Assembly (NCBI RefSeq): GCF_022012395.1
Contig: NZ_JAKLTQ010000018.1
Span: forward strand, 1-64,000
Reading direction: 5' to 3'
From: Arthrobacter hankyongi
Lineage (GTDB): Bacteria; Actinomycetota; Actinomycetes; Actinomycetales; Micrococcaceae
Length of the DNA stretch: 64,000 nt
Below, in pieces: positions 1-64,000 of the stretch. Each line of letters opens with the position of its first letter. The stretch's first letter is position 1. A model generated the notes under the pieces. That model worked only from the letters and a program-made list of their open reading frames with translations, was not told the origin of the DNA and did no database searches. The position numbers and the translations under genes were made by a program.

Positions 1-95
1 AGGCCAGCGCATTGCTTGAAGGATAAAGATGGGGGCGGCGGCCCGAAACTGGGCGGGGCGGCACGGGGCGTCTCGATACGCACCCCTTGGCCCGG

Positions 96-113
96 TGCAA
101 TATATTGCATACA
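96..113. promoter_or_regulatory. Palindromic operator upstream of ACC deaminase
   Basis: The 14-base sequence TGCAATATATTGCA at 96-109 is a perfect palindrome. The overlapping word TTGCATACA (105-113) recurs in front of the GntR gene at 7338-7346. It lies about 40 bases upstream of the chosen ACC deaminase start. Inference: the GntR regulator of this region may bind both places. Confidence 0.5.
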
Positions 114-153
114 GTTGCGTTTGCCCGTGCCAGACCCAGAGACAGGACCGCCC

Positions 154-1173
154 ATGGCCATCAGCGACTTCGAACGCCACCCGCTCACCTTCGGCCCCAG
201 CCCGCTCCACCCGCTGCCGCGGCTGAGCAAGCACCTGGGCGGTGCGCAGGTCTGGGCCAAGCGCGAGGACGTGAACTCCGGGCTGGCCTTCGGCGGGAAC
301 AAGACCCGCAAGCTCGAATACTTCGTTCCCGAGATCCTCGCCTCGGGCGCGGACACCCTGGTCTCCATCGGCGGATACCAGTCCAACCACACCCGGCAGG
401 TCGCCGCGCTGGCCGCGAAGCTGGGGCTGAAGGCCCGCCTGGTGCAGGAAAACTGGGTGGACTGGCCGGACCCGCTGAGCGACCGGGTGGGCAACATCCT
501 GCTTTCCCGCCTGATGGGTGCCGACGTGCGGCTGGATGCCGCCGGGTTCGACATCGGCTTCCGGGATTCCTGGCAGGATGCCATCGCCGAGGTTGAGGCC
601 GCCGGCGGCAGACCCTACGCCATCCCCGCCGGGGGCTCGGACCACCGGCTCGGCGGCCTTGGCTTCGCCAACTGGGCCTGCGAGGTGGAGCAGCAGGAGA
701 AGGAACTGGGCGTCTTCTTCGACACGATCGTGGTGTGCACCGTCACCGGCTCCACCCATGCGGGCATGATCGCCGGCTTCGCCGCGCTCGAGGACGCCGG
801 CGGCCGCCCGCGCCGGGTGATCGGGATCGATGCCTCGGCCACGCTGGAGAAGACCCGCGAGCAGGTGGGCCGGATCGCCTGCAATACCGCCAAGCTCATC
901 GGCCTGGAGCGGGAGCTGCGCGAGGACGAGGTCACCGTGCTGGAGGGCTGGGCCGGCGATCGGTACGGTATCCCGGTGGACTCCACCCTCGAGGCCCTCC
1001 GGCTCGGCGCCTCGCTGGAGGCGATGATCACGGACCCGGTCTATGAGGGCAAGTCCCTGGCCGGCCTGATCGAGCTGGTCTCCAGCCGGGAGATCCCGGC
1101 GGACAGCAACGTGCTGTTCGCCCACCTGGGCGGCCAGCTGGCGCTGAACGCCTACAGCGGCGTGTTCCGCTGA
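154..1173 (+). CDS. acdS: 1-aminocyclopropane-1-carboxylate deaminase
   Basis: PLP-dependent enzyme of the tryptophan synthase beta fold that cleaves ACC, the plant ethylene precursor, to 2-oxobutyrate and ammonia in the cytosol. The 339-residue product is the usual family length. Visible motifs are the PLP-lysine region [11 protein letters not shown], the substrate loop [12 protein letters not shown], and near the C-terminus [10 protein letters not shown] and AHLGGQLAL. The Glu in YEGK and the Leu in HLGG are the residues that normally separate true ACC deaminases from the related D-cysteine desulfhydrases, which tend to carry Thr in the second motif. The frame is open upstream to base 16, but the ATG at 154 gives the family N-terminus ([15 protein letters not shown]). 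A palindromic operator lies 45 bases upstream. It converges on a cupin gene across a hairpin. Confidence 0.9.
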
Positions 1174-1217
1174 GGGGACAGGCAGCGGCACACACGGCCG
1201 GGTCCCTGCAGGATGAC

Positions 1218-1258
1218 GACGGCGGTGCCCGCCCTTCCCGGGGGCGGACACCACCGTC
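1218..1258. terminator. Bidirectional hairpin between convergent genes
   Basis: An imperfect GC-rich inverted repeat (GACGGCGGTG... pairing with ...CACCACCGTC) lies in the gap between the convergent ACC deaminase and cupin genes. There is no U-tract, which is common for actinobacterial terminators. Confidence 0.55.
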
Positions 1259-1271
1259 TATTGCCGGCCGG

Positions 1272-1685
1272 CTACCGGGCTTCTTCGGCCCGGGCCGCGG
1301 CCGCCCGCCGGGCCGATCCGAAGCCCGAGAAATCCGCCGGCCCGGGCGGTCCCCAGATGGTCAGCACCTTCAGCGCCCCGCCGCCGGTATTGCGCAGGTC
1401 GTGTGCGGTGCCGGGGCGGGCGAGCACCGAGTCTCCCACCCCGATCTCGAAGGTCTCGCCGTCGATCTCCATCCGGCCGGTGCCCTCGAGGACCACGTAG
1501 ATTTCCTCCAGGGCGCCGTCGGGCCCGGCGTGCGAGTGCATCCCTTCGAATCCGCCGGGCGGCAGTTCCCAGGTCTGCACGGCCACCGGCAGTTCGGACT
1601 GCCCGTAGAAATGCCACTGCATCCGGATCGGCGGACCGCCGTGCAGCCCGTATGAAAAACCGTGGGCACCGGCCCGTTCCAGCAT
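1272..1685 (-). CDS. Single-domain cupin protein
   Basis: Small (137 aa) cupin-fold protein. Metal-ligand motifs are visible around residues 45-65 (GMHSHAGPDGALEEIYVVLEG, with His-x-His and a Glu) and a second His in RPGTAHDLRN. The start at 1685 is preceded by GAGGAGAG at good spacing; an upstream ATG in the same frame has no such site. It is the last gene of the leftward operon, 63 bases after the luciferase-like monooxygenase, so it may act on an intermediate of the same pathway or as a small-molecule-binding accessory protein. The exact reaction cannot be read from the sequence. Confidence 0.75.
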   Translation of the reverse strand: MLERAGAHGFSYGLHGGPPIRMQWHFYGQSELPVAVQTWELPPGGFEGMHSHAGPDGALEEIYVVLEGTGRMEIDGETFEIGVGDSVLARPGTAHDLRNTGGGALKVLTIWGPPGPADFSGFGSARRAAAARAEEAR

Positions 1686-1748
1686 TAGTCTCTCCTCACC
1701 AACGGGTTCCGGGAGCAGGAGCATCCGCCGGGTAGCGGCCGGCGGACA

Positions 1749-2816
1749 TCAATGTGCCGCAGACGCGGGCTGCCCCTGGAACGCCGGCACGACATGCTCG
1801 ATGAAGAGCTCGAGGGAGCGCTTCTTCTCCTCATGGGTCAAGCTGTTGTCGGACCAGAGGCTGAACTCGCTGACGCCGAGTGCTTCGTAGTGGCGCAGGC
1901 GCTCGATGATTTCCTCAGGCGTTCCGATCATCGCCGTCTTGTGGAGCGACTCCGGCGTGAACTCGGGCCGCTCGGCAAACTTCTCGGCGGGGCTGGGCTC
2001 GAGGAAGCCGTTCTTCGGCGTGGTCTTGTTGCCAAACCAGGCATCAAACGTCCGGTAGAACTTTTGGATGCCCTCGGCCGGGCGGCGCCATCCCTCGGGC
2101 TCGTCGGCGGGGTGGACGTGCGTGTGCCGGAGCACCATGAGGTCCGGGCGGTCGATGCCGGGGTTGTTCGCGACAGCCGTGTCGAATTTGCGCGCGAGGT
2201 CCTCGACCTCCTCGTCGCCCTTCATCAGCGGCGTCACCATCACGTTGCAGCCGTTGGCGACCGCGAACTCATGCGAGGAAATGTCGCGGGCGGCGATCCA
2301 CATGGGCGGCGTCGGCTTCTGCAGGGGCTTCGGGACGCTCGTCGACGTCGGGAACTGCCAGACCTCGCCGTCGTGCGCATAGTCGCCTTCCCAGAGCGCG
2401 CGCACGGCCGGCACCATTTCGCGCAGGTGCTTGCCGCCGTCGACCGCGGACATGCCGCCCATGAGGCGGTCGAACTCGAACTGGTAGGCGCCCCGTGCCA
2501 GTCCCACTTCCATCCGGCCGTTGCTGATGACGTCCAGCAGCGCTGTCTCGCCGGCCACGCGGATCGGGTTCCAGAAGGGCGCGATAATCGTTCCGGCCCC
2601 CAAGCGGATGGTCGACGTGCGGGCTGCGAGGTAGGCGAGCTGGGGCATGGGACTGGGCGAGATGGTGTACTCCATCGAGTGGTGCTCGCCAATCCAGACG
2701 GTGCTGAAGCCTCCTGCCTCGGCGATGAGCGCGAGTTCCGTCAGGTTTTCGAAGCATTCGCGATGTGAGACGCTCTCGTCCCAGCGCTCCATGTGGACGA
2801 AGAGGGAAAAGCGCAT
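1749..2816 (-). CDS. LLM-class flavin-dependent monooxygenase
   Basis: A 355-residue TIM-barrel oxidoreductase of the bacterial luciferase-like family, which uses reduced FMN and oxygen. The start MRFSLFVHMERWD has a strong AAAGGAG site. Family features include the early GFSTVWIGEHHS segment, RLGAGTIIAPFWNPIRVAGE, and SNGRMEVGLARGAYQFEFDRLMGG. It sits in a compact leftward operon with a tautomerase, an aldehyde dehydrogenase, a hydrolase and two AA_synth proteins. The matching flavin reductase is probably the fusion gene encoded divergently at 7484. The mix resembles RutA of the Rut pyrimidine pathway in role, but the sequence alone does not name the substrate. Confidence 0.85.
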   Translation of the reverse strand: MRFSLFVHMERWDESVSHRECFENLTELALIAEAGGFSTVWIGEHHSMEYTISPSPMPQLAYLAARTSTIRLGAGTIIAPFWNPIRVAGETALLDVISNGRMEVGLARGAYQFEFDRLMGGMSAVDGGKHLREMVPAVRALWEGDYAHDGEVWQFPTSTSVPKPLQKPTPPMWIAARDISSHEFAVANGCNVMVTPLMKGDEEVEDLARKFDTAVANNPGIDRPDLMVLRHTHVHPADEPEGWRRPAEGIQKFYRTFDAWFGNKTTPKNGFLEPSPAEKFAERPEFTPESLHKTAMIGTPEEIIERLRHYEALGVSEFSLWSDNSLTHEEKKRSLELFIEHVVPAFQGQPASAAH

Positions 2817-2827
2817 TGGTGACTCCT

Positions 2828-3070
2828 TTATTCTGCGGCGGTTTGGATCGACGGGCCGCGGGTAAGTTCGGTTGCCTGCGCGGCGGTGCGCTCGGCGATG
2901 GTCTGGTCCGCCTTGGACCAGTGCGTGGCGGGCACTTCCCGGATGATCACGGTGGTGTTCTCCGGCAGCGCCCCCACCGATTCCTCGGCGGCCCGGTGCA
3001 GCGCCGAGACCAGGGCCCGCAGCTGCTGGGGTGTGCGACCTTCGGCGATCGAGACGTCGATCAGCGGCAT
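2828..3070 (-). CDS. 4-oxalocrotonate tautomerase-like protein
   Basis: Small (80 aa) tautomerase-superfamily protein. After removal of Met it begins with Pro (MPLIDVSIAEGRTPQQ), the N-terminal proline that acts as the catalytic base in this family. The central part (ENTTVIIREVPATHWSKADQ) matches the second beta strand and loop. It lies 9 bases after the aldehyde dehydrogenase and 11 before the luciferase-like gene, clearly co-transcribed. It would isomerise an enol or unsaturated keto-acid intermediate; the substrate is unknown. At 80 residues it is slightly longer than the classical 62-residue 4-OT subunits. Confidence 0.8.
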   Translation of the reverse strand: MPLIDVSIAEGRTPQQLRALVSALHRAAEESVGALPENTTVIIREVPATHWSKADQTIAERTAAQATELTRGPSIQTAAE

Positions 3071-3079
3071 CTTCTTTTC

Positions 3080-4561
3080 CTATCCGCGCATGACGAAGGG
3101 GTCCGCCACCGGGCCTTCGTCGGTGTTGATCCACACGCTCTTCAGCCGGGTGTACTCGTGCATCGACTCCAGCCCGTGCTCGATGCCCACGCCGCTGTTC
3201 TTGAAGCCCTGCCGCGGGGACATCGGGGACATCGCCCGGTAGGTGTTCACCCACACGGTCCCGGCCTCGAGCCGGCGCGCCATCCGGTGCGCCCGGGCCA
3301 GGTTCTGCGTCCAGACACCGGCGGCCAGGCCGTAGCTGGTGTCGTTGGCCAGGCGCAGCACTTCCTCCTCGGTCTCGAACGGCATCACGGCAGCGACCGG
3401 ACCGAAGATTTCCTCGCGCACCACGCGCATGGAATTGTCGACGCCGGTGAGCACCGTGGGTGCGTAGAAGTAGCCGGGCAGGTCGATGTCCGGCCGGCCG
3501 CCGCCGGTGAGCACCGTGGCGCCCTCGGAGACGCCGAGCTCGACGTAGGATCCGACCTTCTCCTGCTGGGCGGCGAAGGCCAGCGGGCCGAGCTCGGTGG
3601 TGTCCTGGCGCGGGTCGCCGATGACGATGCTCTTCGCCCGGGCCGCCACCTTCTCCAGCAGCTCGTCGTAGACGGCGCGGTGGGCGAACACCCGGCTGCC
3701 GGCGATGCAGGTCTGACCGGCGGCGGCGAAGATCCCGGCCACCACGCCCATGGCGGCGTTGGAGACGTCCGCGTCCTCGAAGACGATGTTCGGGCTCTTG
3801 CCGCCCAGCTCCAGCGTGCAGCCGATAAAGCGCGAGGCGGCGGAGGCGGCGATCGCCGAGCCGGTGGCGGTGGAGCCGGTGAAGGAGATCTTCGCGAGGT
3901 CCCGGTGGTCCACCAGCGCCGCGCCGGCCTCGGCGCCGAAGCCGGTGACCACGTTGACCACCCCGTCCGGGAAGCCCGCCTCGGCGGCGAGCTCGGCCAG
4001 CCGCAGGACGGTGCGCGAGGTGTATTCGGAGGGCTTGATCACCAGCGTGTTGCCGGCGGCCAGGGCCGGAGCCAGCTTGGAGGTGGTCAGGGTCAGCGGC
4101 GAATTCCACGGGGTGATCGCCCCGACCACGCCCAGCGGTTCGCGCTGGGTGTAGTTCAGGATTGCGGGGTTCATGGTGGGGATCTGGCTGCCCTGAACCT
4201 TGTCGGCCAGGCCGGCGTAGTAGTAGAGGTATTCCGGCAGGGTGGCCAGCTGGCCGCGCATCTCGCGCAGCAGCTTGCCGTTGTCCTCGGTCTCGGCCCG
4301 GGCCAGCTCCTCGGCGTGCTCGCCGACCAGGTCGCCGAGCTTGCGGAGCAGGTGCCCGCGCCGGGTGGCGCTCAGGTCCCGCCAGCGCGGATCCTCGAAG
4401 GCGGTGCGCGCCGCTTTCACCGCGGCGTCGACGTCGGGCTGGGTCCCGCGGGCGGCGGCGTAGAGGACCTCCAGGGTCGCCGGATTGGTGCTCTCGAAAT
4501 AGGCGCCTTCGGCCGGAGGCACCCAGGCCCCGCCGATGAAGTGCTCGTAGTGGTCAGTCAT
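3080..4561 (-). CDS. NAD(P)-dependent aldehyde dehydrogenase
   Basis: Full-length (493 aa) aldehyde dehydrogenase. Signature elements in order are the coenzyme-binding region PWNSPLTLTTSKLAPALAAG, FTGSTATGSAIA, the catalytic Glu in TLELGGKSPN, and the catalytic Cys in AAGQTCIAGSR near residue 285. The C-terminal EIFGPVAAVMPF and FKNSGVGIEHG are also typical. It would oxidise a (semi)aldehyde produced upstream in the pathway. Its start overlaps the end of the hydrolase gene by 8 bases, so translation is likely coupled. Substrate specificity (for example malonic or succinic semialdehyde) is an inference from context, not visible. Confidence 0.88.
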   Translation of the reverse strand: MTDHYEHFIGGAWVPPAEGAYFESTNPATLEVLYAAARGTQPDVDAAVKAARTAFEDPRWRDLSATRRGHLLRKLGDLVGEHAEELARAETEDNGKLLREMRGQLATLPEYLYYYAGLADKVQGSQIPTMNPAILNYTQREPLGVVGAITPWNSPLTLTTSKLAPALAAGNTLVIKPSEYTSRTVLRLAELAAEAGFPDGVVNVVTGFGAEAGAALVDHRDLAKISFTGSTATGSAIAASAASRFIGCTLELGGKSPNIVFEDADVSNAAMGVVAGIFAAAGQTCIAGSRVFAHRAVYDELLEKVAARAKSIVIGDPRQDTTELGPLAFAAQQEKVGSYVELGVSEGATVLTGGGRPDIDLPGYFYAPTVLTGVDNSMRVVREEIFGPVAAVMPFETEEEVLRLANDTSYGLAAGVWTQNLARAHRMARRLEAGTVWVNTYRAMSPMSPRQGFKNSGVGIEHGLESMHEYTRLKSVWINTDEGPVADPFVMRG

Positions 4562-5312
4562 GGCAGTTTTGGCTCGCTTCGTCGATGAATTCGGTAATGA
4601 TGGCCGCCAGTTCCGCCGGCCGCTCCACCGGGAGCATGTGGCGGGTGTCCGGGACGACGGCGGTGCGCGCGCCGGGAACCGCGGCGCCCAGGCGCCGGGT
4701 CATCTCCGGCGTCGAGCCCGGGTCCAGCTCCCCGGTCACCGCCAGCGACGGGACGCCGATGGCGCCCAGCTCCGGCCCGATCTCGGCGTCGCCGGTGGCG
4801 AACACACGGTAGGCGTGCAGGTAGGACGGCACATTGTTGGCCAGCAGCACGGACCGGGTGCGGGCCACCTCCCCGTCCGGGACGGTGCTGCCGGCCGGAT
4901 ACCAGCGGGTGATCGAGGCCTCGACGCTGGCGGGGAAGTCTTCCGACGCCGCGGCCAGGCGGGCAGCGACGGCGGCGGCCTCGGCCGGGGTGCGCCGGCA
5001 GACCGAGCTGACGCTGGTCAGGCTGGCCACCAGCTCCGGACGGTACCGGGCCAGGTGCTGGGCAATCAGGGCCCCGAGGGAGAACCCGACCAGGTGGACG
5101 CGCCCGGGCAGCCGGGCGGCGACGTCGTCGGCCAGCTCCGCCAGCGCCGCCGGCGCGGTCAGCGGCGGCCGCGCCCCGTGCCCGGGCAGGTCCAGCGCGG
5201 CCACGGGCCGGCCGAGGCTGTCCTGCCCCGCGGCACGGAACGCGTCCCACATGGTGTGGTCGAGTCCGACGCCGTGGAGCAGGACGACGGGCAGCTTGGC
5301 GGTTGCTGCCAC
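4554..5312 (-). CDS. Alpha/beta hydrolase
   Basis: A 252-residue alpha/beta hydrolase fold protein. The oxyanion region is VVLLHGVGLDHTMWD, the nucleophile elbow is VGFSLGALIAQ (Ser), the acid is probably the Asp of TGELDPGSTP, and the catalytic His is in VPDTRHMLPVERP. I chose a GTG start two bases after the stop of the preceding gene, because the frame runs open far upstream through that gene. The family hydrolyses esters, lactones or C-C bonds. By position it resembles RutD or a 3-oxoadipate enol-lactonase in pathway role, acting between ring opening and the aldehyde dehydrogenase. Confidence 0.82.
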   Translation of the reverse strand: MAATAKLPVVLLHGVGLDHTMWDAFRAAGQDSLGRPVAALDLPGHGARPPLTAPAALAELADDVAARLPGRVHLVGFSLGALIAQHLARYRPELVASLTSVSSVCRRTPAEAAAVAARLAAASEDFPASVEASITRWYPAGSTVPDGEVARTRSVLLANNVPSYLHAYRVFATGDAEIGPELGAIGVPSLAVTGELDPGSTPEMTRRLGAAVPGARTAVVPDTRHMLPVERPAELAAIITEFIDEASQNCHD

Positions 5313-5314
5313 GG

Positions 5315-5866
5315 TTACTGCTCGGTGGACAGGGAGGCCAGGCGCTGCTGCGGCCGGCCCTGGGCTGCCGCAGCCAGGGCGATGACGATCTCCCCCGGGT
5401 GCGGGGCATCGGCCAGGCGCACCTCGATGCTCTGGTGGTGGGAACGGATCGTGGCGTCCGTCTTGTGCTTGAGCGGGATGTCGAAGACGGTCCCGGCGGC
5501 GGCGCGCTTCTCCACCGCCGGCAGCAGCGTGGTCGCCTCGGCGGCGATCCGGAAGTGGTCGCCGAACTTCAGCGTGTGGATCAGGGCCGAGCCGTGCTCT
5601 ACCTCGCCGTCCAGGCCCACGATGGCGGCCTTGCCGTAGGCCTCGACCGGGGCGCCGAGCGCCTCCACCACGCGGGGGGCCAGCAGCTTGCCCAGATCGG
5701 AGGCGGTGGCGTCGATGCCGGGGGCGAGGTCCTCGACGAAGCCCTGGCCGTGCCAGGGGTTCTCGATGACCGCGGCGACGACGGCGACCCGCGCGGCGGG
5801 ATCGACGGCGCGGCCGCCCTCGGTCAGGGTATCTTCCACCAGGGTGATGATTTTGCGGACGTTCAT
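5315..5866 (-). CDS. AA_synth (DUF1185) family protein, copy 2
   Basis: This 183-residue protein matches the family annotated as 'amino acid synthesis' (PF06684, DUF1185). It is a paralog of the gene directly upstream: both begin with a segment like RKIITLVEDTLTEGGR and share PWHGQGF, a GKAAIVGLDGEVEHGSALIHT block and an HKTDATIRSHHQS block. The two overlap by 4 bases (ATGA), which points to translational coupling and possibly a hetero-oligomer. The conserved HGSALIH and HKTxxxxRSHxQ residues look like an active site, but I know of no firmly established reaction. Family members often sit in catabolic clusters for nitrogen heterocycles or amides; that is context, not proof. Confidence 0.78.
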   Translation of the reverse strand: MNVRKIITLVEDTLTEGGRAVDPAARVAVVAAVIENPWHGQGFVEDLAPGIDATASDLGKLLAPRVVEALGAPVEAYGKAAIVGLDGEVEHGSALIHTLKFGDHFRIAAEATTLLPAVEKRAAAGTVFDIPLKHKTDATIRSHHQSIEVRLADAPHPGEIVIALAAAAQGRPQQRLASLSTEQ

Positions 5867-6492
5867 GCGGTTGCTCCTGCGAGGATTTTGGCGGTAACGG
5901 GACGGTCGGTAGTGCGGTCGCCGATCCGGGCATGCGGCCTCGGGCCGGTCGAGGCCGCGGCGATGACCACGATTTCGTGCGGCAGCGGCCCGTCGGCCAC
6001 GCGCGCGGTGGCGGTCTGGTAGTGGCTGCGGGTGGCGGCCTGCGTCTTGTGCCAGAGCGGGACGACCAGCGGCTGCCCGGCCTCGGCCCGGTCGTCGGCG
6101 AAGCAGATGATCGAGGTGCCGTCGAGGAATTCGCGGACCAGGTTGCCGAAGTACGGGGTGTGGATCAGGGCCCCGGCGTGCTCGATCTCGCCGGCGGTGC
6201 CGACGATGGCGGCCTTGCCGAAGGCCTCGATCGCCTCCGCCCCGCCGAGCCCGGCCAGCAGCCGGCCGGTGAGCTCCCGGGCAATCTGCGGGGCGATGAG
6301 CTTGGCTTGTTCGGACAGATCGGTGTCCGGGCCGGTGCCCAGCCAGGGATTGGCGACGACGGCGGCCGCGGTGGCCTTCAGGGCCGGCACGGCGGGAGCG
6401 GTGCCGTTCTCCAGCAGGACCTCTTCCTGCAGGTAGACGATCTTGCGGATGCCGGCGGCGCGTGCTTCGGGTGAGGGGTTGGAACTAAACAA
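5863..6492 (-). CDS. AA_synth (DUF1185) family protein, copy 1
   Basis: A 209-residue paralog of the following gene, with the same ordered blocks: RKIVYLQEEVLLENG, ANPWLGTG, FGKAAIVGTAGEIEHAGALIH and WHKTQAATRSHYQTATARV. It is first of the catabolic genes after the GntR regulator and a short remnant ORF. Overlap with the next gene is 4 bases. Retention of two diverged copies side by side suggests two subunits of one enzyme or two successive steps. Function is unproven; it is likely cytosolic, with no signal peptide or membrane segment. Confidence 0.78.
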   Translation of the reverse strand: MFSSNPSPEARAAGIRKIVYLQEEVLLENGTAPAVPALKATAAAVVANPWLGTGPDTDLSEQAKLIAPQIARELTGRLLAGLGGAEAIEAFGKAAIVGTAGEIEHAGALIHTPYFGNLVREFLDGTSIICFADDRAEAGQPLVVPLWHKTQAATRSHYQTATARVADGPLPHEIVVIAAASTGPRPHARIGDRTTDRPVTAKILAGATA

Positions 6493-6577
6493 AATGCGGC
6501 ATCACTTTCTCGGAGAACAGCTCCGGGTTGGCCAGGTCCCCGGGGGCGCCGAGGCCATGGACGATCGAAAAAAGCAT
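6485..6577 (-). pseudogene. Remnant of a luciferase-like monooxygenase C-terminus
   Basis: A 30-codon ORF with a clear ribosome-binding site (GAAAGGAC) ends in ANPELFSEKVMPHF, which resembles the extreme C-terminus of LLM-class flavin monooxygenases. It starts with MLFSIVHGLGAPGD, so N-terminal and C-terminal pieces seem to have been joined by an internal deletion. Its stop overlaps the start of the first AA_synth gene by 8 bases, so even if non-functional it could couple translation. It could also be a genuine leader peptide. Confidence 0.45.
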
Positions 6578-6626
6578 GGTTGTCCTTTCAGGCCTGTTGC
6601 TTCCGGACAAATCAGCCGGCGGCAAG

Positions 6627-7331
6627 TCAGTTGGTGGATCCGCCGTAGCGCGGACGGTTGTCACTGAGGGCTTCCTTGGACGATGCATAGACGTGGTTGC
6701 GCATGGCGGACTCGGCGCCGAAGGGATCCTTGTTCTGGATCATCGTCAGCACGGCCCGGTGCTCGCCGGTCGAGGCCAGGATGCGGCCCGGATGCTCCAC
6801 GGTCCGCACCACGAGCCGGTGGTAGGCCAGCTGGTTCATCAGCCGCTCGTAGTGCTCGGCCAGCTTGCGGTTGTCGGCGCCGCGGATGATGGTCCAGTGG
6901 AACTCGTGGACCAGCCGGGCGTAGCCGTCGGCGTCCTGGTCCTCGGCCGCGCGCTCGGACTCAGCCACGTTGCGCTCCAGGATTTCCAGTTCGGGGACGT
7001 AGCCGCGGCGGGCCAGCAGGGATGCCGCCAGGCCCTCGAAGCTTTCCTTGAGCTGGAACAGCTCCACGATTTCGCGCCGCGTGGGTTCCCGCACGAAGGT
7101 GCCGACCTTGGGCCGGATCTCGACCAGCCCCTCGTGCTGCAGCTGCTTCAGCGCCTCCCGGATGGGGGTGCGGCTGACCTCGAACTCCTGGGCCAGGAAG
7201 ACCTCCGACAACGGAGCACCCGGAGGAAAGTCCCCGCCGAGGACCAGTTTCCTGACCCGGTCCAGCAGGGCGGTTTCCTCGACCGTCTTCCCGGCAGCTT
7301 TCTCGGTAGTCCTGCCGGGAACGGTGTTCAT
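6627..7331 (-). CDS. GntR-family (FCD) transcriptional regulator
   Basis: A 234-residue FadR-type regulator. The N-terminal winged helix is visible (LVLGGDFPPGAPLSEVFLAQEFEVSRTPIREALKQL, then RPKVGTFVREPT), followed by an all-helical FCD ligand domain with metal-ligand type residues (His in HEFHWTIIRGADN and in GEHRAVLTMIQ). I prefer the ATG at 7331; an ATG at 7343 would place translation inside the putative operator at 7338-7347. It heads the leftward catabolic operon and faces the rightward fusion gene, so it probably controls both arms. The shared TTGCATACA word suggests it also controls the ACC deaminase gene. Confidence 0.85.
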   Translation of the reverse strand: MNTVPGRTTEKAAGKTVEETALLDRVRKLVLGGDFPPGAPLSEVFLAQEFEVSRTPIREALKQLQHEGLVEIRPKVGTFVREPTRREIVELFQLKESFEGLAASLLARRGYVPELEILERNVAESERAAEDQDADGYARLVHEFHWTIIRGADNRKLAEHYERLMNQLAYHRLVVRTVEHPGRILASTGEHRAVLTMIQNKDPFGAESAMRNHVYASSKEALSDNRPRYGGSTN

Positions 7332-7337
7332 CGTCTC

Positions 7338-7367
7338 TTGCATACAACAGAGCTTATGTTGCATGCA
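7338..7367. promoter_or_regulatory. GntR operator pair in the divergent promoter region
   Basis: TTGCATACAA (7338-7347) and TTGCATGCA (7359-7367, containing the palindrome TGCATGCA) lie just upstream of the GntR start. The first shares nine bases with the site at 105-113. Binding by the adjacent GntR protein is inferred. Confidence 0.5.
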
Positions 7368-7446
7368 TCACTCAGGTCAAGAGGCTCCGCACAATTGCCT
7401 GAACGGCGCGGAACTTGCTGAATAGATCGGGTTTTTCCCCAAAGTA

Positions 7447-7476
7447 TTGACCTCTCCTTGTGATACGTCTTACAGT
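7447..7476 (+). promoter_or_regulatory. Promoter for the fusion flavin reductase, possibly leaderless
   Basis: TTGACC (7447-7452) and TTACAG or TACAGT (7470-7476) are spaced by 17-18 bases. A start site about 7 bases further would fall at the ATG at 7484. No ribosome-binding site is visible there, so a leaderless transcript fits. Confidence 0.4.
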
Positions 7477-7483
7477 CTCTACC

Positions 7484-8431
7484 ATGCAACAAACCATAGA
7501 CTCGTTCATTACCACTGTCTGGGCAGCCGCTTGGGACCGCGGAGAGGTCCAGTCCCTGGACTCCCTGGTCACCGAGGACTACGTGCGCATCAGCAAGGCA
7601 AGCGGCAAGCAAGCCGGCCTGGCTGACCTGAAAGAGGAAATCCTGGCCGTACGCGAGGGCTTCCCCGACCTGACCACCACCATCGACAACGTCGTACTCG
7701 ACGGCGATACCGCGGCGATCTTCTGGACTTCGCGGGGCACCCACACCCGCCCCTTCCACGGGGTCCCGCCAACCAACCGGCCGGTGGAGACCAGGGGCTC
7801 GAACATTCTCGTGCTGCGGGAGGGCAGGATCGCCCGGGAGACCGTCACCTGGGACGGCAGCGAACTGCTTTGCTCCCTGGGCATCAGGTCCCTGGGCGAT
7901 GCGGCCGTCCCCGCGCCGGAGGAAGTCGTCGTCGACACCTTGTCCGGCGAACCCGACCCGGAAATCATGAAGGGGTTCAACCGCCAGTTCGTCACCGGCG
8001 TCACCGTCGTGACGACGCAGGAAAACGGCGCACCGAAGGGCCTGGCGGTCAACGCCTACTCCTCCGTCTCGCTCGAACCGCCGCTGGTCATGGTCTGCGT
8101 GCAGAAGACGTCCTCGACCTACCCGGCGCTGTTCGCCTCAACCCACCTGGGCATCAACATCCTGAGCAACCAGCAGAAGGGGACCGTTTCCACCTTCGCC
8201 TCGAAATCCGCAGACAAGTTCGCGGAGATCGCCTGGCATCAGGGTCCGAACGGCAGCCCGCTGATCGACGGCTCGTCCGCGGCCCTCGAGGCCGAGATCC
8301 GCGAGCGCTTCCAGGCCAAGACCCACACGATCTTCATCTGCCGTGTCCGGCACGCTGAGGTCAGTGACACCGAGCCCATGGTCTACAAGGCCGGACGGTT
8401 CTACGACAGCGAAAAGCTGTCCCCGCTCTAA
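7484..8431 (+). CDS. Fusion of SnoaL-like domain and flavin reductase
   Basis: A 315-residue protein with two domains. Residues 1 to about 130 form a SnoaL-like ester-cyclase or NTF2-fold domain (IDSFITTVWAAAWDRGEVQ, FPDLTTTIDNVVLDGDTAAI, TSRGTHTRPFHGVPPT). After a linker, residues about 155-315 form a flavin reductase-like FMN-binding domain (FNRQFVTGVTVVTTQENG, GLAVNAYSSVSLEPPLVMV, GINILSNQQKG). The reductase half probably supplies reduced FMN to the luciferase-like monooxygenase of the opposite arm, as RutF does for RutA. The SnoaL half may process the oxygenated product. I do not know this fusion as a standard architecture. It is followed by a permease and an isochorismatase-type hydrolase. 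Confidence 0.8.
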   Translation: MQQTIDSFITTVWAAAWDRGEVQSLDSLVTEDYVRISKASGKQAGLADLKEEILAVREGFPDLTTTIDNVVLDGDTAAIFWTSRGTHTRPFHGVPPTNRPVETRGSNILVLREGRIARETVTWDGSELLCSLGIRSLGDAAVPAPEEVVVDTLSGEPDPEIMKGFNRQFVTGVTVVTTQENGAPKGLAVNAYSSVSLEPPLVMVCVQKTSSTYPALFASTHLGINILSNQQKGTVSTFASKSADKFAEIAWHQGPNGSPLIDGSSAALEAEIRERFQAKTHTIFICRVRHAEVSDTEPMVYKAGRFYDSEKLSPL

Positions 8432-8530
8432 AGCGCCGGCACGGCCGGCACCTCGCACAGGAACCCGGCCGCACCGGCCAATCTGCCCTCAAGCAGCGCA
8501 CCGAGGTGCGCTTCCCAGATTAGGACAACA

Positions 8531-9964
8531 ATGAGCTTTGACACCATGAGTGCCGCCTCCGAAGACAGCATCGCCGAAGACCGCGGTTACCGCAACAGCC
8601 TGACCAAGATCGAGCCCTACGGCATCGAGCACATCCCCGACGTCGAACGCCACGGCCGGCCGCGTTCCCAGTTCTTCCTCTGGTTCGCCGCCGGCATGAA
8701 CTTCCCCATCGTGGTCCTGGGCTTCAGCGCCGCCTACTTCGGCCTCCCCTTCTGGGCCGCGGTGCTGGCCATCCTGCTCGCCGGGGTGACCTCCGCGGCC
8801 GGCATGGGATACCTGTCCGCCATGGGCGTCCGGCTGGGCATCCCCCAGCAGATGCAGGGCCGCGGACCGCTGGGCTTCATCGGCAACCTCTTCCCGGTGG
8901 CCTACGTGAACGTCTTCGCCGGCGTGGGCTGGGCCGCCGTGACCGTCATCCTCGGCGGCCAGGCCATCGCGCTGCTGACCGATGTGCCGTTCTGGCTCTC
9001 GGCGCTGATCCTCATGGGCATCCAGCTCGGCGTGGCCGTCATCGGGTACAACCTGATCCACTTCCTCCAGCGCATCCTCTCCTTCGTCCTGGTGGTCGGC
9101 TTCGTCTTCATCACGATCGTCGCGGCAGCCAACGGACGCGTCGTCAACACCGCGAACACGGCGGCCGAAGGCTTCAACGGCGTCGGCGGCTGGATCATCT
9201 TCTTTGGCTGGTTCTTCTCCTTCATCGTCGCCTGGATGCCCTTCGCCTCGGACTACTCCCGTTACCTGCCCAACACCCCCGGCAACCGGCGGGGCGCCGG
9301 CTGGGCGACAATGCTCGGGAACTTCATCACCCTGGCCTGGATGGGCATTCTCGGCACGGTCCTCGGGTCGGTGACCACCGCGAGCGACAGCATCGGCGCC
9401 CTCAAGGACGTCATGGGCCCGTGGGCACCCATCGGCCTGGGCATCGTGGCGCTGTCCTCCTTCACGCAGAACTTCCTGAACGTGTACGGCGGCGCGATCT
9501 CCATCCAGACCATGGGCCTGCCGGTCAAGCGCCACACCGGTGTCATCTTCATCTGCGTCGCCTCCTACCTGGTGGCACTGTGGGGCCAGGGCGGCTTCAA
9601 CGAGGGCTTCACCGCCTTCCTCAACCTGACCGCCTACTGCATCGCCCCGTACGTTGCGGTCCTCGTGTGCGACTACCTGTTCGGCGGCCGGCGCACCGAC
9701 CGGGGCCTGCGCGAGGTCTTCGACAAGAGCCGGAAGTTCGAGTGGGGCTTCGTGGCCTGGGCCGTGGGCGTCGCAGCTTCCTCCCCCTTCTGGATGTCGT
9801 CGATCTACACCGGCCCCATCGCCGCCGCCTTCCCGCAGGTCGGCGACCTCTCCTACTACGTCGGAGCGGCCATTGCGGTCGGCGTCTACTTCGCCACCCG
9901 CCGGCTGCCCCGGCTGGCCCGGGGAAAGGCCGTGGCCGCACCGGCAGGCCAGGAGACGGTGTGA
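8531..9964 (+). CDS. NCS1-family permease (CodB-like)
   Basis: A 477-residue polytopic membrane protein of the nucleobase:cation symporter-1 family, with about 12 hydrophobic helices. Family landmarks are the N-terminal IEPYGIEHIPDVERHGRP leading into the first helix, MGVRLGIPQQMQGRGPLG, the NxHxFLQRILSF-like segment, PFASDYSRYLP, and NVYGGAISIQTMGLPVKR. It would import a nucleobase-like or related nitrogen heterocycle. The isochorismatase-like gene overlaps its stop codon, indicating tight coupling of uptake and breakdown. Confidence 0.88.
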   Translation: MSFDTMSAASEDSIAEDRGYRNSLTKIEPYGIEHIPDVERHGRPRSQFFLWFAAGMNFPIVVLGFSAAYFGLPFWAAVLAILLAGVTSAAGMGYLSAMGVRLGIPQQMQGRGPLGFIGNLFPVAYVNVFAGVGWAAVTVILGGQAIALLTDVPFWLSALILMGIQLGVAVIGYNLIHFLQRILSFVLVVGFVFITIVAAANGRVVNTANTAAEGFNGVGGWIIFFGWFFSFIVAWMPFASDYSRYLPNTPGNRRGAGWATMLGNFITLAWMGILGTVLGSVTTASDSIGALKDVMGPWAPIGLGIVALSSFTQNFLNVYGGAISIQTMGLPVKRHTGVIFICVASYLVALWGQGGFNEGFTAFLNLTAYCIAPYVAVLVCDYLFGGRRTDRGLREVFDKSRKFEWGFVAWAVGVAASSPFWMSSIYTGPIAAAFPQVGDLSYYVGAAIAVGVYFATRRLPRLARGKAVAAPAGQETV

Positions 9965-10512
9965 CCGCCCCGGTGCGCCGGCTCGTCGTGATCGACATGC
10001 AGCGGGCATTCGAAGAGGCCGGCCAGTGGCAGGTCCCCCGCTACGCCCAGATCGTCCCGGTGATCGAGCGGCTGGCCGCCGCCGCCAGCGAGCCGCCGGT
10101 CTTCACCCGGTTCGTCCGGGACGAGGCCGAAACCGGGTCCTGGGACGCCTACTACCGCCGCTGGCACGAGATGCGGTTCCCCGCCGGCTCCGACCACTGG
10201 GACATCACCATGGATGTCCCGGCGGAGGCACCCGTGATCGACAAGCCCACCTTCGGCAAGTGGGGACCGGAACTGGCCGCCCTGGTCCCCGAGGGCGGCG
10301 AGCTGCTCCTCGCCGGGGTCGCCACCGACTGCTGCGTGCTGGCCACGGCGCTCGCCGCCGTCGACGCCGGCCGGTTCGTCACGGTCGTCTCCGACGCCTG
10401 CGCCGCCGTCAGCGACGAGGCCCAAACCCAGACCCTGTCCCTGCTCGGCCTGCTGGCACCGATGTGCCAGATCCTCACCAGCCAGGAACTCGCCGCCCGC
10501 CAGGCAGCCTAA
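9961..10512 (+). CDS. Isochorismatase-family hydrolase (amidase-type)
   Basis: A 183-residue cysteine hydrolase. The triad is visible: Asp in LVVIDMQRAF, Lys in VIDKPTFGKWG and Cys in GVATDCCVLATAL. The GTG start overlaps the permease stop (GTGA). Members of this family without isochorismate-lyase partners usually hydrolyse amides or ureido acids; RutB is the closest pathway analogy here. No siderophore gene is nearby, so a catabolic amidohydrolase role is more likely. It ends directly before a C-rich repeat. Confidence 0.85.
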   Translation: MTAPVRRLVVIDMQRAFEEAGQWQVPRYAQIVPVIERLAAAASEPPVFTRFVRDEAETGSWDAYYRRWHEMRFPAGSDHWDITMDVPAEAPVIDKPTFGKWGPELAALVPEGGELLLAGVATDCCVLATALAAVDAGRFVTVVSDACAAVSDEAQTQTLSLLGLLAPMCQILTSQELAARQAA

Positions 10513-10515
10513 AAG

Positions 10516-10583
10516 CCCACCCCCATCCTGTCCCCACCCCCCACCCCCACACCCCCACACCCCCACACCCCCACACCCCCACA
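10516..10583. repeat. C-rich tandem repeat (unit about CCCCCACA)
   Basis: After the isochorismatase-like gene about 68 bases are almost only C and A, ending in some six near-perfect tandem copies of CCCCCACA or CACCCCCA. The other strand is a run of GGGGGTGT units that could form a G-quadruplex. Confidence 0.9.
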
Positions 10584-10584
10584 A

Positions 10585-10644
10585 AACTTGGGCGGGATAG
10601 ATGCTGTTATCACACCGGATAAGAGCATCTATCCCGCCCAAGTT
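10585..10644. terminator. Long near-perfect hairpin (27-bp stem, 6-base loop)
   Basis: The left arm starts AACTTGGGCGGGATAGATGC and its exact complement ends the right arm; pairing continues to a six-base loop (ACACCG, 10612-10617) with one G/G mismatch. It may terminate the permease operon or be a dispersed palindromic element. No second copy occurs in this window. Confidence 0.7.
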
Positions 10645-10725
10645 GCGAGTGGGGGCATGACCGGATGTGCGTATGCCGATAATCTGACTACACGCAATTT
10701 TCCGACAGAAAGTGCAGGGAGAGCC

Positions 10726-11952
10726 ATGTCCGCCCCCGTCCTGACGCGCCGGCAGACCGACGCGGCCTGGATCGTCGTCGTGCTCGCCGGCATCACGGCG
10801 GCCATGCACATCTGGAAACTGCCCGCCGCCATCCCGCAGATCCAGGCCGAACTGGGCATGTCCCTGGTCCAGGCCGGGGTGCTGCTGGGGCTGGTGCAGG
10901 TGGCCGGCATGGCCGGCGGGCTGGCCGTCTCGCTGTTCGCCGAGACCATCGGGGCGCGCCGCTGCCTGCTGGCCGGGCTCTGGCTGCTCGTCGCCGGCTC
11001 CGTGGCCGGTGGGTTCGCCCCGGACGCCGGGGTGCTCATGGCCTGCCGGGCGCTGGAGGGCGCCGGCTTCCTGCTCACCACGGTGGTGGCGCCGGGACTG
11101 ATCCGGGCCAACACCCCGCTGCGCCGGGTCAACACGGCCGTGGGCTTCTGGAGCGCCTACCAGGGCTGTGCCACGTTCGCCGGGCTGGTGGCCAGCGCCC
11201 TGGTCCTGCAGGTGGCCGGCTGGCAGGTCTGGTGGTGGCTCATGGCGGCCCTCACGCTGGTGCCGATCCCGCTGGTGCTGAAGTTCGTGCCGGCCGATCC
11301 GCCCCGGGACGGGGCCGGCCTGCCCGCGGCCGCCCGGCGCATCGGGGTCGCCGTCCGCTCCGCCAAGCCGTGGATCGCCGGCGTCGTCTTCGGCTGCTAT
11401 ACCGTCCAGTGGATGGCGGTGGTCGGCTTCCTGCCCACCGTCTACGAACACAACGGTGTGGCCGGAATCTGGCCCGGCATCCTCAGCGCCGTCGTCGGCG
11501 GGCTGAACGCCGTCGGCGCCGTCGGCACCGCCCCGCTGCTGCAGCGCGGGGTGCCCGCGCGCCGGCTGCTGATCCCGGCCTTCGTGCTGATGGGCACGAC
11601 GTCGCTGCTCACCTTCGCGGTGGACTGGACGCAACTGCCCGGCGGCAGCGCGGCGCAGTTCGCCTGCGTCGCCGCCTTCTCCCTAATCGGCGCCGTCATT
11701 CCGGCCACGCTGACCCGGATGGCAGTGGACCTGGCCCCGCCCGGCGGCTCCGCCCCGGCCGCAATGGGCCTGATGCAGCAGATCTTCAACGTCGGCAACT
11801 TCACCGGGCCGGCGCTGGTGGCCTGGCTGGCCACCACCACCGGCGGCTGGCAGTCCACCTGGTGGATGACCTGCACCTTTGCCGTACTCGGCATCGGGCT
11901 GAGCCTGTACCTGAGCGAGAAGCGGCTGGGCCTGAGCTTCGGGCACCGGTAG
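10726..11952 (+). CDS. MFS transporter
   Basis: A 408-residue major facilitator transporter with 12 predicted membrane segments. The cytoplasmic loop between helices 2 and 3 reads FAETIGARRCLLAGL, a variant of the family A motif. The ATG at 10726 has an AGGGAGA site five bases away; the frame is open further upstream but lacks a start with such a site. It lies alone after the hairpin and ahead of a 59-codon ORF. The substrate cannot be predicted; sequence style is closest to the CynX/NarK-like permease groups. Confidence 0.8.
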   Translation: MSAPVLTRRQTDAAWIVVVLAGITAAMHIWKLPAAIPQIQAELGMSLVQAGVLLGLVQVAGMAGGLAVSLFAETIGARRCLLAGLWLLVAGSVAGGFAPDAGVLMACRALEGAGFLLTTVVAPGLIRANTPLRRVNTAVGFWSAYQGCATFAGLVASALVLQVAGWQVWWWLMAALTLVPIPLVLKFVPADPPRDGAGLPAAARRIGVAVRSAKPWIAGVVFGCYTVQWMAVVGFLPTVYEHNGVAGIWPGILSAVVGGLNAVGAVGTAPLLQRGVPARRLLIPAFVLMGTTSLLTFAVDWTQLPGGSAAQFACVAAFSLIGAVIPATLTRMAVDLAPPGGSAPAAMGLMQQIFNVGNFTGPALVAWLATTTGGWQSTWWMTCTFAVLGIGLSLYLSEKRLGLSFGHR

Positions 11953-11997
11953 CCGGGCGGCGGCGCGCGGACGGCGGATCCGGAGGCACCATTAACC

Positions 11998-12177
11998 ATG
12001 GACAAGCGCATCCGGGACCTGCTGGTCCGGGCCGAAGAGGAGATGATCTTCGTCGGCCCGGACCATCCCTCGTATGAGTTGCTGGCCGGGCTGGTGGCCT
12101 CCGTGCGGGATGCCTGGCAGGAGGGCTATGACCATGCCCGCCGCGGCGGCCCGGATGTGAACCCGTACCGCGGTTAG
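11998..12177 (+). CDS. Small hypothetical protein, 59 aa
   Basis: A short ORF beginning MDKRIRDLLVRAEEEM and ending in PDVNPYRG. Codon use is typical of the neighbours (third position mostly G or C), and the composition (charged, helical, EEM and WQEGYDHARR segments) looks like a real soluble protein. A GGAGG sequence lies about ten bases upstream. It follows the MFS gene by 45 bases and may be co-transcribed. I do not recognise a family. Confidence 0.55.
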   Translation: MDKRIRDLLVRAEEEMIFVGPDHPSYELLAGLVASVRDAWQEGYDHARRGGPDVNPYRG

Positions 12178-12291
12178 CCGGCCCGTACCGGTGCCGATGG
12201 CGCCGGCACGGGCCGGCTGCCCTTGACCTGTGCCGCCCGATGGCATGTGATGGCCTTCGGGGTGCCGCCACAACCGGAAGGGACGCGGCAG

Positions 12292-12675
12292 ATGGAATTC
12301 CAGGAAGTCATGGAGGCCTTCGGCCGGGCGGTCGACGCCGCCGGTGTCATCGCCATCGTTGTCGGCGCGGCCGCCGCCTCGCTGCTGGCGGTCACAGGCA
12401 CGCTCCGTGGGCCGAAGAACCAGGTGTATGAAACCTACCGCCGGCGGCTGGGCCGCTCGATCCTGCTGGGACTGGAACTGCTGGTGGCGGCCGACATCAT
12501 CCGCACCGTCGCGGTCACTCCCACCTTCGAATCCGTGATTGTGCTGGCCATCATCGTGCTGATCCGGACCTTCCTCAGTTTCTCCCTCGAACTGGAAATC
12601 ACCGGGCGCTGGCCCTGGCAGAAACAGCCGCGCCCGGACGCCGCACCTGCCCCGGCGCCGCCGGATGCGGGCTGA
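12292..12675 (+). CDS. DUF1622-family membrane protein
   Basis: A 127-residue integral membrane protein with three likely helices (AAGVIAIVVGAAAASLLAV, ILLGLELLVAADIIRTV, VIVLAIIVLIRTFLSFSL). The conserved YRRRLGRSILLGLELLVAADIIRT-type block and LEITGRWPW close to the end match the DUF1622 family, whose function is not established. The start at 12292 follows GGAAGGGA. It stands between a 59-codon ORF and a frameshifted small ORF. Confidence 0.8.
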   Translation: MEFQEVMEAFGRAVDAAGVIAIVVGAAAASLLAVTGTLRGPKNQVYETYRRRLGRSILLGLELLVAADIIRTVAVTPTFESVIVLAIIVLIRTFLSFSLELEITGRWPWQKQPRPDAAPAPAPPDAG

Positions 12676-12697
12676 TCCGCTGTGCCAAGGAGCAGCC

Positions 12698-13016
12698 GTG
12701 ACCCGGCCTGAGGACGAGCAGCAAGGCCCGGTTCACCGGTCCGCCAACCACCCCTGTCCTGCAGCTCCTGGACTGCCAACTCAACCAGGACCTGGTCCGC
12801 GGACTCACCGAGCAGACTGCGCAGCACCTCTCCCCGGCCACCGGACTGATCACCGCGCTGCGGCTCGGCTTCGCGGCCGGACTCCGCGCGACGAACGGGA
12901 AACAACAGGCCCGGGATGCGGTGCGCTCCACGGCCGATGTCGCACTGAAGCCGTGCCGGGAAAGCACCGACGGCACGGGCTGGACCGCCGCCGAGCAGCA
13001 GCCGCTGCGGGACTAA
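12698..13016 (+). pseudogene. Frameshifted small hypothetical gene
   Basis: A GTG at 12698 with a good AAGGAG site opens a frame reading VTRPEDEQQGPVHRSAN. Coding character then moves to another frame by about 12750 (PVLQLLDCQLNQDLVRGLTEQ ... TAAEQQPLRD, stop at 13014-13016). Joining the two gives one protein of roughly 105 residues, so a one-base insertion (or two-base loss) is likely near 12735-12755. No family recognised. It could also be a non-coding stretch with chance open frames. Confidence 0.4.
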
Positions 13017-13273
13017 CCGGCGGTGGGGGCAGCCGCGGCCGTTGGGACAGCCAACGACCCGGAACTTGCGAAACACCCGCTCCCGGCTGGCGTGGGCCGC
13101 GACAACTGTAGTGGAGCCGCTTTGCCCGGATTTCGTCCATTTCAGTTATCACAAGCCCGCGAATCGATTCTGCGGTTTTTCGGGCGGGTTTCACACGCTT
13201 AGTCGCAACCTGAAGCTGCGCCCTTCCGGACGATTTACCGGATCGGGAACAGCCGCCCATCCTAAAGGGTAGG
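13017..13273. other. Gene-free stretch before the hxlB leader
   Basis: No supported gene. The sequence becomes less GC-rich from about 13120 to 13180, consistent with an upstream promoter region for the hxlB-hxlA operon. Confidence 0.5.
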
Positions 13274-13389
13274 CAGAACCGTCAAAAAACAGTGTTACCC
13301 CTATCCCCCTGCTTCGAGATTATGGATATCAACCGGCAAGCATCCTTTGGGCCGCTACCGGCCGAGGACCGACTCGAAAGGGGAAAACC
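13274..13389 (+). promoter_or_regulatory. hxlB leader, duplicated in front of tkt
   Basis: The block 13274-13334 matches the strand upstream of tkt (52592 downwards) at 53 of 61 positions. It includes the shared words ACAGTGTTA and ATTATGGATATCAACC. A second similar part (ACCGGCCGA-GACCGACT-GAA-GGGG) leads into the GTG start, and the first 25 coding bases of both genes are identical. This is the likely promoter and operator of the RuMP operon. The regulator is unknown. Confidence 0.75.
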
Positions 13390-13989
13390 GTGAATCCGAC
13401 AGCAAATGCGACGCTGACCGCGCATAGCACCGCAGATGACATTGCCCGCAATCTGTCCCTCGTCAACGAGGAGATCGCAGGCACCGCGGCCAAAATCGAC
13501 GAGCAGCAGGTGGCCGACGTTGCACGCCACCTCAACCAGCCCGGCCGGGTGTTCGTCGCTGGTGCCGGCCGCAGCGGCCTGGTGTTGAGGATGGCCGCGA
13601 TGAGGCTGATGCACCTGGGCATGACCGTCCACGTCGCCGGTGACACCACCACTCCCGCGATTAGTTCCGGCGACTTGCTCCTGGTGGCCTCCGGATCGGG
13701 AACGACCTCGGGAGTAGTCAAGGCAGCGGAAACAGCGGCAAAGGCCGGAGCGCGTATCGCCGCGTTCACCACCAACCCGGATTCGCCGCTCGGTGGACTC
13801 GCCGACGCGGTGGTGACCATTCCCGCCGCCCAGAAGACAGACCATGGCTCCAGCGTCTCCCGCCAGTACGCCGGGTCCCTGTTCGAACAGGTGCTTTTCC
13901 TCGCCACCGAGGCCATCTTCCAGTCGCTGTGGGACAACGACCCGCAGCCGGCGGAGGAGTTGTGGCTGCGCCACGCCAACCTCGAATAA
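13390..13989 (+). CDS. hxlB: 6-phospho-3-hexuloisomerase
   Basis: A 199-residue SIS-domain isomerase that converts D-arabino-3-hexulose 6-phosphate to fructose 6-phosphate, the second step of formaldehyde fixation in the RuMP pathway. The SIS signature is visible: VFVAGAGRSGLVLRMAAMRLMHLG, then SGSGTTSGVVKAAETAAKAGA and LPAAQKTD-like IPAAQKTDHGSSVSRQYAGSLFEQ. The GTG start follows AAAGGGGA. The N-terminus (NPTANATLTAHSTADD) is longer than in many homologs, and its first eight residues are the same as those of transketolase at 52479, because the whole leader is duplicated. hxlA follows after 57 bases. Confidence 0.93.
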   Translation: MNPTANATLTAHSTADDIARNLSLVNEEIAGTAAKIDEQQVADVARHLNQPGRVFVAGAGRSGLVLRMAAMRLMHLGMTVHVAGDTTTPAISSGDLLLVASGSGTTSGVVKAAETAAKAGARIAAFTTNPDSPLGGLADAVVTIPAAQKTDHGSSVSRQYAGSLFEQVLFLATEAIFQSLWDNDPQPAEELWLRHANLE

Positions 13990-14046
13990 CCACTTTCCCA
14001 TCCACCGCAGTTCCCAAGAGAAATCCCTACAGAAAGAAGAAACATC

Positions 14047-14670
14047 ATGAAACTCCAGGTAGCCATGGACCTCCTCACGGTTGAAGACGCCCTCGAACTG
14101 GCCGGCAAGGTCGCCGAGTACGTCGACATCCTCGAACTCGGCACCCCGCTGATCAAGGCCGCCGGGCTCTCCGCCGTCACCGCCATCAAGGAAGCCCACC
14201 CGGACAAGATCGTTTTCGCCGACATGAAGACCATGGACGCCGGAGAACTCGAAGCCGACATCGCTTTCAAGGCCGGCGCCGACCTGATCACCGTGCTCGG
14301 CACCGCCGACGACTCCACCATTGCCGGCGCCGTCAAGGCCGCCAAGGCCCACAACAAGGGCATCGTCGTCGACCTCATCGGGGTGGAAGACAAGGTCACC
14401 CGTGCCAAGGAAGCCCGCGCGCTGGGTGCGAAGTTCGTCGAGATGCACGCCGGCCTGGACGAGCAGGCCAAGCCCGGCTTCGACCTGAACGGGCTGCTGC
14501 GCGCCGGTGCAGAAGCCCGGGTTCCGTTCTCCGTGGCAGGCGGCGTGAAGGTCGCCACCATCGCCGACGTGCAGAAGGCCGGCGCCGACGTCGCCGTGGC
14601 CGGCGGTGCCATCTACAGCGCAGCCGACCCGGCGCTGGCCGCCAAGGAGCTCCGCGACGCCATCGTCTAG
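14047..14670 (+). CDS. hxlA: 3-hexulose-6-phosphate synthase
   Basis: A 207-residue TIM-barrel enzyme of the OMP decarboxylase superfamily that condenses formaldehyde with ribulose 5-phosphate. Key features are MKLQVAMDLLTVEDAL, ELGTPLIKAAGL, the catalytic FADMKTMDAGELEADIAFKAGAD block and the phosphate-binding end VAGGVKVATIADVQKAGADVAVAGGAIYSA. An AGAAAGAAGAA purine stretch precedes the ATG. It forms an operon with hxlB; the order isomerase-synthase is reversed relative to some other actinobacteria and bacilli. This is the entry point that defines the island as a RuMP system. Confidence 0.95.
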   Translation: MKLQVAMDLLTVEDALELAGKVAEYVDILELGTPLIKAAGLSAVTAIKEAHPDKIVFADMKTMDAGELEADIAFKAGADLITVLGTADDSTIAGAVKAAKAHNKGIVVDLIGVEDKVTRAKEARALGAKFVEMHAGLDEQAKPGFDLNGLLRAGAEARVPFSVAGGVKVATIADVQKAGADVAVAGGAIYSAADPALAAKELRDAIV

Positions 14671-14681
14671 GCCTCCGATTG

Positions 14682-14730
14682 CCGGAAGTGGCGTCCTGCA
14701 GCCTTCAAGGCCGCGGGGCGCCACTTCCGG
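14682..14730 (+). terminator. Hairpin after hxlA
   Basis: CCGGAAGTGGCG (14682-14693) pairs perfectly with CGCCACTTCCGG (14719-14730), and six more pairs with wobbles extend the stem inward. It may end the hxlBA transcript or limit read-through to the next small ORF. Confidence 0.7.
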
Positions 14731-14800
14731 GGTCCAGCCCCTGCAACTTCGGCGAGCCGGCACTCGTGGATTTTCCTGCTTGGGCCTGGAGGAATAACAC

Positions 14801-15046
14801 ATGCATCAACAAGTACCGGGACCGTCCAGGGAAAACCGCAAGACCCTCGACCAGCGGCTGGTCCGGCAGTGGGCTTCCCTCCAGCCGGGGGACTGCGTTG
14901 AAGTCTGGTCCCTCGATTCGTTCCTCTACGCCGCCTATGTGGATGACCGTTCCGACGACGACCGACTGATATGGGTCATCGAGAACGGCATAGGCTGCCG
15001 TCATCTTTTCGTTCGCGACGATCCCGTCACGCTGTATTCGATGTAA
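14801..15046 (+). CDS. Small hypothetical protein after hxlA, 81 aa
   Basis: Begins MHQQVPGPSRENRKTLDQR and contains QWASLQPGDCVEVWSLDSF and DDRLIWVIENGIGCRHLF. A strong TGGAGGAA site lies at the right distance. It is the last ORF downstream of hxlBA. The mid-part looks like a small beta-rich domain. I know no function; the position suggests a link to the formaldehyde operon. Confidence 0.6.
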   Translation: MHQQVPGPSRENRKTLDQRLVRQWASLQPGDCVEVWSLDSFLYAAYVDDRSDDDRLIWVIENGIGCRHLFVRDDPVTLYSM

Positions 15047-16049
15047 GGCACGGCATGTCCCATTGGTAAGCACGCCCCCTTGATGTGGGGGCGGAAAACG
15101 CGGACTTCCCGCCCTCTTCTCGGCCACAATGCCAATATGCGCCGCCTTTGCTCTCTCCTTCGCATAAGATGCCGATGCGGGATTCCGCTGACCAGGCACA
15201 AATCGGCGTTAATTCGATTCATGAGGACGGCCAGCAGGATTCGACGGCTCACTATTCCGGCGGCCGATCTGGCCCACGGCTCTTCTGACGCCGGACGGTG
15301 CGTCCGGTTGTCCTGAACGCCGCCCTCCGGCCATGGCCGGCTCCGCGTACCGGGCCTGGTCAACCGGCCCGGTGCCGGCGATCTTGGCCACGGCCCAGGC
15401 CGTCCATGCCGTGGAACTGGACGAACGCCTCTCCCCGGGCAAGCGGGACGCCACCAAGGTCCGGGCGTTTTCGAATATCATTCCCGGCGTGTTCTCCGGT
15501 CCCCGGCCCCGGGCGCGACGCTATGCGCGGCACCGGGTGCGGGGCGCCCTGTCCCTCGGACAGCATCGCATCCGGGCAGCGGGTCACCCGGTGTTCGCGG
15601 GTGCTGACCAGGTCCATGATCTCCGCGCCAGCGCCCCGGCAACATGGTGGACGGCAAGGGTTTTCTCCATATCGGTGAGCAGGTAGGTCGGCACGCCGGC
15701 CGGACCGCGGACAAAACGGCGCTGTGCCGGTCGACCGGCGGGCTGTCGCCGACGTCGGCGCGGATCCGGCCCCGGAGGCCTCGATCCATTCCCCGGTCTT
15801 CGGCAGCCATGCGTCCAAAGCTAACCATGCGGGCAGGAAACCTGACCGTCGGCGGGAAAATACCTGCCGTGGGCAGTTTGTCATGGCCACGGACAGGTCT
15901 CTTAATAACCTGTCCGTTCGGTGGGGCTGGCTCGGCCGGTCCTCCTTCGATGCCCCGGCAGAAGGTCGCCAGGAAGCCATCTGTACCTCACTGGAGAGCT
16001 GCCTCGAAAGGCCCGCAGTGGTCATCAATGCAGACAAATGCGGCCATGT
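15047..16049. other. Decayed accessory region without intact genes
   Basis: About 1 kb in which no frame combines a start, a ribosome-binding site and a recognisable family. The right end merges into an IS110 remnant, so this is probably degraded mobile DNA. Confidence 0.5.
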
Positions 16050-16270
16050 ATCGGCGTCCACACCCATGCCAGGACCCATACCTCCGCGCTCGTCGACGCT
16101 GCCACCGGTGCCTGCACGGCAACCGAATCGTTCCCCGGCACGGCGGCTGCCAGCGGACGGGCCATCGTCTGGGTGAAGCGGAATACGAACGGAAACGTGC
16201 TCGCCGCGGTGGCGGGACCTCCTCCTACGGCGCGGTGACGAAGTCAGTCGCTGCCGGGCTCCCACCGTAG
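16050..16270 (+). pseudogene. IS110-family transposase remnant (N-terminus)
   Basis: The reading IGVHTHARTHTSALVDAA, followed by SFPGTAAASGRAIVWVKRNT and then, after a frame change near 16215, GTSSYGAVTKSVAAGLPP, matches the N-terminal DEDD domain of IS110-type transposases (usual form GIDTHKDTHTAALVD, with EGTGSYG further on). The catalytic Asp of the first motif is replaced by His, and the rest of the gene is missing. Confidence 0.65.
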
Positions 16271-16382
16271 AACTGCTGACTCTGATCACCACACCACAAG
16301 GATCGTCAGCCAAACCGGCGATCCGGGCGCCATTAAGTGATTCTTCGGCAAAGCCCCGCTGGGTATCTCGACTCGATTCTTT

Positions 16383-16475
16383 GGGTCCGTAGTGGATCCC
16401 GTGGAGAAATCCGTGATGACCACCGATGCACAGTGCAAGTGACGCAATCCACACTGAGAGGGAAGCGTTGTAGAT
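16383..16475 (+). promoter_or_regulatory. Dispersed structured leader, copy A
   Basis: One of four copies of a conserved leader. Hairpin 1 is ATCCGTG-ATGAC-CACCGAT at 16409-16427 (one mismatch). The conserved GTGACGCAAT follows, then a second small stem around the purine loop GAGAGGGA (16451-16468). It is followed 28 bases later by a truncated flavin reductase ORF that has its own ribosome-binding site. Confidence 0.6.
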
Positions 16476-16503
16476 CCTGAATCTGAAACTGTCGGAGGCT
16501 TTT

Positions 16504-16584
16504 ATGAATACCGCAACCCTAGATAACCGTGAATTTCATTCAGCCCTGAATTGTTTCGCTACTGGCGTTGCCGCGCTGGCCTAA
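16504..16584 (+). pseudogene. Flavin reductase N-terminal fragment
   Basis: A 26-codon ORF (MNTATLDNREFHSALNCFAT, then GVAALA) that ends in a stop. The pattern of helix plus FATGVAALA matches the start of flavin reductase-like proteins (compare ALAQFPAGVVALSA in the intact gene at 34301). It has a good GGAGG site and the same leader as the remnant at 34481. The rest of the gene is gone. Confidence 0.6.
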
Positions 16585-16609
16585 TCCCCGGGAAAGGAAG
16601 CTGTTCACC

Positions 16610-16885
16610 ATGCCGACTCAGACAACCGAGCATTTGGAAGTCCTCGTTAACGACCCTACCCGGCTTTACGAATTGCTTGACGATGCAGAGACCGCGCTCC
16701 GGCGGGTAGCCATGACCCAACGGTCTGCTGGCATCCTGGTCACCCGCCATAATCCTGGCCGGTACACGCTTGCGCTCAGCGGAACGGTCCCCTTTGGGGA
16801 AACCCACGAGCGGATACTCTCGTACCCGTCGGCGGACGGCCGCACCGCCCGTCGATCGATGGCCGCACCGCCGGTCGAAAGTTAG
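16610..16885 (+). CDS. Small hypothetical protein upstream of zwf, 91 aa
   Basis: Starts MPTQTTEHLEVLVNDPTRLY with a GGAAAGGAAG site. The central part (LLDDAETALRRVAMTQRSAG, ILVTRHNPGRYTLALSGTVP) has the look of a compact soluble protein; the tail is Ser- and Ala-rich. It ends 9 bases before zwf and is probably co-transcribed with it. No family recognised. Confidence 0.6.
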   Translation: MPTQTTEHLEVLVNDPTRLYELLDDAETALRRVAMTQRSAGILVTRHNPGRYTLALSGTVPFGETHERILSYPSADGRTARRSMAAPPVES

Positions 16886-16894
16886 AAGGCAACG

Positions 16895-18451
16895 ATGTCT
16901 GTTACTTACGTTGATGCGAGTGTGAGGTCCGGGAATAATCCGCTCCGGGATCCGCGCGACCGCCGGCTGTCCCGGGTAGCGGGCCCGTCATCCATGGTCC
17001 TGTTCGGCGTCACCGGGGATCTCTCGCGCAAGAAGCTTATGCCCGCCGTGTATGACCTGGCCAACCGCGGCCTGCTGCCGCCGAGCTTCGCCTTGGTCGG
17101 CTTCGCCCGGCGACGTTGGGAGGACGAGGATTTTGCCGCCGAGGTCAAGGCCTCGGTCATGCAGTATGCCCGCACCCCGTTCCGCGAGGAAGTGTGGGAG
17201 CAGCTCTCCCAGGGCATCCGCTTTGTGCAGGGCGAATTCGGCGACGACCAGGCCTTCGCCCAGCTCAAGCAGATTATCGACGAACTGGACGAACAGCGCG
17301 GCACCCAGGGCAACCATGCCTTCTACCTGTCCATTCCGCCCAAGGCCTTCGAGCAGGTCTGCCGGCAGCTGTCCAAGCACGGCCTGGCACAGGCCGAGGG
17401 GGACAAGTGGCGGCGGGTGGTGATCGAGAAGCCGTTCGGGCACGACCTTGAGTCCGCCAGGCAGCTGAACGAAATCGTGGAGTCGGTGTTCCCCGCGGAC
17501 GCGGTATTCCGCATCGACCATTACCTGGGCAAGGAGACGGTGCAGAACATCCTGGCCCTGCGCTTCGCGAACCAGCTGTTCGAGCCGTTGTGGAATGCCA
17601 ATTACGTGGACCATGTGCAGATCACCATGGCCGAGGACATCGGCACCGGCGGGCGGGCCGGGTATTACGACGGCGTCGGTGCGGCCCGGGACGTGATCCA
17701 GAACCATCTGCTGCAGCTGCTGGCCCTGACCGCGATGGAGGAGCCGATCTCCTTCAACGCCGAGGACCTGAGGGCCGAGAAGGAGAAGGTGCTGGCCGCC
17801 GTCAAACTCCCCGAGGATTTGTCCACCCATTCGGCGCGCGGGCAGTTCACCGGCGGCTGGCAGGGCGGGGAAAAGGTCAAGGGCTACCTGGAGGAAGAGG
17901 GCATCCCGGCCGATTCCACCACCGAAACGTTCGCCGCGATCCGTCTGGACATCCATACCCGGCGCTGGGCCGGGGTGCCGTTCTACCTGCGGGCCGGCAA
18001 GCGGCTCGGACGCCGGGTGACGGAGATCGCCGTCGTGCTCAAGCGCGCACCCAACCTGCTCTTCCGCGACCATGGGGACGATGAGGCCGGGCAGAACGCC
18101 GTCGTGATCCGGGTCCAGCCGGACGAGGGGGCGACCATCCGGTTCGGCTCCAAGGTGCCGGGCACCCAGATGGAGGTCCGGGACGTGACCATGGACTTCG
18201 GCTACGGCCATGCCTTTACCGAATCCAGCCCGGAGGCCTACGAGCGGCTGATCCTGGACGTGCTGCTGGGCGAGCCGCCGCTGTTCCCGCGCCACCAGGA
18301 AGTGGAGCTGTCCTGGAAAATCCTTGACCCATTCGAAAAATACTGGGCGCAGCTGACAGAACAGCCCGAACCCTACGCCCCAGGAAGCTGGGGCCCGGCC
18401 TCGGCCGATGAGCTGCTGGCCCGCGACGGACGAACCTGGAGAAGGCCATGA
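16895..18451 (+). CDS. zwf: Glucose-6-phosphate 1-dehydrogenase
   Basis: A 518-residue enzyme that oxidises glucose 6-phosphate to 6-phosphogluconolactone. The Rossmann motif is FGVTGDLSRKKLMPAVYDL, the signature with the catalytic His and Lys is RIDHYLGKE, and EKPFGHDL precedes it. In a methylotroph it serves the dissimilatory RuMP cycle, giving NAD(P)H from formaldehyde carbon. The opcA start overlaps its stop by 4 bases, so translation is coupled. The small upstream ORF ends 9 bases before. Confidence 0.95.
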   Translation: MSVTYVDASVRSGNNPLRDPRDRRLSRVAGPSSMVLFGVTGDLSRKKLMPAVYDLANRGLLPPSFALVGFARRRWEDEDFAAEVKASVMQYARTPFREEVWEQLSQGIRFVQGEFGDDQAFAQLKQIIDELDEQRGTQGNHAFYLSIPPKAFEQVCRQLSKHGLAQAEGDKWRRVVIEKPFGHDLESARQLNEIVESVFPADAVFRIDHYLGKETVQNILALRFANQLFEPLWNANYVDHVQITMAEDIGTGGRAGYYDGVGAARDVIQNHLLQLLALTAMEEPISFNAEDLRAEKEKVLAAVKLPEDLSTHSARGQFTGGWQGGEKVKGYLEEEGIPADSTTETFAAIRLDIHTRRWAGVPFYLRAGKRLGRRVTEIAVVLKRAPNLLFRDHGDDEAGQNAVVIRVQPDEGATIRFGSKVPGTQMEVRDVTMDFGYGHAFTESSPEAYERLILDVLLGEPPLFPRHQEVELSWKILDPFEKYWAQLTEQPEPYAPGSWGPASADELLARDGRTWRRP

Positions 18452-19494
18452 TTGTAGATCTACCGGACACCACCACCTCCAATGTTTCCAAAAAGCTCAT
18501 GGCCCTGCGCGAGCAGGGTGGCGTGATCGCCTTGAGCCGGGTCCTCACCCTCGTGGTGGTCACCAAATCCGGGCTCGAGGAAGAAGCCATCGAGGCAGCC
18601 AACGAGGCCAGCCGGGAACATCCCTGCCGGATCATCGTGCTGGCCAACGCCGGAGCCGACGCCCCGGACCGGCTGGACGCCCAGATCCGCGTGGGCGGAG
18701 ACGCCGGCGCGTCCGAGGTCATCGTGCTGCGCGGCTACGGCCAGCTCGCGCACGAAAGCGAATCCCTCGTGGCCGCGCTGCTGCTGCCGGACGCACCCAT
18801 CGTGGCCTGGTGGCCCCATGCAGCCCCAAAAAACGCCTCCGAAACCTCCGTTGGCCGCATCGCGCACCGCCGGATCACCGACTCCGCCAACGAACCGGAC
18901 CCGCAGGCGGCCTTGGACAATATCCGCCGCACGTACAAAGCAGGCGACACCGATCTGGCTTGGACCCGCCTGACTAACTGGCGGATCCAGCTGGCCACGG
19001 CCCTGGACCAGGCGAGCTGCTCACCGGTCACCGCCGTCACCGTCGAAGGCGCCTCCGACTCCCCCAGTACGGTCCTGTTGGCGGCCTGGCTGAACCGGAC
19101 CTTGGACGCGCCCGTCACCGTCGTCACGGACACCGCCGGGACCGGCATCCGGGGCGTCCGGCTGTCTCTGGCCTCCGGTGACATCCGGCTGTTCCGGCCC
19201 GCATTTACCGTTGCTGAGCTGACTCAACCCGGGCAGCCGCTGCAGCGGATCTCCCTGCCGCGCCGCACCCTGCAGGACTGCCTGGCGGAGGAACTGCGCC
19301 GGCTGGATCCCGATGAGGTCTTCGGTGAAACCGTTCGCAGCCTTGGTACTTCCAGACTGGAAACCCGCATGCCGTTGACCGGCATTGAGGAGCCGGGACG
19401 TAACCGGGACCGTGTGTCACCGATCGCTGTTGCGCTATCGGACGACGGTGCACTGGTCGGTTTTGAAAGCAGCGGGCACCTTGTCCGGAGATGA
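18448..19494 (+). CDS. opcA: Glucose-6-phosphate dehydrogenase assembly protein OpcA
   Basis: A 348-residue OpcA homolog, known as an assembly or allosteric factor for Zwf in actinobacteria and cyanobacteria. It starts MIVDLPDTTTSNVSKKLMAL, and carries LLLPDAPIVAWWPHAAP and VTAVTVEGASDSPSTVLLAAWL as typical conserved segments. It follows zwf with a 4-base overlap. It is slightly longer than many homologs. Confidence 0.92.
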   Translation: MIVDLPDTTTSNVSKKLMALREQGGVIALSRVLTLVVVTKSGLEEEAIEAANEASREHPCRIIVLANAGADAPDRLDAQIRVGGDAGASEVIVLRGYGQLAHESESLVAALLLPDAPIVAWWPHAAPKNASETSVGRIAHRRITDSANEPDPQAALDNIRRTYKAGDTDLAWTRLTNWRIQLATALDQASCSPVTAVTVEGASDSPSTVLLAAWLNRTLDAPVTVVTDTAGTGIRGVRLSLASGDIRLFRPAFTVAELTQPGQPLQRISLPRRTLQDCLAEELRRLDPDEVFGETVRSLGTSRLETRMPLTGIEEPGRNRDRVSPIAVALSDDGALVGFESSGHLVRR

Positions 19495-19617
19495 AATTAC
19501 CGTCACCTTCACCTGCTGATGCCGGCACCGTTGCCAAACCAACAGGCAGAAAGCAGCAAGCGCCTCAGTTCAGAACCATGCCATTAGTCTCAATCAAACC
19601 AGGAAAGAGTGAACGTT

Positions 19618-20538
19618 ATGCACATCGGCCTCATTGGACTTGGGAAAATGGGCTTCAATATGCGCCAGCGCCTGCGTAATGCGGGCATCGAGGTTACCGG
19701 CTACGACCGCAATCCCGAGTTGACGGACGTCGAGTCGATCGAAGCGTTGGTAGCGGCAGTTCCGGCACCGCGGATTATCTGGGTGATGGTTCCTGCAGGG
19801 GAAATCACGGATGCGGTGATCACGGAACTGTCCGGAAGGCTCGCAGCCGGAGACCTGGTGATCGACGGCGGGAACTCCAAGTTCACGGAGGACCAGAAAC
19901 ATGAGGTACTGCTCGCCGCGAAGAACATCGGTTTTGTCGACGTCGGCGTCTCTGGAGGTGTGTGGGGTCTGGCCAATGGTTATGGATTGATGGTCGGGGG
20001 AAAGCCGGGCCGCATCCAGGCCGCCATGCCACTGTTCGATGCACTGCGTCCCGAAGGTCCGCGGGAAGAAAGCTTCGTTCATGTCGGCGACGTCGGTGCC
20101 GGCCACTACGCAAAAATGGTGCACAACGGCGTCGAATACGCCTTGATGCAGGCCTATGCCGAGGGATACGAACTGCTCGAAGCCAAAGACATCATCAAGG
20201 ATGTCCACGGGACGTTCCAAGCCTGGCAGAAGGGCACTGTCGTCCGTTCGTGGCTGCTCGATCTCATGGTCAAGGCGCTTGAAGAAGATCCGGGCCTAAG
20301 CCAGATCGCCGGATACGTCGAGGATTCGGGCGAAGGCCGCTGGACGGTGGAAGAAGCCATCGCCAACGCCGTCCCTGCACCCGCCATTACCGCCTCCATC
20401 TTCGCCAGGTTCGTTTCGCGCCAGGACGACTCCCCTGCCATGAAAATGGTCTCGGCCCTGCGTAACCAGTTCGGCGGCCATGCTGTCCGCGCTCCCGGAG
20501 CTTCGGTTGTTGACCTCCCATCGCTGGTGACCTCCTGA
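19618..20538 (+). CDS. gnd: 6-phosphogluconate dehydrogenase, short (GndA/YqeC) type
   Basis: A 306-residue decarboxylating 6-phosphogluconate dehydrogenase that returns ribulose 5-phosphate to the cycle and releases CO2. The Rossmann motif is IGLIGLGKMGFNMRQRL, the substrate motif IDGGNSKFTED and SGGVWGLANGYGLMVGG, and the catalytic region GAGHYAKMVHNGVEYALMQA. The Asp in GYDRNPE at the end of the second strand favours NAD+ over NADP+ (inference). The ATG at 19618 has AGGAAAGAG; a GTG nine bases upstream is less likely. It overlaps the next gene by one base. Confidence 0.93.
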   Translation: MHIGLIGLGKMGFNMRQRLRNAGIEVTGYDRNPELTDVESIEALVAAVPAPRIIWVMVPAGEITDAVITELSGRLAAGDLVIDGGNSKFTEDQKHEVLLAAKNIGFVDVGVSGGVWGLANGYGLMVGGKPGRIQAAMPLFDALRPEGPREESFVHVGDVGAGHYAKMVHNGVEYALMQAYAEGYELLEAKDIIKDVHGTFQAWQKGTVVRSWLLDLMVKALEEDPGLSQIAGYVEDSGEGRWTVEEAIANAVPAPAITASIFARFVSRQDDSPAMKMVSALRNQFGGHAVRAPGASVVDLPSLVTS

Positions 20539-21056
20539 TGGGCGTCAGGATCGAGAACCTGGTTACTTCGGGCACGTTTTCGCTCGACGGCGGCACCTGG
20601 GACGTAAACAACAACGTCTGGATCGTGGGCGACGACGATGAATGCGTGATCATCGACTCCCCGCACGACGCGGCCGCGATCATCGGCCAGGTCAGAGGGC
20701 GGAAAGTCCTGGCAATCCTGCTGACGCACGCGCACAACGACCACATTGGTGCTGCCCGCGAAGTCGCCAAGGCCGTGGAAGCGCCGATTTACCTGAACCC
20801 AGAGGACCTGGTCCTCTGGGAGCAGGTTTACCCCGACGCGGGCCCGGACCGGCACCATGCCGACGGCGACGAGTTCCAGGTCGGCGGGGCCACACTGCGG
20901 GCAATCCACACGCCCGGTCACTCCCCCGGCTCCACCTGCTTCTACCTGGAAGGCGAGGACACGGTATTCACCGGCGACACGCTCTTCAACGGCGGCCACG
21001 GCGACAACACCACCATCGGGGCCGAGCAGGAAACACTGGCGAACATATCGCAGTAG
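20538..21056 (+). CDS. Metallo-beta-lactamase fold hydrolase with internal deletion
   Basis: A 172-residue metallo-hydrolase with the zinc motif LTHAHNDHIGA and the later HTPGHSPGS and FTGDTLFNGG. It resembles the MBL protein next to mycothiol-dependent formaldehyde dehydrogenase in many actinobacteria (candidate S-formylmycothiol hydrolase), whose N-terminus also reads like ENLVTSGTFSLDGGTWDV. Those relatives are about 205-210 residues and have a PGATGRS... helix and THTGHGD after FQGG. Here FNGG runs straight into HGDNTTIGAE, so some 35-40 residues are missing in frame. The remaining zinc ligands are present. Activity is uncertain. It is the last gene of the zwf operon. Confidence 0.8.
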   Translation: MGVRIENLVTSGTFSLDGGTWDVNNNVWIVGDDDECVIIDSPHDAAAIIGQVRGRKVLAILLTHAHNDHIGAAREVAKAVEAPIYLNPEDLVLWEQVYPDAGPDRHHADGDEFQVGGATLRAIHTPGHSPGSTCFYLEGEDTVFTGDTLFNGGHGDNTTIGAEQETLANISQ

Positions 21057-21093
21057 CAGGACCAGAAGCAGGCTCAGCCGATAGACAGAATGT

Positions 21094-21134
21094 CCGGCAA
21101 AGGCGCGCCAGGACCCCTGGCGCGCCTTTGCCGG
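21094..21134 (+). terminator. Strong hairpin after the zwf operon
   Basis: A perfect 19-bp stem (CCGGCAAAGGCGCGCCAGG with its complement) around a three-base loop, 38 bases after the metallo-hydrolase stop. No U-tract. Confidence 0.85.
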
Positions 21135-21178
21135 CGAATCAAGCACGCAGGACGCGTGCCGCTAAGGAAGTTGGACCA

Positions 21179-23536
<2,358 letters not shown>

Positions 23537-23548
23537 AACGAACAGCAA

Positions 23549-23580
23549 AACGGCCCGCTTCCGAAAGGAGGCGGGCCGTT
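23549..23580 (+). terminator. Hairpin after the molybdopterin oxidoreductase
   Basis: AACGGCCCGC pairs with GCGGGCCGTT around a stem extension TTCC/GGAG and a GAAA tetraloop, 12 bases after the stop. Confidence 0.8.
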
Positions 23581-23702
23581 CTTGCGATGCCGGTCGGTCA
23601 GCCGCCGGTTCCATTCCCGAGCCAGCCGGCGGCTCGAGGGCGTGCTGATGCTGTCGCTCGAAGGGACACGGACTGTCCCGGTGCAGCCCCGCCTTTACCC
23701 CG

Positions 23703-25082
23703 TCACCGCAGTCCGTGGCTGTGTGCCAGGGCGATGGCCTCGGTGCGTGAGCCGACGTCGAGCTTCCTGAACAGGTTCCGCACATGGAACTTGACCGTAT
23801 TCTCGCTGATGCCCAGTTTTAGGGCGATAGCGCGGTTGCTTTGTCCAGCGACAAGGTGCTGGAGCACTTCGAGCTCCCGGGCGGCAAGGTTCCATTCGGC
23901 GACCTCCCCGGTCGGGCGTGCCTGCAGGTCCAAGGGGAGGGTGACGACGACGTCTACACCCCAGCCTGGCATGACGTCGATCTGCAGGTTTCCGGTGAGC
24001 GCCTGGACCCGGCGGTCCAGGCGACCGATGCTCGGTGCGTCGGTGGCCAGTGTGCCGGGGCCGTTGTCGCGTACGTTGATCAGCAGGTTTTCGCCGTCGC
24101 AGTCCCACTGCGTCCGGACCCTGCTGACGCCGGGCTGTTCCATCATGGCCAGCACAAGTCCACGGACGATGGCCCGGGCCGCGTGGGCAACTTCGCCGGG
24201 GAGGCCCCTTCCATTCAACGGCGGCTCGATGAACTCGATCTCCAGGCCGCCGAAGCGCGTCAGCGGCCGCAGGTCCTCCCTCAGCCGTTCGAAGGCTTTG
24301 GCGACGGGTTCTTCGGCCAGGTCCGCCGTGCGGTCGCTGAGGGTGCGGAGCCCGACCAGTGCCTTGGCGGTAAGGTCAGTGACGGTTGAGCGGGCTAATG
24401 CATCGTCCAGGGAGGATGAGCGCAGGGCTGCCAGCAGGGTCTCCAGGGTCGTCGAGTGCAAATCGGTCAGTTCCGCTGTCACACGAACGCGTTCGGCTGA
24501 TGCCGCCCGCGATTCCAGCAGGTACGACGGCGGTGCATCGGCCACTTTCTCCTGGATCCGTCGGGCAGCAATGCCCCACAGATACGTCACCATGTCGAGC
24601 CCGGCATCGTGCCCCGGGGTGGCCGGGTGAGGATCCGTGAGAACGAGCAGGGCATGACTGGAGAAGTGTTTCAGGGCGAGTACGGAGCGGGACCGGCCGG
24701 CGAACTCGGCTTCCCCGGACCAGAACGTCGCTTCCGAAAGGGCAGCACGGATCGTGTCAAGCTCGGCGATGGAGACCCGGGAGGTGATTTCCTCGTCGCC
24801 CGCCGTCTTCTGCGGCCGCCCCGTGCAGTCTTCGGTGAAGATGACCAGCGCACTGCTTCCCATGTAGGGAAGCATGGCATCACGTAGCCGCTCCGCTATT
24901 TGGGGCAAGGGTGCATCGGCCAATGCTGCCACGGCCTGCAAGAGCGGCCCGGGCAGGTCCGGAAGCGACGTGGCGGACTCCTTCAGGGGCTGGTTGGTGG
25001 CGCCCCCGCGAATCCGACCCGGAACTCTCTCGCGGAACACCCGCTGAACCGGACTATGGAGAAGAACTGAGCTTCTTTGCAT
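23703..25082 (-). CDS. LuxR-type regulator with histidine-kinase-like ATPase domain
   Basis: A 459-residue protein. Residues about 50-190 look like a GAF-type sensor, about 200-290 are helical (AELTDLHSTTLETLLAALRS, a HisKA_3-like segment with a candidate phospho-acceptor His), and about 290-380 carry HATPase features (LLINVRDNGPGTLA as the N/G1 box). The C-terminus is a LuxR HTH (NLAARELEVLQHLVAGQSNR, ISENTVKFHVRNLFRKLDV). No receiver domain is seen, so kinase and DNA-binding parts are fused in one chain. Start at 25082 with GGAGAGGAAGG. It converges on the molybdopterin gene, and a structured leader lies upstream on the other strand. Confidence 0.82.
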   Translation of the reverse strand: MQRSSVLLHSPVQRVFRERVPGRIRGGATNQPLKESATSLPDLPGPLLQAVAALADAPLPQIAERLRDAMLPYMGSSALVIFTEDCTGRPQKTAGDEEITSRVSIAELDTIRAALSEATFWSGEAEFAGRSRSVLALKHFSSHALLVLTDPHPATPGHDAGLDMVTYLWGIAARRIQEKVADAPPSYLLESRAASAERVRVTAELTDLHSTTLETLLAALRSSSLDDALARSTVTDLTAKALVGLRTLSDRTADLAEEPVAKAFERLREDLRPLTRFGGLEIEFIEPPLNGRGLPGEVAHAARAIVRGLVLAMMEQPGVSRVRTQWDCDGENLLINVRDNGPGTLATDAPSIGRLDRRVQALTGNLQIDVMPGWGVDVVVTLPLDLQARPTGEVAEWNLAARELEVLQHLVAGQSNRAIALKLGISENTVKFHVRNLFRKLDVGSRTEAIALAHSHGLR

Positions 25083-25158
25083 GGTCCTTCCTCTCCTCTC
25101 TCGTCTTCCTCGTGAACTTCTCCCTGCCTCTTGAACTCCGTGATCTGAAGCGTGCTCT

Positions 25159-25360
25159 CAAGCAGTCCGGATTGGGAGTGAGGTGTCCCAACAGAATCAC
25201 GTTGTTATGCAGGCAGGTCAATCCGTACTGGCTCCCGTAGAGAAATCCGTGATGACCACGGATGCACAGTGCCAGTGACGCAATTCACACTGGAAGGGAA
25301 GTGTTGTAGCCCCAGGTGCCCAGCCTGCGCCTTGGCCCTCGTGGAAGGGGCACGCCGAGC
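25159..25360 (+). promoter_or_regulatory. Dispersed structured leader, copy B
   Basis: The first 60 bases match copy C (AGCAGTCC-GATTGGG, then GCAGGTCAATCCGTA). Hairpin 1 is ATCCGTG-ATGAC-CACGGAT at 25245-25263. GTGACGCAAT follows, then hairpin 2 ACACT / AGTGT around the loop GGAAGGGA (25287-25304). A third possible stem AGGTGC / GCGCCT lies at about 25315-25335 and has a pairing-preserving change relative to copy C. The 46-codon ORF at 25396 follows. Confidence 0.65.
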
Positions 25361-25395
25361 CTCGAACCGCAGGGGTTCCCGGAAGGAGTACTGAG

Positions 25396-25536
25396 ATGAC
25401 CCGCGAAGAAGCCTACGCAAATTGCCCCGCCGACTCATATGTCGAGTTCTACTGCGGTGAATGGCTGATCATTCCATTTGTGCCGGTCACACAGCCGGCG
25501 TTCGGCGGTGCGCCCATGCTGGCTGCCGCCCATTGA
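25396..25536 (+). CDS. Small hypothetical protein, 46 aa
   Basis: MTREEAYANCPADSYVEFYC begins a 46-residue ORF that has a good GGAAGGAG site and follows leader copy B. The amphipathic helix and the WLIIPFVPV segment do not resemble a family known to me. It may be the regulated product of the leader. Confidence 0.45.
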   Translation: MTREEAYANCPADSYVEFYCGEWLIIPFVPVTQPAFGGAPMLAAAH

Positions 25537-25700
25537 GGGCCGCGGCGCAGAGCCGGAAGCGGTTCCCCGCGCCATGGCCGGCAGGATGGTCTGCCCCGTT
25601 TTCCCGACGGACGGCCCTATCCGGCTGAGCATGCAAAACCACCCGTTGCGCATCGGGGCTGACGCGGGCTTGCACCGGAACGCAGAACCGTATCCTGGCC

Positions 25701-27539
25701 TCAGGTCGGTTCCTGTGACGACGGCGTGACCGCCAGGCTCAGCCGGTCCACGCCGTGCATTGCGTCAGCGGCCCGGACCAAGGCTAGATGGGAAAAGGCT
25801 TGGGGGAAGTTGCCGGCCATCCGCTGTTCCTCCAGCGCGAATTCCTCGCTCAGCAGGCCCAGTTCATTGGAGAAGCCGATGAGCTTATCCATGAGGGCCC
25901 CGGCATCGTCCCGGCGGTTGGTGCGGGCGTACTGCTCGACGAGCCAAAACGAGCAGGCAAGGAACGGATGTTCGCCCGGTTCCAGTCCGTCGATACCGGT
26001 TTCCGTCCGGTAGCGCAGCAACAGGCCTTCGTCGGTCAGCAACTCGCGCTCCAGCTGCGCCACCGTTGACAGCATCCCTTCATCGTCATAGGCGAGAAAA
26101 CCGACCTGCGGTATCGCGAGCAATGCGGCGTCCACCTGCCGCCCCCCGTAGGTCTGGGTGAAGGAGTTCAGCTCGGTGTTGAAGCCTCGGTCCAGGATTT
26201 CCGCCCGCAACCGGTCCCGCACCTGCGTCCAGTGCCCGGCCGGGCCCGCAAGCCCATGGTCGCGGACCGCCCGGACGCCGCAGTCGAAGGCGGCTCACAT
26301 CATCACCCTTGAATGCGTAAAGTATTGGGCCTGGCCGCGGATCTCCCACAGGCCAAAGTCCTTGTCCTCGAGGTGCTCCTCTACAAATCCCAGCAGGGCC
26401 CGCTGGAGAGCCCAGGAGAACGGGTCCTCCTTGCCCCCGGCCAGGCGCAGCCGTTCCAGTGCCACCATCACCTCGCCCACCACGTCTGCCTGATACTGCA
26501 CGGCGGCGGCGTTGCCGATCCGCACCGGCCGGGCGCCCTGGTAACCGGGAAGATGTTCAAGCACCCGCTCCGGCAGCTCACGTTCGCCGGCCACCCCGTA
26601 CATGATCTGGATGTCCTTCGGGTCCCCGGCGATGGCCCGCAGCAGCCAGTCACGCCATTTGAGCGCCTCCGTCCCATAGCCGTGCGTCAACATCGACTCC
26701 AGCGTCAGCGCGGCATCACGAAGCCAGCAAAAACGGTAATCCCAATTGCGCGAGCCGCCGAAGGCCTCCGGCAGTGAGGTCGTCGGTGCGGCCACGATGC
26801 CGCCGGTCTCATAGTGCGTCAGTCCGCGAAGCACCAGCAGGGAGCGCTTGACGGCAGCCCCGTAAATTCCGTCCTGGCGGCAGTGGCTGCCCCAGCGGGT
26901 CCAGTACTCCGCGGCTTCGGCCAAGGCAGCATCAACGTCGGGCGGCGGCGGGGCCGTGCGGTAGGACGGAAACCACGTCAGGGCGAAGTCCTCCTGTCCA
27001 CCGGCCGAAACCACGAATTCCCCTTCGTACCTGTCGCCGTGGGGCTGAGGAAGATGACGCCCGTGCAGCACCCAGGCGTCAGGTCCGGCCATGGCCAGCA
27101 GTGCTTCGCCCCCACCGCGCGGATCGCTGCTGCGGGTGCGGCTCATCCACGGTGTGAGCGCCCCGTACTGGGGGCGGATGATCAGTTCCTGACGCACGGC
27201 CACCGTCCCGCTGAGTCCAGTGACCCGCCGAAGCAGGGATGACCGGCCGGGAGCGACGGGCATGAAGTCCGTGACGAGGATCTGCCCGCCGCCCGGATCC
27301 TGCCAAACCGTTTCGAGGATGAACGTTGACTCGGCATACCTGCGGCTGACAACGACGGCGTCTGCCTGGACGGGAGCCAGCAACCACCGGCCGTGATCCT
27401 CCGCGCCGAGCAGCGAGGCAAAGATGGACGGTGAATCAAAGCGGGGCAGGCAAAGCCAATCAACACTGCCCCGCCGCGAAATGAGAGGTCCGGTGGAGAG
27501 GTCCGACAGGAGCGCATAGTCCTCAATGGGCGGCCGCAT
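25701..27539 (-). pseudogene. GH15 glucoamylase/trehalase-like gene with in-frame stop
   Basis: One continuous frame of 613 codons encodes a glycoside hydrolase family 15 protein (N-terminal MRPPIEDYALLSDLSTGPLI, RRGSVDWLCLPRFDSPSIFA; catalytic-domain GGSRNWDYRFCWLRDAALTL and GLLSEEFALEEQRMAGNFPQ, which contains one catalytic Glu; C-terminal AFSHLALVRAA). It is interrupted by a single TGA at 26295-26297 after FTHSRVMM, where the frame continues as AAFDCGVRAVRDHGLAGP. The position normally reads Trp in this motif (MMWAAFD), so a TGG to TGA change is the simplest explanation. Such enzymes act on trehalose or maltodextrins in actinobacteria. A sequencing error is possible. Confidence 0.8.
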
Positions 27540-27785
27540 GGATCTACCTAAGCACATACCTGCTCCGCAGGTCAGTCTGCGTGTGTTTCCCCGCTTCTCC
27601 CAGCCACCTGGACCACCGCCCGACAATTCGTGCGGTGTCTTAGGCTCCCGGCCGGCTGCTGACCCACGTTCCTGGAGGCTGTGCCGGGCAGAGAGAATCT
27701 CAGAGATACGTCCGGGACCGGGTGCGATCTGGTCCGGAGGGACGGGGGACAGTGCCTGTCATGGACGGGCCCTGGCGGACTGCTG
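27540..27785. other. Short intergenic stretch
   Basis: No gene is seen between the GH15 start and leader copy C. It must carry the promoter of the GH15 gene on the minus strand. Confidence 0.4.
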
Positions 27786-28010
27786 AAGCAGTCCAGATTG
27801 GGGCCAGTTTCCCTACAGAATGACGGGTGTACGCATGCAGGTCAATCCGTATTAGCCTCCGTAGAGAAATCCGTGACGATTACGGATGCACAGCCTCAGT
27901 GACGCACCCCACACTAAGACATCGGTGACGCAACCCCCATTGAGAGGGAAGTGTTGTAGCTCTAGGTGCCGGGCTTGCACCTGGAGCTCTCGTGGAAATT
28001 GAAGCACTCG
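27786..28010 (+). promoter_or_regulatory. Dispersed structured leader, copy C
   Basis: It shares the start of copy B, then hairpin 1 as ATCCGTG-ACGAT-TACGGAT (27869-27887), where a G-T pair replaces G-C. The GTGACGCA unit occurs twice (around 27899 and 27926), so this copy has an internal duplication. Hairpin 2 has loop GAGAGGGA (27942-27949). A third stem AGCTCTAGGTGC / GCACCTGGAGCT follows at about 27958-27988. The AmiS/UreI gene starts 160 bases later. Confidence 0.65.
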
Positions 28011-28169
28011 CTGTCATGGGCGATGTTACGTGACCAGCCAGTCCGGCTGGACGCCTACCCAACCAGACCTTAACCACACCCTAATCAGACACGGTCCCTT
28101 AACCAGACCTCAAACAACAGGGCTTTAATCCGGCACGGTCTGAAGCCCAACCAGAAAGGAACTGAATAG

Positions 28170-28790
28170 ATGGTAAGTGCAGGTTTGCTGCTCATCGGCG
28201 CAGTGCTCTTTGTTAACGGCATGGCCTTCCTAGGGCACGCCGATCCTCGAAACTCAGCGATCATCAACATCTTTGTTGGCCTCTTGACGACGGCCATTCC
28301 CTTCTACCTCGTGGCGACGGCCAGCGGACCTGATGACATTCTCGGCGTCAGCCCCGTGTTTCTGTTTGGGCTGACCTACCTCTGGGCAGGAATTACCAAC
28401 CTCACCGGACATGACGCAACCGGATTTGGCTGGTACTGCATATGGGTAGCGGCCATCACCGTCGTCTTCTCCGCTGTGTCACTTTTTCACTTCGACGATC
28501 CCAAACAGGCCATTATCTGGCTCAACTGGGGTGTCCTCTGGGGACTCTTTTGGAGCGTGCTGGCTCGCGGCCGGGCAAATCACGGCCTGGCTGCAGGCTC
28601 GGCAGCAATCGTCATGTCCGTGTGGACGTGCACGGTTCCCGCCATCCTTCAGATGCTTGGGCTGTGGGCCGACCTGCCCGTGTGGCCGGTCATCGTTGCG
28701 ACAGTGTTGACACCCTTTGCCATTCGCGCGCTCTTCAGGTTCTCGTCTTCGTCGCTAACCCAAGAGCCTCAGGCAGCGATGGTCTCGTGA
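28170..28790 (+). CDS. AmiS/UreI-family urea/short-chain amide channel
   Basis: A 206-residue membrane protein with six or seven hydrophobic helices. It begins MVSAGLLLIGAVLFVNGMAF with GHADPRNSAIINIFVGLL close behind, and carries LTYLWAGITNLTGHDATGFG and FFxxDxPxxAxxWLxWG-like FDDPKQAIIWLNWGVLWGLF, which are the family signatures. These proteins pass urea or amides such as acetamide and formamide. Usually an amidase or urease lies beside them; here none is found within 1.7 kb downstream. Start at 28170 with AAAGGAAC. It follows leader copy C. Confidence 0.88.
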   Translation: MVSAGLLLIGAVLFVNGMAFLGHADPRNSAIINIFVGLLTTAIPFYLVATASGPDDILGVSPVFLFGLTYLWAGITNLTGHDATGFGWYCIWVAAITVVFSAVSLFHFDDPKQAIIWLNWGVLWGLFWSVLARGRANHGLAAGSAAIVMSVWTCTVPAILQMLGLWADLPVWPVIVATVLTPFAIRALFRFSSSSLTQEPQAAMVS

Positions 28791-28919
28791 CGGTGCAGCC
28801 AACCCCTAAACGGCAGGCAGCAGAACCGTGCCGGGGCGCACGTGACCGTCCGTGACAGGTTGCCTTCGGCGCTCCTTCCGGCCTTACGGGCCGGCTTCTC
28901 ACGAAGGCTCCCGGGGGTT

Positions 28920-28960
28920 GGAAGCCCACGGCGGCGTTTCCCGCGCCGCCGTGGGCTTCC
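28920..28960 (+). terminator. Strong hairpin after the AmiS/UreI gene
   Basis: GGAAGCCCACGGCGGCG pairs perfectly with its complement (17 bp) around a seven-base loop. A second smaller GC-rich stem lies upstream at about 28887-28905. Confidence 0.85.
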
Positions 28961-30474
28961 CGTGGTCTTTCCGTGGTCTTTCCGCATGACGGGCAGCCTC
29001 CGCCCGGCGGAGCATTCCCTTGGCACCAGCCACGGTACAGGCTCCCATCAGGGTGATGCGAGGTTGAAAACCTGCGCCCTTTCCACTCGCTGGAGGCGCC
29101 TTCGCAGAGTCTGACGGGGTGGGGTTTCAGGCCAGGATCCGGCTCGGGCGGCCATGCAATCCGGTGCTGCCGGGCCACCGACGGCCTGGCCTCCCGCCGG
29201 TTCACCGCATGCATTCCCTCCACGGACGCCCCGGTGCGCCGGCGGGCCAAAGCTCCCAAGGATCCGGCCGCGTGCTTCTCCTGGGACGGCCAGACCGTGG
29301 ACACGGCCACCACGGGCACCCGGGCCGCGGTACCATCCCGGACCGGCATGCGCGCCGGGGATCGTGTTCCCCGTCCTGACCGCGGCCGTACCTGCAGGAC
29401 AAAACGGCCGTCAGTCCGGACAAACCCGCCCAGCCGCCGACACCGGCTCTTCAAGGTTTGCGGGGAAACGACATGGTGGCGCAGACGCCGAAACGGTCCG
29501 GGCTGTTTCGGCGGCACCTGATGCTGCCAGCATGATCTTCAACCGGCCCGATTTTCGCGCCCATCACACCCTGATGCTGGCAGGACTGCGACGGATCGCC
29601 GTCGAATCGGCGTACCCGCCGGCGCCCCCGTGTGCGGGGCGGTCACGTCCCGGCGCAAGGGCCGGTGCCGTCGAGCTGGTCCGGACCAGGCTGCGCTGGT
29701 TCCCTGACAGGGGTGCCCTGCGTCCGCAAATCCTTCAGCAAGAATCCGGCGCAGGCGCCGTGCTTCGCGCGCTCAATCATGCGGATGCAGCAGTGAACGG
29801 CTGTCCGCGGCCATCACTCCGGCAGGGTGGTCGAGGCCGCTTGGGCGTACGGGGTCTCCCTGGTGGCTGGTTTAGGACGCCCGGCATCAGCGAAGACCGC
29901 TTCCGGCCGGGACGGCACCGGGTCGGCGACTAGATGTTTCAGCGTCCGCTGGCCTGGCGTCCTGGGGTGCAGGTGGTCGCAATCGACCGGTCAGCCGCGT
30001 TTCGCAAGGCGGTGCGCAATGTGGCTGCCGCGCGCCGCCGTATCCGTTGATGCCTTCCGCTTGGTCAAGCCTGCCAACGAGGCTTAACCGGGGCCAACAT
30101 ACGATCCCAGAACCTTAACGCAGGGAAGGTACCGGCAGGCGAATCCAGATGAGGAAGGGGCGGCTTCAGCCGAGCCAGCCGTCCTTCTGACGCCCCTTCA
30201 ATAAAAGTGTCATCGACGCCGTGCCGTCCGTAGGAATCGCAAGCAGACAGATTCGGATCCACAACGGCCAGGATGGCATCCTGGCCGACCGAGTATGGTT
30301 TCCGGCCGCTGTGCCCTACCAACGCATCGAGAGGTGGATGGCAAAGGGGGGCATCACATGCCACGCTGGCCCGCCCCGACCCGCCAGGTAGGACGGGCTT
30401 GGCTGGACAGCTCCTCCTACTGCATCCATGTCCTGAACTGCTTACTCATCTCCATCACGGGGTAGTTCGCAACT
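28961..30474. other. 1.5 kb without a supported gene
   Basis: Open frames here have neither ribosome-binding sites nor recognisable families, and their composition is that of shadow or decayed sequence (very Arg- and Pro-rich). It may be old insertion-sequence or amidase-operon debris, but I cannot name a remnant. Confidence 0.5.
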
Positions 30475-31539
30475 TCAGCCTATCGACGCGTGCTCGGCAA
30501 GCTCCGGCATGAAGGCGGCGGGCGCTTCGGGGTGGGCGCCCCACCAGGCAGCGCAGGCCGCCCGCCAGGTGTCGAGATCGCTGCGGTCACCGGCATAAAG
30601 GACTGTGCCGTTTTCGACCGTAGCGCTCGAGCGGCCGCAGGCGTAAGTTCCGCCGACAGAAGTTACCTGCGGATACGGCTTGTACAAATCGCCCAGCTTA
30701 GCGAGGAGGTAGCGCGGCCGTTCGGCTGTCCGGGCGGCCAGGATCGACTCCACGGTATCGACGCCGGTCAGCACCACGGCGGTGTCCATACCGGCATTGT
30801 TGCCGCCAAGGATGTCCGTGTCGAGACGGTCTCCGACGACAAGTGGATTTTCCGCCTGCAGGCTCTGCGCCGCCGTCGTAAAGAGCGCGGCCTCGGGCTT
30901 GCCCGCCACCAGCGGGGTCGCCCCCGTGGCTGCTTGGACAGCTGCCACCAGTGAGCCGTTTCCCGGCGCTTTCCCCTCGGGGCGGGGCAAGGTCATGTCG
31001 GTATTGGTGGCCACCCAGAATGCACCTGCTGCTATCGCATATGATGCCTGAGCCAAATCCTGCCAGCCCAACCCAGGATCAAACCCCTGGATAACAGCGT
31101 CGGGCCGCTGGTCTGCGGAGTCGACGGGCACAAAACCCAGGAGTTCGACCTCCTCGACCAATGTCCGGCTGCCGGTTACTAGGACCTTGGCCCCCGGCGC
31201 CACGTGGCGTGCCAACAGCGCAGCGCCGGCACGGGCGGAGCCAAACACCTGGTCGGCGCAGGCCGGGGCGCCCAGTTCCCGAAGATGGGCTGCAACCTGT
31301 TCGGAAGACCGGGACGCGTTGTTGGTGACGTAGCCCAGTCTGATACCGGCAGCCGGCAACCTGTCGAGGGCCTCAGTCGCCCCTTCTATGGCACCAGCGC
31401 CGACATAAACCACCCCGTCCAGGTCGCAGAGCAGGGCGTCGTAGCCATCTATCAACGTCGGTTCAGTCTTCGTCACCGGGTTGCTTAACGACCCGTGTCC
31501 CTGGATCCGGGTCTCCGATTTCATGTTGGTCTTCATCAT
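30475..31539 (-). CDS. HAD-IIA family sugar-phosphatase-like hydrolase
   Basis: A 354-residue HAD hydrolase of the NagD/p-nitrophenylphosphatase type. Motif I is LLCDLDGVVYVGAGAIEGA, motif II GYVTNNASRS, motif III Lys in LVAGKPEAALF and motif IV VVGDRLDTDILGGNNAGMDT. The C-terminal 80 residues (from about 275) exceed the standard domain. Start ATG at 31539 with GAGGAAG. It may be a phosphoglycolate or glycerol phosphate phosphatase; the real substrate is not visible. It stands alone on the minus strand. Confidence 0.82.
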   Translation of the reverse strand: MMKTNMKSETRIQGHGSLSNPVTKTEPTLIDGYDALLCDLDGVVYVGAGAIEGATEALDRLPAAGIRLGYVTNNASRSSEQVAAHLRELGAPACADQVFGSARAGAALLARHVAPGAKVLVTGSRTLVEEVELLGFVPVDSADQRPDAVIQGFDPGLGWQDLAQASYAIAAGAFWVATNTDMTLPRPEGKAPGNGSLVAAVQAATGATPLVAGKPEAALFTTAAQSLQAENPLVVGDRLDTDILGGNNAGMDTAVVLTGVDTVESILAARTAERPRYLLAKLGDLYKPYPQVTSVGGTYACGRSSATVENGTVLYAGDRSDLDTWRAACAAWWGAHPEAPAAFMPELAEHASIG

Positions 31540-31680
31540 GGAGCGCTTCCTCTGAAGGTACGGTTCAGCTTCTTTGTCCACAGCGGCGGCGCCGGCGAGG
31601 CCGGACGCCTCATTACCTGTCGTGGCTATGAGAAGTACCTCTCACGAATACAGGGGTAGCGTCGGCCCGGCTTCTCCGCA

Positions 31681-32910
31681 TCATTTGCGCCCGCCCGCGA
31701 GCAGATGCGACGCAGGGTCGCGTCTCAGCAGCCACATGGCAAGGCACCCAAACAGTGGGCCCACCGCGAGCATCGAGAACCCGATACCCCACCCCAAATG
31801 GCTGACCACGAAGTCCATGGATTGGATTGTGACAAAGGTTAATGCGAAGCCCATGCAGATTTGGGTGGTCAGCATTGTGCCCACCGACTCTGCAGGTGAC
31901 AGCTCTACCACGCATGCTGAGAACTGGGCAGAATCCGCAATGATCGATATACCCCAAACCACGGCCACGATGAGTATGAGCAGAGGCGGCCCGCCAAAGA
32001 GCCATCCAATCGAAAGCGCGCATGTGCCACTGATGGCCATTGACCAAATGGTGACAGCCGTACGACCATGTCGGTCGGCCAAACGCCCACCGAACAGTGC
32101 ACCCAGGGCGCCCGCGGCAATCACAAGGAATGTGGCTGCAGGTGCAAGCCCTGGTTGGTCGACTCCCCGGGCGTCGAAGGACGCCCGGAAGAACATCCCA
32201 ATCCAGGCCCACATTGCATACAATTCCCACATATGGCCCAGATACCCTAGGTTCGCCAGGCGCACCGGTCGTTTGGCCAAAGCGGCTTTCAGCACGCGCG
32301 GGTCGAACTCTTGCGCCCGCGTAAACGCCGGCCCCAGCTTTACAAATCCGACCACGGCCGCTGCCGACAGTGCAGCAGCCGCTGAGACGGCATAGACAAG
32401 TTTCCAGTTCCAGGCTTCACCAATGGTGAAGAGGTGGGGTAGGGCAGATCCAACTGTGAGTGCTCCCACCAGTAGACCGACAAGTTTCCCCAGGTCATTG
32501 GCAGCCCAACTGGCCACCATGCGCATACCCACGGGGTAAATCCCTGCCAAGGCCATTCCCGTAACGAACCTGAAAATCAGTGCTTCGTTCCCCGCTGGAG
32601 ACACCACAAGCAGGGCTGCCGTCGTAGCAGCCGCCGACACCGCCGATGCGGCAAATAACTTCCTGGGATCAAATCTGTCCGCCAAATTGAGTAATGCACT
32701 GAGCAGAGCGCCAATCACGAAACCGACCTGTAGCGCGCTGGTCATCGCAGCCATTCGTGTGCCGGAAATGTGTTCGAGGACCGCGATGCTCGGCAACGCC
32801 GCAGTCGAGGCAAACCAGACAGACAAGGTCAGGACCTGGCAAAGCAGGATCAGGCCAATTGATCTGGTCCGCCCTCGTGTAATCGGCGGTGATCCATATT
32901 TGAGTGTCAT
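31681..32910 (-). CDS. MFS transporter
   Basis: A 409-residue major facilitator with 12 hydrophobic segments. LADRFDPRKLFAASAV and the middle-loop GGRLADRHGRTAVTIWSMAI match the A-like motif in both halves. Start at 32910 with AAAGGATCC. It lies between the HAD gene and an empty stretch. The direction of transport and substrate are not readable; uptake of an organosulfur or C1 compound would fit the neighbourhood but is speculation. Confidence 0.82.
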   Translation of the reverse strand: MTLKYGSPPITRGRTRSIGLILLCQVLTLSVWFASTAALPSIAVLEHISGTRMAAMTSALQVGFVIGALLSALLNLADRFDPRKLFAASAVSAAATTAALLVVSPAGNEALIFRFVTGMALAGIYPVGMRMVASWAANDLGKLVGLLVGALTVGSALPHLFTIGEAWNWKLVYAVSAAAALSAAAVVGFVKLGPAFTRAQEFDPRVLKAALAKRPVRLANLGYLGHMWELYAMWAWIGMFFRASFDARGVDQPGLAPAATFLVIAAGALGALFGGRLADRHGRTAVTIWSMAISGTCALSIGWLFGGPPLLILIVAVVWGISIIADSAQFSACVVELSPAESVGTMLTTQICMGFALTFVTIQSMDFVVSHLGWGIGFSMLAVGPLFGCLAMWLLRRDPASHLLAGGRK

Positions 32911-33189
32911 TCGGATCCTTTAGTCATTCGACGGGAGACTTGCGCCTGGGCTTTCAGATCCCGTCAGGGTGCTAAAACTGTTCGTCCTTGAACAGGCATC
33001 AGTGCCGCAACTACCGCATGCCGCGCAGGCACACTGTTACCTGCCGCCAGCTCTAATTCACGGACATCGAATGCAACCGTTTAGGTGGCTCCCGGAGCGT
33101 GGTGATGTTTGCCCACTCCGGGACTGCTGCTCATAACCCGTCCTGTACTTGCATCGAGCATCATCGGATGTGCAGCCTTAGCAGGAGGG

Positions 33190-33783
33190 TTAGGCGGCTG
33201 CCTGCTCATCACCGGCCAGCGCGGGTTGGACTTTCGAGCTGCCCGGCATGCCGGCCCTGGTTACTTTTTGCAGCGGCCTCAACGAACTGGAAGCGACGGC
33301 ATCCAGTATCGGATCGAGCCAATCAACGCGACCGTCGAATCGTCCGATCTTCGGCAGCTTGACCCACCTATGCATCGAGAACCCTGGTCCAAGTGCCAAC
33401 CGACGGTGATCGGTCTCGACAACATAAACGGAGTGCGCCGTAGATTGCGGACCACGGAATACCTCGACAGCCGGACCAGGCTGAATCGTGAGGATGTCAC
33501 GAACCGTCAGGCCGGCTCCTCGGTGGAGCAGATGAATGCATTGCAGCAATCCATCTTCCAAGGCGGAACAACTGTCCGTCCGGGTCGCTGACAAGAGTTG
33601 CCACGGCATGCTCGCGGATGAACTATGCCCGGTCTTCTTGAAGAGGCCCACACGGCCCCTCCAAGTGAGCAGAATATCGAGCTGCCATACGCTCGTCTTC
33701 GAGCCGCCAACTTGCGTCGATAGCTGACCAGCAGGCCGGCTGCGCCGGCCTTGGTCAGACACTATGGCCTGTGCGTTCATCAC
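33190..33783 (-). CDS. Possible hypothetical protein after the flavin reductase
   Basis: A 197-codon open frame starting 20 bases after the flavin reductase stop. Parts look protein-like (DILTIQPGPAVEVFRGPQST, AHSVYVVETDHRRLALGPGF, GRFDGRVDWLDPILDAV), but the N-terminal third is Ser- and Arg-rich and no convincing ribosome-binding site is present. I recognise no family; it may be a degraded gene. The rest of 32911-33803 holds nothing I can support. Confidence 0.3.
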   Translation of the reverse strand: MMNAQAIVSDQGRRSRPAGQLSTQVGGSKTSVWQLDILLTWRGRVGLFKKTGHSSSASMPWQLLSATRTDSCSALEDGLLQCIHLLHRGAGLTVRDILTIQPGPAVEVFRGPQSTAHSVYVVETDHRRLALGPGFSMHRWVKLPKIGRFDGRVDWLDPILDAVASSSLRPLQKVTRAGMPGSSKVQPALAGDEQAAA

Positions 33784-33803
33784 TTTGCTCTTGCCCGCAG
33801 GCG

Positions 33804-34301
33804 CTAGCGGGGGTCCAACCGGCTAAATGACGAACGATGGAACACCAGGGGCATGTGCGAACTGTGGGCTTGGAGGTCTTCAATCTGCAGCAGAATGAGA
33901 ATGTGATCGCCGGCATCGACCTCACGGTAGATGGAGCAAGTAAGCCAAAGAGGCGACCCGGAAATATAGAGGTCATCCCGCTCGCCGGAAGTAGTCTCTA
34001 TTCCTTTGAAACGCTCGTCCGGATTGCGTGACGCAAGTTGCCGGCAGACTGGGTTGTGATCTTCACCCATAACCGACACACCGATGAGAGGAGCGTCCTT
34101 GATCTTGGGCCACGTGGATGAGGATTTCTGGACGGAGAACAGAACGAGCGGCGGTTCTTCCGAGATTCCGACAGAGAATGACGAAGCGACGAGAACCTGC
34201 CGTTCATCCTGAACCCTCGCCGACAGGGCTACCACGCCTGCAGGAAACTGAGCGAGAGCGTCACGGAGGCGCCGGGTTTCCATAGCAACTTGTGTAGTCA
34301 T
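33804..34301 (-). CDS. Flavin reductase-like protein
   Basis: A 165-residue flavin reductase of the FMN-binding split-barrel type, which provides reduced FMN to two-component monooxygenases. The family start is RLRDALAQFPAGVVALSARV, then VASSFSVGISEEPPLVLFSV, KDAPLIGVSVMGEDHN and SGSPLWLTCSIYREVDAGDH. The ATG at 34301 has GAAAGGAAG. It is transcribed away from the DmoA-like gene and is the obvious partner for it (a DmoB-type role, inferred). Leader copy D and a ruined second flavin reductase start lie directly upstream. Confidence 0.85.
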   Translation of the reverse strand: MTTQVAMETRRLRDALAQFPAGVVALSARVQDERQVLVASSFSVGISEEPPLVLFSVQKSSSTWPKIKDAPLIGVSVMGEDHNPVCRQLASRNPDERFKGIETTSGERDDLYISGSPLWLTCSIYREVDAGDHILILLQIEDLQAHSSHMPLVFHRSSFSRLDPR

Positions 34302-34419
34302 GGTTCTTCCTTTCAATGAATTGGGTAAGGACGGGCCCCACGCAGCTGCCCATTTATCGAGTGATGGGCAACCAACCCATGAGGGGTGTTGTCAACGGTG
34401 CCGCCAAGCGCGTCGATGT

Positions 34420-34481
34420 CAGTCGCTGAATAACTCAGGGTTGAACGAAATTGACGGCTATCCGAGGTTGCGGGTGTTCAT
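34420..34481 (-). pseudogene. Decayed start of a flavin reductase gene
   Basis: Read on the minus strand from 34481, the sequence closely follows the fragment at 16504 (ATGAACACC-CGCAACC ... CCGTCAATTTCGTTCA), with one extra base that makes the frame end after MNTRNLG. So the same gene start was joined to the same leader here and has decayed. Confidence 0.55.
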
Positions 34482-34504
34482 CAGAGCCTCCAGCAGTTCC
34501 AGAT

Positions 34505-34640
34505 TGAGGATCAACAACACCTCCCCCTCAGTGTGGGTTGCATCACTATCTCTGTGCATCCGTGATCATCACGGATTTCTCCACGGGGACCGGTACGGAT
34601 TGGCCTGCATACGTACAACCGTGATTTTGTGCGGGACACG
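34505..34640 (-). promoter_or_regulatory. Dispersed structured leader, copy D
   Basis: It is on the minus strand. Hairpin 1 is the perfect dyad ATCCGTGATGATCACGGAT (34576-34558). It also has the TATGCAGG-CAATCCGTA upstream block, GTGATGCAAC and hairpin 2 around GAGGGGGA. The following 30 bases match copy A (GATCCT-AATCT-GAACT). It precedes the decayed and the intact flavin reductase genes. Confidence 0.65.
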
Positions 34641-35130
34641 TCGCGGTCGAGCATGCATCGAGGACGCAGGGGCGAGTTGCCCAAGAAGGACACCGGCATC
34701 TGCTGGCCAGCTGACCAGCTCCCCTGCGAGGCCAGGAGGGGCCGGCCATCCGGCGCTGTTGGCGTCAGCCCCTCTGCCCCTCTGCCCCTGGGATGGTGAC
34801 CACGCTCATCCCGTTAGGGAACGCGTCTCCACCGCGGTTTATCTTCCGGCCCTGCCCGCAGCCCAACGGACACACACGCCGGCGTGGTGGAGAGGCATGC
34901 GCGCATCTTGATCACGAAAGCGCGTGGCTACGGCGGACTACTGGACTACGCGTTTCCCGCCAACACATCTGTTGACGTCGCGGTGGTCATCACAGCCCAT
35001 CCGCTGTCGGGCCCGGAGCGTACCCACGGTGACCTTGTCCACGGTTTCCCTCTCTCGTGGCGGCTGCCGCGCCGGCGAACCGGCGGCGCACCTGGAAAGC
35101 CTCAGGGTCCGGCGCGATGGTGTGGTGTGG

Positions 35131-35250
35131 ATTCTGCCATGTTGCCTTCAAACGGGTGCATCTCCAGCGCGAAACCGGTGTGGTCAGCCGGCCGGCCGAG
35201 AACGCTCTGCGGCTCGGCGCGGCGCTCCATGGAAAAGCCGGGTTTGCGGC
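35131..35250 (-). pseudogene. IS1549/IS1634-type transposase fragment
   Basis: Minus-strand reading KPGFSMERRAEPQSVLGRPA then DHTGFALEMHPFEGNMAES aligns with the transposase at 44.7-46.2 kb (EPGFSKERRLEPQITVGLLA, GFPLMIEAFEGNKAET). It is a short decayed piece of a related element. The surrounding 34641-35497 holds no gene I can support. Confidence 0.65.
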
Positions 35251-35497
35251 AGTCTCCTTCCTTCCCGGCCTCAGAGAAGGTCATGACGCCGCGGGACAAC
35301 AGGCCGGCCCCGGCGGTGCCCACGCTTGGACGAAACATGCCTGAGCCGCCGGCGTGCCGAGCCGAGTGCGCCGTTACCGGCACGGCCTTTTTGCCGCCGG
35401 CCTTGCCTGTTGGTGGGACACCACCCATGGAGTAGGGGTGAATCCCCGTGGTGAATTCAGTGTTGAGCACGGATGTCGGGCAGCGCCGGTTGAACAT

Positions 35498-35521
35498 ACG
35501 TTGGGGGGCACCGACCAACGT
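35498..35521. promoter_or_regulatory. Inverted repeat upstream of the ABM gene
   Basis: ACGTTGG (35498-35504) and CCAACGT (35515-35521) are perfect complements with a ten-base spacer, 32 bases upstream of the ABM start. A binding site for the large LuxR-type protein encoded downstream is a reasonable guess. Confidence 0.45.
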
Positions 35522-35553
35522 TATTGTGACGCAGATCGCAATGGAGGTAGATC

Positions 35554-35850
35554 ATGTCAAGCTCTGTCGGGTTGTTAGTACGGCTTGAGGCGAAATCAGG
35601 CAAGGAGAAGGAACTGGCCGAGTTCCTAAAGGCTGCTCTGGATCTTGTTGTGGCGGAGCCTGACACATCCACCTGGTATGCCATCAGGATCGACGCTAAT
35701 CATTTCGGAATCTATGACACGTTTCCCCACGAGGAAGGCCGTAAGGCACATCTCGCCGGGAAGGTTGCTACAGCCCTTGGAGCGAAGGCGGATGAGCTTC
35801 TCGCCTCGCCGCCGGAGATTCAACCTGTGGAGGTCCTGGCCTTCAAGTAA
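35554..35850 (+). CDS. Antibiotic biosynthesis monooxygenase (ABM)-fold protein
   Basis: A 98-residue dimeric alpha-beta barrel protein (MSSSVGLLVRLEAKSGKEKE, AALDLVVAEPDTSTWYAIRI, FGIYDTFPHEEGRKAHLAGK). The TWYAIR and FGIYDTF motifs are typical of this family. A TGGAGGTA site precedes the ATG. It lies 61 bases before the DmoA-like gene. Such proteins can be cofactor-free oxygenases or handle reactive intermediates; the role here is unknown. Confidence 0.82.
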   Translation: MSSSVGLLVRLEAKSGKEKELAEFLKAALDLVVAEPDTSTWYAIRIDANHFGIYDTFPHEEGRKAHLAGKVATALGAKADELLASPPEIQPVEVLAFK

Positions 35851-35911
35851 ATCTTCGGATCTTGAAATCGTTCTTCAGCGACATTTCCATTCAAAATAGA
35901 AGGATGTAAGA

Positions 35912-37321
35912 ATGACAAATCAGCAGAAGTCCAAGAAGCGCATGATCCTGAATGCGTTCGATATGAACTGCGTGGGGCACCAGAACCCCGGGATGTGGTC
36001 TCATCCTGACGATCAAACCCACCGCTACAAGGACCTCGACTACTGGACCGACTTGGCAAAGCTCCTCGAGCGTGGCGGATTCGACTGCCTCTTCATCGCA
36101 GATGTCCTGGGCTTCTACGATGTTTACGGCGGATCACGCGAGACCGCACTTCGCACCGCGGCCCAGGCCCCTGTCGGTGATCCGGCCATCCCGGTCTCAG
36201 CAATGGCAGCTGTGACGGAAAGGCTGGGCTTCGGGGTCACGAAGTCACTGACTTACGAGCTTCCGTACTCTTTCGCCAAGACCATGACGACCCTGGACCA
36301 CATCACCAAGGGCCGGGTCGCTTGGAATATCGTGACGTCGTACCAGGCCAGCGCGGCCCAGAACCTGGGGCTCGATGATCAGATCCCACACGATGAGCGG
36401 TACAACGTGGCAGACGAGTTCATGGAGGTTTGCTACAAGCTTTGGGAAGGCTCGTGGGAAGACGACGCAGTGGTTATCGACAAGGAGAACCGCGTCTTCA
36501 CGGATCCGTCCAAGGTCCATGACATCAAGCACGAGGGCAAGTACTACAAGGTTCCCGGGGCCCACCTCGGCCAGCCGAGTCCGCAGCGCACTCCCTTCCT
36601 GTTCCAAGCGGGCACATCGAAGGCAGGCACGGCGTTCGCGGGGAAGCATGCCGAGGCTGTGTTCGTCATCGGCACGAGTCCCGAAGAGTTGCGGCCGACC
36701 GTGGACAAGGTTCGCCAAGCGGCCGCCGAGGCCGGCAGGGACCCCCGGAGCGTGAAGGTCATCGTGATGTTGACCCCGGTCACGGCACCGACGGACGAGG
36801 AGGCCCAGGCCAAGCTTGAGGACTTCTACAAGTACGCGGACACCGACGCGGCCCTGACCCTCTTCGGTGGATGGACGGGTGTTGACCTGTCTTCAGCGCC
36901 TGCAGACCAGCCCCTGGAGAGCATGGAGAGCAATGCTATCCGGGCAATGATGGAAATGCTGACCCGGGTTGACAGCGACGTTGTCTGGACCAAGGAACGC
37001 CTTGCCAAGTGGCTGTGCATCGGCGGATTCAGCTCTTCGATCGTTGGATCGCCGACCACCATCGTCGACGAGATGGAACGGTGGATGGAGATCGCGGATG
37101 TTGACGGCTTCAACCTTGGCCGGGTTATTGCCCCCGGGACGATGGAGGACTTCGTCGAGTTGGTCGTTCCCGAACTGCGCAGGCGAGGTCATGTCCCGCA
37201 GGACCCGGGCGCGGACGGAGCCATGACGTTGCGCGAACGTATCACAGGCGACTCCCGGCTCCCTGTGGAGCACGTCGGCGCCAAACTGGGTGCCGAGGTC
37301 TCAGGTTCCCTAGTCCGTTGA
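35912..37321 (+). CDS. DmoA/NtaA-type FMN-dependent monooxygenase
   Basis: A 469-residue two-component monooxygenase of the NtaA/SnaA/DszA/DmoA group. From memory of the family, the N-terminal region (MILNAFDMNCVGHQNPGMW, YKDLDYWTDLAKLLERGGFD, CLFIADVLGFYDVYGGS) is much closer to dimethyl sulfide monooxygenase DmoA than to nitrilotriacetate or dibenzothiophene sulfone enzymes. Other landmarks are KGRVAWNIVTSYQASAAQN, YKLWEGSWEDDAVV and FLFQAGTSKAGTAFAGKHAE. DmoA turns dimethyl sulfide into methanethiol and formaldehyde, which would suit the RuMP island. Substrate assignment is an inference. Start with AAGGATG. A hairpin follows. The flavin reductase at 34301 is the likely partner. Confidence 0.85.
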   Translation: MTNQQKSKKRMILNAFDMNCVGHQNPGMWSHPDDQTHRYKDLDYWTDLAKLLERGGFDCLFIADVLGFYDVYGGSRETALRTAAQAPVGDPAIPVSAMAAVTERLGFGVTKSLTYELPYSFAKTMTTLDHITKGRVAWNIVTSYQASAAQNLGLDDQIPHDERYNVADEFMEVCYKLWEGSWEDDAVVIDKENRVFTDPSKVHDIKHEGKYYKVPGAHLGQPSPQRTPFLFQAGTSKAGTAFAGKHAEAVFVIGTSPEELRPTVDKVRQAAAEAGRDPRSVKVIVMLTPVTAPTDEEAQAKLEDFYKYADTDAALTLFGGWTGVDLSSAPADQPLESMESNAIRAMMEMLTRVDSDVVWTKERLAKWLCIGGFSSSIVGSPTTIVDEMERWMEIADVDGFNLGRVIAPGTMEDFVELVVPELRRRGHVPQDPGADGAMTLRERITGDSRLPVEHVGAKLGAEVSGSLVR

Positions 37322-37350
37322 ACCATCTGAGACCGGCAAGTTACCGATGA

Positions 37351-37395
37351 ACTGAGTGGCGGCCCCAATTGGCACATCGGCGGCCGCCACTCAGT
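37351..37395 (+). terminator. Hairpin after the DmoA-like gene
   Basis: ACTGAGTGGCGGCC (37351-37364) pairs perfectly with GGCCGCCACTCAGT (37382-37395), 30 bases after the stop. Confidence 0.8.
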
Positions 37396-37599
37396 CACCG
37401 GCCTGATCTTCAGGGTCCGCTGGCGCAGTGAGTCCCAACACCGGCCGCAATGTGCTTGTCGCAACAATGTTGTCAGAGGCTGCACGTCGATCGTAAATTG
37501 ATCCGACCATATCGAACTACGCAGGAGACCGGCTGAAGGCGTCCGGTTGATCGTGAAGTTGCGTTGCGACACTCGGGGGTTCAGAGAGGAATCCATTCA

Positions 37600-40500
37600 A
37601 TGCCGACAGACTACAGGCAATCGAAATCTGGAACGTTCCAGGACCGGGGTATCACCTCCAGGGAGTGGGAGGTGCTTCAGGCAGTCGTTAACCATCTGGC
37701 CAACGCCGAGATCGCTGCGGCCTTAGGGATCAGCGTACGCACGGTGGAGAGTCATGTCTCAAATCTCTTGACGAAGTTCGAAGTCTCTGACCGTGCCGGG
37801 TTGGTGGCTGCTGTGCGGGCTCACGAGGACAGTGGTCCGGTGCGGATTGAGGCTCCGCCTTCATTGCTGCGGATGGCCAACGCGGGTGAGTTTGTCGGCC
37901 GTGTTCCGGAACTCCAGCAACTGCACAATGAGTGGGAGAAGGTAAAGGGCGGCGCACAGCGTCTTGTGCTCGTATCGGGCGATGCCGGCATCGGAAAGAG
38001 CCGGCTGGTTGCGGAGTTCACGCGGCAGATAGCAGTCAGTGACGATCCACTAGTGCTGCATGGACGCTGCGATGAAGACGTGTCAGGCCCTTTTGAAGCA
38101 GTCGGTCACGCCCTTGCGCCATTTGTCCGCGCCTGCAATCCAAGCCGTTTAGCGGCGGAACTTGATGACCTGGCCCCGGAACTGAGCAGGATCATTCCAG
38201 GTTCCGGCATCGGCCTGCCCAAGGTTCCCGTGGATGCAATGCAATCAGATCCCCACATTACCCGTTTGCGGCTGTTCGATGCCGTCACCCGCGTGCTCCG
38301 CCAGGCAACGATGTCGTCTCCGATCCTGCTCGCAGTTGACGATCTGCACTGGGCTCCAGAGCCAACACTCCTATTGCTCAAGCACCTTGTGCAGGCGGAG
38401 GTGCTTGAGCGGACGCTAATAGTCTGCACTTTACGCCCGGGTAATGTCTCAGACGCCGTCATCGGTTTCCTGGGCGAGTTGCGCCGCGACGCCATGCCGG
38501 TTCAAATCCAGTTGAGTGGATTGCACCGGGTCGAGGTAGCGCAGCTGTTGGGCGCAAACGGTGGATCGCCCCTGTCGCGAGATGACATATTCTCTGAAAG
38601 CCTGGCCTACGACATCTTCTCGGAAACTCGCGGAAACCCACTGTATGCCGCCGAACTGATCCGCAGCCTGGGCGAGGTTAGCGGCCCGAGAACAGCAGGC
38701 AGTGCAGATGTACCTCACGGAGTCAAGGACATCGTTGCTGCACGCGTTCGGCGGCTCAAACAGGAAACGCAGGCCCTGTTGGGAATGGCCGCCGTACTGG
38801 GTCAGGAATTTGATCTAAACGTGTTGCAACGACTCGCCAAAGTTGATGATCACACTCTTTTGGAAGGAGTGGAGGAAGCGACGCATGCGAAGCTCTTGTA
38901 CGATGTCACGGGGATTTCCCCAGATGCCGTGGAACGTTATGAATTTGTGCACGCCGTTGTGCGCAAGGCAATAATTGAAACCATATCGCCGGCCCGGACG
39001 CGTCGAATTCACGCCGCAGCGGCTGTCGCCTTGGAGCAGTCGTTTCCCCACGCACTGGAAGAGCGGGCAGATGAGATCGCACGGCACTTGGTTCAAGCAG
39101 GTCCGATCACAGATCGCCAGAATGTTGTGCGTTATCTGACGATGGCCGGCAGGGCCGCACTGGATAGTTCCGCGGCAGAAGAGGGACTTCGCTTTCTGGA
39201 TCAGGCCATGGCGTTTATGGATACGGCCCCGGCCGCTGACCGTGCGGAACTGTGGTTCCAGCGTGGCCTGGCCTTGCGTACATTAGGTCGTTGGCCGGAT
39301 TCGGTAGCAGCGTTGCGCAATGCCTTGGACATTTATGCGGGAGTGGGCGATCTTAATGCCATTTCCCGCACGGCTTATGCGGCTACTCTCACCATGTTTT
39401 GGTCCTTCCGGATGCGCGAAGCCTGCGATTTCGCATTTTATGGGCTCAAGATGCTTGAGAGTTACGACGGCGCGGAGCGGGGCAGGCTTCTTGGTGCGTT
39501 GTCATTTGCCCAGGCATGGAACGGCGAGCATGGCGCAAGTGTGGGCAACATCCAGGAAGAGTTGGATATTGCCTCCCGGCTCGGGGACACTGAGCTTCGA
39601 GGACACGGACTGGCCATGCGGGCTATGCAGCTTCCCGCCTTCCTCGAGCACAGCGAGGCGGTGTCGGCGGGATACGAAGCTCTGGAGATACTGCGCCAGT
39701 CGGACGACGTGTGGACATTGACAAGCATGCTGGGCTTCCTGAACTACACCCTTGTTGGTTTAGGTCGGCTGGAGGAAGCCCGCGCGGTAGGTGCAGAACT
39801 TGACCCAATCGCGGTTCGCGTAGGCAACTACGCCGCGCTGCAACAGCACATCCGGATGAAGGCCATGATCGAGTTCTTTCAAGACGGAAATCCGGCCGCC
39901 CTCGAGAAATTTGCCCGAAGGGACCTCGCATTCTCTGATGCCGTCGGGCTTGGAGTGTTCGAACATTCTCATGGTTGGCTTGGATTAGCCAAATTTGTCG
40001 CGGGGGAATGGGAGGAAGCCAAACACGCATGCTTAGCTGCTCTTGATGCAGAGGCGAGCACGGCCATGGTGGGCTGGGGATGGTCAGCCCTGTTTGAGGT
40101 GCTTGCCTATATGGGTGACTCTCAGGCTGCAATGGACTTGTTCGAGAAGAATCGTCACACCTTGCCGCAGCTGGATCAGGCCAACACGTGTGGCTCATGG
40201 GTGGCGGCGCTTACAGCAGTAGACGGTCTAGTGGTTTTGGGAGAGCTGGAGCAGGCCGCCGAATTGCTCCCTGCCATCGAACAATGTATTCAGCGCACCG
40301 GGGTCGTGTGCATCGAATTCCGAGGCGGCCGCCTGGTCAAGCGTTCAGCCGCAATTGCCGCTGCGGCTGCCGGCGATTGGATTCACGCGGAACGGTACTT
40401 TCGTGAGGCCCGCCACGATGCCGAGAGCATGCCCCATGTCGTGGAGCGCGCCCACACCTTGAGGTTTCACGGAAAAATGCTTCTTCAAACTGGTGAAGAA

Positions 40501-40638
40501 GATTCGTCCGACCGGGCAAAGAAGTATCTGGAAGATGCGCGCGCCGCATACGCGAAACTCGCGATGCCTCGTCATGCTGCGATGTGCGATCTGGACCTGG
40601 AATCTGCGCAGGTTGCGGGTAAAAGATTGGCATCCTGA
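37600..40638 (+). CDS. Large ATP-binding LuxR-type regulator with N-terminal HTH
   Basis: A 1012-residue protein. Residues about 15-75 form a LuxR-type HTH (ITSREWEVLQAVVNHLANAE, ISVRTVESHVSNLLTKFEV). Next comes an AAA/NB-ARC-like ATPase (EFVGRVPELQQLHNEW, Walker A VSGDAGIGKSRL, Walker B ILLAVDDLHWAPEP), then about 500 residues of helical TPR-like repeats. Classical LAL regulators have the HTH at the C-terminus; here it leads. The start at 37600 has AGAGAGGAA. It sits between the DmoA-like gene and a flavokinase and probably activates this cluster. The DNA here is less GC-rich than the sugar-phosphate genes. Confidence 0.87.
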   Translation: MPTDYRQSKSGTFQDRGITSREWEVLQAVVNHLANAEIAAALGISVRTVESHVSNLLTKFEVSDRAGLVAAVRAHEDSGPVRIEAPPSLLRMANAGEFVGRVPELQQLHNEWEKVKGGAQRLVLVSGDAGIGKSRLVAEFTRQIAVSDDPLVLHGRCDEDVSGPFEAVGHALAPFVRACNPSRLAAELDDLAPELSRIIPGSGIGLPKVPVDAMQSDPHITRLRLFDAVTRVLRQATMSSPILLAVDDLHWAPEPTLLLLKHLVQAEVLERTLIVCTLRPGNVSDAVIGFLGELRRDAMPVQIQLSGLHRVEVAQLLGANGGSPLSRDDIFSESLAYDIFSETRGNPLYAAELIRSLGEVSGPRTAGSADVPHGVKDIVAARVRRLKQETQALLGMAAVLGQEFDLNVLQRLAKVDDHTLLEGVEEATHAKLLYDVTGISPDAVERYEFVHAVVRKAIIETISPARTRRIHAAAAVALEQSFPHALEERADEIARHLVQAGPITDRQNVVRYLTMAGRAALDSSAAEEGLRFLDQAMAFMDTAPAADRAELWFQRGLALRTLGRWPDSVAALRNALDIYAGVGDLNAISRTAYAATLTMFWSFRMREACDFAFYGLKMLESYDGAERGRLLGALSFAQAWNGEHGASVGNIQEELDIASRLGDTELRGHGLAMRAMQLPAFLEHSEAVSAGYEALEILRQSDDVWTLTSMLGFLNYTLVGLGRLEEARAVGAELDPIAVRVGNYAALQQHIRMKAMIEFFQDGNPAALEKFARRDLAFSDAVGLGVFEHSHGWLGLAKFVAGEWEEAKHACLAALDAEASTAMVGWGWSALFEVLAYMGDSQAAMDLFEKNRHTLPQLDQANTCGSWVAALTAVDGLVVLGELEQAAELLPAIEQCIQRTGVVCIEFRGGRLVKRSAAIAAAAAGDWIHAERYFREARHDAESMPHVVERAHTLRFHGKMLLQTGEEDSSDRAKKYLEDARAAYAKLAMPRHAAMCDLDLESAQVAGKRLAS

Positions 40639-40859
40639 TGATGCCTTTGCAGATTTCCAACTCATCTGATCTACGGGGAGCTGCTGAGGGAGATATCCAT
40701 TACTGAATTCTCGTGGCGCTTCTTGATCGCCAGAGGCGCAGACGCTGCAGCGTGCGATGGGAGGTCTGAAGGAACCTGGCATGAGTTCTTTATACACAGC
40801 AATGCTATTCAGGATTACGTCGTCGAGCTAATACATAGTCATCCGTTTAGGAGTTTCAA

Positions 40860-41390
40860 GTGAAAAAGAACCGAACAGAATGGAATTCTCCCCCTTCGCG
40901 CACCCCGCAGTCTTCAAGACATCAGGACCACAGCTATTTCCAGATCACTGGCGTGGTTGACCATGGAGACGAACGTGGGCGGCTGCTGGGCTTTCCCACG
41001 GCCAATATCGCCATACCGCATAGTGGTGTGCACAATGGCGTCTGGGCTGGCACGGTTAATCTCGGCCCGCGAAATCGCCGCTCGCTCCATGTTGCCGCAG
41101 TATCAATCGGCGAGCGGCCCACCTACTACGCCAGAGGCCAGAGCTTGCTGGAGGCAAACCTTTTGGACTTCAGCGGCGACCTTTACGGACAGACCGTTGT
41201 GGTGACGCTGCGCACCCTTATCCGTCCTCAACGCAAATTCGCTGGTACGGCTGAGCTCGTGGACCAGATCCAGGACGACGTTGCTCGCGTGCGCCACTGG
41301 GCTGTGCAAGCAGGCTTGGGCGGCTGCCTCCGTGAAGAACAGGGGGCCAATTACTCGCTTTCGAGCCCGCCAGGTGCCGGGCGCCTTTAA
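40860..41390 (+). CDS. Stand-alone riboflavin kinase domain
   Basis: A 176-residue protein whose core (GVVDHGDERGRLLGFPTANI, HNGVWAGTVNLG, HVAAVSIGERPTYYARGQSL, LEANLLDFSGDLYGQTVVV) is a flavokinase domain as at the C-terminus of RibF (PF01687). The FAD-synthetase half is absent. It would convert riboflavin to FMN. The GTG start has TAGGAG. It follows the large regulator and shares the neighbourhood with an FMN-dependent monooxygenase and flavin reductase, so a dedicated FMN supply is an attractive reading. The conserved Glu expected in the active site is present in LLEANLLDF. Confidence 0.85.
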   Translation: MKKNRTEWNSPPSRTPQSSRHQDHSYFQITGVVDHGDERGRLLGFPTANIAIPHSGVHNGVWAGTVNLGPRNRRSLHVAAVSIGERPTYYARGQSLLEANLLDFSGDLYGQTVVVTLRTLIRPQRKFAGTAELVDQIQDDVARVRHWAVQAGLGGCLREEQGANYSLSSPPGAGRL

Positions 41391-41773
41391 ATCGTTCCTT
41401 CCGGTGCCGGGGGGACGCGGGAAAATCATCACGCGGCTTATCGATGACGGAACCGCCGAAGGCGGTATGTGGCGGCGCGAAAACGCCGGCCCCCACATAC
41501 CTGGCGCGTAAGGCAACCTGGAGCCAGCGGGATACCGGCAAGGGGATGAAGGTGCCGCCGTCGCAGTCCTGGTTCGGTCGCCGCTGCGGAGGGAACGGAT
41601 GCAGCGGGCTCATTCATCCCGCCGGCGTCCGGGACTATCCATGCAGCGTCGGCCTATCAAAACGGGTAGCTTAAACCACCCCAAATCAGCGTTTCCCCCA
41701 CCCGCAAATGACAGGACGATGGATGTCAGCCCCACCTCTGGAGGTTGAGACCCTTTTTTGGAAAGGCAGCGCG
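41391..41773. other. Intergenic region upstream of gap
   Basis: No supported gene. It holds the promoter of the gap-pfkA operon; no element like the hxlB/tkt leader is seen. Confidence 0.45.
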
Positions 41774-43267
41774 ATGCTACACACCTCAGATTCCAGTCTT
41801 GATACGTGGATGGGCCGGCAGGCCCTCGCCGAGGCCATGATTCCGGTGATCGGTCGGCTGTACCGCGAAAATAACGTGGTGACCAGCATCCATGGCCGGA
41901 GCCTGGTCAACAAGTCCACCATGAACATCCTCAAGGCGCACCGTTTCGCGCGGCGGATCAGTAAGGACGAATTGCGCCCGGAGGAGACTGCCCCGCTGCT
42001 GAACGCTTTGGCACGGCTGGAGCTCGGTGCGGCCGCGATCGATCTCGCGCGCCTGAACCAGAAGTTCAAGGAAGAGGGAAACGGGGCCACTCTGGAGGAG
42101 TTCCTTCGTGCCGAGCTCGCCGGGATCGTGGGCAAACGCGGCGACAACGACCGTACCAGCACCGACGTCGTGCTCTACGGCTTCGGCCGGATCGGCCGGC
42201 TGCTGGCCCGCCTCCTGATCGAAAAGGCCGGTGGTGGCCACGGGCTGCGCCTGCGAGCCATTGTCGTCCGCCGCGGATCCGATAACGACCTGTCCAAGCG
42301 CGCAAGCCTCCTGCGCCGCGACTCGGTTCACGGTTCCTTCGAAGGCTCCATCCAGATCAACGAGGATGCCAACACCATCACGGCCAACGGTGTCCGGGTG
42401 CAGGTCATCTACGCGGACGACCCTGCCACCATCGACTACACGGCCTACGGCATCAACAATGCCCTGGTAGTGGACAACACCGGCCGCTGGCGTGATGCGG
42501 AAGGCCTGTCCCAGCATCTGCGGAGCAAGGGTGTGGCACGGGTGCTGCTGACCGCTCCAGGCAAGGGCGAATTGAAGAACATCGTCCACGGCATCAACCA
42601 CGGCACCATCAAGGACTCGGACCGGATCGTATCCGCGGCGTCCTGCACCACGAATGCCATCACACCGGTGCTGAAGGCCATCAACGACAGGTTCGGCGTA
42701 ATCCACGGCCACGTGGAAACTGTCCACTCGTTCACCAACGACCAGAACCTGATCGACAACTTCCACAAGGGCGACCGGCGCGGCCGCTCCGCCGCGCTGA
42801 ACATGGTGATTACCGAAACCGGTGCCGCCAAGGCGGTAGCCAAGGCCCTGCCCGAACTGCTGGGCAGGCTCACCGGCAGCTCCATCCGGGTCCCCACCCC
42901 GGACGTTTCCCTGGCCATCCTGAACCTCAGGCTGGAAAACGGGACCACCAAGGACGAGGTCAATAACTTCCTGCGGGAGATGTCGCTGCACTCGGACCTG
43001 CGCAAGCAGATCGACTACGTTGACTCACCCGAGGTGGTCTCCACCGACTTCGTCGGTTCCCGCCGTACCGGCATCGTAGACGGCTTCGCGACCGTTGCCA
43101 CGGACAAGAACCTGGTCCTCTACGTCTGGTATGACAACGAGTTCGGTTACAGCTGCCAGGTGGTCCGCGTCTTGGAAGAGATGGCCGGCGTGAAGCGGCC
43201 GTCCTTCCCCCCGGCGGGTGTCGTTGAGGAGGCCATGTCGGTGCTTGCCGCCTTGGGCTCGGCCTAG
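41774..43267 (+). CDS. gap: Glyceraldehyde-3-phosphate dehydrogenase, long GapB-like form
   Basis: A 497-residue GAPDH. The N-terminal 140 residues (MLHTSDSSLDTWMGRQALAE ...) are an extension found in the long actinobacterial GapB type. The Rossmann motif VVLYGFGRIGRLLARLLIEK follows at about residue 135, the catalytic Cys lies in VSAASCTTNAITP, and WYDNEFGYSCQ is near the end. In Corynebacterium the long form works mainly in the gluconeogenic direction. It oxidises (or forms) glyceraldehyde 3-phosphate made by FBP aldolase. Start with GGAAAGG. pfkA follows after 103 bases. Confidence 0.93.
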   Translation: MLHTSDSSLDTWMGRQALAEAMIPVIGRLYRENNVVTSIHGRSLVNKSTMNILKAHRFARRISKDELRPEETAPLLNALARLELGAAAIDLARLNQKFKEEGNGATLEEFLRAELAGIVGKRGDNDRTSTDVVLYGFGRIGRLLARLLIEKAGGGHGLRLRAIVVRRGSDNDLSKRASLLRRDSVHGSFEGSIQINEDANTITANGVRVQVIYADDPATIDYTAYGINNALVVDNTGRWRDAEGLSQHLRSKGVARVLLTAPGKGELKNIVHGINHGTIKDSDRIVSAASCTTNAITPVLKAINDRFGVIHGHVETVHSFTNDQNLIDNFHKGDRRGRSAALNMVITETGAAKAVAKALPELLGRLTGSSIRVPTPDVSLAILNLRLENGTTKDEVNNFLREMSLHSDLRKQIDYVDSPEVVSTDFVGSRRTGIVDGFATVATDKNLVLYVWYDNEFGYSCQVVRVLEEMAGVKRPSFPPAGVVEEAMSVLAALGSA

Positions 43268-43370
43268 CATCCACTGGTTTGTGACATACTCCACACCTCC
43301 CACCACACATTTAGGTAAGCTCAGCCTGACGCTTTGCCTGTACACCTTCTCCCCAGGATTGAGCCGAAAC

Positions 43371-44396
43371 ATGAAAATTGGAATTCTCACCAGCGGAGGC
43401 GACTGCCCCGGACTGAACGCGGTGATCCGCGGCGCCGTCCTCAAAGGCATTGCCATCCACGGTCACGAATTCGTGGGTTTCCTTGATGGCTGGCGTGGCG
43501 TCGTCGAGGGCGACATCATCGACCTCCCCCGCAGCATGGTCCGGGGGATCGCCAAGCAGGGCGGCACCATTCTTGGCACGTCCCGCACCAACCCCTTTGA
43601 AAACGGCGGCGGCCTCGAGGTCATCAAGGACCACATGGACCGGCTGGGCATCGACGCCATCATCGCGATCGGCGGTGAGGGAACCCTCGCCGCGGCCAAA
43701 CGGCTGACGGACGCAGGGCTAAAAATCGTGGGTGTTCCCAAGACTGTGGACAACGATCTTGACGCGACGGATTACACCTTCGGCTTCGACACCGCCGTGC
43801 AGATCGCCACGGAAGCCATCGACCGGCTGCGCACCACTGCAGAATCCCACCACCGGTGCATGATCGCCGAAGTAATGGGCCGGCACGTGGGCTGGATCGC
43901 GCTGCACGCGGGCATGGCGGCCGGCGCCCAGGCCATCCTCATTCCGGAACAGAAGGTCAGCATCGACCAGATCACCCAGTGGGTGAAGGAGGCCCACGCC
44001 CGCGGGCGCGCACCGCTGGTAGTGGTGGCCGAAGGGTTTGTTCCGGAGCACATGGAAACCCCGCACTCCGAGCGCGGCCTGGACACCTTTGGCCGTCCCC
44101 GGCTGGGCGGTATCGCGGATCAGTTGGCCCCGGAGCTGGAAGCCCGCACCGGCATCGAAACGCGCACCACCATCCTGGGTCACATCCAGCGCGGCGGCGT
44201 GCCGTCGGCGTTTGACCGGGTCCTGGCCACCCGTCTGGGCATGGCCGCCATCGACTCGGTGGTGGAGGGTTTCTGGGGCACCATGGTGGCGCTGAAGGGA
44301 ACGCACATCGAACACGTGGGCTTCCAGGAGGCCCTGGGCCAACTGAAGGTTGTTCCGCAGCAGCGCTACGACGAAGCCGCGGTCCTGTTCGGCTGA
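43371..44396 (+). CDS. pfkA: 6-phosphofructokinase
   Basis: A 341-residue phosphofructokinase (MKIGILTSGGDCPGLNAVIR). The discriminating site reads AIGGEGTLAAAKRL, with Gly at the position where PPi-dependent enzymes have Asp, and then VPKTVDNDLDATDYTFGFDT. Gly in the first and Lys in the second is the pattern of ATP-dependent actinobacterial PFKs. The catalytic Asp is in TVDNDLD. It makes fructose 1,6-bisphosphate for the aldolase/transaldolase branch of RuMP. The last 28 codons lie in a segment duplicated on the far side of the IS; the gene itself is intact. Confidence 0.93.
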   Translation: MKIGILTSGGDCPGLNAVIRGAVLKGIAIHGHEFVGFLDGWRGVVEGDIIDLPRSMVRGIAKQGGTILGTSRTNPFENGGGLEVIKDHMDRLGIDAIIAIGGEGTLAAAKRLTDAGLKIVGVPKTVDNDLDATDYTFGFDTAVQIATEAIDRLRTTAESHHRCMIAEVMGRHVGWIALHAGMAAGAQAILIPEQKVSIDQITQWVKEAHARGRAPLVVVAEGFVPEHMETPHSERGLDTFGRPRLGGIADQLAPELEARTGIETRTTILGHIQRGGVPSAFDRVLATRLGMAAIDSVVEGFWGTMVALKGTHIEHVGFQEALGQLKVVPQQRYDEAAVLFG

Positions 44397-44575
44397 CCCC
44401 TGGGGCCCGTCCCAGGCTGCAAAGCGCCTCAGGGATGGCCCACCACTCCCCCATTTACCCTGTCCTGGGTTATCCGCTGCGCGATGGAAATTTCACGACG
44501 AAGAAAAACCCTACTCCGTTACAACAAGGTTCGGTAAGGACGGGACTGCCGTAGGACCAACGGACCGAATTGTGA
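44311..44575. repeat. 265-bp direct repeat, left copy
   Basis: It starts AACACGTGGG within pfkA and ends CGAATTGTGA directly at the left IS end. It is the same as 46206-46470 except for one visible base (T at 44463 versus G at 46358). Confidence 0.93.
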
Positions 44576-46205
44576 CCTGACTTGGCTCACAAAGGTGGCC
44601 TCTGGCGGCTTGAGGGTCTGTGACGTGGGGTTTTGGTGGCTGTCGGCGCGGAATTTGTGCACTAAGCGGGCCGTATTCTGGGGTGATGGCGCCTCACATC
44701 CGTACCGTGAAGACCGCGTCGGGGGCGCGGGCGGTGCAGATCGTGTACTCGCACCGGCGCGGGCAGCGGGATCCGGGCATGTCGGATCCGCGCACACGGA
44801 CGCCGAGTACGAGCTGCTGCTGGCCGCGGCGGAGCAGAAGCTTGCCGCGCGGCAGCCGCAGCTGGACCTGGGCCTGGAAGACCCGGCTGCGGCCGTGCCA
44901 ATCACCGCGTCCCGGATGGGCGTGCTGTGGGACCTGCTGGAACTGGCCTACCACCGGCTCGGGTTCGCGGCCGTGGCCGGTGAGGAGGACGGGGATGTGT
45001 TCCGCCGGCTTGTGCTGGCCCGGATCATCGAGCCGACCAGCAAGCTCGAGGCCGCCCGGGTGCTGGAGGAGGCAGGGATTCCGGCGCCGTCGTATCCGAC
45101 GGTCAAACGCCGGCTGCCGGCCTACGCGAAGCCGGAGTTTCGACAGAAGATCGCCGCCGTGAACGCGGACCACGTGGGGCTGGGGCCGGCCACGGTGGTC
45201 CTCTACGATGTCACGACCCTGTATTTCGAAGCGCATGAAGGAGACGGGTTCCGCGAACCGGGGTTCTCGAAGGAGCGCCGGCTGGAGCCGCAGATCACCG
45301 TCGGCCTCCTCGCCGACGCGGACGGGTTCCCGTTGATGATCGAGGCATTCGAGGGCAACAAGGCCGAGACCGCCACGATGCTGCCGGTGATCCGCTCGTT
45401 CATGGCCGCGCACCGGCTCACCGACGTGGTCGTGGTCGCCGACGCGGGCATGGTCTCCGACGCCAACAAGAAGCTGCTCGAAGCCGAAGGGCTCTCCTTC
45501 ATCCTGGGCGCGAAGATCCCGGCAGTCCCGTACGTGATCGACCGGTGGCGCAAGGAGCACCCGGGCCGGGACTTCCCGGACGGGCACGTGTTCGCCCAGC
45601 CGTGGCCGGCCGGCCCCACCGACAAGCGCTGGGACCACGTGTTCTACTACCGGTACTCCGCCGACAACGCCCGCCGCACCCTGCACGGCATCGACCAGCA
45701 GATCGCCAAGGCCGAGGCGGCCGTCGCCGGGAAGACGTCCGTGAAGCGGAACCGGTTCGTGAAGCTGACCGGCGGCGACCGGGCCGTGAACCGCGACCTG
45801 GAGGCCAAGGCGCGGGCCCTGGCCGGAATCAAGGGGTACGTGACGAACCTGGTCGACTGGCCGGCCGGGCAGGTCATCGCCGCCTACCACCGGCTCTACC
45901 AGGCCGGGAAATCGTTCCGCATGTCCAAGAGCGACCTCGCGGCCCGGCCCATCTACCACCACACCCGCGAGTCGATCGACGCGCACCTGACCATCGTGTT
46001 CGCCGCCCTCGCCGTCAGCCGCTGGCTCGAAGCCGCCACCGGCTGGTCCATCCGCCGGCTCGTGAAGACCCTGCGCCGCTACCGGACCATCCAGATCCAG
46101 GTCGGCAACCAGACCGTCACCGCCGAAGACCCGGCACCCCCGGAGATCGGCGCCATCATCACGGCCGCCCGCCAACACCATAGGCACTAAATGAGCCAAG
46201 TCGGG
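44576..46205 (+). mobile_element. IS element of the IS1549/IS1634 group, 1630 bp
   Basis: Left end CCTGACTTGGCTCA and right end TGAGCCAAGTCGGG form 14-bp terminal inverted repeats with one mismatch. It contains one transposase gene and stands exactly between two 265-bp direct repeats of host DNA. Members of this IS4-superfamily branch (IS1549, IS1634) are known for unusually long target duplications. Confidence 0.88.
44686..46190 (+). pseudogene. IS1549/IS1634-type transposase, apparent -1 frameshift
   Basis: The N-terminus MAPHIRTVKTASGARAVQIV, YSHRRGQRDP starts at 44686 in one frame. The rest (HVGSAHTDAEYELLLAAAEQ ... TAARQHH) is in the -1 frame, with the change at about 44772-44780. The main part has the DDE landmarks: VLYDVTTLYFEAHEGD, EAFEGNKAETATMLPVIRSF, DVVVVADAGMVS and a C-terminal YHHTRESIDAHLTIVFAALA with the conserved Glu. 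Either a base was lost, or ribosomes shift at CCGGGCA. The intact ends and near-identical repeats show the insertion is recent. Confidence 0.8.
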
Positions 46206-46470
46206 AACACGTGGGCTTCCAGGAGGCCCTGGGCCAACTGAAGGTTGTTCCGCAGCAGCGCTACGACGAAGCCGCGGTCCTGTTCGGCTGACCCCTGGGG
46301 CCCGTCCCAGGCTGCAAAGCGCCTCAGGGATGGCCCACCACTCCCCCATTTACCCTGGCCTGGGTTATCCGCTGCGCGATGGAAATTTCACGACGAAGAA
46401 AAACCCTACTCCGTTACAACAAGGTTCGGTAAGGACGGGACTGCCGTAGGACCAACGGACCGAATTGTGA
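46206..46470. repeat. 265-bp direct repeat, right copy with pfkA 3' fragment
   Basis: It matches 44311-44575 at all but one visible position. Its first 86 bases are the final part of pfkA including the stop codon, without a start. The remaining 150 bases up to fba (46471-46620) hold no gene. Confidence 0.93.
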
Positions 46471-46620
46471 TACGGGTCATCGGCGGAAAAGTGCCCGGTT
46501 TTCTCCTCTGCGACGCAGCGCGTCGAACCGCGGTGCATGCCACCGGCTTCTCCACCCCCGGCGGACACGGTTCCGCAGCAGGCAGGAGCAGGTGGCTTTC
46601 GGGCCTTCACTTACCGGAAC

Positions 46621-47640
46621 TTAGAAGGTCTTTCCGGCTGAACCAAGCTGCCTGGCGGCCTCGACGACCCGGGCAGCCAGGCCGGCTTCGGCGGACGCCC
46701 CCCAGACACGGGGATCGTAGGTCTTCTTGTTGCCCACTTCGCCGTCGACCTTCAGCACGCCGTCGTAGTTGCGGAACATATGGTCCGCAACCGCACGCGT
46801 GTAGGCATACTGGGTGTCCGTGTCGATGTTCATCTTGATCACGCCGTAGGCGACGGCGTCGGCGATCTCCTGGTCCGAGGAGCCGGACCCGCCATGGAAC
46901 ACGAGGTCGAACGGCCTGTCCTTACCGAGCTCGGCACCCACCTGGGCCTGGATGTCCTTGAGGATCTCCGGGCGCAGCTTCACGCCGCCGGGCTTGTAGA
47001 CGCCGTGGACATTGCCGAAGGTCAGGGCCGTGATGTATCGGCCGTTCTCGCCGGCGCCCAAGGCTTCGACTGTGGCCAAGGCGTCTTCGACTGTGGTGTA
47101 GAGCTTGTCGTTGATCTCGTTCTCAACGCCGTCCTCTTCGCCGCCCACGGTGCCGATTTCGACCTCAAGGATCATCTTGGCGGCGGCCGTGCGCTCCAGC
47201 AGCGCGCGGGCGATGCGCAGGTTTTCCTGCAGGGTCTCGGCGGAACCGTCCCACATGTGCGAGTTGAACAGGGGGTCGCGGCCGGCCTTGACCTCGGCTT
47301 CGGAGGCCGCCAGCAGGGGCAGGACGAAGCCGTCCAGCTTGTCCTTGGGGCAGTGGTCGGTATGCAGGGCGATGTTGACGTTGTAGTTCCCGGCTACTTC
47401 GCGGGCGAAGGCGGCGAAGCCGAGGGAACCTGCAACCATGTCCTTGGTGGAGGCGCCCGACCAGTAGGCCGCGCCGCCGGTGGAGACCTGGACGATGCCG
47501 TCGGACTCGGCTTCGGCGAAGCCACGGAGGGTGGCGTTCAGCGTCTGCGAGGATGTCACGTTCACGGCCGGAAACGCGAAGCCGCCCGCCTTTGCGCGGT
47601 CGATCATCTCGGTGTAGATCTCCGGGGTTGCAATGGGCAT
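46621..47640 (-). CDS. fba: Class II fructose-bisphosphate aldolase
   Basis: A 339-residue zinc aldolase (MPIATPEIYTEMIDRAKAGG). Zinc-binding His and Asp residues lie in IALHTDHCPKDKLDG, EVEIGTVGGEEDGV, LTFGNVHGVYKPG and FHGGSGSSDQEI. It splits fructose 1,6-bisphosphate, or forms sedoheptulose bisphosphate-type products, and identifies the FBP aldolase variant of RuMP. It is last of the tkt-tal-rpe-rpiB-fba series on the minus strand, 121 bases after rpiB. Confidence 0.94.
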   Translation of the reverse strand: MPIATPEIYTEMIDRAKAGGFAFPAVNVTSSQTLNATLRGFAEAESDGIVQVSTGGAAYWSGASTKDMVAGSLGFAAFAREVAGNYNVNIALHTDHCPKDKLDGFVLPLLAASEAEVKAGRDPLFNSHMWDGSAETLQENLRIARALLERTAAAKMILEVEIGTVGGEEDGVENEINDKLYTTVEDALATVEALGAGENGRYITALTFGNVHGVYKPGGVKLRPEILKDIQAQVGAELGKDRPFDLVFHGGSGSSDQEIADAVAYGVIKMNIDTDTQYAYTRAVADHMFRNYDGVLKVDGEVGNKKTYDPRVWGASAEAGLAARVVEAARQLGSAGKTF

Positions 47641-47761
47641 GCTGACTCCTATGCTGGGTTTCGTCTATGGCCCCGCTTACCGGGACGAGTCGGGTCCTCG
47701 CAGGTCCAAGGGCCGTGGCTCGGGATTCGAGCCAGCAAGGCCGGTGCGGTGAAGCGCCAAA

Positions 47762-48235
47762 TTACTCGACAATCTCGCCGGTGGTTTCATAGGTGGCGAT
47801 CTTGCCGATGCGGCGATTATGGCGCTCGGCATTGCTGAACGGTTCTGTCAGGAATGCCTCGATCAGTTCGGTGGCTTCCTCAACGGTGTGCTGGCGGCCG
47901 CCCACTGCCACCACGTTGGCATTGTTGTGCTCACGGGCCAGCTTGGCCGTGTCGAGGTTCCAGGCCAGGGCTGCCCGCACGCCTGCGACCTTGTTAGCGG
48001 CGATCTGCTCGCCGTTGCCCGAGCCGCCCAGCACTATTCCGAGGGCCTCCACGCCCGCGGCCTGGTCGGTCACGACGGCTGAAGCCGCCTTGATGCAGAA
48101 TGACGGGTAGTCGTCCTCGGCGTCGTAGGCTGCAGGCCCGTGGTCCACCATCTGGTAGCCCTTTGCGGACAGTGCTGCGATGAGGTGGGCGCTGAGCTCC
48201 ATGCCGGCATGGTCGGTTGCGATGTGAACGCGCAT
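47762..48235 (-). CDS. rpiB: Ribose-5-phosphate isomerase B
   Basis: A 157-residue RpiB (MRVHIATDHAGMELSAHLIA). The conserved IVLGGSGNGEQIAANKVAGV with the active-site region and HNNANVVAVGGR are present; actinobacterial RpiB have Ser in place of Cys at the SGNGE site, as here. It interconverts ribose and ribulose 5-phosphate. Start at 48235 with GGACC; ten bases after rpe. Confidence 0.93.
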   Translation of the reverse strand: MRVHIATDHAGMELSAHLIAALSAKGYQMVDHGPAAYDAEDDYPSFCIKAASAVVTDQAAGVEALGIVLGGSGNGEQIAANKVAGVRAALAWNLDTAKLAREHNNANVVAVGGRQHTVEEATELIEAFLTEPFSNAERHNRRIGKIATYETTGEIVE

Positions 48236-48245
48236 AAGTGGTCCT

Positions 48246-48947
48246 TCAGGCTGGTTGGGGTGCGGTGTTGTGGGCGAAGGCGAGCTGGCCGTTCGCGCGC
48301 AGTGACTCGATGGCGTCGGACGGCGACGGCTTGCCGTACACGGCCGATCCGGCCACGAAGACGTTGGCTCCGGCCTCCGCGGCGCGGGTGATGGTTTCCT
48401 CCGTGATGCCGCCGTCGACTTGGATAGCCACGTCCACTCCGGAACCCTCGACCGCCGCGCGGGCACGGCGGATCTTGGGCAGCATGACGTCCAGGAATGC
48501 CTGGCCGCCGAAGCCCGGCTCAACCGTCATGATCAACAGCATGTCCAGTTCGGGGAGCATGTCCAGGTACGGTTCCACCGGGGTGGCCGGACGCAGGGCC
48601 ATGCCCGCCTTGGCCCCGCGGGCGCGAAGCTCGCGGGCGAGCTTGATTGGGGCGTCGGAGGCCTCGACGTGGAAGGTCACCGAGCTCAGGCCGGCGCCGG
48701 CGAACTGCGGCGCCCAGCGGTCCACGTTGGCAATCATCAGGTGGGCGTCCAACGGCACGGGGCTGACCTTTTGCAGCCGTTCCACGACGGGCAGGCCGAT
48801 GGTCAGGTTCGGCACAAAGTGGTTGTCCATGACATCCACGTGCACGGCATCGGCGTTGCTGACCCGGGCCAGTTCGGCCTCGAGGTTGACGAAGTCGGCC
48901 GAGAGGATGCTGGGGTTAATGCAGCACTTCAGGGGTGAAACGGGCAT
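48246..48947 (-). CDS. rpe: Ribulose-phosphate 3-epimerase
   Basis: A 233-residue TIM-barrel epimerase ([77 protein letters not shown]). The catalytic Asp residues and metal-binding His are all present. It regenerates ribulose 5-phosphate from xylulose 5-phosphate, and rpiB follows after ten bases. Confidence 0.94.
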
Positions 48948-48978
48948 GGTGTCTGTCTTTCAGTAGCGGTGGTCCCGG

Positions 48979-49019
48979 CGGCCAGGCGTGGAGATCCCAA
49001 GGATCTCCACGCCTGGCCG
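48979..49019 (-). terminator. Hairpin between tal and rpe
   Basis: A perfect 19-bp stem (GGCCAGGCGTGGAGATCC with complement, plus one pair) around a CAA loop, in the 131-base gap between two genes read in the same direction. It could reduce read-through from tal to rpe or stabilise the upstream mRNA. Confidence 0.75.
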
Positions 49020-49078
49020 GCACGGAGGGCGGATTCGGCATCAGGACCCCGCAGCGTGGTCCAGATGCGCCGTGTGGG

Positions 49079-50200
49079 TCAGGGGGCCTTCCGTGCGGTG
49101 GCAAGGGCGCTTTCGACGTCGGCGAGGAGTTCCTTCCAGCTGGTCACGAACTTCTCCAGACCTTCGGATTCGAGGAGTGCGACGACCTCGTTGTAGGAAA
49201 CGCCGAGGCGTTCGAGGGCGTTGAGCACACTGTTCGCTTCCTCGTAGGTGCCGGTGATCGTGTCACCGGTGACGACGCCGTGGTCGAAGGTGGCGTCAAG
49301 GGTCTTTTCGGGCATCGTGTTCACGACGTCGGCGGCGACGAGTCCGGTGACGTACAGGGTGTCCGGGTAGGCCGGGTCCTTCACGCCGGTGGAGGCCCAC
49401 AGGGGACGCTGCGGGAGTGCGCCGGCTTCGGCCAGGGCTGCCCAGCGCTCGGTGGAGAACATCCCCTCGTAAACCTGATAGGCAAGGCGGGCATTGGCGA
49501 CGCCTGCCTTGCCCTTGAGTGCCTTGGCTTCGTCGCTGCCGTTGGCGTCCAGCCGCTTGTCGATCTCGGTGTCGACGCGTGAGACGAAGAACGAGGCCAC
49601 CGAGTGGATTCTGGACAGGTCGTGGCCGTTTTCCCGGGCCTGCTCCAGACCGGCCTGGAAGGCGTTGATGACGGCCCGGTAGCGCTCCAACGAGAAGATC
49701 AGGGTCACGTTCACGCTGATGCCTTCAGCCAGCACAGCGGTAATGGCTTCAAGGCCTTCGAGCGTTGCCGGGATCTTAATCAGGACATTGTCCTTGTCGA
49801 CCTTCTTGTAGAGGCGCTTGGCCTCGGCAATCGTGCCTTCGGTGTCCCACGCCAGGCGCGGGTCGACCTCGATGGAGACCCGGCCGTCGACGCCCTTGGT
49901 GGCGGCGGCTACCGGGGCGAACAGGTCGCAGGCGTCCGCGACGTCGGTGGTGGTGATCTCGAAGATAGTGTCCTCGACACTGGCGCCCTGCGCGGCGAGG
50001 CCGGCGATCTTTGATGCATAGTCCGTGCCGGAAGTGATGGCGGCCTGGAAGATGGACGGGTTGGTGGTCACGCCGACGACGTTCTTTTCGTCGATGAGCT
50101 TCTGCAGGCTGCCGCTGGCGAGCCGTTCGCGGGAGAGGTCGTCCAGCCAGATGGACACACCGGCGTCGGAAAGCTGGGCGGTGGGTGTTGCATTGGTCAT
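49079..50200 (-). CDS. tal: Transaldolase
   Basis: A 373-residue transaldolase of the long actinobacterial type ([35 protein letters not shown]). The Schiff-base Lys is in [16 protein letters not shown] and the signature is [12 protein letters not shown]. It transfers dihydroxyacetone units and marks the transaldolase variant of RuMP. An ATG after GGAAGAAGC starts 101 bases downstream of tkt. Confidence 0.94.
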
Positions 50201-50301
50201 GGCTCTGCTTCTTCCTTCGGAAATGGTGGACAGTGGACACGCGGCCGGCGCCGGACGCCCGCAGGGCCGTCCCGCGGCGCCGGCCGCGTGCAGCTGAAGG
50301 A

Positions 50302-52479
50302 TTAGTTGCCTGCAGCGGCGAGGGAGTCCCTGGCTGCGGCAGTGACTGCTTCTGCGGTGATGCCGAACTCCTGGAACAGGCGCTTGTAATCTGCCGAGGC
50401 GCCGAAGTGCTCAAGGCTGACGGAACGGCCGGCGTCGCCAACGAATTCCTTCCAGCCCAAGGCCAGGCCGGCCTCGACGGAGACACGGGCCTTCACTGCG
50501 ACGGGAAGCACGGACTCGCGGTAGGCAGCGTCCTGCTTGTTGAACCACTCGACGCACGGCATGGAGACGACACGGGTGGCGATCCCGTCCGCCTGCAAGG
50601 CTTCACGGGCCGCCACGGCCAGCTGGACCTCGGAGCCGGTGGCAATCAGGATGACGTCGGCCGGAACGGTGGCGCCGTCCCTGGATGCCTCGGCCAGCAC
50701 GTAGCCGCCCTTGGCCACACCGGCCGGGGAAGCGAAGGTATCACCCTCGGCTGTTCCCTCGCCGCGGGCGAAGGTCGGGATGTTCTGGCGGGTCAGCACG
50801 AGGCCTGCCGGGTTCTCATGGTTCTCCAGCATGGTCTTCCACGCGACGCCGACCTCGTTGGCATCGCCCGGACGGACGACGTCCAGGCCGGGGATCGCAC
50901 GCAGGGTGGAAAGCTGCTCCACCGGCTGGTGGGTGGGTCCATCCTCGCCCAGGCCGATGGAATCGTGCGACCACACATAGATGGACGGGACGCCCATGAG
51001 GGCGGAGAGGCGGATGGCCGGGCGCTGGTAGTCGCTGAAGATCAGGAACGTGCCGGAGAACGCGCGGGTCCGCCCATGCAGCGAGATGCCGTTCACGATC
51101 GATGCAGCCGCGTGCTCGCGGATACCGAAGTGCAGGACCCGGCCGTATGGATTGCCCTTCCACGCCTCCGTGGAACGGGAGGCCGGAATGAACGACGGCG
51201 ATCCCTCGATCGTGGTGTTGTTGGACTCGGCGAGGTCGGCCGAACCGCCCCACAGCTCGGGCATGACCGGGCCGATCGCGTTCAGGACCTTGCCGGACGC
51301 GGCGCGGGTGGAGACATCCTTGCCCGCTTCGAAGGACGGCAGGACGGCATCGAGTCCGGCCGGAAGCTGCTTGGCTTCGATCCGCTCCAGCAACGCGGCA
51401 CCCTCGGGGTTGGCCAACTGCCAGGCGGCGAAGGATTCTTCCCATTCCTTACGGGCAGCCGCACCGCGGTCCAGGACCTTGCGGGCGTGGGCCAGCACTT
51501 CCTGGTCCACGTCGAAGGACTTGGCCGGGTCGAAGCCCAGCACCTCCTTCAGGGCCACGACTTCTTCGGCGCCCAGGGCCGAGCCGTGGATCTTGCCGGT
51601 GTTCTGCTTCTTCGGCGAGGGGTAGCCGATGATGGTGCGCAGCGAGATGATGGACGGCTTGGACGTCTCGGCCTTCGCCGCCAGCAGTGCGGAGTAGAGC
51701 TCGTGGACGTCTTCGACGTATTCGCCGGTCTTGGTCCAGTCCACGCGCTGGGTGTGCCAGCCGTAGGACTCGTAGCGCTTCAGGACATCTTCGGTGAAGG
51801 CGATGTCCGTGTCGTCCTCAATGGAGATGTGGTTCTCATCGTAGACCACCACGAGGTTGCCCAGTTCCTGGTGTCCGGCCAGTGAGGAAGCTTCGGACGT
51901 GACGCCTTCCTGGATGTCGCCGTCGGACGCAATGACCCAGATGGTGTGGTCAAACGGGGACGTGCCGGCAGCAGCAGCGGAGTCGAACAGGCCGCGCATC
52001 CGGCGCTGGGAGTATGCGAACCCGACCGACGACGCAAGTCCCTGGCCCAGCGGACCGGTGGTGATTTCCACACCCGGGGTGTGCTTGTATTCCGGGTGGC
52101 CCGGCGTCAATGAACCCCACGTGCGCAGCGCCTCGAGATCCTTGAGCTCCAGGCCGTAGCCGGAGAGGAACAGCTGGATGTAGAGGGTCAGCGACGAGTG
52201 GCCCGGCGACAGGATGAAGCGGTCGCGTCCCAGCCAGTCCGGGTCCCGGGGGTCGTGGCGCATCAGCTTCTGGAAGAGCAGATACGCGGCCGGGGCCAGG
52301 CTCATGGCGGTGCCGGGATGGCCGTTGCCGACCTTCTCCACCGCATCGGCGGCCAACACACGGATTGTGTCCACGGCACGCCGGTCCTCGGACGTCCAGT
52401 CCAATGTCGCTGCTTCGGGATTTGACACTGCACGTGTCGCGCTGGACAAGGTCTGCGTCGCATTTGCTGTCGGATTCAC
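50302..52479 (-). CDS. tkt: Transketolase
   Basis: A 725-residue thiamine diphosphate enzyme. It contains [40 protein letters not shown] (ThDP-binding GDG), [20 protein letters not shown] and [19 protein letters not shown]. The GTG start follows AAGGGG. The first eight residues NPTANAT and the leader are shared with hxlB at 13390, so part of the hxlB upstream region and start codons has been copied here, or the reverse. The normal Tkt N-terminus then begins around [20 protein letters not shown]. It leads the tkt-tal-rpe-rpiB-fba group. Confidence 0.95.
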
Positions 52480-52592
52480 ATTATCCCCTTCAAGTCGGTC
52501 ATCGGCCGGTATAGGCCGCGCGGATGCTTCTGGTTGATATCCATAATCCCGAACCAAACGGGTAGGGATAACACTGTTTTCTGACGGTTCTG
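52480..52592 (-). promoter_or_regulatory. tkt leader, duplicate of the hxlB leader
   Basis: Read on the minus strand from 52592 to the GTG at 52479, it follows the hxlB leader, with 53 of 61 bases the same in the upstream block and more similarity up to the start codon. Both strands of the island would thus answer to the same signal. Confidence 0.75.
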
Positions 52593-52724
52593 ACTACACT
52601 TTCGGGCGGGGCGGGCATTTCCGCCCCGGACTGTCCGGATGAGCGCGCGAAGAAGCGCAAGCGCTCCGACAGGCCATCACCACAATCTTCCGGCCTCCTG
52701 TCGGTTAGCGTGCCTGGCATTGCC

Positions 52725-54358
52725 TTAGCTTCCGGTAACGGATGCCGCCAGATGGGGCAGGGACGAGAAAACGGATCGGAGTTGGTCAATGCCTGCTGCC
52801 CGGTCCGTCAGGTGCAGGCGCAGGACGGGACGGCCATGTTCGCCCAGCACCTTCGCGTCGCCGGCAGCCTGCGCAGCGATTAGCTCACCGAAGGTGAATG
52901 GGCGTCCGGGGATAGCAACGTCCAGGTTCGCAACCGCCGTGATCTGCAGGAACACGCCGATCGCCGGGCCGCCCTTGTGGAACTGGCCGGTGGAGTGAAG
53001 GAACCGTGGGCCCCAGCCGAAAGTCACCGGCCGGCTGCTCGCCGCGGCGAGCTCAGCCCGGATTCCCTCCAAGGGAGCGTAAGAGAGGCGGTCCAGGTAG
53101 GCCTGCACGCTCAGGTAGCCATCCGGGCCCAGCCTGGCCAGAAGGGCCTGCACTGCGTCGGTGACCGTAGCGACCGGACCGAGCCAGTCGCCACCGCGGA
53201 CTTCCACGGCGCCATCGGTAAAGGTCGGGGCAGTGAACCCGTGGTGCGCGTCCAACAACCCGCGGGCAGCCGCTTTCGCGGCTTCGACGTCGGGCTGGTC
53301 GAAGGGGTTGATGCCCAGCAGGCGGCCGGCCACAGCGGTGGCGAATTCCCACACCATCATCTGGTTGGCGAGGCCGCCGGCGATGGCGACCTCGTTCTCC
53401 CCCAATGCAACGTCGGCATCCGGGCTCACGAGCCGGACCACGAGCAGGTCCTCAGCGCCGGAGGTGATTTCCGGAGCATTTGGACCGGCGGCCACCGGCA
53501 GGACGCCCGTGCCAAGTTTGCCCGTGGATTCTGCGATAAGCTGCTCGGCCCAAGCGGGGAAGCCCACCATGCCCGAGCCGTCCTCAACGATGACGACCTT
53601 GTTGCGCAACGGGATGGTGCGCCCAAAGGCCAGGCCTAAGGCGAGACCGATGTTTTCGGCCGAATCCTGGTTGAGGATCCTGGCCGCTTCCTCGGCCTCG
53701 TCCAGGAATGCCTTGATATCGACGCCGGCGAGGCCGCATGGGACCAGGCCGTACGCTGTCAGCGCGGAGAACCGGCCACCGACGTTGGGGTCGGCGTTGA
53801 AGACCGCGCGGTAGCCTGCTTCCCGGGAAGCCACGTCCAGGGGAGTGCCCGGATCGGTGACGGTTATTATGCGGCGCTTGGGATCGATGCCTGCGTCGCT
53901 AAACGCCTTCTCGAACACCCGGCGGTGGGAATCTGTCTCAACGGTAGCGCCGGACTTGGAGGATACGACGATTGCCGTCTCCGCCAGCCGGACCGACAGG
54001 GCAGCGCCGACCTGTTCAGGATCGGTGCTGTCCAGCACGGTCAACTGGACGCCGGCGGTTGCGGCAATGACCTCGGGCGCCAAAGAGGACCCCCCATGCC
54101 ACAAAGGACGATGCGGGAGACACCTTCGGCGCGCAGCGCATCGCGAAGTTCCAGGATGTCCCCAATTAGCGGTCGGGACATAGCCGGAGCCTCCACCCAG
54201 CCGAGACGGATCGCCGACTCAGGCTCAGCCTCAGCGCCCCACAACGTGTAATCCTTGGCGAAAATCCTCGTGGCGACCTTGTCATCGACCAGGCTGGTGA
54301 TGTGCTGAGCGATCGCGTGCTTCGCGGCACCGCTGGCAGCGTAGGTGAGTGTTCCCAT
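52725..54358 (-). pseudogene. pgi: Glucose-6-phosphate isomerase, one-base frameshift
   Basis: The start MGTLTYAASGAAKHAIAQHI (ATG at 54358, GGAGG upstream) leads to SRIVLCGMGG. There the frame ends its similarity and the rest (SSLAPEVIAATAGVQLTVLD ... HLAASVTGS) continues in another frame. The break is in a run of six G on the coding strand (plus-strand C at 54090-54095). One extra G would restore a protein of about 544 residues with all Pgi landmarks (SKSGATVETDSHRRVF, VEDGSGMVGFPAWAEQL, INPFDQPDVEAAK). It is part of the oxidative RuMP cycle. A homopolymer sequencing error is possible. Confidence 0.85.
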
Positions 54359-54857
54359 CTTGGTTTGAGTCCTCCCGAGCCGTCCCCCCGGGACGGAAAT
54401 TACCGACGTGTTGGCGATGGTCGGGGCACTTGCGCTGAACGGGTCCGTACCCCAGGCGGCTACCGGGTGTGCTCCCCACATAGGTCCCGGTCTTGGAAAA
54501 GCCCGCCACATCCACTCTTACAGCCGCATGGGCTGGGAAAAACTCCTCCATAAGGCAGTGGAACCTACACTTTTAGGTGGTATTTCAGCATCTGCTTCAT
54601 GGAACTAACGGGGGCCGCTCCGATAAGGCTTCACTCCGATGTGTCACGATAAGGACCATGTGTAGCGTAAGACTCAGCGGCAAAGGCTGCCTTGGCCTGG
54701 GAGCATCCACGATGACTGGAGTTGATCGCAGGCCAGGCCTCTCGGTGGTGACGTTGCCGGTTACCTTCGGCCGCGGTCACCGCCGTCCTCGTCCGGCGGC
54801 GGGCCCGCAGGGCATTGCCGATCGCACGGCCGCTCGCCCAGCGAAGCGGGGTGGGTG
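54359..54857. other. Intergenic region between pgi and a divergent HAD gene
   Basis: No gene supported. It carries the divergent promoters of pgi and the HAD gene; no copy of the hxlB/tkt leader is present. Confidence 0.45.
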
Positions 54858-55694
54858 ATGACCGCCCGTTTTTGGTCCTCGATCCCCCGCACGTCTCACG
54901 ATGTGCGGCTGGTGGTCTCCGATCTGGACGGCACGCTGCTGGCCGGTGACGGTGCCGTTCCGGCGACATTCTGGCCACTGCTGGAGCGGATGAACGCCCG
55001 CGGCATCACATTCGTGCCCGCCAGCGGCCGCCAGTACGCCACCTTGGCCCGGATGTTCGCCCAAGCACCGGCAGGAACCCCCTTCATCGCCGAGAACGGC
55101 ACCCTCGTTGTCCGCGACGGGGACGTGCTCTGCGCCACCTGCATCGATGTGCCCACAGTCAAGGACGTCATCCACAAGGTACGCGACGCAACGGAACCGG
55201 CCCGCGATCTTGGCCTGGTCGTCTGCGGCCGCCGCAGCGCCTATATCGAACGACGCGACACGGAATTTATCACCGAGGCAGAAAGATACTACGCCCAGCT
55301 CACCGCGGTCGGGGACCTGACCACGGTCACCGATGATGTCCTCAAGCTCGCGATCTACGACCTCGCCGGTGTCGAGTCCACCACGAGAAGCATCTTCGCT
55401 CCGCTGGAGGCCAGCCATCAGATCGCCGTCTCCGGTAAGCATTGGATCGATATCATGCCCCAGGGTGCCAACAAGGGACGCGCCGTGCAGCAACTCCAAC
55501 AGGCTCTGGGCGTGACGGCCGCACAAACGGCCGTGTTCGGCGACTACCTGAACGACCTCGAAATGCTCGACCACGCCGACCTGTCGTTCGCCATGGGCAA
55601 CGCGCACCCGCTCGTGCGTTCCCGCGCCCGCTACATCGCACCGACAAACGAGGAACACGGCGTCGTGACCGCCCTCTCCCATCTGCTCAGCTAA
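54858..55694 (+). CDS. HAD-IIB (Cof-type) phosphatase
   Basis: A 278-residue HAD hydrolase. Motif I is LVVSDLDGTLLAGDGAVPAT, motif II VPASGRQYATLARMF, motif III Lys in QGANKGRAVQQLQQAL and motif IV VFGDYLNDLEMLDHADLSFA. These Cof-type enzymes dephosphorylate sugar phosphates and flavin or PLP phosphates. Placed between pgi and pyk, it may trim dead-end sugar phosphates of the cycle (inference). Start ATG at 54858 after GGGGTGGG. Confidence 0.85.
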   Translation: MTARFWSSIPRTSHDVRLVVSDLDGTLLAGDGAVPATFWPLLERMNARGITFVPASGRQYATLARMFAQAPAGTPFIAENGTLVVRDGDVLCATCIDVPTVKDVIHKVRDATEPARDLGLVVCGRRSAYIERRDTEFITEAERYYAQLTAVGDLTTVTDDVLKLAIYDLAGVESTTRSIFAPLEASHQIAVSGKHWIDIMPQGANKGRAVQQLQQALGVTAAQTAVFGDYLNDLEMLDHADLSFAMGNAHPLVRSRARYIAPTNEEHGVVTALSHLLS

Positions 55695-55779
55695 GCAGAT
55701 GAGGGCGCCCGGAGGGCCTCGGGCATGCTGCGGACCCGCCCCGAAAGTGACGGGACGGCCTGGGGCAACCAGGTAGAGT

Positions 55780-57213
55780 TCAGCGAACCAGGCCGGCATC
55801 TCCGAGGTCGCCGACTTTATGGGCTTTGACAAGGTTCGTGGATCCGGCCACGCCGGGCGGGGATCCGGCGGCGATCACCACGAGTTCGCCGGGCAGCGCC
55901 AGTTCCTTCTCCAGCAGCACACGGTCCACCTGGCGGGTCATCTCATCGGTGTGGGCAGCCTCTTCGGCCAGCATCGGCTGGATGCCCCACACCAGTGCCA
56001 ACTGGTTGCGGACCTGCTCGGTGGGCGAGAAGGCCAGGACCGGGCGGGTTGGCCGGAGCCGGGAGAGCCGCCGGGCGGTATCGCCGGACTGGGTGAAGGC
56101 GCAGATGGTCCGGGCCTCCAGCTGGGACGCGATCTCCACGGCAGCGCGGGTAATCGCACCGGCACGCGTCCTGGGCTCGCTACCCAGGGGCGGGATCCGG
56201 TCGAGTCCGTGCTCCTCAGTGGATTCCATGATCCGGGCCATGGTCCGCACGGTCTCCACGGGGTACCTGCCCACGCTCGTTTCGCCCGAGAGCATAACGG
56301 CGTCCGCGCCGTCGAGCACAGCGTTGGCACAGTCGGAAGCCTCGGCGCGGGTAGGCCTCGGGTTCTCGATCATGGATTCGAGCACCTGGGTGGCAACGAT
56401 CACCGGCTTGGCCCACCGGCGGGCCAATTCGACCGCGCGCTTCTGGACCACGGGCACGTCCTCGAGAGGCAGCTCCACGCCCAAGTCACCCCGGGCCACC
56501 ATGATCCCGTCGAAGGCATCGACGATTTCCTCCAGCGCATCCACGCCCTGCGGCTTCTCGATCTTCGCGATTACCGGAGCCCGGCGGCCCTCCTCCTCCA
56601 TGATCTCGTGCACCCGGGTGACGTCGGCGGCACTTCGCACGAAGGACAGGGCGATGAAGTCCGCGCCGCGGCGGATGGCCCAGCGCAGGTCCTCTTCATC
56701 CTTCACGCTCAGGGCCGGCACATTGACGGCCACGCCGGGAAGATTGATGCCCTTGTTGTTCGACACGGTCCCGGCCACCGTCACCTCGGCGACGACATCA
56801 GTAGCGGTGACCTCAATGGCGCGCAGGGCCACCTTGCCGTCGTCGATCAGCAGGGTGTCCCCGGGGCGGACGTCCTGGGGCAGGCCCTTGTGGGTCGTGG
56901 AGCACAACTGCGCGGTGCCCTCCACATCGTCCGTCGTGATGGTGAAGGTATCCCCGGCTGAGAGGATGTGCGGGCCTTCCGCGAAACGTCCCAGCCGGAT
57001 CTTCGGGCCCTGCAGGTCCGCCATCACGGCGACGGTGCGGCCCAGCTCGGCCGCGGCCTTGCGGACGTTGATGTACGTGTTGTCGTGTACGGCGTGGTCG
57101 CCGTGGCTCATGTTCATACGCACCACATCCACGCCAGCCTCGATAACCGCCAGCGTGTTGTCGTAACTAGCCACCGAGGGGCCGAAAGTCGCCACGATCT
57201 TTGCTCGTCTCAT
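55780..57213 (-). CDS. pyk: Pyruvate kinase
   Basis: A 477-residue enzyme (MRRAKIVATFGPSVASYDNT, VVRMNMSHGDHAVHD, KIRLGRF, the signature VIAKIEKPQGVDALEEIVDA with the catalytic Lys, MVARGDLGVELPLEDVPVVQ, and SGETSVGRYPVETVRTM). It ends the glycolytic branch of RuMP by making pyruvate and ATP. Start ATG at 57213 with AAGGTAGG. A perfect operator-like repeat lies upstream. The gene stands alone on the minus strand. Confidence 0.94.
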   Translation of the reverse strand: MRRAKIVATFGPSVASYDNTLAVIEAGVDVVRMNMSHGDHAVHDNTYINVRKAAAELGRTVAVMADLQGPKIRLGRFAEGPHILSAGDTFTITTDDVEGTAQLCSTTHKGLPQDVRPGDTLLIDDGKVALRAIEVTATDVVAEVTVAGTVSNNKGINLPGVAVNVPALSVKDEEDLRWAIRRGADFIALSFVRSAADVTRVHEIMEEEGRRAPVIAKIEKPQGVDALEEIVDAFDGIMVARGDLGVELPLEDVPVVQKRAVELARRWAKPVIVATQVLESMIENPRPTRAEASDCANAVLDGADAVMLSGETSVGRYPVETVRTMARIMESTEEHGLDRIPPLGSEPRTRAGAITRAAVEIASQLEARTICAFTQSGDTARRLSRLRPTRPVLAFSPTEQVRNQLALVWGIQPMLAEEAAHTDEMTRQVDRVLLEKELALPGELVVIAAGSPPGVAGSTNLVKAHKVGDLGDAGLVR

Positions 57214-57348
57214 GAAACCTACCTTGCTGTTGTTTGGGAAGTGCGGATGGCCGGCGGACTCCCTCCGGCTTAATGGACGCGGACGGGGGTGCAAATGTCT
57301 GCTTGAAAGAGGCCTGGAAAGCGCTACCTTCAACATGGAAGTTTATTT

Positions 57349-57370
57349 AGGGTGTTTATTTACACCCTAG
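57349..57370. promoter_or_regulatory. Operator-like inverted repeat upstream of pyk
   Basis: TAGGGTGT (57349-57356) and ACACCCTA (57363-57370) are perfect complements with a six-base spacer in an AT-rich stretch about 140 bases before pyk. The dyad suits a TetR- or GntR-type regulator. Confidence 0.5.
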
Positions 57371-57874
57371 TTTTATGACCGCTGGTTGGCTATCCCTTGG
57401 CATAAATTCGTTGTACGGATGCGAACTGTCTGCGCTCTGCACCTGGCTTCCCGTCGTTCTGCCTCCCAGTCACAAGAGCGTCGGTGCCGGTCGGGGCGTT
57501 GACATCGACCTGACGTTTTCGCGACGATGGTCACCGACGGCGTCTTGCGGCTTTTGCCGGAGGGTGGGCGGCCAATCGGGTCGGCGGCGGGCGCGCTCAC
57601 CATCAGCGCAGACTGGTGCCCCGTCGCGCCTCGGGGATTGCCGGTTCCGGGGTCTCCCCGACATCCCCAAGCGACAGCGTCCACCGACGCTTCGCGAGCA
57701 CAGCCTTGACGACGCAAACCGCCGTCGGGTCCTTACCGCTATTCCATTCAATTCGTCCCCTCTTCGCCAACGCTGTCGAATGGCACCACGTGGTCCTGCG
57801 GCCCGGCCCTGTTCCGGGTGTGCCCGCCCTGCCAACCCTCACTGCGGTCCACCGAATTACCGAAAGGAAGTCCA
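57371..57874. other. Intergenic region upstream of the MaoC gene
   Basis: No gene supported in about 500 bases; open frames have no start signals or known families. Confidence 0.45.
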
Positions 57875-58312
57875 ATGACAACCACCGCTCCCGCCTTGAA
57901 TCTGTCCGTTGGGCAGACGGCACAACTGTCACGCACCGTCACCACCGCCGACATCAGCCGGTTCACCGACATCAGCGGCGACCGCAACCCCCTGCACTAC
58001 GACCTGGATGCGGCCCGCGCATCGCGTTTCGGTGAAATCGTCGTGCAGGGCGGCGTCACCAGCGCGATCCTCAACGCGGTCGTTGCGGAGGAACTGCCCG
58101 GCCCGGGCACCGTTTTCCTGAACGTCAACTGGGACTTCAAGGCGCCCGTCCGACCCGGTGACGTCATCACAGGCATCGTCGAAGTCACCGAGGTTCACCC
58201 GGACAAACCGGTCACCAAGATCAGAACCCAGGTCGTGCGCGACGACGGCGTCGTCGCGTTGGAAGGGACAGCGGTCTGCTACACGATGGCTATCGGCTCC
58301 GTGGAAGCTTGA
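57875..58312 (+). CDS. MaoC-like dehydratase (hot-dog fold)
   Basis: A 145-residue protein of the MaoC / R-specific enoyl-CoA hydratase family. The hydratase motif ISRFTDISGDRNPLHYDLDA contains the catalytic Asp and His, followed by FGEIVVQGGVTSAILNAVVA. Start ATG at 57875 with GAAAGGAAG; the open frame further upstream lacks it. It is a single gene with no fatty acid genes beside it; the acyl-CoA substrate is unknown. Confidence 0.86.
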   Translation: MTTTAPALNLSVGQTAQLSRTVTTADISRFTDISGDRNPLHYDLDAARASRFGEIVVQGGVTSAILNAVVAEELPGPGTVFLNVNWDFKAPVRPGDVITGIVEVTEVHPDKPVTKIRTQVVRDDGVVALEGTAVCYTMAIGSVEA

Positions 58313-58890
58313 AGGCAACGCAACTGCGGCTCCCGGTCCATGTCGCCCGGCCCGGACTGCCGTGCTGCCCCGGTCACTTCGCCGCGCGCTCATCTAAAAA
58401 TTACGAGCGGTGCCACGAACAGCTTCCCGGCCGCCCACCCGGTAGCTTCACCCTAGGCTCGACTCTTCTTCATTTCCGGATCCATCAAGGCTCGGGGACC
58501 GTGGTGGCATTGATCCGCCGGCAGAAGTACTCGATCCGCACCGTGTCGCCCTCGGCCACCGTTCCGGGCAGTCAGGCGTAGGCCACGGACGACGCAACAG
58601 GCCTCGCTTCGAAGCCTCCATCAGGGTAGTTGTCCTCCCCGTTCCCGGGAAACTTCCTGGCCTGGTGCCCGCCGCGACGATGTACGTCTCAATGGTCAAA
58701 GGGCTGGTCACAGCGCCGGAACACGTTGTTCAAGAGGATCATGAGCCAGGTTTCCCCGCTGTTCCTCCGAACCACCAAAGCCGCCTGAAAACGTTGCGTT
58801 TCCGAGGTTCCGACGGAGGCCCCGCCAGCGAAGCCGTTGCCTGCCTTGGTGTCCGAAGTTCCATTTCCCCACCATGCTAGGCAGCCCGGC
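58313..58890. other. Intergenic region before the LysR gene
   Basis: No gene supported. A short minus-strand reading near 58500-58580 (TVAEGDTVRIEYFCRRINAT) looks protein-like, but has no complete gene around it. Confidence 0.4.
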
Positions 58891-58927
58891 CTTTAGATCC
58901 ATTGCGTAGTGCTACAGACATGGTTTA
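58891..58927 (+). promoter_or_regulatory. LysR-box candidate, copy 1
   Basis: This 37-base element, starting CTTTAGATCCATTGC and ending GGTTTA, recurs at 60435-60471 with 29 of 37 bases the same. It lies 12 bases before the LysR gene, which fits autoregulation. Confidence 0.55.
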
Positions 58928-58939
58928 TGAATACTAAAC

Positions 58940-59908
58940 ATGGAAATCGACCCGCGCCGGCTGCGCGTGCTGCTGGCCATTGCCCGCACGGGCGGAGTGC
59001 TGGCCGCCGCCGACGAGCTGCGGCTCACGCCGTCGGCCGTCTCCCAGCAGCTGAACAAGTTGGAGGACGAATCAGGGCATGCCTTGGTCGTGCGGACGCC
59101 GAAGGGATCGCTGCTGACGCCCGCCGGCCTGGCGATGGCAGAGGCCGCCGAGGAGATCGAACGCGCGCTCAACGCCGCCCGCGCGCGCATGGAAAGCGGG
59201 GCGGAGCTGGCCGGAGTCGTGCGGGTGGGCGGATTCACCAGCTTCCTGAGGACGATCGTGATCCCGCGCCTGCCCGAATGGCGCAGCCAGTATCCGCAGC
59301 TGCAGATCCGAATCGTTGAGGACGACCTTCCGGCGCTGATGCGGCTGCTCCGCCAGCGCGAGCTGGACGCCGTGGTGGTCGAACTCGACTCGGCCACGGC
59401 CGAGCAACGCTCGCTGCCGACCGGCATGCTCGAGGAACCCCTGCTGGACGAGCCATGGAAGCTGGTGGTCCCCTCCGAGGCCCTGCTCGGCACCGAGAAC
59501 GTCGACCTTGCCCGGCTGCCGCTTCCGTGGCTCGGTGTCGAGCCGTCGGCCGCCAACGCCGCGGTAATCGGCCGGCTCCGCCGGTCGACCGGCGCCCGGG
59601 TGGAGACGGTCCACCAGTACCAGGAGACGCTCACCGCCCTCGCCCTGGTGGCCGCCGGGGAAGGTGTCGCCGTCGTCCCCGCCCTGGCGCTCAGCGGCGT
59701 CGTCCAGGACGGCGTCGACGTCCTGGACGTGCCTGGCCTCGGCACGCGGCGCATCGTGCTGCGGCGGTTCGACCGGCGAAACTCAGCCAACGGGCCGGTG
59801 GACACCGTCGCCCGCCTGCTCCGGGAATCCGTTTCGGCGTTCGATACGCTGGCCGTGGCGCCGCGGCCCGTGGCTCCGGCGCACCCTGAGCGCCGGGCAC
59901 CGTCCTGA
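58940..59908 (+). CDS. LysR-family transcriptional regulator
   Basis: A 322-residue LTTR. The N-terminal winged HTH is RLRVLLAIARTGGVLAAADE, LRLTPSAVSQQLNKLEDESG. The effector domain starts around residue 90 (GVVRVGGFTSFLRTIVIPRL) and includes QETLTALALVAAGEGVAVVP near the end. The start at 58940 is the first ATG of the conserved region. It probably binds the 37-bp element found directly upstream and again upstream of the small membrane protein gene at 60377. Confidence 0.88.
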   Translation: MEIDPRRLRVLLAIARTGGVLAAADELRLTPSAVSQQLNKLEDESGHALVVRTPKGSLLTPAGLAMAEAAEEIERALNAARARMESGAELAGVVRVGGFTSFLRTIVIPRLPEWRSQYPQLQIRIVEDDLPALMRLLRQRELDAVVVELDSATAEQRSLPTGMLEEPLLDEPWKLVVPSEALLGTENVDLARLPLPWLGVEPSAANAAVIGRLRRSTGARVETVHQYQETLTALALVAAGEGVAVVPALALSGVVQDGVDVLDVPGLGTRRIVLRRFDRRNSANGPVDTVARLLRESVSAFDTLAVAPRPVAPAHPERRAPS

Positions 59909-59969
59909 CCGCCGCCGCCGCGCACCGGGCCGCTGCCGCGGACTGCCGCGGCGTGGCGGATCCGGCAAA

Positions 59970-60377
59970 TCAGGGGAGCTGCGGGACCATGCAGCCAGGA
60001 CTGCGGTGCGGCTCGGCCACAGCCTGGGCAGGCACGGCCCGGCCAAGGGGAACACCGGCCGCCTGGGCAGCCCCGAGGACCGTGGCCGGCGGGCATGCCG
60101 CGGATGCAGGATCCGGGCTCCCGTTCCCCCGGAGCTCCAGGCGGCGCCGGCGGTACATGCCGACCATGGAATGAACACCCAGGGCAGCCCAGGCCAAATT
60201 GGACGCCGCACTCGGCCAGGCTCCGTAGATCACGCAGGCAGTCCCGGCCATCAGGCCGCCGGCGGCGTTGAGAGCCGCATAGGCACGCGACGCCGAGGTG
60301 AGCCAGCCGCGCAACACCATGGCGTACGCCATAAAAGTTCCGACCGTTCCCAACCAGCCCAGAACCGCCGCCAGCAT
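59970..60377 (-). CDS. Small membrane protein (CBU_0592-like)
   Basis: A 135-residue protein with three hydrophobic stretches (LAAVLGWLGTVGTFMAYAMV, YAALNAAGGLMAGTACVIYG, SAASNLAWAALGVHSMVGMY) and a soluble Pro- and Ala-rich tail. The first 80 residues resemble the CBU_0592-type membrane domain, function unknown. The ATG at 60377 follows GGGGAGA. It converges on the LysR gene. The second LysR element lies about 60 bases upstream. Confidence 0.65.
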   Translation of the reverse strand: MLAAVLGWLGTVGTFMAYAMVLRGWLTSASRAYAALNAAGGLMAGTACVIYGAWPSAASNLAWAALGVHSMVGMYRRRRLELRGNGSPDPASAACPPATVLGAAQAAGVPLGRAVPAQAVAEPHRSPGCMVPQLP

Positions 60378-60434
60378 TCCATCTCCCCTGTACACGAACC
60401 GGTAGTTACAGCAGCAATAATGGCGACATTAGGG

Positions 60435-60471
60435 CTTTAGATCAATTGCATTCTACTGCAGATATAGTTTA
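60435..60471 (+). promoter_or_regulatory. LysR-box candidate, copy 2
   Basis: It matches 58891-58927 at 29 of 37 bases and contains TGCATTCTACTGCA (TGCA-N6-TGCA). It could control the small membrane protein gene or the DHFR-like gene. It lies in the AT-rich gap between the two. Confidence 0.55.
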
Positions 60472-60671
60472 GTAAAACTGAATGATTAATGCGGGCTGCG
60501 CCGCAGGCCGTCCCGCACGCGGGGGGATGCGTTGACCAGCGCGAACGATCCCCGTCCACCCACCGTGCGTGAGCGGCTCCACCCTTGACATCGCACCGGT
60601 TCCCGTATCGACTCGGTCCAGGCCGTCCGCGGAGAAGGCAACAGTCCGAACCAGACCAGGGAGAAGCCAAG

Positions 60672-61289
60672 ATGGGCACAATCGTGGTGCAGGCATTCAT
60701 CACCCTCGACGGCGTCGTCCAAGGCGGCGGCGGCCCGGACGAGGACCGCGACGGAGGCTTCGAGCACGGCGGCTGGGCGGCCAACTACGACGCCGCATAC
60801 GGGGCCGCGGAGGACGGGCAGATCGTCCGGGAGTGGGAGAGCCGGACCGAGGCGCTGCTGCTGGGCCGCCGGACATACGAGATCTTCGCCGGCTCCTGGG
60901 GCGTGTGGGACGAGCATGCCGGGGGCTTCCAAGGGGAGCTGACCAGGAGGTACAACCGCATCCCCAAGTACGTTGCCTCGCGCACGCTGACCGGGCTCGG
61001 CTGGCAGAACTCGCAGCTCCTGGGCCCCGATGTGCCGGCCGCGGTGCAGGAGCTGCGGGCGCAGCCCGGCGGTGAGATCCGCGTCTGGGGCAGCACCCAG
61101 CTGATCAGGACGCTGGCCGGCCACGGCCTGGTCGACGAGTACCGGCTCGTCGTCTATCCGCTGGTGCTGGGCACCGGCAAGAAGTTGTTCTCCGACGGGT
61201 TCACACCTGCCAGACTCACCCTGGCCGAAACCCGCGCCCTGTCCTCCGGAGTCCTGGTCAACACCTACCGGCGCCCCGAAACGGACTGA
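60672..61289 (+). CDS. Dihydrofolate reductase-like (RibD C-terminal) protein
   Basis: A 205-residue protein of the RibD_C/DHFR-like family (YyaP/YwjB type). Landmarks are VVQAFITLDGVVQGGGGPDE, ALLLGRRTYEIFAGSW, KYVASRTLTGLGWQNSQLL and IRVWGSTQLIRTLAGHGLVD, EYRLVVYPLVLGTGKKLF. The start at 60672 follows GGGAGAAG. The reaction is an NADPH-dependent reduction of unknown substrate. Confidence 0.85.
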   Translation: MGTIVVQAFITLDGVVQGGGGPDEDRDGGFEHGGWAANYDAAYGAAEDGQIVREWESRTEALLLGRRTYEIFAGSWGVWDEHAGGFQGELTRRYNRIPKYVASRTLTGLGWQNSQLLGPDVPAAVQELRAQPGGEIRVWGSTQLIRTLAGHGLVDEYRLVVYPLVLGTGKKLFSDGFTPARLTLAETRALSSGVLVNTYRRPETD

Positions 61290-61429
61290 GACGCCGATGC
61301 CTTGCCCAGCGGAGGAAGCACAAACGGTGCACGCCGGCGGGCGTGGGGCAAGCGGCAACCATCGAGGCCGGTGCTCCCCTTTTTCGCGGGGAACACCGCC
61401 AAGTGTCTGGGAGCCGATAGGCTGGCCGC

Positions 61430-62014
61430 GTGGATACAAGCACCGTGAACTCCGGCGAACAGGTTGACAGGCAGTCGCGCATCCTCGAAGCGGCACTGGA
61501 ACTGCTCTCGCGCCACGGCATCTCAGGGGTCAGCATGCGCGCCGTAGCGCGCGAAGCCGGCGTCGCACTGGGACTTGTGAACTACTACTACGAAGATAAG
61601 TCGAGCCTGATCCGTGCAGCCCTGCACCGGATCGACGAGCACGACCTTATGCTGGTCGCACCCGACCCGGCGTCGCCCCCGGACGAACAGCTCCGCAAGG
61701 CCCTGCGGCGCGTTGCCGGCCCGGAATTCCTGACCACAGACTATCTGGCCCTGCGTCTGCACCTTTGGGCGCTCGCGCAGGCCGATGAAGACTTTGGGCT
61801 GATCAATGCGGCGGCATTCGATCGGTATCTTGACGGGCTCGCGACGCTGATAGGGAATGCGAAGCCCGGGCTTTCCCCGGTTGAATGCCGGGAACGGGCA
61901 GCCGACATTGTCGTCGTACAAAACGGCATGTGGCTCACAGCGCTCCTCGGCATAGACAAGGCAGCCATCCAGAGAAGCATCGCCCGCACGGAAGAAATCG
62001 CCTTCGCCGCTTAG
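61430..62014 (+). CDS. TetR-family regulator (BetI-like)
   Basis: A 194-residue regulator. The HTH is SRILEAALELLSRHGISGVS, MRAVAREAGVALGLVNYYYE (with the typical recognition helix VALGLVNYYY). The C-terminal domain (ALRLHLWALAQADEDFGLIN) is TetR_C-like, and is followed by QNGMWLTALLG. The GTG start is the only suitable one. The gene lies upstream of two perfect operators and the choline dehydrogenase-like gene, so repression of the latter by this protein is likely. Confidence 0.85.
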   Translation: MDTSTVNSGEQVDRQSRILEAALELLSRHGISGVSMRAVAREAGVALGLVNYYYEDKSSLIRAALHRIDEHDLMLVAPDPASPPDEQLRKALRRVAGPEFLTTDYLALRLHLWALAQADEDFGLINAAAFDRYLDGLATLIGNAKPGLSPVECRERAADIVVVQNGMWLTALLGIDKAAIQRSIARTEEIAFAA

Positions 62015-62129
62015 CGGATGACGGCGGGCAGCAGCGCCCAACCTGCCGGACGATTTCAGGACAGACCCGGCATCGAACCTCAGAAGTCCTGGGGCCAGCC
62101 TCCCCCGGTGCCAGCGAGCGCCATTATTC

Positions 62130-62145
62130 TTGAACATCTGTTCAA
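62130..62145. promoter_or_regulatory. TetR operator 1
   Basis: TTGAACA-TC-TGTTCAA has perfect seven-base arms. It lies 210 bases before the dehydrogenase start. Confidence 0.7.
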
Positions 62146-62154
62146 CCACAAGTC

Positions 62155-62170
62155 TTGAACACTTGTTCAA
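62155..62170. promoter_or_regulatory. TetR operator 2
   Basis: TTGAACA-CT-TGTTCAA, with the same arms as operator 1 and centred 25 bases further on. Two equal sites suggest cooperative or tight repression. Confidence 0.7.
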
Positions 62171-62339
62171 CCTCCACTACTCTCCTTCGTATGACTCACG
62201 TCACATTGCGAACCACGTTGCGCAGTACGCAATTCACGGGAGCTTCCCAAGACATCGCGGCGTCCCGCCAGCTTGCGGAAGTAGGACGGCCAGGAGCCCC
62301 GACGGCCGATCCTTACCAGGCAGAAGGAGAGTTTTCAGC

Positions 62340-64000
62340 ATGACAGACATGAACTACGACTACGTCATCGTGGGCGGCGGAAGTGCCGGCTCCGTGCTCG
62401 CCAACCGGCTGAGCGAGTCAGGGACCCGCAGCGTCCTGGTCCTCGAGGCCGGACGCAGCGACTACCCCTGGGATCTCTTCATCCAGATGCCTGCCGCCCT
62501 GACCTTCCCCAGCGGCAACCCCTTCTACGACTGGCGCTACGAGTCCGATCCGGAGCCTTTCATGCACGGCCGCAGGATCGCCCACGCCCGCGGCAAGGTG
62601 CTGGGCGGTTCCAGCTCCATCAACGGCATGATCTTCCAGCGCGGCAATCCGCTCGACTACGAGCGCTGGGGTGCCGACCCGGGCATGGAAAACTGGGACT
62701 TCGCCCACTGCCTGCCCTACTTCAACCGGATGGAAACCGTCCTGGCCGCGGACCCCGACGACGAACTCCGGGGCCACGACGGTCCGCTGGTGCTGGAGCG
62801 CGGACCTGCCACCAACCCCCTGTTCCAGGCCTTCTTCAAGGCGGCCCAGGAGGCCGGATACCCGCTGACCGACGACGTCAACGGCTACCGCCAGGAGGGC
62901 TTCGCCGCCTTCGACCGCAACGTCCACAAGGGCCAGCGGCTCTCGGCCTCCCGCGCCCACCTGCGCCCGAACAGGAACCGCCGCAACCTCACCGTCCTCA
63001 CCCGCGCCCTGGTGACCAAGGTCAACTTCAGGGGCAACGTGGCCACCGGCGTCACCTTCCGCCGCAACGGCAGGACCCACGTCGTCAACGCCGGTGAAGT
63101 CATTCTGTCCGGCGGAGCCATCAACACTCCGCAGCTGCTCCAGCTCAGCGGGGTGGGCGACGCCGGGCACTTGAAGACGCTGGGCATCCGGCCGGTGGTG
63201 GACCTTCCCGGCGTCGGCGAAAACCTGCAGGACCACCTGGAGGTGTACATCCAGCATGCCTGCAGCCAGCCGGTGTCCATGCAGCCGAACCTGGACCTGT
63301 GGCGGTACCCGCTGATCGGCCTGCAGTGGCTCCTCGGGCGCCAGGGCCCGGCGGCCACCAACCACTTCGAAGGCGGTGGCTTCGTCCGGTCCAACGAGGA
63401 CGTCGCCTACCCGAACCTGATGTTCCACTTCCTGCCGGTGGCGGTGCGCTACGACGGACAGAAGGCCGATGCGAAGCACGGCTATCAGGTGCACATCGGC
63501 CCGATGTACTCCGACGCCCGCGGAACCCTGAAGATCAAGTCCACGGATCCGACCGTCCACCCGTCCATGCTGTTCAACTACCTCTCCACCGACCAGGACC
63601 GCCGGGAATGGATCGAAGCCATCCACATCGCGCGGGATATCCTCGGCCAGTCCGCCCTGGCGCCGTTCAACGCCGGCGAGCTGTCCCCGGGACGCGACGT
63701 CCGCACCGACGCCGAGATCCTCGACTGGGTGGCCCGCGACGCCGAGACGGCGCTGCACCCGTCCTGTACCGCGAAGATGGGGCCGGACTCGGACCCGATG
63801 GCCGTGGTGGACCCCTCGGACATGTCGGTCCACGGCACCAGCGGCCTGCGGGTCGTAGATGCCTCGGCGATGCCCTACGTGACCAACGGCAACATCTACG
63901 CCCCGGTCATGATGCTCGCCGAGAAGGCCGCCGACCTGATCGCCGGCCGGACGCCCCTGCCGCCCCTGCATGCCGAGTTCTACCGGCACGGGACCAGCCC
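62340..64000 (+). CDS. betA: GMC oxidoreductase, choline dehydrogenase-like (partial)
   Basis: It runs off the right end of the window after 553 codons. The N-terminal FAD motif is [20 protein letters not shown], then [13 protein letters not shown], the GMC signatures [20 protein letters not shown] and [20 protein letters not shown], and near the end [10 protein letters not shown] with the catalytic His and [20 protein letters not shown]. The features agree with BetA, which oxidises choline to betaine aldehyde. Betaine degradation later gives formaldehyde. The start has GAAGGAGAG, and the upstream region contains two TetR operators. Other GMC substrates are possible. Confidence 0.82.

What the first reader, a model, noticed from the sequence alone, without database searches (positions are those of the whole stretch)
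16383..34640. Four copies of a conserved, possibly structured leader of unknown type
Copies at 16383-16475 (+), 25159-25360 (+), 27786-28010 (+) and 34505-34640 (-) share the order: AATCCGTA block, hairpin ATCCGTG-(A[TC]GA[TC])-CACGGAT, GTGACGCAA, and a second stem around a purine loop close to GAGAGGGA. Bases in the stems change in pairing-compatible ways: G-C to G-T in hairpin 1 of copy C, T-A to T-G in hairpin 2 of copy D, and a third stem AGGTGC/GCACCT versus AGGTGC/GCGCCT in copies C and B. The first AATCCGTA could compete with the second ATCCGT for ACGGAT, which would allow two alternative folds. Copies precede flavin reductase starts (A, D), a 46-codon ORF (B) and an amide channel (C). 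It could be a cis-regulatory RNA, or a promoter with a protein dyad site.
Basis: partly seen in the sequence, partly recalled or inferred. Interest (0 to 1): 0.85.

Follow-up and report, generated by a model that had tools for sequence, protein, structure and literature searches.

The report
Shared DNA operator in methylotrophy cluster
The repeated 'leader' is most likely a shared DNA control element, a row of protein-binding sites in promoters, placed before genes for one-carbon metabolism in a few Arthrobacter-type soil bacteria; the sequence evidence does not support a structured RNA.

Summary
The four copies are real, and a fifth lies at 35445-35473. All array-pattern hits in the 5.19 Mb genome fall in this window. 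Related elements occur in seven further genomes: 28 sites listed. The core is not an RNA hairpin but TCCGT-like half-sites at exact 12-bp steps, three direct and one inverted, ungapped in 24 of 24 aligned rows. None of the three proposed pairings covaries beyond shuffles, and 11 of 24 rows have an unpaired position in hairpin 1. A second box is a CRP/GlxR-like palindrome, found at 24 of 28 sites: 10-11 bp past the array at 19, and 33-35 bp past it at five of six monooxygenase sites. Sites precede a dimethyl-sulfide-monooxygenase-like unit, flavin reductase, hxlB/hxlA, a small ORF and membrane proteins. The same 5 of 206 genomes of one genus hold both the element and the cluster's large LuxR-type ATPase regulator. 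Best reading: a composite operator of a methylotrophy regulon, probably bound by that regulator plus a CRP-family protein; the binders are inferred.

The parts
16386..16426 (+). Copy A array: TCCGT / CCCGT / TCCGT / ACCGA half-sites at 12-bp steps
16438..16453 (+). Copy A CRP/GlxR-like box AGTGACGCAATCCACA
16504..16584 (+). 26-codon remnant resembling the start of a flavin reductase, downstream of copy A
   Evidence: translation; resemblance judged by eye
25222..25262 (+). Copy B array
25274..25289 (+). Copy B CRP/GlxR-like box AGTGACGCAATTCACA
25396..25536 (+). 46-codon conserved small ORF after copy B
27846..27886 (+). Copy C array, about 280 nt upstream of the AmiS/UreI-type channel gene
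27898..27913 (+). Copy C CRP/GlxR-like box AGTGACGCACCCCACA; a partial tandem duplicate of this block follows at 27922-27959
28170..28790 (+). AmiS/UreI family channel gene
34559..34599 (-). Copy D array, upstream of the flavin reductase
34532..34547 (-). Copy D CRP/GlxR-like box AGTGATGCAACCCACA
33804..34316 (-). flavin reductase ORF (Flavin_Reduct domain); likely start codon inside the ORF near 34301
31681..32910 (-). MFS transporter downstream of the flavin reductase
35445..35473 (+).
35912..37321 (+). FMN-dependent monooxygenase, NtaA/DmoA family; best PDB match dimethyl-sulfide monooxygenase
37564..40638 (+). Large LuxR-type regulator ORF (likely start codon at 37600): GerE-type HTH near the N-terminal end, then AAA_16/NACHT ATPase; proposed binder of the array
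   Evidence: binding inferred
13390..14670 (+). hxlB and hxlA (ribulose monophosphate pathway); no array upstream in this genome, but arrays upstream in relatives

Best explanation
Each copy is a composite DNA operator in an activator-dependent promoter. Part 1 is an array of half-sites (consensus YCMGT) at 12-bp intervals, usually three direct and one inverted, read by a DNA-binding protein that binds several times. The likeliest protein is the LuxR-type/ATPase regulator encoded at 37564-40638. Part 2 is a CRP/GlxR-like palindrome, 10-11 bp or 33-35 bp past the array. Together they would switch on a regulon for use of a methylated compound: a DmoA-like FMN monooxygenase, a flavin reductase, transporters or channels, and formaldehyde fixation by HxlA/HxlB. 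The substrate may be dimethyl sulfide or a related compound. SHOWN: the array, its rigid spacing, the palindrome, clustering at these genes, conservation across genera, and lack of RNA covariation. INFERRED: which proteins bind, activation rather than repression, the inducer, and the transcription start.
For: 24 distinct array rows (of 28 sites) align over 48 columns without a gap. Site 2 (NCMGT), site 3 (TCMGT) and site 4 (ACNGA) are present in 24 of 24 each, site 1 (YCMGT) in 17 of 24. The array pattern occurs 4 times in the 5.19 Mb genome, all in this window (copy C misses it by one base), with 0 in the reversed-pattern control; 3 times in MA-N2 and once in G007, in the clusters. A matrix built from the sites scores them at 32-53 bits and nothing else in the nine stretches above 9 bits; one of 20 shuffles reached 11.2. 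The palindrome follows 24 of 28 sites, at two spacings 22-24 bp apart within a genome; its consensus resembles that of GlxR (PMC7999487, passages seen). The same 5 of 206 genomes hold both element and regulator. G007 has the regulator at 41% identity, yet the stretch ISVRTVESHVS is unchanged and it has a matching diverged array. MilO, a LuxR-family activator, binds three 11-bp direct repeats with 2-bp spacers (PMC11784345, passages including part of the abstract seen).
Against: Co-occurrence of regulator and element can come from inheritance of the whole cluster, so it does not prove binding. MA-N2/G896 and G897 carry near-identical copies and are hardly independent. Four of 28 sites, copy E among them, lack a recognised CRP/GlxR-like box, and the relaxed box was not tested against shuffles. 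No sigma-70-like promoter was found at copy D, so the transcription start is unknown and part of the block could be transcribed. Bases between the half-sites (for example GAGAAA) are also conserved, and column information shows no peak at lag 12 (-0.02), so the repeat does not explain all the conservation. In the window, hxlB has no array of its own. Copy A now faces only a remnant and, about 420 nt on, zwf. Short loci around two distant regulators in G271 (31-32% identity) gave no profile match.
Confidence: 0.7

Rival explanations
1. A structured cis-regulatory RNA (riboswitch-like leader) with hairpin 1, a competing upstream strand and hairpin 2.
For: Hairpin 1 can form fully in 13 of 24 rows and pairs far better than its slid versions (91.1% against 16-40%). 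One A-U for G-C double change (G1006_x) and two G-U changes occur at the closing pair 30-36. The blocks are highly conserved and lie upstream of starts.
Against: Hairpin 1: 91.1% of cells paired against 91.4% in shuffles; pair 27-39 is broken in 7 of 24 rows and compensated in none. Competing pairing: no compensated changes. Hairpin 2: 72.7% paired against 73.0% in shuffles over 18 rows. Folding z-scores of 7 copies run from -0.93 to 1.10. No Rfam match at gathering thresholds. At the monooxygenase promoters the array is kept while its surroundings differ.
Confidence: 0.07
2. A protein-binding DNA array, but read by a regulator other than the one at 37564-40638 (for example one encoded elsewhere), the linkage being only shared inheritance.
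For: No binding was tested. The CRP-like box suggests that at least one protein not encoded beside the sites takes part. A conserved ORF between flavin reductase and MFS gene (33190-33783, no Pfam or NCBIfam match) remains unidentified.
Against: Among the proteins followed across the genomes, this is the only one with a recognised DNA-binding domain. Presence and absence agree in 206 of 206 genomes at the cut-offs used. A plasmid copy of the small ORF has no array nearby and no plasmid held has the regulator, but the chromosome of that strain was not searched.
Confidence: 0.18
3. Decaying relics of duplicated promoter-gene segments with no present function.
For: Copies A and D, MA-N2_FR and G722_FR are followed by remnants of a flavin-reductase-like start. 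Copy C has a tandem duplication.
Against: The half-sites stay exact across genera while flanks decay, and sites stand before open genes (flavin reductase, hxlB/hxlA, monooxygenase, small ORF) in several genomes. May hold for copy A alone.
Confidence: 0.05

Closest known systems
MilO operator of milA (LuxR-family activator of mildiomycin synthesis; PMC11784345)
   Same: Three imperfect direct repeats at a fixed short period upstream of an activated gene, read by a LuxR-type protein
   Different: 13-bp period (11-bp repeats with 2-bp spacers) and sequence TGTCNNNCGGT; no inverted fourth half-site or CRP-like box is mentioned in the passages seen
SARP-LAL operators (PimR, PnR2) with three heptameric direct repeats (as cited in PMC11784345; source paper not read)
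   Same: Three short direct repeats proposed to be bound by large ATP-binding regulators
   Different: Other regulator subfamily (SARP-LAL) and pathway (antibiotic synthesis); site sequences not compared
MalT boxes of the maltose regulon (recalled, not from a call)
   Same: Arrays of short sites for an ATPase/LuxR-type activator, combined with CRP sites at some promoters (recalled)
   Different: Different box sequence (recalled); the MalT model carries its HTH at positions 838-890 of 903, this protein at residues 29-81 of 1024
CRP/GlxR binding site TGTGA-N6-TCACA (PMC7999487, passages seen)
   Same: Same palindrome layout and spacing
   Different: First base is A in window copies A-D and the right arm is mostly CCACA; binding untested
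Dimethyl-sulfide monooxygenase DmoA/DmoB
   Same: Monooxygenase is best matched by PDB 6ak1 (E 4.7e-164) and is clustered with a flavin reductase
   Different: Not assayed; linked here to the RuMP pathway and this operator

Membership tests
Structured cis-regulatory RNA | Covarying base pairs in homologs | tested here: not met
   Searches (24 rows; 18 rows): no measure above shuffles for any of the three pairings; the third stem (B and C only) was not tested
Structured cis-regulatory RNA | Match to a described family | tested here: not met
   0 gathering-level matches in the window; (copy A region only): one sub-threshold fungal snoRNA match (20.2 bits, threshold 50)
Structured cis-regulatory RNA | More stable folding than shuffled sequence | tested here: not met
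   z from -0.93 to 1.10 in 7 copies
Structured cis-regulatory RNA | Element is transcribed | not testable with these tools
   needs 5'-end mapping
LuxR/LAL-type direct-repeat operator | Several half-sites at fixed spacing in promoters | tested here: met
   24 of 24 rows ungapped with sites 2-4; site 1 in 17 of 24
LuxR/LAL-type direct-repeat operator | Linked LuxR-type regulator | tested here: met
   regulator gene in the fetched clusters of all eight genomes (in G875 beside one of three sites, the other two being on another contig); same 5 of 206
LuxR/LAL-type direct-repeat operator | The regulator binds the repeats | not testable with these tools
   needs EMSA or footprinting
CRP/GlxR binding site | TGTGA-N6-TCACA palindrome | tested here: met
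   24 of 28 sites match a relaxed form (no shuffle control for that form); window: 5 strict matches, 4 of them in copies A-D, shuffles mean 0.3
CRP/GlxR binding site | Bound by a cAMP-dependent CRP-family protein | not testable with these tools
   no binding data; the genome was not searched for the protein
Dimethyl-sulfide monooxygenase (DmoA) | Closest solved sequence is DmoA; NtaA/DmoA family | tested here: met
   TIGR03860, 526.3 bits, cut-off 279.7; 6ak1
Dimethyl-sulfide monooxygenase (DmoA) | Converts dimethyl sulfide to methanethiol and formaldehyde | not testable with these tools
   needs enzyme assay

The most novel reading that the evidence does not exclude
An undescribed regulatory system for methylated-sulfur or other methylotrophic growth in Arthrobacter relatives: a large ATPase regulator with its LuxR-type DNA-binding domain at the N-terminal end senses a pathway signal, polymerises on 12-bp half-site arrays and acts with a CRP-family protein placed at either of two positions about two helical turns apart, tying substrate oxidation to formaldehyde fixation.
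Probability: 0.45. Interest if true: 0.55.

Novelty: new member of a known kind. Interest (0 to 1): 0.4.

Why it matters
It replaces a suggested new RNA class with a testable operator and names its probable regulator and regulon. If right, it gives an entry point to how Arthrobacter-type soil bacteria switch on the use of methylated (perhaps organosulfur) compounds. A passage of PMC9259527 says that dimethyl sulfide degradation was observed in Arthrobacter without a comprehensive study of the gene responsible, while citing a characterised flavin reductase DmoB of Arthrobacter globiformis. The case also shows how four in-genome copies with a palindrome can look like a covarying RNA until relatives are added.

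Tried and rejected
Rfam at gathering level on the window and with a lax E-value on the copy A region only: nothing credible. Plasmid collection by DNA with copy A: no match. Viral contigs by pattern: none. DNA search of 98 relatives, among them the 9 other genomes of the genus searched again: none; the diverged G007 copy only appeared with a profile. The genome contigs pattern scan gave 6 stretches; only L012 (Arthrobacter sp. MA-N2) is a true relative, and L010, L011, L013, L014 and L015 show no likeness outside the searched letters by eye. A script that read the wrong files printed nothing and was repeated. A first alignment used wrong coordinates for one MA-N2 copy and an interim one had an overlong copy C; both were replaced. 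Of 22 of 395 family genomes with a profile match at E<=0.01, three are strong (G000, G722, G875), G007 is supported by context, and 18 weak ones (E 3e-4 to 0.01) were not inspected. The regulator is rare: 2 of 247 relatives and 2 of 396 phylum genomes at E<=1e-100, own genome counted. Sigma-70 promoter scan at copy D: none. A period-12 signal was not visible in an autocorrelation of column information (-0.02 at lag 12); the periodicity rests on the half-site letters. A repeated block of about 200 nt in G007 looked unrelated to the element by eye. Of 28 sites, 24 entered alignment A6: MAN2_LLM was left out because it lies across two fetched pieces and equals G897_LLM in those 48 bases, and three G897 sites were not added. 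Alignment A7 (hairpin 2) holds 18 of 28: the six monooxygenase sites, G007 and three G897 sites were left out. The G875_sORF row was placed by its core; its half-sites have 12, 11 and 12 bp steps (read). The stop reported in the G895 regulator lies just before the probable start codon, so it does not break the gene. Literature listings (judged by titles and abstract starts) showed no paper on this element; only an open-access library was searched.
Full report
OBSERVATION. The four copies exist at the stated places. A 30-base core matches 4 times in the window and never in 100 dinucleotide shuffles. Searching the whole 5.19 Mb genome by DNA with copy B finds only these four, copy C in two pieces. 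A sequence-only profile made from seven copies revealed a fifth site at 35445-35473 (+), upstream of the monooxygenase unit.

RELATIVES. Ninety-eight relatives searched with DNA had no copy, among them the nine other genomes of the same genus. One pattern scan of the species-genome collection gave six stretches, of which one is real: Arthrobacter sp. MA-N2, L012. That genome has three strong copies within about 15 kb plus one at its monooxygenase. The profile then found strong copies in G722 and G875 among 395 family genomes (18 weak hits not inspected), in 5 of 206 genomes of the genus of G875 (G875, G895, G896, G897, G1006) and, in the genus of G722, in G722 alone of 23. G896 has hits at the same positions as G099 and is most likely the same MA-N2 assembly. 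A diverged copy lies in G007. In all, 28 array sites were listed in nine stretches from eight genomes.

GENES. In these clusters the sites stand upstream of: flavin reductase, followed by an MFS transporter, in window D, MA-N2, G722, G875, G895, G897 and G1006, and flavin reductase alone in G007; the monooxygenase unit in window E, MA-N2, G722, G895, G897 and G1006; hxlB-hxlA in MA-N2, G722 and G897, and hxlA without a detected hxlB in G875 and G895; a small ORF in window B, MA-N2, G875, G897 and G1006; and one-off membrane proteins, an AmiS/UreI channel (window C) and a GPR1/FUN34/YaaH protein (G1006). One further G1006 site (555, -) faces a contig end. The monooxygenase belongs to the NtaA/DmoA family, and its best solved match is dimethyl-sulfide monooxygenase 6ak1 (E 4.7e-164). 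HxlA and HxlB exceed the NCBIfam cut-offs. The window also carries zwf, opcA, a 6-phosphogluconate dehydrogenase, GAPDH, phosphofructokinase, transketolase, transaldolase, an RpiB-type isomerase and pyruvate kinase, that is, a ribulose monophosphate island. That the oxidised substrate is dimethyl sulfide or a related compound is an inference.

WHY DNA AND NOT RNA. Twenty-four distinct sites (of 28) align over 48 columns without a gap. The conserved letters form half-sites at columns 1-5, 13-17, 25-29 (direct) and 37-41 (inverted), a step of exactly 12. Sites 2 (NCMGT), 3 and 4 are in 24 of 24 rows and site 1 in 17 of 24; the five monooxygenase rows lack site 1. MA-N2's small-ORF copy has one more direct half-site 12 bp upstream. 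Bases between half-sites are conserved too, and an autocorrelation of column information has no peak at lag 12. Read as a hairpin, the inverted pair (sites 3 and 4) is fully paired in 13 of 24 rows. Pair 27-39 is broken in 7 of 24 rows in three different ways (C-C, C-T, A-G) and compensated in none; percentage paired, covariation score and the other measures do not exceed shuffles. The competing pairing of the first TCCGT with ACGGA has no compensated change. Hairpin 2 is paired in 72.7% of cells against 73.0% in shuffles over 18 rows, with no double change. Folding of seven copies is ordinary. One double change (A-U for G-C at pair 30-36, in G1006_x) and two G-U pairs are the results that favour the RNA reading.

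THE SECOND BOX. The conserved GTGACGCAA...CACACT block is a palindrome of the form [AT]GTGA-N6-[TC]CACA. The window holds five strict matches, four of them in copies A-D; shuffles average 0.3. Of the 28 sites, 24 have such a box in a relaxed form: 19 at 10-11 bp past the array, and five of the six monooxygenase sites at 33-35 bp, that is 22-24 bp further within a genome, roughly two helical turns. It was not recognised at window E, G007, the G875 small ORF and G1006_x. The relaxed form had no shuffle control. The consensus TGTGA-N6-TCACA is that of GlxR (PMC7999487, passages seen).

REGULATOR. The 1024-residue ORF at 37564-40638 has a GerE/LuxR HTH near its N-terminal end and an AAA_16/NACHT ATPase part. 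Its gene is present in the fetched clusters of all eight genomes (in G875 it lies beside one site, the other two sites being on another contig). Among 206 genomes of one genus exactly the five with the element have it; since whole clusters are inherited together this is linkage, not proof of binding. In G007 the protein is 41% identical overall, 28 of 54 in the HTH, but the stretch ISVRTVESHVS is identical, and that genome has a matching diverged array before its flavin reductase. A plasmid copy of the small ORF in Arthrobacter sp. NicSoilB8 has no array nearby, and no plasmid in that collection has the regulator at E<=1e-50; that strain's chromosome was not searched. Short loci around two distant regulators of G271 gave no profile match either.

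MECHANISM. Most likely several copies of the regulator bind the array when the pathway signal is present, a CRP-family protein binds the palindrome, and together they recruit RNA polymerase to a weak promoter around the conserved GTTGTAG. In G875 and G895 the likely flavin reductase start lies about 76 nt past the palindrome's centre (counted), which leaves room for a transcription start between them. Activation, signal and start site are inferred; repression is not excluded.

KNOWN KINDS. Direct-repeat operators of LuxR-type activators are known; MilO binds three 11-bp repeats with 2-bp spacers (PMC11784345, passages including part of the abstract seen). MalT boxes are recalled; a phrase search for them found nothing. 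This is therefore a new operator and regulon of a known kind. The listings showed no paper on this element; the library is open-access only.

Noticed in passing
window 25396-25536 (+); L024, L062, L079, L081, L088: A small ORF (MTREEAYA..DSYVEFY.G.WL..P...V.QP) is conserved over 36 codons in several genomes with more synonymous than non-synonymous codon differences (14 and 9, window against MA-N2), matches no Pfam family and is unannotated on plasmid NZ_AP024656.1, where it also lies near a GH15 gene.
   Followed up: partly
window 37564-40638: The LuxR-type ATPase regulator carries its HTH near the N-terminal end, whereas the MalT model has it at the C-terminal end.
   Followed up: partly
window 25701-27626 (-): The GH15/trehalase-like gene is split into two ORFs here, while MA-N2 has one 627-codon ORF; it looks like a pseudogene.
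   Followed up: no
window 16504-16584 (+) and about 34400-34481 (-); L016; L059: Remnants of a flavin-reductase-like gene start follow copies A and D and the MA-N2 and G722 flavin reductase sites; an intact flavin reductase follows about 180 nt later in copy D.
   Followed up: partly
window 41708-57336: A run of sugar-phosphate genes (GAPDH, phosphofructokinase, RpiB-type isomerase, transaldolase, transketolase, pyruvate kinase) with a DDE transposase at 44595-46190 suggests an acquired ribulose monophosphate island.
   Followed up: no
window 1749-8431: A second luciferase-like monooxygenase and a SnoaL-flavin reductase fusion lie around a GntR/FCD regulator, with no array site.
   Followed up: no
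L027 9470-9668 and 19657-19854: In G007 a different block of about 200 nt upstream of two ORFs that both start ATGACTGAAC is repeated 10 kb apart (78-88% alike).
   Followed up: partly
MA-N2 (L023/L024) and G897 (L079/L080): hxlB-hxlA is present twice in each of these clusters; one pair has the array upstream, the other lies divergent from the flavin reductase array.
   Followed up: no
window 33190-33783 (-): A 197-codon ORF between flavin reductase and MFS gene has a 64%-identical counterpart in MA-N2 but no Pfam or NCBIfam match.
   Followed up: partly
window 20642-23536: FdhF/YdeP-family molybdopterin oxidoreductase (TIGR01701 above cut-off), possibly linked to one-carbon oxidation.
   Followed up: no
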